From an uncultured Lachnospiraceae bacterium (GTDB lineage Bacteria; Bacillota; Clostridia; Lachnospirales; Lachnospiraceae), in assembly GCA_947630595.1 (NCBI GenBank), contig CANRIG010000029.1, forward strand, positions 1 to 36,093: a DNA stretch of 36,093 nucleotides, in the 5' to 3' direction. The notes beneath the pieces are model-generated. The model searched no databases, was not told the origin of the DNA, and saw only the letters and a program-made list of their open reading frames with translations. A program made the translations under genes and the position numbers. Below, piece after piece: positions 1 to 36,093 of this stretch (position 1 is the stretch's first letter; every line of letters starts with the position of its first letter).

Positions 1-5
1 GATTC

Positions 6-47
6 AAATCGCTGCAAGCCGCTTAGATTCGGCGGTTGCGGCGATTT
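6..47. other. Imperfect hairpin at window edge
   Basis: The arms AAATCGCTGCAA and TTGCGGCGATTT pair with one G-T wobble, and CCGC/GCGG extend the stem past a bulged G. There is no clear T-run after it, so terminator activity for an unseen upstream gene is only possible. Confidence 0.35.
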
Positions 48-105
48 TCTACTTACACAACTGTTAAAGACCGGATTTTAACAGAGTTTCGCTCAGGTGT
101 AAATA

Positions 106-134
106 TTGACACTACACCATTCCAGCTGTATAAT
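106..134 (+). promoter_or_regulatory. Consensus sigma-A promoter
   Basis: TTGACA (106-111) and TATAAT (129-134) are separated by exactly 17 bases, so both hexamers match the consensus fully. It lies about 50 bases upstream of the ferredoxin/flavodoxin gene and should drive it. A promoter this strong would normally need repression, which fits the palindrome just downstream. Confidence 0.85.
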
Positions 135-142
135 AAAACAAA

Positions 143-165
143 GATGTAAATTTAAATTTTACATC
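143..165 (+). promoter_or_regulatory. Palindromic operator candidate
   Basis: Perfect 8-bp arms GATGTAAA (143-150) and TTTACATC (158-165) flank a TTTAAAT centre. The site begins about 8 bases after the -10 box, on the transcription start and leader. A dimeric repressor bound here would block the promoter. The repressor is not identifiable in the window. Confidence 0.6.
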
Positions 166-182
166 ATGGGAGGGATACGTAT

Positions 183-941
183 ATGAAATATGTTCAGATT
201 ATTTTCAGCCCCACAGGAGGAACGGAAAAGGTTTCCAAAGCGGTCGCAAAGAACTGGCCGTCCGTGGAGACCGTCGATTTGTCTGCCCCGGGCGGGGACG
301 GTTCGCAGATCGTTTTCGGGCCGGAAGACGTGGCCCTGATCGCCATGCCGTCGTTTGGGGGACTTGCGCCGCAGATCGCGCTGGAAAGGCTGGGGAAAAT
401 AAAAGGAAACGGAGCAAAATGCGTACTCGCGGCTGTTTACGGGAACCGCGCCTATGAGGATACCCTCGTTCAGATGGAAGACGCCGCTGAGCGCTGCGGG
501 TTTCAGGTTATCGCCGCCGTTTCCGCCGTTGCCGAGCACTCCATCATGCACCAGTACGCTGCGGGGCGGCCAAATCGCGCGGACTGCGAACAGCTCGCCG
601 GTTTTGCGGACCAGATTAACAGAAAGCTCCAAAGCGGCGATTTGACAAAGCCTGCAATTCCCGGGAACCGGCCGTACAAAAAAGCCGGAGCCGTCGGCCT
701 TGTGCCAAAAGCCGGCTCCGCCTGCACGGAATGCGGTCTGTGTGCAAAACAGTGCCCTGTACAGGCAATCGATCGGCAGGCGCTCAAAACGGCCGACGGA
801 AAAAAGTGCATCTCCTGTATGCGCTGTGTTTCCAACTGTCCGCAGAAAGCGAGGAAGGTCAACGGAGTCATGGTATCCGCTGCGGCGCTGGCGATTAAGA
901 AAGCCTGTTCCGTGCCGAAACAAAACGAACTGTTTCTCTGA
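183..941 (+). CDS. EFR1-type ferredoxin/flavodoxin fusion protein
   Basis: This is a 252-residue cytoplasmic redox protein. The N-terminal part (about residues 1-155) is flavodoxin-like, with a probable phosphate-binding loop SPTGGTEKVSKA at 9-20. The C-terminal part is a ferredoxin with two 4Fe-4S motifs: Cys181/184/187/191 and Cys209/212/215/219. Proteins of this architecture are thought to pass electrons between iron-sulfur clusters and FMN; the partner is unknown. The start follows GGGAGGG (168-174) with 8 bases spacing. It appears monocistronic: its own consensus promoter and operator precede it, and a shared terminator hairpin separates it from the convergent PhzF-like gene. The family call is secure; the physiological role is not. 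Confidence 0.88.
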   Translation: MKYVQIIFSPTGGTEKVSKAVAKNWPSVETVDLSAPGGDGSQIVFGPEDVALIAMPSFGGLAPQIALERLGKIKGNGAKCVLAAVYGNRAYEDTLVQMEDAAERCGFQVIAAVSAVAEHSIMHQYAAGRPNRADCEQLAGFADQINRKLQSGDLTKPAIPGNRPYKKAGAVGLVPKAGSACTECGLCAKQCPVQAIDRQALKTADGKKCISCMRCVSNCPQKARKVNGVMVSAAALAIKKACSVPKQNELFL

Positions 942-951
942 TACGTCAGAG

Positions 952-1008
952 GCTGCCGCAAAATACGACAGGCGATAAGTTTGCCATAAGCCGGTATTTT
1001 GCGGCAGC
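952..1008. terminator. Bidirectional hairpin between convergent genes
   Basis: Perfect 15-bp arms run from 952-966 (GCTGCCGCAAAATAC) to 994-1008 around a 27-base loop. The A/T-rich inner half of each arm and the position between two convergent stop codons suggest termination for both genes. There is no long external T-run, so strength is uncertain. Confidence 0.6.
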
Positions 1009-1029
1009 TCCCCGACTGAAAATAAACGG

Positions 1030-1803
1030 TCACTGTATTTCAGAGACGGCAAACAACACCGCTTCTCCGCTGATCGTGATCCTGCCGTTGCCTGACAGGC
1101 GGCAGTGAAGCGTGCCGCCCCGCTTTGACGCCTGGCAGGCTGTGATTTCTTTCTTATTTAATACCTTCGACCAGTAATCTGCGATCTGGCAGTGGGCGGA
1201 GCCGCAGACCGGATCCTCCGGTATGGACAGCTTAGGACAAAAGCTGCGCGATACGCAGTCGGCATCCGTTCCCGGAGATGTCACATTTTGTATCCGCCCT
1301 TCTATTTTCATAAGAAGATTCTGATCCGGAACCATGTTACGGACGATTTCTTCCTTTTCAAAGACACAGATCAGATCGAGCCCCAGAACCGCCCTGACCG
1401 GGCGGATGCCGAAAGCGGCTTCCATATCGTCCGTGATCGGAATCTCCTTCAACTCGTAAGTCGGAAAATCCATCTCATACAGATTTTTTCTGCGGGTGAC
1501 CGTAAGCCTGCCGCTCAGGGTGTCAAATTCCACCCTGTCGGAATCCCGGTCGTAATAATTGAGGATGACGAAAGCGGACGCTAAAGTGGCGTGGCCGCAC
1601 AACTCGACTTCCGTGCCGGGCGTGAACCAGCGCAGGCGATAACCCTGCTCTTCCTTTACGATAAATGCCGTTTCTGACAGATTGTTTTCCCCGGCGACCT
1701 GCATCATCCATTGCTCCTCAGGCCATCGGTCCATGACGCAGACGGCCGCAGGATTTCCGTGGAACACCGTATCTGTGAACGCGTCGACGATATATTGCTT
1801 CAT
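1030..1803 (-). CDS. PhzF-family isomerase/epimerase-like protein
   Basis: This 257-residue protein belongs to the PhzF (phenazine biosynthesis-like) family, which shares the diaminopimelate epimerase fold. The start VDAFTDTVFHGNPAAVCV is typical of the family, and NLSETAF holds the expected catalytic Glu near residue 45. Further family signatures are ELCGHATLASA in the middle and DPVCGSAHC near the C-terminus. Members catalyse proton-transfer isomerisations, but most, including this one, have no known substrate; phenazine synthesis is not implied because no other phz gene is present. It lies 73 bases downstream of the TSCPD gene on the same strand and is probably co-transcribed with it. Length is slightly short but complete. 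Confidence 0.87.
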   Translation of the reverse strand: MKQYIVDAFTDTVFHGNPAAVCVMDRWPEEQWMMQVAGENNLSETAFIVKEEQGYRLRWFTPGTEVELCGHATLASAFVILNYYDRDSDRVEFDTLSGRLTVTRRKNLYEMDFPTYELKEIPITDDMEAAFGIRPVRAVLGLDLICVFEKEEIVRNMVPDQNLLMKIEGRIQNVTSPGTDADCVSRSFCPKLSIPEDPVCGSAHCQIADYWSKVLNKKEITACQASKRGGTLHCRLSGNGRITISGEAVLFAVSEIQ

Positions 1804-1876
1804 GACTTCTTCTCATCCATCCTTTTTTGCGGTATCGGGCGAAACCGCCCCGACCGCATTTGCCATAGGGCGCGTT

Positions 1877-2122
1877 TTACTGCGCCATTGCCAGCTTCAA
1901 AGCCCTGGCGAGCTGATCCGGGCAGGAAGTCGGGCGCGGACCGCAGTGAATGCCTTCCAGGCGTGCGATCGCGTCGGTTACTTTCATACCCTCCACGAGG
2001 CGCGCGACGCCCTGCGTATTGCCGGAGCAGCCGCCGATAAATTCCACGTGCTTGATGACATCTCCGTCCAGCTCAAAACGGATTTCCTGTGAACAGACAT
2101 CTTTTGTTTTGTATACCAGCAT
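1877..2122 (-). CDS. TSCPD domain protein
   Basis: This 81-residue protein carries the signature TSCPDQLA near residues 64-71 and conserved Cys in GGCSGN and HCGPRP. The TSCPD domain also occurs at the C-terminus of some vitamin B12-dependent ribonucleotide reductases. Stand-alone versions like this are common in Clostridia, and their function is unknown. The start is well supported by AGGAGG 8 bases upstream of the ATG on the minus strand. It is the first gene of a leftward unit with the PhzF-like gene and has its own promoter at 2179-2207. Confidence 0.87.
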   Translation of the reverse strand: MLVYKTKDVCSQEIRFELDGDVIKHVEFIGGCSGNTQGVARLVEGMKVTDAIARLEGIHCGPRPTSCPDQLARALKLAMAQ

Positions 2123-2178
2123 TGTAAATTCCTCCTGTCCGTGCCCCGGAGGGCCGTTTTTGTTTGATATTTTTTAAA

Positions 2179-2207
2179 AGTATAACGTCTTTTTTGCGCA
2201 GATTCAA
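2179..2207 (-). promoter_or_regulatory. Promoter for TSCPD-PhzF unit
   Basis: Read on the minus strand, TTGAAT (2207-2202) and TATACT (2184-2179) are separated by 17 bases. The site lies 57 bases upstream of the TSCPD start in the divergent gap before the nucleosidase gene. Confidence 0.65.
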
Positions 2208-2291
2208 GATAAATCGTAGATAACGCGCGCGGGATGTGATAAACTGGTTACGGTTTACTGTGGAGAAAAGCGAAAGAGAGGCTATTTAAAT

Positions 2292-2990
2292 ATGAAGAAA
2301 ACAGGAATTATCGGAGCGATGGAGATTGAGGTGGCGCAGCTGAAGCAGGACATGGAGATTCAGCGTGAGGTCAGGAAGGCCGGAATGGATTTCTGCGAGG
2401 GCCTGCTGAACGGCCGGCCGGCCGTGGTGGTGCGCAGCGGAATCGGCAAAGTGAATGCGGCGGTCTGCACGCAGATTCTGGTCGATGAATTTCAGGCGGA
2501 TGCGGTGATCAACACAGGCATCGCCGGTTCGCTGAACGCGCAGATCAATATCGGCGACATCGTGATTTCCACCGACGTGGTGCATCACGACATGGACGCG
2601 GTGAACTTTGGATATGAACCGGGCCAGATTCCGCAGATGGACGTTTTTTCGTTTGAGGCGGACAGGGAGCTGGCGGACTGCGCGGAGCGCGTGTGCCATG
2701 AGGTCAATCCTGAGATTCAGGTATTCCGCGGGCGCGTGGTCAGCGGAGACCAGTTTGTGGCCGACAAAGCCGTAAAAGAGCGCATCACCGGGCTGTTTCA
2801 CGGTTACTGCACGGAGATGGAGGGCGCGGCGATCGCGCAGACGGCGTATTTAAATCAAATTCCGTTTGTAATTATACGGGCAATCTCCGACAAGGCGGAC
2901 GACAGCGCTTCGGAAGATTATCCGGCTTTTGAGCGCAAGGCGGCGCAGCACTGCATCCGTCTGGTGGAGCGTTTGGTGACGGAAATCTGA
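2292..2990 (+). CDS. mtnN: 5'-methylthioadenosine/S-adenosylhomocysteine nucleosidase
   Basis: This 232-residue cytosolic enzyme cleaves adenine from methylthioadenosine and S-adenosylhomocysteine, removing inhibitory by-products of methylation and polyamine synthesis. The start MKKTGIIGAMEIEV has the conserved GAMEIE segment with the general-acid Glu. Further family segments are SGIGKVNAA, NTGIAGSL, GDQFVAD, and CTEMEGAAIAQ for ribose binding. ISDKAD near the C-terminus carries the catalytic Asp. Length matches the family. The start uses GAGAGG about 10 bases upstream. It is divergent from the TSCPD gene and looks monocistronic; 260 bases separate it from the next gene, which has its own promoter. 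Confidence 0.95.
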   Translation: MKKTGIIGAMEIEVAQLKQDMEIQREVRKAGMDFCEGLLNGRPAVVVRSGIGKVNAAVCTQILVDEFQADAVINTGIAGSLNAQINIGDIVISTDVVHHDMDAVNFGYEPGQIPQMDVFSFEADRELADCAERVCHEVNPEIQVFRGRVVSGDQFVADKAVKERITGLFHGYCTEMEGAAIAQTAYLNQIPFVIIRAISDKADDSASEDYPAFERKAAQHCIRLVERLVTEI

Positions 2991-3120
2991 GCGTTCAGAA
3001 AGAAACTGAATTGGAATCCCTTTTGAAAAACAGAAGCGAAGAAAAAATCTGACGGTCGCGGATATTGATTGTGATGTAGCAAAACAGCAAAAAACTCTGA
3101 CATTTGTCGAACGATTTTGC

Positions 3121-3149
3121 TTTGCAAATACGATTTTTGCGGCTATAAT
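3121..3149 (+). promoter_or_regulatory. Promoter before unknown membrane protein
   Basis: The -10 box TATAAT at 3144-3149 is a full match. A weak -35 (TTTGCA, 3121-3126) lies 17 bases upstream. Apart from this, the 260-base gap 2991-3250 shows no gene or clear terminator. Confidence 0.55.
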
Positions 3150-3250
3150 GGCGATGCTTGAGTGTTTGCGGCGACTGGCGCCGTCGCGGATGACTGAATC
3201 CGTCCGAAAGGATTGCATCGCTCAGACAATGATCAAAAGGGGGATTCCAT

Positions 3251-4051
3251 ATGCTACAGTTTATCATGGATCGAAATCTGCTGCTCTACGTGCTTGCGGC
3301 CGCCTGCCTGGCAGGGGTGGCCAGCCAGATGATTTTGAAACAAATATACGACGGATTGATAAGAGACACGAAGAATACGGGCGAGCCGGACAGTAAATTT
3401 ATGCAGCAGCTCCGGCAGCGGTTTCAGTACTGCAGGCATTTGAATGAAAAGGTCGGGGACGTGCACGCGCTGATTCGGAAGGGGCTGATGGAGTACCGGT
3501 TCTGGGGCATGAGCCTGCACCGCTGGAAGCGGCTGGGCCTCTGGTGCCTGACGGTGAGCCTGGCGTGCGCGTTTGCGGGCAGTCTTTCGGTGGTGCGCGG
3601 CGGCGGTGCTTTGGTGACAGGCAACATGTATTTCTGGATGGGCCTGCTGGCGGCCGCGTTGACGGCGCTGGCCTACGGCATTGCGGATACGGGCTTTCGC
3701 CGGCGGTCGCTGGAGGTGCGGCTCGTGGATTATCTGGAAAACAGCGGGGCCGTGCGCGACTACAGCGAAAACGCCGCCGAAGAATTTGCGTCGGAGAGCG
3801 CCTCCGGGGGCTCCATCGTCCCGGTGGAATCGGGGCGCAGGGTCAAGCGGCGCATGCGCGCGGAAACCGCGGCCGCCTCCTCCCGGGCGCAGAAGGAGAA
3901 AAACGACCTAAAGGAGAATCTGGCCCGTATGAAAACGGGAATGCAGGAGACCGCCGCCGGGCGGGAGCGGAACGCGGAGCTTTTGCGGCAGATGGATCCG
4001 CAGGAGCAGGAACGGATTCTGCGGGAAGTGTTGAAAGAATTCTTAACATAA
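3251..4051 (+). CDS. Unknown membrane protein with charged C-terminal coil
   Basis: I do not recognise this 266-residue protein. An N-terminal hydrophobic segment (about residues 8-28) is followed by a charged stretch and two more hydrophobic segments (about 95-115 and 125-147). The C-terminal half (about 165-266) is highly charged, rich in Arg, Glu and Ala, and probably a cytoplasmic coiled coil; it ends in an Asp/Glu/Gln-rich segment around DPQEQERILREV. The start is supported by AGGGGG 7 bases upstream. It stands alone between the nucleosidase gene and glucose-6-phosphate isomerase, each with its own promoter. The layout could suit a membrane anchor or scaffold, but no function can be assigned. 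Confidence 0.75.
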   Translation: MLQFIMDRNLLLYVLAAACLAGVASQMILKQIYDGLIRDTKNTGEPDSKFMQQLRQRFQYCRHLNEKVGDVHALIRKGLMEYRFWGMSLHRWKRLGLWCLTVSLACAFAGSLSVVRGGGALVTGNMYFWMGLLAAALTALAYGIADTGFRRRSLEVRLVDYLENSGAVRDYSENAAEEFASESASGGSIVPVESGRRVKRRMRAETAAASSRAQKEKNDLKENLARMKTGMQETAAGRERNAELLRQMDPQEQERILREVLKEFLT

Positions 4052-4057
4052 AATCTC

Positions 4058-4086
4058 TTGCACAAGCAAAAGGTGTCTGCTAAAAT
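4058..4086 (+). promoter_or_regulatory. Promoter for pgi
   Basis: TTGCAC (4058-4063) and TAAAAT (4081-4086) are spaced by 17 bases, just after the stop codon of the preceding gene and about 75 bases before the isomerase start. Confidence 0.7.
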
Positions 4087-4105
4087 AGATTATCAGTAAG
4101 AAAAT

Positions 4106-4130
4106 CCGCGAATCCTGCAGGATTTTGCGG
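4106..4130 (+). other. Leader hairpin upstream of pgi
   Basis: CCGC and GCGG enclose the self-complementary AATCCTGCAGGATT, forming a compact stem in the leader about 30 bases before the start codon. It may stabilise the mRNA. No known riboswitch is recognisable. Confidence 0.35.
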
Positions 4131-4160
4131 GGAAATACAAGGTAAGGAGATGTGGTGGTT

Positions 4161-5510
4161 ATGGGAAACAAAGTAACGTTTGATTATTCAAAAGTGTCCG
4201 GATTCGTCGCGGAGTCCGAAGTGGCATCCATGAAGAAGATTGCTGCGGACGCGAAAGACCTGTTGCTGGCCAGGACAGGCGCGGGCAATGATTTTCTGGG
4301 CTGGATCGACCTCCCGGTCGATTATGACAAGGAAGAATTTGCCAGGATTAAAAAAGCGGCAGCAAAGATTCAGGGTGACAGCGAGGTACTGCTGGTGATC
4401 GGCATCGGCGGCTCCTACCTCGGGGCGAGAGCGGCGATTGAGTTCCTGCGCCACAGCTTCTACAATGTCGTACCGAAAGAAGTCCGCAGGACGCCGGAAA
4501 TCTACTTCGTGGGCAACAGCATCAGCAGCACGTATCTGCAGGAACTGATGGATGTCATCGGGGAGCGGGATTTTTCCGTGAATGTGATCTCCAAGTCTGG
4601 CACGACGACAGAGCCGGCTATCGCGTTCCGCATTTTCAAGGCGATGCTGGAGCAGAAATACGGCAAGGCAGAGGCGGCGAAGCGGATTTACGCCACGACA
4701 GACAAGGCGAGAGGCGCGCTCAAGAGCCTGGCGACGGCGGAGGGCTACGAGACGTTCGTGGTTCCGGACGACGTGGGCGGACGCTTTTCCGTGCTGACGG
4801 CGGTCGGACTTCTGCCGATTGCGGTCAGCGGCGCGGACATCGACCGGCTGATGGAGGGCGCTGCCTCCGGCAGAAAGCGCGCGCTGGAAGCGGACTTTGA
4901 GGAAAACGACGCGCTCCAGTATGCGGCGATCCGCAACATCCTGCACAGAAAAGGAAAATCCATCGAGGTTCTGGCGAACTACGAGCCGAGCCTGCACTAT
5001 GTATCGGAATGGTGGAAACAGCTTTACGGCGAGAGCGAAGGAAAAGACCAGAAGGGCATCTTCCCTGCGGCGGTAGATCTGACGACGGATCTCCATTCTA
5101 TGGGTCAGTATATCCAGGACGGCAGCCGTACGCTTTTCGAGACGGTTCTGAGCGTAGAGGAATCCAGGTGCACGCTGACGATCGGCGAGGAGCCGACGGA
5201 CCTCGACGGCCTGAATTATCTGGCGGGCAAGACCATGGATTTTGTGAATAAAAATGCAATGAACGGGACGATTCTTGCGCACACCGACGGCAATGTGCCG
5301 AATCTTCTGATCCGCATCCCGAGACAGGACGAGTTCTGCCTGGGCGAGCTGTTCTATCTCTTTGAGTTTGCCTGCGGCGTGAGCGGATATATTCTGGGCG
5401 TGAACCCGTTCAACCAGCCGGGCGTCGAGAGCTACAAGAGAAACATGTTTGCGCTGCTCGGCAAGCCCGGATACGAAAAGGAAAGAGAAGAACTGCTGAA
5501 GCGGCTGTAA
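4161..5510 (+). CDS. pgi: Glucose-6-phosphate isomerase
   Basis: This 449-residue enzyme interconverts glucose-6-phosphate and fructose-6-phosphate in glycolysis. The signature segments are clear: [16 protein letters not shown] (sugar-phosphate loop), [10 protein letters not shown] (phosphate-binding SIS motif), and [13 protein letters not shown]. The [11 protein letters not shown] segment carries the catalytic Glu, and [13 protein letters not shown] near the C-terminus holds the conserved Lys. The length fits the short Gram-positive form. The frame also opens with GTG codons at 4152 and 4155, but AAGGAG at 4144-4149 is correctly spaced only for the ATG at 4161. It has its own promoter and is separated from neighbours. 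Confidence 0.96.
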
Positions 5511-5591
5511 GCGCTGAGGCGGGGAACTGTTCTGCCGCGGCGGCGTGAGCCTGCGGGCGGGACAAAAGTCACATAAGATTTTCAAAGTGTG

Positions 5592-5659
5592 GGGTGTCAT
5601 GGGGCGAAGCCTGATTTCGCTTCATGGCATCCCTGTATCTTTGTAACGTTGAAAGATAC
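5592..5659 (+). other. Two adjacent hairpins, structured intergenic RNA candidate
   Basis: A stem of about 17 pairs with G-U wobbles joins 5592-5608 to 5617-5633. A second stem is perfect: GTATCTTT (5635-5642) with AAAGATAC (5652-5659). They sit in the 225-base gap between pgi and the dehydrogenase gene. No T-run follows, so this looks more like a structured leader than a simple terminator. It does not match a riboswitch class I can recognise. Confidence 0.45.
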
Positions 5660-5735
5660 CGGAACGGAAAGCCCCTGTCCTGTGGCAGAGCAGAGGATTT
5701 CTGGTTCACGGTATTGTTTGCAGGGAGGAATATGC

Positions 5736-6688
5736 ATGAATATTGTATTTCTGGAGGCGGGCAACCTGGGAGACGACATGCGGTTCGACCGCTTTTTTGA
5801 GCTGGGCGAGGTGCAGGTGTACACGCAGACGCCGGAGGACAAGATCGCCGAGCGCGTCGCGCAGGCGGATGCGGTGCTGGTCAACAAGCTGCCGATGAAC
5901 GAGTCCACGCTGGGCGGTGCGGAGTTTGTGAAATACATCGGCGTCACGGCCACAGGCACCAACAACATCGACTATGAATATATGAAAAAACGCGGCATCA
6001 CGGTGACAAACGTGGCCGGGTATTCCACCGACGTGGTGGCGCAGCACACGTTTGCGATGGTGCTGTATCTTCTGGAAAATCTGCGCTACTACGACGATTA
6101 CGTGCGTTCGGGCGACTACTGCCACAGCAAATCGTTCTGTCACATGGACCGCCGCTTCTGCGAGCTCGCGGGCAAGACCTGGGGCATCATCGGGCTGGGC
6201 GCGATCGGCAAAAAGGTGGCCGCTATTGCCGGGGCTTTCGGCTGCCGCGTCATTTACTGCTCCCCGTCCGGGAAAAACAACAACGCCGACTATGAGCAGG
6301 TGGATTTCGACACGCTGCTGGCGGAGTCGGATATCGTGTCGGTACATACGCCCCTGACGGAGAAAACGTATCATATGATGGATTACGACGCTTTCTGCAA
6401 AATGAAAGAGAGCGCCATCTTCATCAACGTGGCCCGATTGTGGACGAAAAAGATCTGTACAAGGCGCTGCACAAGGAGAAAATCGCGGCGGCAGGGCTCG
6501 ATGTGCTGGAGCAGGAGCCCATGGATAAGGACTGCCCGCTGCGCAAGCTGGACGACGACGACCGGCTGCTGATCACGCCTCATATTGCATGGGCGGCGGT
6601 CGAGGCCAGAACCCGCCTGCTTGACGAGGTGTGGCTGAATCTGAATGCATACAGAAACGGAAAAGAGAGAAACGTATGTCGGAAATAA
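5736..6688 (+). pseudogene. D-2-hydroxyacid dehydrogenase, frameshifted
   Basis: Two overlapping frames together give a complete NAD-dependent D-2-hydroxyacid dehydrogenase of about 319 residues, the family length; glycerate or hydroxypyruvate reductase is the closest guess. The first frame carries the NAD-binding GLGAIGKKVAA and runs to INVAR, the substrate-binding Arg. The second frame resumes at GPIVDEKDLYKAL and includes the catalytic Glu (LEQEP) and His (TPHIAW). At 6429-6442 the sequence GTGGCCCGATTGTG lacks 7 bases needed to read INVARGPIVDE. As it stands, translation continues out of frame to a stop at 6572, losing the catalytic His. The start at 5736 follows GGGAGG at 7 bases; the longer upstream frame has no such site. 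A sequencing error cannot be excluded. Confidence 0.85.
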
Positions 6689-9060
6689 AAGCCGGAGAAA
6701 ACAAAGCTCCGGAAACAGAAGAAAGCAAAAATCTGGAAACGGAAGAAAGTAAAAATCCGGAAACGGAACAAAGAAATAATTCAGAAGCGGAAAAAGACAA
6801 AGTTCCGGAAGCGGAAGAAAATCAGGCGAAAAGCATGCAGGATAATATGAGACAATTAGCCTGCACGGCCGGAAGATGGGCGGCAGCGGCGGCTTATGCG
6901 CTGCTGCTGTTCTGGTACTGTTCGCACCCTGATTACTACGGCGGCGGGGGCCTGGCGGCGCTGTTTTCCAGTCCGCGGTCGTGGCTGATGATTGCGGGCA
7001 CCACGGTTCTGATCGCCGCGAGCCTTGCGCCGAACCGGCTTTCCGGGCGGGCGAACCGCCTGTTCGGGACGTTCTGGTTTGCCCTGGCCCCGCTGATGGT
7101 ATATTTTTCCTTGTTTTATCTGAATGCGGTGCGGTTTCAGATCGTATTTTCGCAGCTCAACCGCATCGCCCTGGCGTTTACGTTCTGGTTTTTGTATCTG
7201 GTGCTGTTTTTCCTGCTGCTGGTCACCGGGAGCGTCCGCTGGTCGGTGATTTTGCTGGCGGTGCAGGTGGCGCTGCTTGGCATCGTCAACTGCTTTGTCG
7301 TCGCATTCCGCGGCATGGCGCTCTCGGCCGGCGACCTGTTTTCCCTGCGGACGGCGCTGACGGTCGCCTCGTCCTATGAATACGAAATTGACTGGTATAT
7401 TTATGCGGAAATATACCTGACCCTGACGCTGTGCATGCTCAGTATGAAAATCCGCCCCTTCCGCGTGTTCGGCTGGAAAGCGCGGGCGGCCGTGCTGTGC
7501 GTGTGGCTGGCGTTTGCGGGCACGTTTTATCACATATGCTGCAGGACGAGCTTTCTGGAGGATCACGACATCCGCTCGGAGGGCTTCACGCATCAGCTCC
7601 GCTACCGCAAATACGACATGATTTTCACGACGCTGTGCACCTGCTTTTATCTGGCGGCGGACAAGCCGGAGGGGTATTCCGCGGAGCGCGTGGAGGAGAT
7701 CGCGGCGGACTACATCCCGCTGGGGGACGCGGCAGCACAGGCAGACCCGGATGAGGATGCGGCGGGATCCGATACAGGAACGGTGCAGAATGCAGCGGAA
7801 CCAGATATAGGAACGGTGCAGAATGCAGCGGAACCGGATATAGGAACGGTACAGGATGCGGCGGAATTGGATACGGGGACGGAGCAGAGTACAGCAGGGA
7901 CAGCGAATGCGGAGACGGGAACAAATGCAGGCTATGAGACGCCGAACCTCATCGTGCTGATGAACGAGTCCTTTGCGGATTATACAGACGTGGGCAAAGG
8001 CATTGCGTTTATGGAGGACTGCATGCCGTTCATCCACGGGCTCACGGAAAACACGATCAAGGGGACGGCGTACGCCTCCATTTTCGGGGCCAACACGCCC
8101 AATTCCGAGTATGAATTTCTAACCGGAAATACAATGGGCTTCCTGCCGCAGTCCTCGGTCGGCTTTCATTTGTTTGTGCGCGGAGCCATGCCCTCGCTGG
8201 CCTCGGAGCTGAAAAGCGCGGGCTACAATACGCTGGCGATACACCCTTACCGAGGCACCAATTACCGCAGGAATATCGTCTATCCGCAGATCGGATTTGA
8301 CACTTATTATACGCGGCTTGATTTTCACCACCCCGACTATATCCGCAATTATATCTCGGATCAGGAGCTGGTGGACCGCATCATCGAGGAGTATGAAAAA
8401 AATCTGGAAACCGGGAAACCGCTGTTCAGTTACAACGTGACGGTGCAGAACCACGGCGGCTACAGCCGTTCCAATACAAAAAATCTGAAAGAGGTAATCC
8501 ACGTGCTGACGCCGGGAATCGACGAGCCGGAGACGCAGATTCACGCCAATCTGATCCATGCCACGGACGAGGCGTTTGAGCATCTGATTGAATATTTTTC
8601 CACTCAGGAGGAACCGACGGTGGTAATCATGTTCGGCGACCACCAGCCGAATCTCGGGGAAGCGACCTACGAATACCTGCTGGGGAACGAGTCGGAGCTG
8701 ACCATCGAGGAGCAGATGGAGAAATACAAGGTGCCGTTCATCGCCTGGGCGAACTACGATATTGAGGAGGAGACTATCGAAAAGACGAGCATCAACTATC
8801 TGTACAGCGTCCTGGCCGACCGCCTGAACCTGCCGATGACCGGATACCAGAATTATCTTCTGCAGCTGAGCGAGGAACTGCCGGTGCTGGCGGCAGGCGG
8901 ATACTGGACGAAAGACGGCGCATTTTATGCGCTGAACGACGAGGAATCGCCATATTTCGACAAAGTCAATGAATATCACATATTAGAATATAATCATATA
9001 TTCGGTAAAAAACACCGCTGCCTGGAGCTGTTCAACCTGCGCGGGAGCGCCGGCAATTAA
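6676..9060 (+). CDS. LTA synthase-type phosphoglycerol transferase, repeat-expanded
   Basis: This 794-residue membrane enzyme belongs to the LtaS/sulfatase-like family, which builds polyglycerol-phosphate chains from phosphatidylglycerol outside the cell. About six hydrophobic helices lie between residues 55 and 300, followed by the extracellular catalytic domain from about 424. The LtaS metal and nucleophile positions can be placed: Glu431 in LMNESF, Thr474 in GANTPNSEYEF, and Asp655-His656 in FGDHQPN. The spacing is close to that in S. aureus LtaS. Unusual are an acidic cytoplasmic N-terminus of five 8-residue repeats and an 11-residue repeat linker before the catalytic domain. The ATG at 6676 overlaps the end of the broken dehydrogenase by 13 bases, implying translational coupling in the intact state. 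A GTG at 6631 is a less likely start. Confidence 0.9.
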   Translation: MSEIKAGENKAPETEESKNLETEESKNPETEQRNNSEAEKDKVPEAEENQAKSMQDNMRQLACTAGRWAAAAAYALLLFWYCSHPDYYGGGGLAALFSSPRSWLMIAGTTVLIAASLAPNRLSGRANRLFGTFWFALAPLMVYFSLFYLNAVRFQIVFSQLNRIALAFTFWFLYLVLFFLLLVTGSVRWSVILLAVQVALLGIVNCFVVAFRGMALSAGDLFSLRTALTVASSYEYEIDWYIYAEIYLTLTLCMLSMKIRPFRVFGWKARAAVLCVWLAFAGTFYHICCRTSFLEDHDIRSEGFTHQLRYRKYDMIFTTLCTCFYLAADKPEGYSAERVEEIAADYIPLGDAAAQADPDEDAAGSDTGTVQNAAEPDIGTVQNAAEPDIGTVQDAAELDTGTEQSTAGTANAETGTNAGYETPNLIVLMNESFADYTDVGKGIAFMEDCMPFIHGLTENTIKGTAYASIFGANTPNSEYEFLTGNTMGFLPQSSVGFHLFVRGAMPSLASELKSAGYNTLAIHPYRGTNYRRNIVYPQIGFDTYYTRLDFHHPDYIRNYISDQELVDRIIEEYEKNLETGKPLFSYNVTVQNHGGYSRSNTKNLKEVIHVLTPGIDEPETQIHANLIHATDEAFEHLIEYFSTQEEPTVVIMFGDHQPNLGEATYEYLLGNESELTIEEQMEKYKVPFIAWANYDIEEETIEKTSINYLYSVLADRLNLPMTGYQNYLLQLSEELPVLAAGGYWTKDGAFYALNDEESPYFDKVNEYHILEYNHIFGKKHRCLELFNLRGSAGN
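6697..6816 (+). repeat. 24-bp coding repeats, LTA synthase N-terminus
   Basis: Five consecutive 24-base units encode variants of ESKNLETE. They lie before the first membrane helix, so the encoded tail should be cytoplasmic, acidic and disordered. Unit length is a multiple of three, so copy changes keep the frame. Confidence 0.8.
7771..7902 (+). repeat. 33-bp coding repeats, LTA synthase linker
   Basis: Four 33-base units (starting 7771, 7804, 7837, 7870) encode variants of DIGTVQNAAEP between the last membrane helix and the extracellular catalytic domain. The middle two are the most alike, which points to recent duplication. The repeats lengthen the tether of the catalytic domain. Confidence 0.88.
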
Positions 9061-9076
9061 ATGAGGGAGGCGTATC

Positions 9077-9270
9077 CGGGCAGGATGGATACAGTCAGGG
9101 CAAGGAGAATAAAGCCAGGCGAGGCGGACATTCGGGCAAGGCGATACAGTCAGGCGAGGCGGTACATCCGGGCAAGGAGAATAAAGCCAGGCGAGGCGGG
9201 ACATCCGGGCAAAGCGAATAAAGCCAAGCGAGCAGGCGCAGCCGGACGGAGCGAATGCAGCCAGGGCGGC
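9077..9270. repeat. Degenerate intergenic array of ~36-bp units
   Basis: About five imperfect units of 34-37 bases share a core such as GGGCAAGGAGAATAAAGCC followed by AGGCGAGGCGG. They fill the gap between the convergent LTA synthase and corrinoid adenosyltransferase genes. Open frames on both strands here are repeat artefacts. The array has none of the spacer structure of CRISPR. Confidence 0.75.
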
Positions 9271-9274
9271 GTCC

Positions 9275-9814
9275 TTAGCGCTCAATTCCCTTTCGCGCCG
9301 GAATCCCGCGGTCAAACGGATGCTTCACCTTGCGGATTTCGGAGACATAGTCGGCGGCCCCGATCAGCTTTTCGCCGGGGTTCTGCCCGGTGAGAATGAC
9401 CTCGAGTTTCTGCGGCTTGTTTTTAAGAAAATCGAGCAGCGGGCCTTCCTCCAGAAGCCCGGCGCGGATGGTGTAGATGATTTCGTCGAGGAAGAGCACA
9501 TCGTAATCCTCCCGGCAGGCCTTCTGAGTCACATATTGAAATTGTTTCGTGTAAAAGGCCAGCCGCTGCGCCTTTTCCTCCGGCGTCATGCGGAAGCTGA
9601 ATTTTTCCTGTTCCAGGCCGTCGACGATCGTGATATTTTCGGAGAGCGAGAGCACCTTTCGCTCGCTCGTGGAGTTGTCTTTCATAAACTGATAAATCAG
9701 CACGCGGTACCCATACCCCGCCGCGCGCGCACACAGCCCCATTCCTGTGGTGGTTTTGCCTTTGCCGTCTCCGCAGTAAATGTGGATGAGGCCGGTTCTG
9801 GTTTCGTTTGTCAT
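9275..9814 (-). CDS. cobO: Corrinoid (cob(I)yrinic acid a,c-diamide) adenosyltransferase
   Basis: This 179-residue cytosolic enzyme transfers the adenosyl group of ATP to the reduced corrinoid, making the coenzyme form of B12. The CobA/CobO/BtuR family is recognisable from GLIHIYCGDGKGKTTT, a P-loop at residues 8-23 used in the family's unusual orientation. Further segments are VLIYQFMK, DVLFLDEI (Walker B-like) and LTGQNPGEKLI. Length is normal. The start ATG is preceded by AAAGGAC on the minus strand. It stands alone, with no other cobalamin gene in the window, so it more likely serves salvage than a local biosynthetic operon. I see no cobalamin riboswitch in the roughly 85-base upstream region. 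Confidence 0.93.
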   Translation of the reverse strand: MTNETRTGLIHIYCGDGKGKTTTGMGLCARAAGYGYRVLIYQFMKDNSTSERKVLSLSENITIVDGLEQEKFSFRMTPEEKAQRLAFYTKQFQYVTQKACREDYDVLFLDEIIYTIRAGLLEEGPLLDFLKNKPQKLEVILTGQNPGEKLIGAADYVSEIRKVKHPFDRGIPARKGIER

Positions 9815-9932
9815 GGGAAAAGTCCTTTCTTTTGCAGGTGATTTTGCCGTGCGGCAGCCGGCAGTGAAACAGCGCCGCAGGCGAATTGCTGCACTGATGC
9901 TATGTTAGCACAACAGGGAAAAAAAGGAAAGC

Positions 9933-9961
9933 TGGAAAAACCGCGGTACATGAAGTATAAT
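9933..9961 (+). promoter_or_regulatory. Promoter with very short leader
   Basis: TGGAAA (9933-9938) and TATAAT (9956-9961) are 17 bases apart. Transcription would begin near 9968, only about 13 bases before the ATG at 9981, leaving just enough room for GGAGG at 9970-9974. This also rules out the in-frame ATG at 9960, which lies inside the -10 box. Confidence 0.68.
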
Positions 9962-9980
9962 GGATTCATGGAGGATGACC

Positions 9981-11741
9981 ATGAAAGAACGGCTGAAAAA
10001 AATAATAAGAGAATATTGGAATATTCGGGTTGAGATATTGCTGACGGCGGCGTTTGTCTGCGTGTTTTTTGCGTTAAACGGCGGGCAGATCGCGCAGGAG
10101 GTGTTTGCTCCGGTATCCGGCGATCGCGCAGAAGCAGTGGAGGCCGCGGGAGCAGGGCAGGGGGCCGGCAACGCAGAGGGTGAAGACGGCGGCGCGTCGA
10201 AGAAAGATTCCGCAGGTGCCAAAGACGGAACATCCGCGTCCGACAACGCGGATGGTGAAGACGATAGTATGTCGAAGAAGGATTCTGCGGATGGTCAGGA
10301 TGGCGGTACATCGAAGAAGGATTCTGCGGATGCCAAAGCCGGAACATCCGCGTCCGACAATACGGATGGTGAAGACGATAGTATGTCGAAGAAGGATTCT
10401 GCGGATGGTGAGGATGGCGGCGCATCGAAAAAGGATTCTGCGGATGCCAAAGACGGAACATCCGCGTCCGACAACGCGGATGATGAAAACGGCAGCGCAA
10501 CGAAGAAGGACTCCGCAGATGCCAAAGCCGGAACGTCCGCATCCGACAACGTAGATAACGAAAACGACAACACAGAGGATGAAGACGGCGGCGCGTCGAA
10601 AAAGGATTCCGCGGATGCCAAAGACGGAACATCCGCGTCCGACAACACGGATAGTGAAAACGACAACGCAGATAGTGAAAACGGCGACGCGGGCAGTACG
10701 GAGAGCGGAAGCCCCGACGACGCGGAAGGCAGCTCGGAAATCACCGCTTCCGGCGAGATCAGGGTCAGCGATATGCGGAATGGATATGAGCTGGTGGTGT
10801 ACCGGCCTGCTCCGTTTGCACAGGAGACACAGGAAACCGAAACGCTGCGGGAGCTTGTGGATACCAGGGAGATGCGGGGCTACCGGCGGCTGTTGTCGCA
10901 GGAGCAGATGGAGCGTCTGGGCATCCGGGAGCAGGAAGTAGCGGAGCGGATGGGACTTACCGAGCAGGAGCTGGCGGAGTACCAGGCGAAAGAAATTTAT
11001 CCGGCCGGGCGCTCCTTTTCTGTGCTTGAGGAGATGCTGTCGAACCGCATTTCCGGTTACGACGGGGACTGGTCCGTCTACGTCAAAAATCTGGAGACGG
11101 AGGAGAGCCTTGTGCTCAACGACGTGCCGATGAAATCGGCGAGCGTCATGAAGCTGTTTATCATGGGCACGGTTTACAAGGCGTTCGAGTCCGGCGAGCT
11201 GGAGCGGACGGAGGAAGTGATGTCCCTGATGAACAGCATGATCACGGTCAGCGACAACGAGGCTTCCAACCGGCTGCTGCAGCTGTTGGGAGAGGGCAGT
11301 TATGCGGACGGCATCGCCAAAGTGGACGAATTTATTCAGGAATACGGCTTCAGCGACATGACGGTGGAGTACAACGGCTTCAACAATTCGGAGACGGTGA
11401 TTGATTCCGGCCACTCCAACCAGGTGTCGGCGAAAGACTGCGGAAAGCTCCTGGAGGATATTTACCGCCGCAGTTGGGCGAACCGTTCGGTGAGCAACGA
11501 GATGGAGGAGATGCTGCTGAACCAGCAGACCCGCTACAAGATTCCGGCCGGGCTGCCGGAGGGCGTGCTCTGTGGCAACAAGACCGGTGAGATGGACACG
11601 ACCGAAAACGACGCGGCGATCGTCTATGCGGAGAACTGCGATTACATACTGGTCGTGCTTTCCAGCGACTGGAACAGCAAGGACGAGGCGGTTTCGCGCA
11701 TCAAGTCCCTGTCCGGAATGGTGTATGAATATTTGAATTAG
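9981..11741 (+). CDS. Membrane-anchored beta-lactamase-like serine hydrolase
   Basis: This 586-residue protein has a short basic N-terminus, one membrane segment (about residues 15-36), a long acidic repeat region (about 70-240), and a C-terminal serine hydrolase domain (about 350-586). The domain carries the penicillin-recognising motifs in order: SVMK (nucleophile Ser388, Lys391), SDN (424-426) and KTG (534-536). It resembles class A beta-lactamase-like proteins, but I do not see a convincing ExxLN omega-loop; the equivalent stretch reads NGFNNSETVIDSGH. It could be an envelope carboxypeptidase or esterase, or a degenerate lactamase; resistance should not be assumed. The start at 9981 follows GGAGG by 6 bases. 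The next gene is 21 bases downstream and probably co-transcribed. Confidence 0.87.
   Translation: MKERLKKIIREYWNIRVEILLTAAFVCVFFALNGGQIAQEVFAPVSGDRAEAVEAAGAGQGAGNAEGEDGGASKKDSAGAKDGTSASDNADGEDDSMSKKDSADGQDGGTSKKDSADAKAGTSASDNTDGEDDSMSKKDSADGEDGGASKKDSADAKDGTSASDNADDENGSATKKDSADAKAGTSASDNVDNENDNTEDEDGGASKKDSADAKDGTSASDNTDSENDNADSENGDAGSTESGSPDDAEGSSEITASGEIRVSDMRNGYELVVYRPAPFAQETQETETLRELVDTREMRGYRRLLSQEQMERLGIREQEVAERMGLTEQELAEYQAKEIYPAGRSFSVLEEMLSNRISGYDGDWSVYVKNLETEESLVLNDVPMKSASVMKLFIMGTVYKAFESGELERTEEVMSLMNSMITVSDNEASNRLLQLLGEGSYADGIAKVDEFIQEYGFSDMTVEYNGFNNSETVIDSGHSNQVSAKDCGKLLEDIYRRSWANRSVSNEMEEMLLNQQTRYKIPAGLPEGVLCGNKTGEMDTTENDAAIVYAENCDYILVVLSSDWNSKDEAVSRIKSLSGMVYEYLN
10194..10700 (+). 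repeat. Composite coding repeats, serine hydrolase stalk
   Basis: Alternating units of about 75 and 39 bases encode SKKDSADAKDGTSASDN plus an Asp/Glu/Asn/Gly tail, and shorter SKKDSADGEDGGA forms. They are rich in Lys, Asp and Ser without hydrophobic residues, so they should form a flexible stalk between the membrane anchor and the catalytic domain. The units are similar enough to suggest ongoing duplication. Confidence 0.85.
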
Positions 11742-11762
11742 TGGGTTCACGGAGGAGGCAGC

Positions 11763-12029
11763 ATGTTCCGTTTGTGGGGAAAAATCTGGAAGGACAGCCG
11801 GCTGGTCCGGGATACTGTTTACGAGGAAGCCAGCGACGATACGCGCACGCACAAAATCTTCCGCGGGCTGGAGGAAATCTGCCGTGAATTTGACCTTGGC
11901 CGGCCGATCTGGCTGGATGCGACGGTGACGGAATTTCAGCGGCGCAGCAAGGCGCGCTTTTACGCGGACAGTTTTATAGAAGAGATTGATTTTGATTATC
12001 TGGAGATTCAGGTGCTGGAGGAGGGGTAA
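11763..12029 (+). CDS. Small conserved-looking protein of unknown function
   Basis: I do not recognise this 88-residue protein. It has no signal peptide or membrane segment. It starts MFRLWGKIWKDSRLVRD, has a central segment IFRGLEEICREFDLGRPIWL, and ends with an acidic stretch (FIEEIDFDYLEIQVLEEG). It is probably a compact cytoplasmic alpha/beta protein. The start is firm: GGAGG lies 7 bases before the ATG. It follows the serine hydrolase gene by 21 bases and is likely its operon partner. The stop codon lies just before a large inverted repeat. Confidence 0.75.
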   Translation: MFRLWGKIWKDSRLVRDTVYEEASDDTRTHKIFRGLEEICREFDLGRPIWLDATVTEFQRRSKARFYADSFIEEIDFDYLEIQVLEEG

Positions 12030-12037
12030 AATCAACG

Positions 12038-12165
12038 CAATGAGCCGTGCACCTCAAGAGCTGCGCTCTTTCGGTCGCGGGCATTCGCCCTATCAATCAA
12101 AGTGGAGTCACAGATATATGGGCAAGCCCATATCTGTAACTCCATTTGATTGGCACGGCTCATTG
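12038..12165. repeat. 128-bp imperfect inverted repeat element
   Basis: The outer arms CAATGAGCCGTGC (12038-12050) and GCACGGCTCATTG (12153-12165) are perfect inverted repeats. Inner arms 12094-12123 and 12126-12152 pair with three small differences. The left side holds about 43 extra bases, including AAGAGCTGCGCTCTT, itself a small hairpin. It begins 9 bases after the stop of the preceding gene. It could be a miniature mobile element, an extended terminator, or part of a minus-strand RNA. No transposase is nearby. Confidence 0.7.
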
Positions 12166-12217
12166 CTTTCGCGAAACGTGAGGAGTGCCCCCGGCGTCTG
12201 GTACACCGGAGGCTATT

Positions 12218-12244
12218 ATGAAAAAATTTATCAAGTTGGTTTGA
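12218..12244 (+). other. Eight-codon frame with good ribosome site
   Basis: CGGAGG (12207-12212) sits 5 bases before an ATG that opens MKKFIKLV and stops at TGA. The peptide looks like the first residues of a signal peptide, so this may be the stump of a deleted gene; a leader peptide is the alternative. Evidence is only the short sequence. Confidence 0.3.
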
Positions 12245-12270
12245 GAATATCTCTCTCAAGAACTATCTAC

Positions 12271-12303
12271 ACTATAGCAGTGAAATGTGAACGAAATGTG
12301 AAC
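12271..12303 (-). promoter_or_regulatory. Response regulator-type direct repeat and -10 box
   Basis: On the minus strand GTTCACATTTC occurs twice in perfect tandem (12303-12282), spaced one helical turn. It is followed five bases later by TATAGT (12276-12271). Eleven-base direct repeats next to a -10 box are typical of PhoB/OmpR-family regulators. No minus-strand gene lies downstream, so it may be orphaned or drive a noncoding RNA. Confidence 0.45.
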
Positions 12304-12485
12304 AAACAATAAAAAATCAGTAAAATAAACAAAAAAATATTTTAAACCGTTCTGTTTTTATCCGAAATGCACAGGCTGATTTTCGCGGCGGGATCGGTAT
12401 TTCTGTCAGAAATTACAAGAACTGCCCGATTTACATGCAAAAATTGGTTTCTTTTATCCGGCAACTGTAGTAAAATAAAGGGAAA

Positions 12486-12532
12486 GCTCCCGGACTGCGT
12501 ACGCGGACAGGCCGCGTAAGGGCTGCGGGAGC
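12486..12532 (+). promoter_or_regulatory. Leader hairpin of nucleoside operon
   Basis: Outer arms GCTCCCG (12486-12492) and CGGGAGC (12526-12532) and inner arms TACGCGG (12500-12506) and CCGCGTA (12512-12518) are perfect, separated by internal loops. A -10-like TAAAAT lies at 12471-12476, so the stem would form at the 5' end of the operon mRNA. It could protect the transcript or control initiation. Confidence 0.5.
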
Positions 12533-12560
12533 CATACATTTTATAAAGGAGGACAAAGAG

Positions 12561-13280
12561 ATGAGTAATGGAAATACACCGACCCCGCACATCGGGGCAA
12601 AACCGGGGGATTTTGCGAAAACTGTTTTGATGCCGGGCGATCCGCTGCGGGCGAAATTTGTGGCGGAGACCTATCTGGAGAATCCGGTGCTGGTCAACAA
12701 CGTGCGCGGCGTGAACGGCTACACGGGCACCTACCATGGGAAAAAGGTTTCGGTGATGGCGAGCGGCATGGGCATTCCGTCGATCGGCATTTATTCCTAT
12801 GAGCTGTATCATTTTTATGATGTGGACAATATCATCCGCATTGGCACGGCCGGCTCCATGCACCCGGACCTGCACATCCGCGACGTGGTGTTCGGGATGG
12901 GCGCGTGCACCAATTCCAATTTCGCGGAGCAGTACCAGCTGCCGGGCACCTACGCGCCGATCGCTTCCTACGAACTGCTGGAGAAGGCGGTGGCGGCGGC
13001 GAAAGCGCTGGGCAGTGTCAATTATAAGGTCGGAAACCTGCTTTCCTCCGACGTTTTCTACAATGACAACGACCAGACGACGGCCCTGTGGATGAAGATG
13101 GGCGTGCTGGCGGTGGAGATGGAAGCAGCGGGACTGTACATGAACGCGGCGCGCTGCGGCAAGCATGCGCTGGCGATCTGCACGATTTCGGACAGCATGG
13201 TGACGGGCGAGGTGACGACGGCGGAGGAGCGCCAGTCGAGCTTCCACGACATGATGCGGATCGCGCTGGAGATCGCATGA
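12561..13280 (+). CDS. deoD: DeoD-type purine nucleoside phosphorylase
   Basis: This 239-residue cytosolic enzyme splits purine (deoxy)ribonucleosides with phosphate into base and (deoxy)ribose-1-phosphate. The hexameric DeoD family is clear from TPHIGAKPGDFAKTVLMPGDPLRAK at the start, GMGIPSIGIY, IRIGTAGSM, VEMEAAGLYMNA for ribose binding, and the catalytic Asp in CTISDSM near residue 204. Length is exactly typical. AAAGGAGG lies 8 bases before the ATG. It is the first gene of the nucleoside-salvage operon, and its stop codon overlaps an ATG in the frame of the phosphopentomutase gene, so the two are tightly coupled. Confidence 0.97.
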   Translation: MSNGNTPTPHIGAKPGDFAKTVLMPGDPLRAKFVAETYLENPVLVNNVRGVNGYTGTYHGKKVSVMASGMGIPSIGIYSYELYHFYDVDNIIRIGTAGSMHPDLHIRDVVFGMGACTNSNFAEQYQLPGTYAPIASYELLEKAVAAAKALGSVNYKVGNLLSSDVFYNDNDQTTALWMKMGVLAVEMEAAGLYMNAARCGKHALAICTISDSMVTGEVTTAEERQSSFHDMMRIALEIA

Positions 13281-13291
13281 TTGGAGGGCAT

Positions 13292-14467
13292 ATGAGCGTA
13301 AAACGTGTTTTTGTGATCGTACTGGACAGCTACGGCATCGGCAGCCTGCCGGATGCGGAGCGCTTCGGGGATGCGGGCGCCAACACGCTGGCGTCCATCG
13401 TCGGCTCCGGACAGTACGACACGCCGAATATGAGAGAAATGGGACTGTTCAACATCGACGGCGTGACCTGCCGGCCCGGCGTCGGCCGGCCGGCGGGCAG
13501 CTACGGACGGATGGCGGAGGCGTCCATGGGAAAGGACACCACGATCGGACACTGGGAAATCGCGGGCGTGATTTCGCCGGAGCCGATGCCGCTTTACCCG
13601 GACGGTTTTCCGGAGGAGGTGCTGGCGCCGTTTCGCGAGCAGACGGGGCGCGGCGTCCTGTGCAACCGCCCGTATTCCGGTACGGAGGTAATCCGGGATT
13701 ACGGCGGGGAGCACATGCGGACCGGTGACCTGATCGTCTACACGTCCGCCGACAGCGTGTTTCAGATTGCAGCGCACGAGGAGGTCGTGCCGCTGGAGGA
13801 GCTGTACGACTGCTGCCGCAAGGCGCGCGCGATTCTTACCGGCCGGCATGCGGTGGGCCGCGTGATCGCCCGGCCGTTTATCGGGCAGGAGCCCAATTTC
13901 GAGCGCACGCGCAACCGCCACGACTTTTCTCTGCTGCCGCCGCGGCGGACGATGCTCGTAAGCCTGCAGGAGCACGGCTTCGACACCTACGGCGTGGGCA
14001 AGATTTATGATATTTTTGCGGGGCAGGCGATCGCGCACACGACGCCGATTTCCGGCAATGAGGACGGCATGAACAAGACGCTGGCCCTGATGGACGAGGA
14101 TTTTCGCGGACTCTGCTTTGTCAACCTCGTCGACTTTGACATGGTGTACGGGCACCGCAACGACATCGACGGCTATGCGGCCGCGGCCACGTTGTTTGAC
14201 CGCCAGCTCGGAGAGATGATGAAAAAGATGCGGGAGGACGACGTGGTCATCATCACGGCCGACCACGGCTGCGACCCCGGATTTCCGGGCACCGATCACA
14301 CGCGCGAGTATACGCCGATGCTGATCTACGGCGCGCCGGTGCGCGCGGGCGTTTCCATCGGCACACGGGCGAGTTTTGCCGACATCGCTTCCACGGTGCT
14401 GGCGATGTTCGGGATTGAGGAAGCTCTGGACGGAACGAGCTTCTGGGACGAAGTGAAAGCGGAATAA
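13292..14467 (+). CDS. deoB: Phosphopentomutase
   Basis: This 391-residue enzyme converts (deoxy)ribose-1-phosphate, released by the nucleoside phosphorylases on either side, into the 5-phosphate. The alkaline phosphatase superfamily metal sites are visible: VIVLDSYGIGSLPDA at the N-terminus, MGKDTTIGHWE around the phosphorylated Thr, and TADHGCDPGFPGTDHTREY near the C-terminus. Length matches the family. The ATG at 13292 is only 4 bases after GGAGGG; an alternative in-frame ATG at 13277 overlaps the deoD stop but has no ribosome site. No deoC (deoxyribose-phosphate aldolase) is in the window, so the last catabolic step is encoded elsewhere. Confidence 0.96.
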   Translation: MSVKRVFVIVLDSYGIGSLPDAERFGDAGANTLASIVGSGQYDTPNMREMGLFNIDGVTCRPGVGRPAGSYGRMAEASMGKDTTIGHWEIAGVISPEPMPLYPDGFPEEVLAPFREQTGRGVLCNRPYSGTEVIRDYGGEHMRTGDLIVYTSADSVFQIAAHEEVVPLEELYDCCRKARAILTGRHAVGRVIARPFIGQEPNFERTRNRHDFSLLPPRRTMLVSLQEHGFDTYGVGKIYDIFAGQAIAHTTPISGNEDGMNKTLALMDEDFRGLCFVNLVDFDMVYGHRNDIDGYAAAATLFDRQLGEMMKKMREDDVVIITADHGCDPGFPGTDHTREYTPMLIYGAPVRAGVSIGTRASFADIASTVLAMFGIEEALDGTSFWDEVKAE

Positions 14468-14501
14468 ACGCACGGAAGGCGAAAGGCGGAGCAAAAGCGG
14501 A

Positions 14502-15155
14502 ATGAACGGCACGGAAAGCGAAGGGCAAAGCAAAATGAGCGGTGCGGAAAAGGAAGAACAGCGCAAAATGAGCAGCGCAGAAAAAGAAGAGCAGCGCGGA
14601 ATGAGCAGCGCAGAAAAGGAAGAGCAGCGCGGAATGAGCGGTGTGAAAAAGGAAGAACAGCGCGGAAAATGCGGCGCGGAACGTGAAAAACAAGACAAGG
14701 AATCGGGATGCGAACGCGCACACCTGGAAGAACTGGTGCGCCTGGCCTTTGCGGCGCAGAAGCGTTCCTACTCCCCGTATTCGGGATTTGCGACCGGGGC
14801 TGCGCTGGAAGCGGCCGACGGACGGGTGTTTCTGGGCTGCAACATCGAAAACGCGGCTTATTCCCCGACCAATTGCGCGGAGCGCACCGCGTTTTTCAAG
14901 GCGGTGTCGGAGGGCGTGCGCGCGTTCCGGCGGATTGCGGTCGTCGGCGGCTATCCGGGCCGGCCGGGCGACTACTGCGCGCCCTGCGGCGTCTGCCGGC
15001 AGGTGATGGCGGAATTCTGCGACGTGGATACGTTTGAAATTATTCTGGCGCGCGGGCCGCGGGACTACAAAATCGTGCGGCTGGCGGAGCTGCTGCCGCT
15101 GCACTTCGGGCCGGAGGATCTCGGCGCGCAGGCGGCGCCGCTTTCCGCAGAATAA
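14502..15155 (+). CDS. cdd: Cytidine deaminase with repetitive N-terminal extension
   Basis: This enzyme deaminates cytidine and deoxycytidine to uridine forms. The catalytic domain begins near residue 74 and is of normal size. Its zinc site is complete: NCAERTA with Cys125 and catalytic Glu127, and PCGVCRQ with Cys162 and Cys165. SPYSGFATGAAL and GCNIENAAYSPT are classic for the tetrameric class. Unusual is a 73-residue hydrophilic extension made of 11-residue repeats, which the tetrameric family normally lacks. The true start is uncertain, because several in-frame ATGs inside the repeats are preceded by purine-rich sequence; 14502 is the outermost ATG after the deoB stop, with only weak GGAG upstream. 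Operon position supports nucleoside salvage. Confidence 0.9.
   Translation: MNGTESEGQSKMSGAEKEEQRKMSSAEKEEQRGMSSAEKEEQRGMSGVKKEEQRGKCGAEREKQDKESGCERAHLEELVRLAFAAQKRSYSPYSGFATGAALEAADGRVFLGCNIENAAYSPTNCAERTAFFKAVSEGVRAFRRIAVVGGYPGRPGDYCAPCGVCRQVMAEFCDVDTFEIILARGPRDYKIVRLAELLPLHFGPEDLGAQAAPLSAE
14505..14702 (+). repeat. 33-bp coding repeats upstream of cytidine deaminase core
   Basis: Six 33-base units (starts 14505, 14538, 14571, 14604, 14637, 14670) encode variants of MSSAEKEEQRG. The third and fourth units are nearly identical. A more diverged copy seems to extend upstream to the deoB stop codon. Several units end in a purine-rich segment followed by ATG, so each copy could offer a start codon. 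Confidence 0.88.
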
Positions 15156-15203
15156 TAAGTGATTTTTGGAAAATGCGGCAGGCTGGGAAGGAGGACGGAA
15201 CAG

Positions 15204-16526
15204 ATGCGGATGTATGATATCATATTGAAGAAACGAAACGGCGGCGCGCTCTCAGAGGAGGAAATCCGGGAGATGGTGCGGGAATACACGGACGGCGGCA
15301 TTCCCGACTACCAGATGGCGGCCTTTCTGATGGCGGTCTATTTCCGGGGCATGACGGATGAGGAGACCGCGGTGCTGACGGACGCGATGGCGCATTCCGG
15401 GGACACGATCGATCTTTCCGCCCTGCCCGGCGTCAAGGTGGACAAGCATTCGACCGGCGGCGTCGGGGACAAGACGACGATGATCGTGGCGCCGGTGGTG
15501 GCGGCGTGCGGCTGCGTGATCGCCAAAATGTCGGGCCGCGGCCTCGGGCACACGGGCGGCACGGTGGACAAGCTGGAATCGATTCCGGGGATGCAGGTCT
15601 CGCTCTCGCAGGAGGAATTTCTGCGTGTGGCCACGGAGACCGGGATCGCGGTGACGGGGCAGTCGGGCAACCTGACGCCGGCCGACAAAAAGCTCTACGC
15701 CCTGCGCGACGTGACAGCGACGGTGGAGAGCATCCCGCTGATCGCTTCCTCGATTATGAGCAAAAAGCTGGCGGCCGGCAGCGACTGCATCCTGCTGGAT
15801 GTCAAGACCGGCAGCGGCGCTTTCATGAAAACGGCGGCGGACGCCGTGGAGCTGGCCCAGAAAATGGTGGCGATCGGCGAACACAACGGCCGCCGGACGG
15901 CGGCGCTGATCACCAATATGGACATCCCGCTGGGCCGCCAGATCGGCAACGCGCTCGAGGTGGAGGAGGCAGTGCGCGTATTGCGCGGCACGGGGCCGAA
16001 AGACCTGACGGAGGTCTGCCTGGCGCTGGCGGCCGAACTGCTGTGCCTGGCCGGAAAGGGAACGCGCGAGGCGTGCCTGGAACAGGCGCGGCGGGCCATC
16101 GATTCCGGCGCGGCGCTGGAGCGGCTGGCGGCGATGGTGAAGGCGCAGGGCGGCGACGAGCGCTGTGTTTACGAACCGGAACGTCTGGGCCGTGCGCCGT
16201 ACAGCCTGGAGATCAAGGCGCCCGCGGACGGTTATCTTACGAAAATGGACACGGCCGGCATCGGCATCGCGGCGATGATGCTGGGCGCGGGCCGGGAGAC
16301 CAAGGAGAGCAGCCTGGATTATCTGGCGGGCATTCTGCTGGAGAAAAAGACCGGCGACGCGGTGCGCTCCGGCGAGACGATCGCGCGGCTGCTGGCCTCG
16401 GAGGAACATAGATTTGCGGATGCGCAGCGGCAGTTTTTACAATGTGTGACAATTGGTCCGGAGCCGCCGCAGCCGGAGCCGCTGGTGTACGCCTGCGTGA
16501 CGGCCGGCGGCGTGGAATACCGATAA
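15204..16526 (+). CDS. pdp: Pyrimidine-nucleoside phosphorylase
   Basis: This 440-residue enzyme cleaves thymidine, deoxyuridine and often uridine with phosphate into base and pentose-1-phosphate. The family signature is obvious: KHSTGGVGDKTTMIVAPVVAACG at the phosphate site, KMSGRGLGHTGGTVDKLESIPG, and SSIMSKKLAAG; LDVKTGSGAFMK completes the active site. The C-terminal domain around APADGYLTKMDT is typical. It may equally be named deoA; the Firmicute enzyme usually accepts both uridine and thymidine. AAGGAGG at 15188-15194 is 9 bases before the ATG at 15204. It works directly after the deaminase, whose product it can degrade, and supplies substrate to phosphopentomutase. Confidence 0.95.
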   Translation: MRMYDIILKKRNGGALSEEEIREMVREYTDGGIPDYQMAAFLMAVYFRGMTDEETAVLTDAMAHSGDTIDLSALPGVKVDKHSTGGVGDKTTMIVAPVVAACGCVIAKMSGRGLGHTGGTVDKLESIPGMQVSLSQEEFLRVATETGIAVTGQSGNLTPADKKLYALRDVTATVESIPLIASSIMSKKLAAGSDCILLDVKTGSGAFMKTAADAVELAQKMVAIGEHNGRRTAALITNMDIPLGRQIGNALEVEEAVRVLRGTGPKDLTEVCLALAAELLCLAGKGTREACLEQARRAIDSGAALERLAAMVKAQGGDERCVYEPERLGRAPYSLEIKAPADGYLTKMDTAGIGIAAMMLGAGRETKESSLDYLAGILLEKKTGDAVRSGETIARLLASEEHRFADAQRQFLQCVTIGPEPPQPEPLVYACVTAGGVEYR

Positions 16527-16550
16527 TATCAGACCCAGAGGAGAACGATC

Positions 16551-18275
16551 ATGGAAGAGAAAACCAAACTGACACAGACCGGGGACAGGCGGGACGAGGA
16601 CGGCTGGGCCGACCCGGGACAGAAGCGCACCGTGTACGTGGTCGGGCACAAAAACCCGGACACGGATTCGATCTGCTCCGCGATTGCCTATGCCTATCTG
16701 AAAAGCAAAGTGAACGACAGCTGCCATTACGTGCCGGCGCGCGCGGGCCAGGTCAGCGCCGAGACGCAGTACGTACTGGAGCGCTTTCAGAGCAAGGTGC
16801 CGAGGCTGCTGGACAACATCGGAACCCGCGTCAAGGATATGGAAATCCGCAAGGTGCCGGGCGTGCGCAGCGACATTTCCCTGAAAGACGCGTGGACGCT
16901 GATGACGACGGAGAACGTGTTCACGCTGCCGATCACCAACGAGGAGAACCGGCTGCAGGGCCTGATCACGATCAACGACATCGCTCAGTCCTACATGGAA
17001 CGACACGACAGCAATATTGTCTCTGTGGCGCGGACGCCGTACCGCAATATCCTGAAAACGCTGGATGCGGAAATGGTGGTCGGCGACCCGGACGGCTATT
17101 TTGACCAGGGCAAGGTCCTGATCGCGGCGGCCAACCCGGACGTCATGGAGAATTACATCGACGAGCACGACATGATCATCCTCGGCAACCGCTATGAGTC
17201 GCAGCTGTGCGCAATCGAGATGAAAGCCGGCTGCATCGTGGTCTGCCTGGGCGCGCCGGTGTCGCGGACGATCAAGCGGCTGGCCGAGGAGCGCAGGTGC
17301 ACGATCATCGTGACGCCGCTCGAGACCTACGCGGTGGCCCGGCTGATCAACCAGAGCATGCCGGTTGACTTTTTCATGCGCAAAGAAAACCTGATGACCT
17401 TCCGGGTCGACGACTATACCGAAAATATCCGCGACACGATGTCCAAGAAGCGCTACCGCGACTTCCCGATTCTCGACAAAAAGGGACATTACGTGGGCAT
17501 GATTTCCCGCCGGAACCTGCTGGGCGTGCACAAGCGCGGCCTGATTCTGGTGGATCACAATGAAGTGTCGCAGGCCGTCGACAACGTGCTGGACGCGGAG
17601 ATCATCGAGATCATCGACCATCACCGCCTCGGCTCGCTGGAGACGATGACGCCGGTCTACTTCCGCAACCAGCCGGTCGGCTGCACGGGCACGATCATCT
17701 ATCAGATGTTCTGCGAGCAGCATGTGGAAATTCCGCCCGACATCGCCGGCCTGATGTGCAGCGCGATCCTCTCGGATACGCTGATGTTCCGCTCGCCGAC
17801 CTGCACGTCCATGGACGTCAACGCGGCCCGGGCGCTGGCGGAAATCGCCGGCATCGAGTGCGAGACTTACGCGCCGCAGATGTTTGCGGCCGGCAGCGAC
17901 CTGATCTCCAAGACGCCGGAGGAAATTCTGTATCAGGACTTCAAGAAATTCGAGTTCGGCGATCTCAATCTCGGCATCGGCCAGGTTACCTCGATGAACG
18001 CGGACGAGCTGCAGAACATTAAGAGCCGGCTGCTGCCGGTGCTGGAAAAGGCGCTGGACGGGCGCGACACCAACATGGTCTTCCTCATGCTGACCAACAT
18101 CATCGAGGAATCCACGGAGCTGCTGTGCTGCGGCAAGGACTCCGACAATCTCGTGGAGGAGGCCTACCATCAAAAGGTGGCCGGCGGCAGCGCCAGACTT
18201 CCGGGCGTGGTCTCCCGCAAAAAGCAGCTCGTGCCAGACTTCATGGCGGCGATCAGCCGGCTGACGGCGGTGTAA
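16551..18275 (+). CDS. CBS-domain manganese-dependent inorganic pyrophosphatase
   Basis: This 574-residue family II (DHH) pyrophosphatase hydrolyses pyrophosphate to phosphate in the cytosol. The catalytic N-domain is split: GHKNPDTDSICSAIAYAY (residues 32-49) carries the first metal ligands, and LVDHNEVSQA and EIIDHHRLG come much later. Between them lie a CBS domain (about 75-145), a DRTGG-like domain, and a second CBS domain (about 290-345). Such CBS-DRTGG-CBS inserts bind adenine nucleotides and regulate activity. The C-terminal part with SRKKQLVPDF is the DHHA2 domain. The length is typical for this regulated form. AGAGGAGAA precedes the ATG. It follows the phosphorylase by 24 bases and is probably in the same operon, which may link phosphate supply to phosphorolysis. 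Confidence 0.93.
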   Translation: MEEKTKLTQTGDRRDEDGWADPGQKRTVYVVGHKNPDTDSICSAIAYAYLKSKVNDSCHYVPARAGQVSAETQYVLERFQSKVPRLLDNIGTRVKDMEIRKVPGVRSDISLKDAWTLMTTENVFTLPITNEENRLQGLITINDIAQSYMERHDSNIVSVARTPYRNILKTLDAEMVVGDPDGYFDQGKVLIAAANPDVMENYIDEHDMIILGNRYESQLCAIEMKAGCIVVCLGAPVSRTIKRLAEERRCTIIVTPLETYAVARLINQSMPVDFFMRKENLMTFRVDDYTENIRDTMSKKRYRDFPILDKKGHYVGMISRRNLLGVHKRGLILVDHNEVSQAVDNVLDAEIIEIIDHHRLGSLETMTPVYFRNQPVGCTGTIIYQMFCEQHVEIPPDIAGLMCSAILSDTLMFRSPTCTSMDVNAARALAEIAGIECETYAPQMFAAGSDLISKTPEEILYQDFKKFEFGDLNLGIGQVTSMNADELQNIKSRLLPVLEKALDGRDTNMVFLMLTNIIEESTELLCCGKDSDNLVEEAYHQKVAGGSARLPGVVSRKKQLVPDFMAAISRLTAV

Positions 18276-18279
18276 GCGG

Positions 18280-18360
18280 CGGTGAAATCCATCGCCTACG
18301 GAGACTTAGCCGCGAAGGCTTTCCTGAGCGGCTTAGTCGCAGTCAGCGATTCGTTCACCG
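18280..18360 (+). other. Long imperfect hairpin after the pyrophosphatase gene
   Basis: Arms of about 32 bases (18280-18312 and 18329-18360) share CGGTGAA/TTCACCG at the base, ATCGC/GCGAT in the middle, and GACTTAGCCGC against GCGGCTTAGTC at the top, with one mismatch and internal loops. It starts 5 bases after the stop codon. There is no T-run; it may mark the operon end or be a processing site. Confidence 0.5.
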
Positions 18361-18441
18361 CAGCTTTGCCCCAGTCCGCACAGGGACCATCCATTGCCAT
18401 TACTACACAACGAAAATTTTTTCAGGACAGGAGGACTCCGT

Positions 18442-19011
18442 ATGAGCAGAGAAATCTGGAAGGCAGGCAACATGCTTTACCCGCTGCCGGCGGTGATGGT
18501 GAGCTGTCAGCGGCCGGGCGAAAAACCGAATATTATCACGCTGGCCTGGACCGGCACGGTCTGCAGCGACCCGGCGATGGTCTCGATCTCCGTGCGCCCG
18601 GAGCGGTATTCCTACGATATCATCCGCGAGACGGGCGAATTTGTGATCAACCTGACCACGGAAAAGCTGACCCGGGCCACCGATTTCTGCGGCGTGCGCT
18701 CGGGCAGGGACATCGATAAATTTGCAGAGATGCATCTGACGCCGGGCAGGGCGGCGCACGTGGCGGCGCCGCTGATCGAGGAAAGCCCGGTCAATCTCGA
18801 GTGCCGCACCACGCAGGTGCTGGAGCTCGGCTCGCATCACATGTTTGTGGCCGAGGTGCTGGGCGTGGACGTCGACAGCCGTTATCTCGACGAAAACGGG
18901 AAATTCCGGCTCAACGAGGCGGGGCTGATGGTGTACTCGCACGGTGAATATTTCAGCCTCGGGGAGAAGCTCGGAAAGTTCGGTTTCAGCGTGCAGCGCA
19001 GAAAAAATTAA
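18442..19011 (+). CDS. Flavin reductase-like FMN-binding protein
   Basis: This 189-residue protein belongs to the flavin reductase-like split-barrel family. The N-terminal half shows the usual pattern: PLPAVMVSCQRPGEKPNIITLAW, then SDPAMVSISVRPERYSYDII, then GEFVINLTTEKL. The remaining segments SPVNLECRTTQVLELGSHHMFVAEV match the FMN-binding barrel. Members bind FMN and often use NAD(P)H, but substrates vary widely; some clostridial ones serve as general electron carriers. ACAGGAGG lies 7 bases before the ATG at 18442. It is separated from the pyrophosphatase gene by a structured gap of 166 bases and from murA by a promoter, so it may be its own unit. Confidence 0.9.
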   Translation: MSREIWKAGNMLYPLPAVMVSCQRPGEKPNIITLAWTGTVCSDPAMVSISVRPERYSYDIIRETGEFVINLTTEKLTRATDFCGVRSGRDIDKFAEMHLTPGRAAHVAAPLIEESPVNLECRTTQVLELGSHHMFVAEVLGVDVDSRYLDENGKFRLNEAGLMVYSHGEYFSLGEKLGKFGFSVQRRKN

Positions 19012-19017
19012 TTTTTG

Positions 19018-19045
19018 TTTACAAATTTTGGGATTGTGATATACT
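19018..19045 (+). promoter_or_regulatory. Extended -10 promoter for murA
   Basis: TTTACA (19018-19023) and TATACT (19040-19045) are 16 bases apart, and TGA immediately before the -10 gives an extended TGn motif. It lies directly after the flavin reductase stop codon. Confidence 0.75.
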
Positions 19046-19058
19046 TATATTGGTTTTT

Positions 19059-19080
19059 TGTCTGTCGGAGGGGACAGACA
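19059..19080 (+). other. Stem-loop at 5' end of murA mRNA
   Basis: Perfect 8-bp arms TGTCTGTC (19059-19066) and GACAGACA (19073-19080) enclose a GGAGGG loop, starting within a few bases of the predicted transcription start. The loop sequence resembles a ribosome site but is about 40 bases from the ATG. A role in mRNA stability is plausible. Confidence 0.5.
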
Positions 19081-19118
19081 GTTGGGGGAAAGTATAAATA
19101 AGAAAACAGAGGTGTCTT

Positions 19119-20411
19119 ATGGAACAGTATATTATCAAAGGCGGCAATCCCCTGGTGGGAGAGGTGGAGATCGGCGGTGCCAAAAACGCGGCGCTGGGTA
19201 TTCTCGCCGCCGCGATCATGACAGATGATACAGTACTGATAGACAATCTTCCGGATGTGCGCGACATCAATGTCCTCCTCGAGGCGATGGAGAGCATCGG
19301 CGTCGTGGTGAAACGGCTGACCCGGCATTCTGTGGAGCTGCACAGCGAACACATCGGCGAGGTCAGCGTCGACTATGAGTATATCAAGAAAATCCGCGCT
19401 TCCTATTATCTGATCGGGGCGCTGCTCGGCAAGTACCGGAGGGCGGAGGTGCCGCTTCCCGGCGGCTGCAACATCGGCAGCAGGCCCATCGACCTGCACC
19501 TGAAGGGCTTCAAGGCGCTGGGCGCGAGGGTCAATATCCGCAACGGCTTCATCGTGGCAGTGGCCGACCACCTGCACGGAAGCCACATATACCTGGACAC
19601 CGTTTCGGTCGGGGCTACGATCAACATCATGATGGCGGCTTCGATGGCGGACGGCTACACGATCATCGAGAACTGCGCCCGCGAGCCGCACGTCGTGGAC
19701 GTGGCGAACTTTTTGAACAGCATGGGCGCGAACATCAAGGGCGCCGGTACGGATGTCATCCGCATCCGCGGCGTGCAGAAGCTGCACCGCACCGACTATT
19801 CCATTATCCCGGACCAGATCGAGGCGGGGACCTTTATGTTTGCGGCGGCGGCCACCAAGGGCGACGTGATGGTAAAAAACGTCATCCCCAAGCATCTGGA
19901 GGCGACCTCGGCCAAGCTGATGGAGATCGGCTGCGAGGTGGAGGAATTTGACAGCGCGGTGCGCGTGGTTGCGACCAAGCGCCTCAGCAGCACCAACGTC
20001 AAGACGCTTCCCTACCCGGGCTACCCGACCGATATGCAGCCGCAGATCGGCGTGACGCTGGCCCTGGCGGACGGCACCAGCATCGTGACGGAGAGCATTT
20101 TCGAGAACCGCTTCAAATACATGGATGAGCTGGCCCGCATGGGCGCGGTCGTCCGCGTGGAGGGCAACACCGCCATCATCACCGGCGTGGAAAAGCTCTC
20201 CGGCGCGCGCGTCTGCGCACCGGATCTGCGCGCGGGGGCGGCGCTTGTGATCGCGGCGCTGGCCGCAGAGGGAGTTACGACCGTGGACGACATCCTCTAC
20301 ATTCAGCGCGGCTACGAGGATTTTGACGGCAAGCTGCGCAGTCTGGGCGCGGAGATCGCCAGGGTAGACAGCGAAAAAGAGGCGAAAAAATTCCGCCTGC
20401 GGATCGGCTGA
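19119..20411 (+). CDS. murA: UDP-N-acetylglucosamine 1-carboxyvinyltransferase
   Basis: This 430-residue cytosolic enzyme transfers enolpyruvate from PEP to UDP-GlcNAc, the first committed step of peptidoglycan synthesis. The catalytic loop LPGGCNIGSRPIDLHLKG places the fosfomycin-target Cys at residue 117, so the enzyme should be of the sensitive type. Lys22 in GAKNAAL and Arg93 in KIRASYYLIG are the other known active-site residues. PGYPTDMQPQ and RAGAALVIAALAAEG are family signatures. Length fits. It has a strong upstream promoter and a strong terminator, so it appears monocistronic. Firmicutes often have two MurA paralogues; which one this is cannot be decided here. Confidence 0.96.
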   Translation: MEQYIIKGGNPLVGEVEIGGAKNAALGILAAAIMTDDTVLIDNLPDVRDINVLLEAMESIGVVVKRLTRHSVELHSEHIGEVSVDYEYIKKIRASYYLIGALLGKYRRAEVPLPGGCNIGSRPIDLHLKGFKALGARVNIRNGFIVAVADHLHGSHIYLDTVSVGATINIMMAASMADGYTIIENCAREPHVVDVANFLNSMGANIKGAGTDVIRIRGVQKLHRTDYSIIPDQIEAGTFMFAAAATKGDVMVKNVIPKHLEATSAKLMEIGCEVEEFDSAVRVVATKRLSSTNVKTLPYPGYPTDMQPQIGVTLALADGTSIVTESIFENRFKYMDELARMGAVVRVEGNTAIITGVEKLSGARVCAPDLRAGAALVIAALAAEGVTTVDDILYIQRGYEDFDGKLRSLGAEIARVDSEKEAKKFRLRIG

Positions 20412-20456
20412 GAAAAGGAAATAGACCGGGCAGACCGGTTAAAAATAAGAAGAAAG

Positions 20457-20500
20457 GGCTGACGCAAAGACCGAAGGCGGTTTTTGGCGTTAGCCTTTTT
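20457..20500 (+). terminator. Intrinsic terminator after murA
   Basis: A stem of about 17 pairs (GGCTGACGC with GCGTTAGCC, then CAAAGACCG with CGGTTTTTG, with G-U wobbles and one bulge) is capped by AAGG and followed by TTTTT at 20496-20500. It is the clearest intrinsic terminator in the window. As it ends 23 bases before the hydratase start, it could also act as an attenuator there. Confidence 0.85.
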
Positions 20501-20522
20501 CCTGAGACGAGGAGGAACTGTT

Positions 20523-22820
20523 ATGATTCAACTGTATGAAAACGGCGTTTATCTGGTGAACGGCGCGGAGCTTGTCGAGGACGGGCCCGAGGCGCAGGCA
20601 GCGCTGGCGCAGAAGCTGGGCGCGGCTGTGCCGAAGGAGGAAGCTGCAAAGCAGACCATCGCCTGGTCGATTCTGAACGCGCACAACACGTCCGGCAATA
20701 TGGAAAAGCTGAAAATCAAATTTGACAAGCTGACCTCCCACGACATCACGTTCGTGGGCATCATTCAGACGGCGCGGGCCTCGGGGCTGGAGAAATTCCC
20801 GGTGCCCTACGTGCTGACCAACTGCCACAATTCCCTGTGCGCGGTCGGCGGCACGATCAACGAGGACGACCATATGTACGGCCTCACCTGCGCCAAGAAA
20901 TACGGCGGCGTCTATGTTCCGCCTCATCAGGCAGTTATCCACCAGTTCGCCCGCGAGATGCTGGCGTGCGGCGGCGGCATGATCCTCGGCTCCGATTCCC
21001 ACACGCGCTACGGTGCGCTGGGCACGATGGCGATGGGCGAGGGCGGCCCCGAGCTGGTCAAGCAGCTGCTGGGTCAGACCTATGATATCAACATGCCGGG
21101 CGTGATCGGCATTTACCTGACCGGCCGGCCGGTTCCGGGCGTGGGCCCGCAGGACGTGGCGCTGGCGATCATCGGCGCGGTCTTTGCCAACGGCTACGTC
21201 AACAACAAGGTCATGGAATTTGTGGGCCCGGGCGTTTCCGCCCTGAGCGCGGATTTCCGCATCGGCGTCGACGTAATGACGACGGAGACCACCTGCCTGT
21301 CTTCGATCTGGCGCACCGATGATACAATAAGAGACTTTTACGAGATTCACGGCAGAGCCGGCGACTATAAGGAGCTCAATCCGGGTGCTGTCGCTTACTA
21401 CGACGGCATGGTCTGCGTTGACCTTGGAGAAATCCGCCCGATGATCGCGATGCCGTTCCATCCCAGCAACACCTACACCATCGAGGAGCTCAAGGCCAAT
21501 CTGATGGATATTCTGGACGACGTCGAAAAGCGGGCGAAGGTCAGCCTCGACGGGGCCGTGGACTTTACGCTCAAAAATAAGGTGCGCGGCGGCAGATTGT
21601 ACGTCGATCAGGGCATCATCGCCGGCTGCGCGGGCGGCGGATTTGAAAATATCTGCGACGCGGCCGACATCCTCAAGGGAAAATTCATCGGCTCCGACGA
21701 GTTCACGCTCAGCGTGTACCCGGCGAGCACGCCGATTTACATGGAGCTGGCGAAAAACGGCGCGCTGGCGAACCTGATCCGCAGCGGCGCCATCGTCAAG
21801 ACCGCGTTCTGCGGCCCCTGCTTCGGCGCGGGCGACACGCCGGCCAATAACGCGTTCAGCATTCGCCACTCGACGAGGAACTTCCCGAACCGCGAAGGCT
21901 CCAAGCTGCAGAGCGGCCAGATCGCTTCGGTGGCGCTGATGGACGCGCGCTCGATCGCGGCCACGGCGGCCAACCAGGGCTACCTGACGGCGGCGACCGA
22001 GATCGACGCCGACTACAGCAAGCCGAAATATTTCTTCGACAGCAGCATTTACGCGAACCGCGTGTTCGACAGCAAGGGCGTGGCCGACCCCTCGGTGGAG
22101 ATCAAATTCGGTCCCAACATCAAGGACTGGCCGCCGATGTGCGCGCTCACGGAAAACCTGATGCTGAAAGTGGTTTCTGAGATTCACGACCCGGTGACGA
22201 CCACCGACGAGCTGATTCCGTCCGGCGAGACCTCCTCCTACCGCTCCAATCCGCTGGGGCTGGCGGAGTTCACACTCTCCAGAAAAGACCCGGCCTACGT
22301 GGGCCTGGCCAAGGAAGTGCAGAAGGCCGAGAAGGCGCGCGAGGCCGGCGAGTGCATGGGCGAAGCGCTGCCGGAGCTGCGCGACGCGATGCACACCGTC
22401 AAGGCGCAGCCGGAGTTTCAGGATGTCTGCGGCAAAAACACCGGCGTCGGCAGCACCATCTTTGCGGTCAAGCCGGGCGACGGCTCCGCCCGCGAACAGG
22501 CGGCCTCCTGCCAGAAGGTGCTGGGCGGCTGGGCCAACATCGCCCACAGCTACGCGACCAAGCGCTACCGCTCCAACCTCATCAACTGGGGCATGCTGCC
22601 GTTTTTGATCGACGAGGGTGAGCTGCCGTTTGCCAACAAGGACTACCTGTTCATCCCGGGCATCCGCACCGCGGTGCAGAACAAGGCCACGGAAGTGCCG
22701 GCTTACGTCGTGAAGGACGGCGCGCTGCGCCCGTTCACCCTGCGCCTGGGCGAGATGACGGACGACGAGCGGCAGATTATCCTCGACGGGTGCCTGATCA
22801 ATTATAATCGGGTGAAGTGA
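20523..22820 (+). CDS. Aconitase-family hydratase
   Basis: This 765-residue protein is a single-chain member of the aconitase superfamily. Cluster ligands are visible as Cys369 ([12 protein letters not shown]) and Cys430/Cys433 ([11 protein letters not shown]), spaced nearly as in aconitase. [21 protein letters not shown] and [12 protein letters not shown] are further active-site signatures, and the C-terminal swivel domain is present. The N-terminus ([17 protein letters not shown]) differs from true aconitase, and the overall type matches proteins annotated only as 'hydratase' in Clostridia. The substrate is therefore uncertain. No citrate synthase or isocitrate dehydrogenase gene is nearby. 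GAGGAGG ends 7 bases before the ATG at 20523; no independent promoter is obvious. Confidence 0.88.
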
Positions 22821-22850
22821 TAGAGGATAAAAAGCCAAGGTATAAAAGAA

Positions 22851-22962
22851 CGGGGCTGCGCAGAATTCGTTCGGTACCCTTTCGGGTGTTTCCCCCGGAA
22901 AACGAGAAAAGTTTTCCGGAGAAAACACACCGAAAATCCAAACGAATCCTGCTGCAGCCCCG
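22851..22962. terminator. 112-bp palindromic bidirectional terminator candidate
   Basis: Nested imperfect arms pair along almost the whole length: CGGGGCTGC with GCAGCCCCG outside, then GAATTCGTT with AACGAATCC, TTTCGGGTGTTT with AAACACACCGAAA, and CCGGAAAAC with GTTTTCCGG around a GAGAAAA loop. It is A-rich before and T-rich after (GTTAAGTTTT), and lies between convergent stop codons. The size is unusual for a simple terminator. Confidence 0.7.
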
Positions 22963-22975
22963 GTTAAGTTTTCGG

Positions 22976-25900
22976 CTACCCGGTGATTCCGGTCAGGCGG
23001 TTCATCAGATCGTCGAGCGAGCTGGTGTCCGGTTGGTTGAAATTGTTTTCCAGGTTGTTGTTTGAATTTTCATTTCCTGAATCACTGTTACTAAGATAGT
23101 CACTGCCTGAATTACTGCTATTCAAGTTATTGCTTAAATTTCCATTGTTTGAATTATTACCTCCAGAATCACCACTGCTTGAACTCCCATTGTGTGAGTT
23201 ACCACTTCCCAAACTACCGTTACCTGAATTATCACTTAAATTTTCACTGTTCAAATTACCGTTTCCAAGGTTTCCATTGTTTAAATGATCACTACTTTGT
23301 ACATTGTTGTATATATTTGAATTGGAATTGGAACTATTTGTGTTTCCATCGGAAAGCGTTTCATCATGGAGCGCTTCGCTGCTGGTCTGGGTTTCTTCAC
23401 TGTGCGTCTGCAGTTTATCCTTTTGCTTGCCTTGATTAGTATGCCCGTCGTTTGCCTCTGCCGTTGTCTTTGTCTCCGACTCACTTTCAGCCTCTGGTAT
23501 CACGCCGTGTGTTCCATCGAGGAGGCCGGGATAGAACAGGATGGGACTGCGTTCGGTTTCCGGGGGCGCTTCGTGCAGTGGGCATTCTTTTTGGGGAACG
23601 GTTCCCCCGGCGAAATATTCCTCATAGGTATCGGTGCAGCCGCCGGGTACGGCGGGGCGATGGGAGTTGCGGCAGAGGGTGACGGCCTGCACGGTGTCGG
23701 GTTTTACGAAATCTGCGGTAGGCAGGCCGTCGTGAATCCGGTCCATGACGGCGGACCAGAGGTCTTTGCTGTAAGTGTGGCAGGTGGAAAAAAGCGGCAG
23801 GTCCTGATTGTTGTCGTATCCGCCCCAGACGCAGCAGGTGTAGTACGGCGTATAGCCGACAAACCAGATATCCTTATAATTGGAAGTCGTACCGGTTTTT
23901 CCCGACACGGGCTGGCCGGCGGCGTGAATCGCGCCGTAGGCGGTGCCGGAGGGGTCGGCGACCACATCCCGCATGACGTCGGTCAGCAAAAATGCGGCGT
24001 CCTCCGAGAGGACGCGCTGCGCCGCGCCGGAAGCTGCGTCTTCGATAGCCCGCGCCCGGATGTCTTCCGCGGACGCGCGCAGGTCGGTGTCTTTTGCGGA
24101 CACATGCAGGCTGGTATCGTCAGCGGACACGTGCAGGCCGGAATCATCGGTGGACATGTGCAGGCCGGAATCATCGCCGGACACGTGCAGGCCGGAATCG
24201 TCAGCGGACACGTACAGGCCGGAATCTTCCGCAGACACGTGCAGACCGGCATTATCAGCGGATGCACGCAAACCAGTGTCGTCGTCAACCTCGGACTGCT
24301 GCGTATTGTCTGCCAGCACATTTCCCTGGCGGTCGAGAATTTTGGTGAAAAATTTCGGCGCGCGGTAGACGCCGCCGTTGGCGATGGCGGCGTATGCGCC
24401 GCAGAGCTCCAGGTTGGTCACGCCCTGCGTGATGCCGCCGAGCGCCAGCGGCTGAATTACGTCGGAGGAAGAACCGTTTTCCGATTCATAATATTCATGC
24501 AGCGTACTGATGCCGAAATTCTGCGCATACTGAAAGCCGAGCCGCGGCGAAATTTTTGTGAGACATTTGACGGCGATGACATTGATCGAGCGGGTGATGG
24601 CCTCGCGAATCGTGACCGTGCCGGAATAATCTGTGATGTCCCAGTTGCTCACCGGCGTTCCGTCCTCATATTGATAAGGCTCGTTTTCGTAAGTGGTCGC
24701 AAGCGTCTGCCCGTCGGCGTCCAGCGCAGGCGCGTAGGCGGTGAGGATTTTAAACGTGGAGCCGGGCTGCCGCGTGGTCTCCGTTGCGCGGTTCAGCGTC
24801 AGGCTGGCCGTCTTTTCGCCGCGGCCGCCGACCAGGGCGCGGACATAACCGGTTTTCTGGTCGATGAGCACGAGCGAAGCCTGCGGCTGCGGCGAGAGCG
24901 TGAGCCGCTCGCCCAGCACTGTGAGCGTGTTGTTTTCGGAGTTGTCTTCTCCGTCTTTGCCTGCGCCTTCTTCTCCGGTATTTTCTCCATTTTTATTTGT
25001 GCTTTTTTCTTCATCTTTGACCGGGCTTTCTTCCCCGATACTTTCTCCATTTTTATTTGTGCTTTTTTCTCCATCTTGACTTGTATTTTCTGTTCCGTTA
25101 TCTTCCCCGTCTTCGTCAGTCCCATCTTTCCTATCATTTTCTTCATCCTTGCCTGCGGCGCCCTCCTCCAGAATATGCTCCCGGAATGCGTCCGCATACG
25201 CCTGCGCTTCCTCCTGCGAGGTACAGAGCAGGTTAAATGTCTCATTTTGTGTTTCGCGGATATAGCTGCGCAGCGCTTCCGAACCATAGTGCGCGGCCGT
25301 GCCGTCAGCGTCCGCCACGCTCAGCGCGTAGTCGATGCCGAACTCCGTTCCCTCCGGGAAATTGGCCGGATTCTGAAATTCCTCGTCGCAGATTTTCTGG
25401 ATTTCCGGGTCCTGCGCGGAAAAAATGCGCAGCCCGCCGCTGTAGACGGCGCGGTAAGCCTGTTCGGGCGAATAGCCCTTTTCCTGCACCAGCACGTCTG
25501 TGACCTGATCGATCAGCGCGTCCTCATAATAGGAATACGCCGATTCCTCGTACATACTGTTGTAATCATGGATGCGCGCGTAGACGTCGTCCGCCAATGC
25601 CTCATTTTGTTCTTCGGCTGAGATGTAACCCTGTTTCTTCATATAATACAGCACGGTTTCCCGGCGGCGCCGGTTGGCCTCCGGGTAAGCGATCGGATTG
25701 TAGCCGCTCGGATTCTGGGGAATCGCGGCGAGAACGGCGGCCTCGGAGAGCGTCAGCTCTGACACATCTTTGCCGAAATAGCGGCGGGCGGCGGCCTGCA
25801 CGCCGTAGCAGCCGGAGCCGAGGTTGATCGTGTTCAGGTAATCCTCCAGAATTTCCTCCTTGGAAATGCGCTTTTCAAGCTGCAGCGCCAGATACTGCTC

Positions 25901-26434
25901 CTGAATTTTGCGCTTAAAACGGTCGCGGAAGGAATCCTCCTGCGTCCATTCGGTAAAGACACTGTTTTTGATCAGCTGCTGCGTGATGGTGCTGGCCCCC
26001 TCCGAAAAGGAGCCGCTGGTGATGCCGGTCCAGAACGCCCGGGCGATGCCGCGCGGGTCGATGCCGCTGTGACTGTAAAAGCGTTCGTCCTCGATGGCGA
26101 TAACCGCTTGCTGCAGGGCGTCCGGGATTTCGGCGAGACTGACAATGTCGCGGTTGGAAGAGGCCAGCGTCAGCTTGCGCAGGTAATTGCCGTCGGCGTC
26201 GCAGATGTAGGTGGCGGACTCGCTCGGCGAAACGGTGATTGTGTCGATGTCGGGAGCGGTTGCGATCAGCCGCAGGACCATCCCCGAAAACAGCAGCAAA
26301 GCGGCGGCCGCAGCGATTCCGGACGCAGCCAGAATACGCTTCCAGGGCAGCCGCCGGAGCTGAAACACGGCCCCGTCTTCGCCCCTTTGCCGGTCAGAGC
26401 CCTCTTTTTTTCTGAACACCGGTTTTTTCCACAT
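22976..26434 (-). CDS. Class A penicillin-binding protein, repeat-expanded
   Basis: This 1152-residue bifunctional enzyme polymerises and cross-links peptidoglycan. It has a cytoplasmic tail, a membrane anchor (about 33-57) and a GT51 glycosyltransferase domain with IEDERFYSHSG (Glu115), GASTITQQLIKN and LEKRISKEEILEDYLN. The transpeptidase domain carries STFK (Ser559), SIN (616-618) and KTGTT (846-850). It is several hundred residues longer than typical PBP1a because of three low-complexity insertions. These are an acidic linker between the domains (about 425-505, a 20-residue repeat), a 9-residue repeat block between SIN and KTG (about 717-788), and an Asn/Ser/Gly-rich tail (about 1000-1130). 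All catalytic motifs are intact. The start follows AAGGAAG by 9 bases. It is divergent from the surface-protein locus. Confidence 0.94.
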   Translation of the reverse strand: MWKKPVFRKKEGSDRQRGEDGAVFQLRRLPWKRILAASGIAAAAALLLFSGMVLRLIATAPDIDTITVSPSESATYICDADGNYLRKLTLASSNRDIVSLAEIPDALQQAVIAIEDERFYSHSGIDPRGIARAFWTGITSGSFSEGASTITQQLIKNSVFTEWTQEDSFRDRFKRKIQEQYLALQLEKRISKEEILEDYLNTINLGSGCYGVQAAARRYFGKDVSELTLSEAAVLAAIPQNPSGYNPIAYPEANRRRRETVLYYMKKQGYISAEEQNEALADDVYARIHDYNSMYEESAYSYYEDALIDQVTDVLVQEKGYSPEQAYRAVYSGGLRIFSAQDPEIQKICDEEFQNPANFPEGTEFGIDYALSVADADGTAAHYGSEALRSYIRETQNETFNLLCTSQEEAQAYADAFREHILEEGAAGKDEENDRKDGTDEDGEDNGTENTSQDGEKSTNKNGESIGEESPVKDEEKSTNKNGENTGEEGAGKDGEDNSENNTLTVLGERLTLSPQPQASLVLIDQKTGYVRALVGGRGEKTASLTLNRATETTRQPGSTFKILTAYAPALDADGQTLATTYENEPYQYEDGTPVSNWDITDYSGTVTIREAITRSINVIAVKCLTKISPRLGFQYAQNFGISTLHEYYESENGSSSDVIQPLALGGITQGVTNLELCGAYAAIANGGVYRAPKFFTKILDRQGNVLADNTQQSEVDDDTGLRASADNAGLHVSAEDSGLYVSADDSGLHVSGDDSGLHMSTDDSGLHVSADDTSLHVSAKDTDLRASAEDIRARAIEDAASGAAQRVLSEDAAFLLTDVMRDVVADPSGTAYGAIHAAGQPVSGKTGTTSNYKDIWFVGYTPYYTCCVWGGYDNNQDLPLFSTCHTYSKDLWSAVMDRIHDGLPTADFVKPDTVQAVTLCRNSHRPAVPGGCTDTYEEYFAGGTVPQKECPLHEAPPETERSPILFYPGLLDGTHGVIPEAESESETKTTAEANDGHTNQGKQKDKLQTHSEETQTSSEALHDETLSDGNTNSSNSNSNIYNNVQSSDHLNNGNLGNGNLNSENLSDNSGNGSLGSGNSHNGSSSSGDSGGNNSNNGNLSNNLNSSNSGSDYLSNSDSGNENSNNNLENNFNQPDTSSLDDLMNRLTGITG
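24071..24286 (-). repeat. 27-bp coding repeats inside the transpeptidase domain
   Basis: Eight consecutive 27-base units encode variants of DSGLHVSAD. They lie between the SIN and KTG motifs of the penicillin-binding protein. The central units are the most similar and the flanking ones more diverged, the usual pattern of a growing array. An opposite-strand frame through the array is a by-product of unit length. Confidence 0.92.
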
Positions 26435-26711
26435 AAAAGCACACTTCCTTTCCGCTCATAAATTACAGTATTCCAGTTTTCAGGGGAAAATATGCGTCTG
26501 CAGGGCGACGTAAATTTATTCAAACAAATCTGACAATTTTAAAAAATTTACCCTCTGCAAAGCCAAAAATAATCCACCTAGCAGAGCATAAATTCCTGAT
26601 AAATTTTACTGCGCAGAAGAGAATATTTAGTCGAAAAAACCAGTGTTTTCAGACGAAAAATCCTTTCTTGTCGATTTGCACAAAAAGTTGCCCTTGAATT
26701 CAAAATTTTGA

Positions 26712-26865
26712 AGTTTTGGAGGGGCGTTTCAAGGGAAGCGTTTTTCCCTTACGGTCAGCGGGTAAATCCGGTAAATGGGGCGATAAAGAGCTTTTCGGGT
26801 TTTTCCGGCAGGGTGTTCCGTAAGGGAAAAAACAAGGGAAGAAATCTGCTTTTTCCCTCCCAAAA
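26712..26865. repeat. Intergenic inverted-repeat element
   Basis: GTTTTTCCCTTACGG (26740-26754) is inverted at 26818-26833 with one extra base. GTTTTGGAGGG near 26713 is inverted at about 26854-26865 as CCCTCCCAAAAC. The 45-base arms flank a 63-base centre. It occupies the 700-base gap between the divergent penicillin-binding protein and surface-protein genes. The rest of that gap is AT-rich sequence with no supported gene. Confidence 0.55.
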
Positions 26866-26872
26866 CGCCCGG

Positions 26873-26964
26873 AAAACCCCGTAAATACGGGCTTTTTCCG
26901 AAAATCAGTCAGCAAATCCACATTTGCATACTAACGCAAAAAAGCCCGTAAAATCGGGGCTTTT
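26873..26964 (+). terminator. Two terminator-like hairpins in a gene-free gap
   Basis: CCCGT/ACGGG at 26878-26891 is flanked by AAAA before and CTTTTT after. AAAAGCCC (26940-26947) pairs with GGGCTTTT (26957-26964). Both look like intrinsic terminators, yet no rightward gene lies upstream. They could end a noncoding transcript from the inverted-repeat element or insulate the downstream gene. Confidence 0.5.
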
Positions 26965-27133
26965 GAGCGCTGAGGAACAAGGGGAAAATGAAAAAACGGC
27001 CCCATATGAAGAAAAGGACGCAGACAGGTAATTTTATCAAAAATCTACGATTTCAGGTGGACAATATTTGGCCGATAAATCATATCGTAAGTTGATACAA
27101 TTGAGACAATTCTGTGGCAAGGAGGAATAAAAT

Positions 27134-29290
27134 ATGAAGAAGAGGAATGCAAACTGGAGACGTATACTGGCAGTGCTGCTGACGTCGGCGATGTTTTTGC
27201 AGGGCGCAGTCACAGCCGGAGCAGACGAGGCCGCGGAGAGCGAAGCGGCGCGGATCGCGGCGGAGAGTGAAGCGGCGCGGATCGCGGCGGAAAGCGAAGC
27301 GGCAAGGCTGGCAGCGGAAAGTGAAGCGCAGAGCGAGGCGGCAAGATTGGCCGCGGAAAGTGAAGCGGCGCGGATTGCGGCGGAACAGAGCGAAGCGGAA
27401 TCCAAAGCGGCGGCGGAGAGCGAGGCGGCAAGGCTGGCCGCGGAGAGCGAAGCGGCGGCAAAAGCGGCAGCAGAGAGCGAGGCAAAAGCCAAAGCAGAGA
27501 GCGAAGCGGCGGCAAAGGCGGCAGCAGAGAGCGAGGCAAAAGCCAAAGCAGAAAGCGAAGCGGCGGCAAAGGCAGCCGCGGAGAGCGAAGCAAAAGCCAA
27601 AGCGGAAAGCGAGGCGGCGGCGAAAGCGGCAGCGGAGAGCGAGGCAAAAGCCAAAGCGGAAAGCGAGGCGGCGAAAGCGGCGGCGGAGAGCGAGGCAAAA
27701 GCCAAAGCGGAGAGCGAGGCGGCGGCCAAGGCAGCGGCGGAGAGCGAAGCGGCGGCGAAGGCAGCAGCGGAGAGCGAAGCGGCAGCGAAGGCAGCGGCGG
27801 AGCAGAGCGAAGCGGAATCCAGGGCGGCAGCGGAGAGCGGGGCGGCTGGGGACAAAGCGGCGGAGATCAACGCTTTGCCCGGCACAAAGATCGCACCGGT
27901 CACCTACCACGTTACCTTTGAAAAGAACTCCGAGGAGCACGGCATCATCCGCGTGGAAAACCAGGAGATCAAAAAAGAGGACCTTGAGAAATACGAGAAG
28001 GAAGTCGCGCCGAACGGCGAATTCATCTTTACCGTACAGCCGGATAAGGGCTATAAGATCAAGAGCGTAAGAATCGAGGACAAGGACGTTCCCGAGACGA
28101 CGAATGAAAACGAGTACGAGATCGAGCCGGTGATCAGGGACGTCGAGATCAAAGTGGAATATGAAAAGCTTCCGGAGACCGATACCGGGGCGGCGGACAC
28201 CGGACAGAGCGAAACAAGCGAGGGCAGCGAAACAGCGCCGGAAGGCGGAGAGACGCAGGAGCCGGAGATCGAGAACGAGACGGAATTTAAATTCATGTTC
28301 CAGCAGGTAATCCTCCCGCTCGGCGGCGACGACGCCTGGGTGACCGGCGCCGAGGGCGAGAACCATTCCTGGCAGGTGCTGAACGAGAACGTGATCAGCA
28401 TCGTCGAGCAGGACGGCGCGCTGGCGCAGATCAGGGCAAACGCGGCCGGCGAAATTTTCCTGGCGCATTCTTATGCACTGGACGGCATGAACAGGATGGA
28501 AACCTTCCACGTGATCGTCACGGACGGCACGACGGAAGACGAGAATGAAGAGCTGTCGACGGAGACGTCGGAGACGGAAGCGAAGCCGGAGACCGGTGAA
28601 ACGATGACCGAAACGGAGGAATCGAAGACTGAGACCGAAGAAACAGAATCGGAAACGGAGGAGACGATAACCGAGGCGCCGGAAACGGAGACAGAAGAGC
28701 TGGAGGCGGAAACCGAGATCGGGGAAACCGAGACCGAGGGCGCGACGGAAATCGAAACAGAGCCGGAGAGCGAGCTGGAATCTGAAACAGAGCTGGAATC
28801 CGAAACAGAGACTGAGATCGAATCCGAGTCGGAGCTGGAGTCTGAGAGCGAGACGGAGAGCGAACTGGAATCCGGGACGGAGACAGAGGAAGTCAGAGAG
28901 CCGGATGCCGTGTACAACGACCCGGAGGTCAGCGTCACAGCGACCGCGCTGAAGGAAGGAGCGCTCCCGGAGGGCGCGCAGCTCAGCGTGGTGAAGCTCG
29001 CGGAAGGCACCCCGGAGTACGAGGAAGCGAAAGCGGCGGCGCAGGCAGCGGCAAACGCGAGTGAAGACGCAATTTATACATTTTATAATGTGACTTTTCT
29101 GGTAGACGGCATGGAATATGAGCCGGAGGACGGAACGGTAGCCGTCCAGCTGCAGCTCAAGAACCTGCAGGCAGCCCCGGGCATGAGCCAGAGCGTGCTC
29201 CACATCGAGGACACGGAGAACGGCAAGACGGCGGAGAACATTACACCGGCAGAAAGCGGGGATATCAGTTCTGTAGACGTTATATTCTGA
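27134..29290 (+). CDS. Secreted stalk-like surface protein with Ala/Glu/Ser repeats
   Basis: This 718-residue protein starts with a signal peptide (MKKRNANWRRILAVLL..., likely cleaved near residue 31). Residues 33-240 are Ala/Glu/Ser/Lys repeats predicted to be one long helix. Two small beta domains follow: about 253-343, resembling a repeat domain of surface proteins, and about 383-466, Ig-like. A Glu/Thr/Ser-rich acidic stretch occupies about 471-591. The last domain (about 596-718) resembles one found before SpaA modules in Lachnospiraceae surface proteins, and it ends abruptly at SSVDVIF. I see no LPxTG motif, membrane tail or other anchor, so it may be released, non-covalently bound or truncated. 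It precedes a second surface-protein gene with a similar signal peptide. The exact role is unknown. Confidence 0.82.
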   Translation: MKKRNANWRRILAVLLTSAMFLQGAVTAGADEAAESEAARIAAESEAARIAAESEAARLAAESEAQSEAARLAAESEAARIAAEQSEAESKAAAESEAARLAAESEAAAKAAAESEAKAKAESEAAAKAAAESEAKAKAESEAAAKAAAESEAKAKAESEAAAKAAAESEAKAKAESEAAKAAAESEAKAKAESEAAAKAAAESEAAAKAAAESEAAAKAAAEQSEAESRAAAESGAAGDKAAEINALPGTKIAPVTYHVTFEKNSEEHGIIRVENQEIKKEDLEKYEKEVAPNGEFIFTVQPDKGYKIKSVRIEDKDVPETTNENEYEIEPVIRDVEIKVEYEKLPETDTGAADTGQSETSEGSETAPEGGETQEPEIENETEFKFMFQQVILPLGGDDAWVTGAEGENHSWQVLNENVISIVEQDGALAQIRANAAGEIFLAHSYALDGMNRMETFHVIVTDGTTEDENEELSTETSETEAKPETGETMTETEESKTETEETESETEETITEAPETETEELEAETEIGETETEGATEIETEPESELESETELESETETEIESESELESESETESELESGTETEEVREPDAVYNDPEVSVTATALKEGALPEGAQLSVVKLAEGTPEYEEAKAAAQAAANASEDAIYTFYNVTFLVDGMEYEPEDGTVAVQLQLKNLQAAPGMSQSVLHIEDTENGKTAENITPAESGDISSVDVIF
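27452..27812 (+). repeat. 54-bp helix-coding repeats
   Basis: Four 54-base units from 27452, then one of 51 bases lacking a codon, then shorter units of about 30 bases, encode ESEAAAKAAA plus ESEAKAKA patterns. The 18-residue period equals five turns of alpha-helix. Older 9-residue AESEAARIA units precede them from about 27230. Neighbouring units are nearly identical. Confidence 0.88.
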
Positions 29291-29305
29291 TCGGGCGGGG
29301 CGCAG

Positions 29306-29364
29306 GCCCTCCGTAAAAGGATTTCAGGCCGGGCCGGCTGCCCGGAAGGGAGCAGACGGAGGGC
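29306..29364 (+). other. GC-rich hairpin between surface-protein genes
   Basis: Perfect arms GCCCTCCGT (29306-29314) and ACGGAGGGC (29356-29364) enclose a second stem, CCGGGC/GCCCGG. There is no T-run. It sits between two probably co-transcribed genes and may set their relative expression by processing or attenuation. Confidence 0.5.
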
Positions 29365-29418
29365 GGCCGCTGGAACAGAATGGACGACAGGACGGTAACA
29401 ATGGGAAAGGAGATTGTT

Positions 29419-30852
29419 ATGGAAAAGAAATTTGGATGGAGAAGATTGCTCGCGCTTCTGCTGGCAGTGTCGATGGTATTCAGCAGCCAGGCGTTCACGG
29501 CGCTGGCGGACAATACGATTGCTACTATTTTGGAGCCGGCTTCAAATGGTGTAACGTATGATTTGGCTGAGCACTCTGACTGGATTACACCATGGGATTC
29601 GGAGACTCAGACAGGTTCCCATGTGTCAATAGAAAGCGCCGAAAGCGGCAAAGTGGAGCAATTCCTGCCTGCTGATAAAATTTACGATTTTGATGAATAT
29701 TCGGACTTTCAAGTAAAAAACAATTGCGGAGTATACGTAGAGGTTTACTGGAACATACCAAATGGGAGCATATATTCGCCGGTAAAAAATGGTACAAAAT
29801 TTACGTACCAGCTCCCGGAGAGCCTTACGTTCGGAGTTGGGCGAACGTTTGAAGTGACTGACTCGAGTAGCAAACAGATAGGAACGGCAACAGTCGGCGA
29901 AGACGGTTTGGTTACCGTCACAATCGAGTTCGATGAGGGTACAGACTTATACGATTTCAGTGCGCATTTCGCACTTTGGGGCACCATGGATCTTAAAGGG
30001 AAGGCAGAGGGCGAGACAGTTGAGCTGTACTTTCCGGAAATCGGAACCCGCGATGTAACGGTTGCGGAAGACCTTTCCAGCAAGCGCCGTGGATTTACAG
30101 TCAACAAGGGATTAGCGAGTTATGAATACAGGAAGTTTGGCTGGGGAAATGACGGCACGCTGGGAACTGCGGTTCATTACAATGAGAAGACGGGCTTGAT
30201 TGACGAAATCTGGTACAATATTGTGGTGACAGCGAATGAAACGAACGAGGGCCTTTTGGAGCGTTTGGAATTTGACGATGAGATTACAAGTGCCTGGAAC
30301 GACAGCGAAAGCGATGATCTGACAAAGTACTTTCATATCGATACCGACGATATTAAGATTGCGACTCTTTGTAGAAAAAGAAATGGTGAATCTCTCGATT
30401 ATTTTTGGATGTCACAGGTGGAAACCGCTAATGTGACCGGTAATAATGATAATAAAGTGCACTTTGAATTTGACTTATCGAAGCTGGAGCATTTGGGGGA
30501 TGGCGATGGGATGATGGCTCCCTATGGCCTGGAACCGGGCGATTATATTACCATTATTTATCCCGTTCATGTTGATCCGGAGTTCTGGACAAAAATTCCA
30601 GGCGGACAGACCTCAGAGAGCATGGTGAAACTGTCTGGCAGCTATGCAGCCGATAATACCGTCACTGTTAAAAATGAAGTGGGGGATGAAAATTCCGCTA
30701 CGGCACATTGGTCGGAGCAGACGGAATGGCTCAGCAAAAAGGGCACGGTAAGGATGATCAAGGGTAAGCCGTATGTCCACTATGAAATTTATGTGTACCC
30801 GACGGTGTCGAAGACGCTGGCAGGCTGGAAACTAGAGGATCAGATGCGGTGA
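29419..30852 (+). CDS. Adhesin/pilin-like surface protein, N-terminal part before in-frame TGA
   Basis: This 477-residue part starts with a signal peptide (MEKKFGWRRLLALLLAVSMVFSSQAFTALA) and contains adhesin-type beta domains. AAAGGAGA precedes the ATG at 29419 with good spacing. It ends at TGA (30850-30852) after KLEDQMR, but the same frame then stays open for 1747 codons to the window end. The stop falls inside a beta domain whose other half (VVNIELFDQGN to LLVSYDVLY) follows it, as judged by comparison with a similar domain at about 32165-32530. It is therefore most likely one gene with a nonsense mutation, or one read through. If terminated here, the product is secreted but lacks an anchor. 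Base composition is more AT-rich than in the housekeeping genes. Confidence 0.8.
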   Translation: MEKKFGWRRLLALLLAVSMVFSSQAFTALADNTIATILEPASNGVTYDLAEHSDWITPWDSETQTGSHVSIESAESGKVEQFLPADKIYDFDEYSDFQVKNNCGVYVEVYWNIPNGSIYSPVKNGTKFTYQLPESLTFGVGRTFEVTDSSSKQIGTATVGEDGLVTVTIEFDEGTDLYDFSAHFALWGTMDLKGKAEGETVELYFPEIGTRDVTVAEDLSSKRRGFTVNKGLASYEYRKFGWGNDGTLGTAVHYNEKTGLIDEIWYNIVVTANETNEGLLERLEFDDEITSAWNDSESDDLTKYFHIDTDDIKIATLCRKRNGESLDYFWMSQVETANVTGNNDNKVHFEFDLSKLEHLGDGDGMMAPYGLEPGDYITIIYPVHVDPEFWTKIPGGQTSESMVKLSGSYAADNTVTVKNEVGDENSATAHWSEQTEWLSKKGTVRMIKGKPYVHYEIYVYPTVSKTLAGWKLEDQMR

Positions 30853-30855
30853 GGA

Positions 30856-33800
30856 ATGCAATATGCGTATCGTGACAATGTCGTCAATATCGAACTGTTT
30901 GACCAGGGAAATAAGCCTTTAGGGAAAGCGGAGGTTGAGCCTACTGAGGAAGGACATTGGGACTATACGATACCGAATGAGACGAGTGATGGAAGACCAC
31001 TTGAAAGGGGAGACTATCTCCTGGTTTCGTATGATGTTTTATACGATTCGACGGTCAGTAAAGAAAATGAACGACTGCGAAATCAAATTAAAATGTCGAT
31101 TAACGGCTTCGGCCCGGGGGAGGTTGGGATCGAGAGCTCGTTCTATTCGCTCGACAAAGAGGGCCTGAGCAAGGCGGAGGATGTGGCGAAAGCGGCCAAG
31201 TCAGGGGAAAGCCCGCTTAGCTGGGAAACAGTCATTGGCAACATCAAAAATGCTTCCGCTCCCGGAGCTGAAAGCGGGGGAGGCGCCGTGATCGAAAAGG
31301 GCAGTACGTTCTGGGATGTGCTGACTTCGGTCGGACCGAACCACTATTTCTCTCCGGAGGATAAAATCACATTGTGGAGCGGAGAAGGAGAAGGTCGGTC
31401 TAAAGTCGAGGGCGGATATACAGTGGAGTGGGTGAGCGATATAGATATAGAAAACGGGACCCCCTACACTCCCTGTGAACGAGGTAAGAGCTGCCATGGA
31501 TTTCTTATTACGTTTAAGAATGATGTCCCGGCCCCGGTGACGGTAGAATATACTTCGCATAGTGCGCAGCTGGATGCTGGAGGTTCGGCTATTTATACGA
31601 ACACGAGTTATTTTAAGCCTGGCTCGGCAGGCAGCGTGATGTCGGATACAGATTCGCTGGCGTATAATGAGACCGACTACATCTGGAAACTGCCGCAGAG
31701 CATTGATTATAAAAATGGCCAGGCAATATGGTACATCCTCTTGAATCCGAAGAATAATATGAAATTTGGATTTGATGAGCGGGAGAGATACACGCTCCAG
31801 GATATGGTATCTGAGCACCATACATTTGAAGCGGCGTATGCGGTTCCTTATCGGAGTGCCGCGTTAATCATAAAGGATACGCCAGAATGGTGGGAAGCGC
31901 ATAAATTGACTGATATAAGTAGTGATGAGAATGAGCAGACGGCCGAGTTTGACGTCACAGAATATCTGAAATGGCAACAGACTGGGCAGGGGGTTGGGAT
32001 CCCTGACGATTTTGAACCGGGTGATATGGTTGCCATCTACGTCGTGACGAAGATAGACAGGGATGTTTTGCTTTCCAATGATCTCCAGACCCTGGAGAAT
32101 CAGAGTAATTTGAGGTGTGGCACGGAGACTTTGGCCCATAGCGTGGCATGGCAGGAGGTTGCAAGCAAAGTGCTCGACAAGGAGCATGGGGAAGTTGACT
32201 CGGAAGCAAAGCAGCTGACGTACACCGTGACGGTAAACGAGCAGGGATCGAAACTGACTGAACCTGAAGGCGGCGTGGTGACGGTCGAGGATGCCCTGCA
32301 GGATGGCCTGCGCTTTCCGGAGGGTGCTTCGGAAAAGGTAAAAGTAGAAGTTCTCAGGGACGGAAAATGGCAAGCCCCAGGCAGCGATGACTTCGTTGAT
32401 GTAACGATAAAGGACGCTACTCTGACCCTCACTTATCACGATCATGGTTTGCCTGTTCGCTTTACTTATGTTACTGAGCTTACCGGCACCGGCAACTTCC
32501 ATGTTCAGAACGACGTGGAGGTGAAAGTAAGCGGGGAGAGTGTTGTAAGCAAATCGTCCAGTGAGAACGTGACGATTGTAGGCGGATCGGCTGGCGCGGA
32601 TGGCACTAATAGTATCCAGATCAAAAAAGTGTCGGCTGAGGAGCCGAATAAAGGACTGGCTGGTGCAAAATTTGATCTGTTCAGGTTTGAAGAGACCGGC
32701 GAAGGAGAATGGGGCTGGAAGTTCTTTGAATCCTTCACCACGGCGGATGGAGGCATCTGGAATGGACACAAGTTCACGACGAATACTCTTTTCAAACTGG
32801 TGGAGACGAAAGCGCCTTCGGGATATGGAAAAGCGGAGGACTATTACTTTGTCATCGAGGGAACTACCGATGATGAACTTGATGCTCAGGAAAAGGCAGA
32901 GCGCGATAAGATCATAACGGATAACAAAAAGTTCCTGACAGTTGACCCGAAAGAAGGAATTGTAATCGCAGATCCACTGGCTGGCAATCTGACCTTGCAG
33001 AAAGTGAAGGCCGGAACGGAAGATGGCCTGGCCGGGGCAACATTCACCGTATACACGGATGAAGCCTGCAACATACCGGCGAAGACGGTTAACGGCGGTA
33101 ATGCGGTCATGACGACTGGAGAGGACGGCAGAGCAACGCTGAACGATCTTAATGCCGGAACCTACTATGTCAAGGAGACGAGCGCTCCGGATGGCTATCG
33201 GTTAAGCGATGAGGTCTATACTGTTAAAGTTGAGGGCGGCAAGACGGCGCAGGTGGGAAACGGAAACATTGAAAACACCCCGGTCACGGTCGCTCATGCG
33301 GAATTCAAACTTCCTGTGCAAAAGAACCTCTACACAAATGGTGTATTGACGAATGATCCTGCTGCAACGTTTGATTTCCAGTTGGCGTATCAGCCCGGTC
33401 CTGCAGGAAACGCAGGCGGTTATACAAATGCCAGCTGTGAGCAGGAATATGAGATCGGGCCTGACACGACGCTGCGTTTAACAAGTGTTCCGGCAGACGG
33501 ATTGACTCATGAATTTCCGGGAATTTACTATAATCTTCCGGGAGAGTATACCTATATCTTATCAGAAACCGGAACTTATGATGGTATTATAAAGGATCAG
33601 AGCGAATACCTGATTGCGATTCATGTGGAATACAGCGGAGCTGATCTGGAGGTTGAGGAAGTTACCTGCACGGGAATAAAGAATTCGGATGGCTCGTCTG
33701 TTTCGCAAGGGGAGCAGAGGGCGGAAAGCCTTGGCATGGCTGTTACGTTTAACAACTCCCGCGAGACTGGTGATCTGACCGTAACGAAGATACGGAAGCA

Positions 33801-36093
33801 TAACGGGGTTCCGGCTGAGGTGACGGAGACGTTTTATGTGTCGTTGTTCGACGCAGATGGAACCAGGCTGTACGGGCCGAAGCAGATCAGTCTTAACAAT
33901 GCGAGCGAGGGCGAGGCGAAGTTTGAGGGACTGCCGCTCGGGACGTACTACGTATGGGAGACGGATGCGGATGGCAATAAAGTCGCGGGGACAGAAGGCT
34001 TTGAGTATCAGGTAGAGGGCGACGGCACGGAAGTGACGATCGGACAGGAGAACCTGAGTCAGACGGCAGCGATCACAAACTATGATGCGGACAGCAGTAC
34101 GGGCCTGAATGTGACGAAGAAACTGACGGGCAGGAATCTGAGAGCGGGCGAGTTTATTTTCACGCTGTCAGAGGGCGGCGGTCAGGAGACGCTGAACACG
34201 GCAAAAGCGAGCGTAACGAACGCGGCGGACGGCACGGTGAAGTTCGCGGACGATGTGATTGAAGTCACGCTGGCCGACATGGACGGCATGAAAGAAACCG
34301 CAGCGGGCAGCAATGTTTTCACGAAAGAGTTTACGTATACGCTGACTGAGGCGCCGACGAGCGAGACGGGCGTGGAAAATGACCCGGACAGCGAGCGTGA
34401 GCTGAAACTGGAGGCGACGTATAACAAAGCAAGCGGTGAACTGACGCTGGTATGGGCGGAAGGCTCGGATGCACAGACGTTCACCAACACCTACACGACG
34501 ACGGCGAACGTACCGCTGAGCGGACGCAAGACACTGAAAGACCTGAAGCTTGAGGCAGACAAGTATACCTTTGCGGTATATAACGCGGCAGATGTGACGG
34601 TGGCGGCGGACGGCACGGTCACGGCGGCAGGCGATCCGGTGCTGAGTGCGGCAAACGCGGCGGACGGCAGCATCACTTTCGGTAACCTGACGTATGACCT
34701 GGACGACATTGAGAAGGATGGCAGTTATCCGGAGAAGACGAGATTTGAGTACAAAGTGCTTGAAGTTCAGGGAACGGATACAGGCATCACCTACGATAAG
34801 AATGTAAAGACCGTGGTCGTGGAAGTGACGTACAGCATGGAGACGGGACAGCTGGAAGCGGCGCTGGTGAGCGGCGAATCAGATGACCTGGCGTTTGCAA
34901 ATGAGTATGACACAGAAGCGGCAATCGGGTTCGACGCGGCGAAGCAGATGAACGGCCGTGCACTGACGGCGGATGATGTGGCGGCATACAGGTTCACGCT
35001 GACAGCGGACGACGACGCTTACGCAGGGACAATCCAGACAAAGGAAGCCTCCATTGACGATATATCCGGTACGATCACAGGCTTCGAGAATGCTGCGATC
35101 AAGGTCACACTGGATGATCTGGCGGATGTACTGGCGTCTGAACGTGCAGACGGCATTTACACGAAAGACTTCCATTACACGCTGACAGAAACCGGCGAAC
35201 AGACAGGCGTAACGAATGACCCGGATCCGAAGCACCTGACGCTTGTGGCGACTTACAATAAGAACAGCGGCGAGCTGGGCCTGGCATGGGCGGACGGTTC
35301 GGATAACCAGACGTTCATCAATACCTACAAAGCGGAAGGCCTGGGCGAAGCAGACGGCAGGAAAGTGCTGAACGGGCGCGAACTGCAGGCAGGCGAGTTC
35401 ACGTTTGAAGTACGGAACGAGGCAGGCCAGGTAGTCGGCACAGCCACGAACGGCGCGGACGGCAGCTTCCGGATTACAGGCATCGGCAAGGAACTGGGCG
35501 CAAACGGCGAAGTGCTGCCGTTCACAGAAGCGGATGCAGGGCAGACCTTTGCATATACCCTGACGGAGGCAAACGGCGGGCTGCCGGGCGTAAGCTACAG
35601 CGGCGATAGGTACGACCTGACTGCAATGGTGACTGACGGCGGCGACGGCACGCTGCAGGTGGAATTTACCCGTGCGCACAATGGTGAAGCGCTGGATGAA
35701 GAGGACGTCATTACTTTCATCAACACCTTCGCAGGCTCCGTGACCCTGAACAAGGTCAGCACGGACGGCACGCAGCTTCCGGGCGCGGTATTCCAGCTCT
35801 ACGCGCAGAACGCGGACGGCAGCTGGGGCGTTTACACCGGAACCAATCCGACCGGTACTTACACGACGGACATCAACGGCGTCGTGACCGTGCCGAACCT
35901 CCCGGCGAACAATTACTACTTCGTCGAGACGCAGGCGCCGGCAGGCTTTACCGCAGACCCGAACACAAGGTATGAATTTACGATCAGTGCGGCGAACACC
36001 AGCGCGACCGTTGGCGTTGACGTCTCCCTGACCGTGACCAACCAGCCGGAGCCGCAGGAAGGCCAGCTGGTAGTGACCAAGGAGCTTACCAAC
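30856..36093 (+). CDS. Giant SpaA/Cna_B and isopeptide-domain surface protein, C-terminal part, incomplete
   Basis: This is the in-frame continuation after the TGA, open for over 1740 codons and cut off by the window end. The first ATG (30856) has GAGG directly next to it, too close for a normal start, so independent expression is doubtful. Domain order by base position: adhesin-like beta domains (to about 32530), SpaA/Cna_B domains at about 32611-32910 and 32977-33275, a pilin-type domain (about 33290-33760), and a Cna_B domain (about 33763-34085). Four tandem Spy0128/FctA-like isopeptide domains follow (starting near 34105, 34498, 34912 and 35326), each with a VTKKLTGRNL-type start. Another SpaA domain lies at about 35731-36055, and a new repeat begins (GQLVVTKELTN). 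Such domains form internal Lys-Asn cross-links. A sortase signal, if any, lies beyond the window. Confidence 0.82.
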   Translation, partial: MQYAYRDNVVNIELFDQGNKPLGKAEVEPTEEGHWDYTIPNETSDGRPLERGDYLLVSYDVLYDSTVSKENERLRNQIKMSINGFGPGEVGIESSFYSLDKEGLSKAEDVAKAAKSGESPLSWETVIGNIKNASAPGAESGGGAVIEKGSTFWDVLTSVGPNHYFSPEDKITLWSGEGEGRSKVEGGYTVEWVSDIDIENGTPYTPCERGKSCHGFLITFKNDVPAPVTVEYTSHSAQLDAGGSAIYTNTSYFKPGSAGSVMSDTDSLAYNETDYIWKLPQSIDYKNGQAIWYILLNPKNNMKFGFDERERYTLQDMVSEHHTFEAAYAVPYRSAALIIKDTPEWWEAHKLTDISSDENEQTAEFDVTEYLKWQQTGQGVGIPDDFEPGDMVAIYVVTKIDRDVLLSNDLQTLENQSNLRCGTETLAHSVAWQEVASKVLDKEHGEVDSEAKQLTYTVTVNEQGSKLTEPEGGVVTVEDALQDGLRFPEGASEKVKVEVLRDGKWQAPGSDDFVDVTIKDATLTLTYHDHGLPVRFTYVTELTGTGNFHVQNDVEVKVSGESVVSKSSSENVTIVGGSAGADGTNSIQIKKVSAEEPNKGLAGAKFDLFRFEETGEGEWGWKFFESFTTADGGIWNGHKFTTNTLFKLVETKAPSGYGKAEDYYFVIEGTTDDELDAQEKAERDKIITDNKKFLTVDPKEGIVIADPLAGNLTLQKVKAGTEDGLAGATFTVYTDEACNIPAKTVNGGNAVMTTGEDGRATLNDLNAGTYYVKETSAPDGYRLSDEVYTVKVEGGKTAQVGNGNIENTPVTVAHAEFKLPVQKNLYTNGVLTNDPAATFDFQLAYQPGPAGNAGGYTNASCEQEYEIGPDTTLRLTSVPADGLTHEFPGIYYNLPGEYTYILSETGTYDGIIKDQSEYLIAIHVEYSGADLEVEEVTCTGIKNSDGSSVSQGEQRAESLGMAVTFNNSRETGDLTVTKIRKHNGVPAEVTETFYVSLFDADGTRLYGPKQISLNNASEGEAKFEGLPLGTYYVWETDADGNKVAGTEGFEYQVEGDGTEVTIGQENLSQTAAITNYDADSSTGLNVTKKLTGRNLRAGEFIFTLSEGGGQETLNTAKASVTNAADGTVKFADDVIEVTLADMDGMKETAAGSNVFTKEFTYTLTEAPTSETGVENDPDSERELKLEATYNKASGELTLVWAEGSDAQTFTNTYTTTANVPLSGRKTLKDLKLEADKYTFAVYNAADVTVAADGTVTAAGDPVLSAANAADGSITFGNLTYDLDDIEKDGSYPEKTRFEYKVLEVQGTDTGITYDKNVKTVVVEVTYSMETGQLEAALVSGESDDLAFANEYDTEAAIGFDAAKQMNGRALTADDVAAYRFTLTADDDAYAGTIQTKEASIDDISGTITGFENAAIKVTLDDLADVLASERADGIYTKDFHYTLTETGEQTGVTNDPDPKHLTLVATYNKNSGELGLAWADGSDNQTFINTYKAEGLGEADGRKVLNGRELQAGEFTFEVRNEAGQVVGTATNGADGSFRITGIGKELGANGEVLPFTEADAGQTFAYTLTEANGGLPGVSYSGDRYDLTAMVTDGGDGTLQVEFTRAHNGEALDEEDVITFINTFAGSVTLNKVSTDGTQLPGAVFQLYAQNADGSWGVYTGTNPTGTYTTDINGVVTVPNLPANNYYFVETQAPAGFTADPNTRYEFTISAANTSATVGVDVSLTVTNQPEPQEGQLVVTKELTN

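Follow-up and report, generated by a model that had tools for sequence, protein, structure and literature searches.

Short tandem arrays within and between the genes of an uncultured Lachnospiraceae bacterium

A contig of an uncultured Lachnospiraceae bacterium carries tandem repeats in one gene after another, which raises the question whether these repeats belong to the biology of the cell envelope or to a duplication process that acts on the genome as a whole. The initial annotation had proposed a general process of slippage or duplication under selection for frame and solubility, affecting mostly cell-surface proteins. The window analysed here is this whole contig (C29, 36,093 nucleotides) of a genome of 3.31 Mb in 151 contigs. 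The source organism is probably a gut bacterium. Nine of the 14 related penicillin-binding protein (PBP) loci with names come from 'Lapin' assemblies, labelled uncultured Lachnospiraceae, a name that would point to the rabbit as host.

Arrays in the window and in the wider genome

The window was scanned for tandem repeats with TRF, an array being defined by a unit of at least 9 bp and a score of at least 50. The arrays discussed below and the genes that carry them are as follows.

6631-9060, plus strand: ORF of an LTA-synthase-like protein (Pfam Sulfatase)
6696..6820, plus strand: 24-bp array, 5.2 copies, in the N-terminal tail before the first membrane segment of this sulfatase-domain protein (TRF, Pfam Sulfatase)
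7757..7895, plus strand: 33-bp array, 4.2 copies, in the LTA synthase linker from the membrane region to the sulfatase domain (TRF)
9090..9263, no strand assigned: 37-bp array (18/19 alternating), intergenic between the LTA synthase and a cobO-like gene (TRF)
9960-11741, plus strand: serine hydrolase ORF (PF13354), one predicted membrane segment
10179..10691, plus strand: compound array of 39/75/96/114 bp in the serine hydrolase stalk (TRF)
14456..14667, plus strand: 39-bp and then 33-bp array, starting over the stop codon of the preceding gene and reaching into the N-terminal extension of cytidine deaminase (TRF)
22976-26434, minus strand: PBP ORF, carrying the 27-bp and 60-bp arrays
24056..24283, minus strand: 27-bp array, unit about SGLHVSADD, in the second PBP linker, inside the transpeptidase region (TRF, slot comparison)
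24947..25077, minus strand: 60-bp array, 2.2 copies, in the first PBP linker (TRF, slot comparison)
27134-29290, plus strand: stalk protein ORF, carrying the 27/30/54-bp and 18-bp arrays
27221..27865, plus strand: Ala-Glu-Ser array of 27/30/54 bp, among other periods, in the stalk protein (TRF)
28772..28819, plus strand: 18-bp array (ELESET) in the stalk protein (TRF)

TRF recovered the in-frame arrays in every one of the five genes named by the initial annotation, and additionally found the 60-bp PBP array, the 18-bp stalk array and the 37-bp intergenic array, which had not been listed. That all units are multiples of three holds for the five named genes, and the units of all six indel-free arrays inside genes of the window are divisible by three. 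It does not hold for the window overall, where the unit of the 37-bp intergenic array is no multiple of three; this array is flanked by convergent stop codons (LTA synthase end at 9060, end of the cobO-like gene, PF02572, at 9275) and is located where frame does not matter. Within the stalk protein array, the sub-array at 27706-27865 contains indels and its consensus measures 61 bp. The stalk protein itself matched no Pfam family at E 0.001, and an Rfam search of the window gave no match at gathering score, so that no known RNA family was found in the intergenic array. Nor are all five carriers envelope proteins: cytidine deaminase is not one, and a membrane segment was predicted in four of the five array genes by a home-made predictor, which does not by itself give cellular location. 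From 29380 on the plus strand encodes a large surface adhesin-like protein in two same-phase frames (29380-30852 and 30856-36093) that are split by an in-frame stop, the second running off the contig end. These frames are likely the most surface-exposed product of the window, and TRF found no array of score at least 50 in them.

After merging, the 36 kb contain 15 arrays or 41.6 per 100 kb. Dinucleotide shuffles amounting to ten windows' worth of sequence (361 kb) gave 2 arrays with units of at least 9 bp and a score of at least 50, and about 0.2 arrays are expected by chance for one window length. For a wider view we sampled the same genome in 30 stretches of 20 kb (600 kb, 18% of the genome), 14 congeners in another 30 stretches (598 kb after exclusion of N) and other families of the order in 20 stretches from 10 genomes (385 kb), where one stretch measures only 4.9 kb. 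None of the contigs is a random choice, those of the own genome being its longest and those of congeners and order being named by earlier gene matches. All are sampled stretches of draft assemblies rather than whole genomes, with one strain of the species, and the comparisons are between species. Genes were called with a home-made codon-bias script, and the coding and non-coding labels therefore contain errors. With the thresholds used for the window, 167 arrays were found in the own genome, 99 in the congeners and 38 in the order sample. Array-carrying genes numbered 68 (472 called), 51 (449) and 23 (317), respectively; the called totals cover genes of at least 100 residues, and a few array genes are shorter. 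Per 100 kb of shuffled sequence, about 0.5 arrays were counted for the window, the own genome and the congeners; the shuffled order sample had 3.1 (12 in 385 kb).

Arrays inside genes follow a frame rule that is absent from non-coding DNA. In the own genome 81 of the 95 coding arrays and 23 of the 72 non-coding ones have a unit divisible by three (Fisher p 2e-12), and each of the 14 coding exceptions shows TRF indels or crosses a gene edge. Among indel-free arrays the unit length is a multiple of three in all 60 that lie wholly in genes and in 14 of the 53 non-coding ones, the latter share being the one predicted by chance. This bears out the proposal of a general duplication process under frame selection. 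Congeners gave 54 of 54 in genes versus 4 of 15 in non-coding DNA, and the order sample 16 of 17 versus 3 of 5, numbers too small to tell. The density of arrays differs as well, with 72 arrays in 70.5 kb of own-genome non-coding sequence (about 102 per 100 kb) and 95 in 529.5 kb of coding sequence (18 per 100 kb), i.e. nearly six times as many per length outside genes. The share of bases filled by arrays is 9.3% in non-coding and 2.1% in coding sequence of the own genome, 2.6% and 1.4% in the congeners, and 2.1% and 0.8% in the order sample. Gap orientation was assigned for 64 of the 72 non-coding arrays (8 were not assigned): convergent gaps hold 17 arrays in 6.9 kb, same-strand gaps 38 in 42.6 kb and divergent gaps 9 in 13.4 kb, convergent gaps being denser than divergent (p 0.008) and same-strand ones (p 0.027). 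Array density follows lack of constraint. Taken together, the frame rule in genes, its absence in non-coding DNA and the non-coding excess of arrays indicate that duplication is general and that the frame rule is the work of selection.

Placement in proteins and orthologue slots

A closer look was taken at 37 genes of the own sample with an in-frame array of score at least 90 wholly inside. No membrane segment was predicted in 16 of them, and 33 had a Pfam match at E 0.001, with L069 only below the curated cut-offs. The PolC array covers residues 231-256, between the N-terminal domain and a weak OB-fold match, both arrays of MutL lie in its linker, and MiaA has an N-terminal tail of repeated DETLI. 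The set further includes a phosphopantetheinyl transferase, a PfkB kinase and a HIGH nucleotidyl transferase, as well as NlpC/P60, SpoIID, amidase, D-Ala carboxypeptidase and solute-binding proteins. Placement in linkers and tails is a rule and not a law, since some arrays are structural repeats or lie inside domain spans. The choline-binding repeats of L076:3223-5214 are an ordinary structural repeat, the array of L070:8293-12639 is likely a coiled coil, and arrays lie within the domain-match span of YfhO (L159:3349-6234), a P-type ATPase (L165) and DUF6465 (L166).

Arrays occupy hydrophilic parts of their proteins, as the initial annotation had described: mean hydropathy is -1.01 in the arrays and -0.37 elsewhere in the proteins that carry them (48 arrays, p 1.8e-7), and 26 of the 48 fall into the lowest hydropathy fifth of the protein concerned. 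The linker unit of the PBP, SGLHVSADD, has an alternating pattern and looks less disordered than other arrays. Solubility selection in the strict sense, i.e. a choice of the most hydrophilic open frame, fared less well; the true frame is that frame in 23 of 76 arrays, with 17.2 expected by chance, a weak tendency. Between neighbouring copies pN/pS is 0.46 (95% 0.34-0.60) in the true frame versus 1.18 (0.96-1.46) and 0.83 (0.62-1.24) in the two shifted frames of the same 48 arrays, and earlier sets gave 0.38 (28 arrays), 0.50 (congeners, 19 arrays) and 0.70 (order, only 2 arrays). The array peptides are under purifying selection.

Orthologues share the slots in which arrays lie and fill them with different sequence. 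Across 26 PBP loci, window included, two linkers and a C-tail occur at the same places with different and often repetitive sequence, the first linker measuring 0 to 105 residues, the second 9 to 99 and the C-tail 51 to 227 (some C-tail lengths are lower bounds, cut by the locus end). Closely related species retain some of this sequence in common: the first linkers of L004 and L014 are 86% identical. The N-terminal tails of LTA synthases differ among congeners, their linker slot corresponding to 7757-7895 holds different sequence, and the stalks of serine hydrolase orthologues differ in both sequence and length. In six PolC sequences the linker is at the same place with different sequence. Of the 19 genomes of the genus 17 gave a RecJ match, which was split into in-frame pieces with extra DNA between them in 13 of the 17, versus one piece in 12 of 12 genomes outside the genus. 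An alignment of four RecJ sequences of the genus and two from outside located a roughly 92-residue insert in the core of the RecJ of the window genome (L182:3258-5219, minus strand), with most of a 78-bp array inside and at a site unique to it, and a loop after the HHE motif that is longer by 9 to 71 residues in all four genus sequences. The RecJ of G008 has inserts in four loops relative to that of G030.

In cytidine deaminase the array starts outside the gene, over the stop codon (14456) of the upstream gene, which we take to be deoB-like. Five in-frame ATG codons 33 bp apart (14502, 14535, 14568, 14601 and 14634) all lie inside the array, and the only other in-frame start codon upstream of the deaminase domain, with ATG, GTG and TTG considered, is GTG 14643, also in the array. 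None of 11 congener deaminases compared by eye has an N-terminal tail like that of the window. These positions suggest that a non-coding duplication was drawn into the deaminase protein, with a captured start codon. The window array before cdd has a parallel at L167:9964-10085, where a 25-bp array begins at the miaA stop codon and extends over the start of the frame called next. One congener cytidine deaminase (L130, G010:C86) carries an insert of about 30 residues inside the catalytic domain, elsewhere than the tail in the window.

Origin of the arrays and rival explanations

Of 25 young two-copy duplications 10 show microhomology of at least 4 bp, a length reached by 10 of 400 blunt duplications in simulation (Fisher p 9e-9), which makes slippage between short repeats likely. 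The median excess is just 1 bp and a rank test against the simulation gave p 0.075, and the microhomology at the duplication flanks is suggestive only. Replication slippage between short repeats is the likely birth event.

The units are unrelated in sequence, as had been noted for the window: among the 182 arrays of window and genome sample, only four pairs reach an E of 1e-3 or better when arrays in different places (different stretches, or separated by more than 2 kb) are compared. The recurrence of one unit at several places, as in a transposed satellite family, was thus not seen, and a mobile repeat family is rejected. The chance that the arrays are the product of such a family or of faulty assembly is practically negligible. 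It is true that the source assembly consists of 151 contigs and that one relative (L147) has an N run inside an array, but copies differ from one another in most arrays (mean TRF match 82% coding, 85% non-coding), differences that misassembly does not create, and for most arrays this explanation is already contradicted. The N run in L147 lies within the repeat stalk of a congener serine hydrolase, a sign that assemblies at draft level may break at these arrays or miscount their copies. In Rfam searches 5 of 30 own-genome stretches gave one match, away from arrays, and skipping-rope RNA (RF02924, 62.8 bits) was matched at L061:9608-9692 on the minus strand. The arrays might also be adaptive, length-variable spacers of surface proteins, selected for a change of reach or antigenicity between strains. 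Such a role would suit the window, where 12 of 13 coding arrays are in membrane-type genes with 7.0 expected, and two PBPs (L004 and L014) whose domains are 97.3% identical, with second linkers of 59 versus 16 residues. Over the 600-kb sample, however, 46 of 95 coding arrays are in genes with a predicted membrane segment and 39.9 are expected by coding length (p 0.21), arrays also occur in MutL, PolC, MiaA, RecJ and the deaminase, and 72 of 167 lie outside genes, so that we regard adaptive spacers as very improbable. The same counts do not support envelope targeting and speak against the earlier view that mostly cell-surface proteins are affected; envelope proteins are probably prominent in the window because of their long linkers and stalks and not because the process aims at them.

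We consider it quite probable that a genome-wide duplication process underlies the arrays, with a visible outcome shaped by selection and with envelope proteins not being targeted. Such a process would give rise to small tandem duplications (units roughly 10-130 bp long) in sequences without relation to one another. They would most likely be born by replication slippage between short chance repeats and would then gain further copies and diverge by point changes. Selection would set what stays visible. Between genes any unit length could persist, most where two genes converge, and inside genes the survivors would be stop-free units divisible by three, mostly in linkers, tails and loops, whose peptides would then be kept under moderate purifying selection. 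A continuing high duplication rate seems implied; the same picture could arise if duplications formed at an ordinary rate and their removal were unusually weak.

The array load differs widely within the genus. Rough values per 100 kb, from 20-80 kb sampled per genome, are 41.7 for G001, 40.0 for G013, 30.4 for G008, 5.1 for G017 and 1.7 for G012, and G015 had no array in one 20-kb stretch; the window genome has 27.8 (167 in 600 kb). Compared by 20-kb stretch, the median is 5 arrays in the window genome and 2 in the pooled congeners (p 0.002), which in turn lie weakly above the order sample (p 0.07). Its non-coding arrays are 2.9 times as dense as those of the congener pool (72 in 70.5 kb vs 26 in 74.9 kb, p 7e-7), and the coding counts are 95 versus 73 (p 0.10). 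As to a repeat density in line with related genomes, which the initial annotation had held against its own proposal, the window genome is above the congener pool, yet a high load is common to some congeners. The pattern has the look of a general mutational habit in some lineages of the genus and not of a device peculiar to surface proteins.

Two explanations address the cause of this load. An ordinary duplication rate with weak selection (small effective population, relaxed streamlining) may let arrays persist in the lineage, which we find possible but somewhat unlikely and which can partly coexist with the genome-wide process preferred above. It would accommodate loads from 0-2 to 42 per 100 kb among the sampled congeners as well as the divergence of the copies (coding mean match 82%), from which many arrays appear to be old. 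It also agrees with the repair genes of the window genome: MutS, MutL, the PolA 5'-exonuclease domain, SbcD and RecJ were all found above family cut-offs and in open frames. However, the pN/pS of 0.46 in arrays and the strict frame rule show selection at work, and the excess over the congeners is larger in non-coding than in coding sequence. The other explanation, a specific repair or replication defect (e.g. altered flap processing or polymerase) that raises duplications in array-rich lineages, appears quite unlikely. Array-rich and array-poor lineages occur within one genus, inserts are found in RecJ, PolC and MutL themselves, and the duplications with short flanking homology resemble those that arise in yeast upon loss of the flap endonuclease. 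Set against this, none of the five genes sought is missing, and repair-gene loss is rejected to that extent, presence not being the same as activity. The inspection of mismatch-repair genes proposed by the initial annotation revealed no defect, both MutS and MutL being present, and such a check is not diagnostic for units this long. Somewhat doubtfully, the genome-wide process may be taken further, to a continuing duplication habit of some lineages of the genus that would refill the same slots, including those of PolC, MutL and RecJ, with new peptides.

Known repeat systems and meaning

Phase-variable contingency loci likewise have tandem repeats in genes, where a change in copy number shifts the frame and the gene is switched off. 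Whole-unit changes in the arrays described here keep the frame instead, as follows from the indel-free in-gene units (60 of 60 in the sample, 6 of 6 in the window). The low-complexity inserts of Plasmodium resemble our arrays in being inserts in the coding sequence of otherwise conserved proteins, but those are mainly homopeptides, whereas here we deal with a bacterium, a window GC of 48-62% and minisatellite-like units. A continuing duplication habit as outlined above would be the bacterial counterpart of the insert-laden Plasmodium proteomes. The window arrays are minisatellites in that head-to-tail units of at least 10 bp occur above chance.

Arrays of this kind are known, as the 2019 survey of prokaryotic satellites by Subirana and Messeguer (PMC6749651) provides a precedent. 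According to the parts of it used here, more than 4 satellites per Mb occur in 18 of 119 bacteria, the bacterial values in its Table 1 go up to 23.0 per Mb, and the arrays are mostly unrelated and scattered, with long units mostly divisible by three, as in our case. An approximate re-implementation of the survey criterion, whose code may be looser than the original, gave 16 satellites in 600 kb or 26.7 per Mb for the own genome, 11.7 per Mb (7) for the congeners and 7.8 per Mb (3 in 385 kb) for the order. In the window, at least four regularly spaced copies are found by this approximate criterion in three places (units 27, 54 and 114), the other arrays having fewer or less regular ones. A paired coding/non-coding test, orthologue slots and a selection test are reported here and do not feature in those parts of the survey (PMC6749651). 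Periscope proteins, as far as described in the portion of the source drawn on (PMC8201768), are a further case of bacterial surface proteins with repeats and genes of varying length, but their repeats are folded SHIRT domains of a streptococcal surface protein. Our arrays have short, diverged, mostly hydrophilic units and are also found in cytosolic proteins and non-coding DNA; in the window these unit properties would speak against folded repeat domains. Protein tandem repeats are enriched with intrinsic disorder in a protein census (PMC7230257, consulted in part), whereas the process described here acts at the DNA level and is visible outside genes, too. In literature on Lachnospiraceae or Acetatifactor with repeats, the matches listed either did not contain the word Lachnospiraceae or were not on this subject by title. 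The kind is already known; what is new, to the extent of our searches, is how dense such arrays are in this genus, the pairing of coding with non-coding DNA in one test and the repeated refilling of slots in housekeeping enzymes.

The genome offers a natural experiment in which one duplication process is seen with a frame filter, in genes, and without it, in the gaps. It suggests that linkers, and in the case of cytidine deaminase even a start codon, can be born from duplicated DNA, and it calls for caution, as stalk repeats of envelope proteins need not be surface adaptations. With the wide range of loads among the sampled congeners, what sets the duplication load of a bacterium becomes a testable question and, if a duplication habit of some lineages is real, its genetic cause could be mapped, since array-rich and array-poor species occur in one genus.
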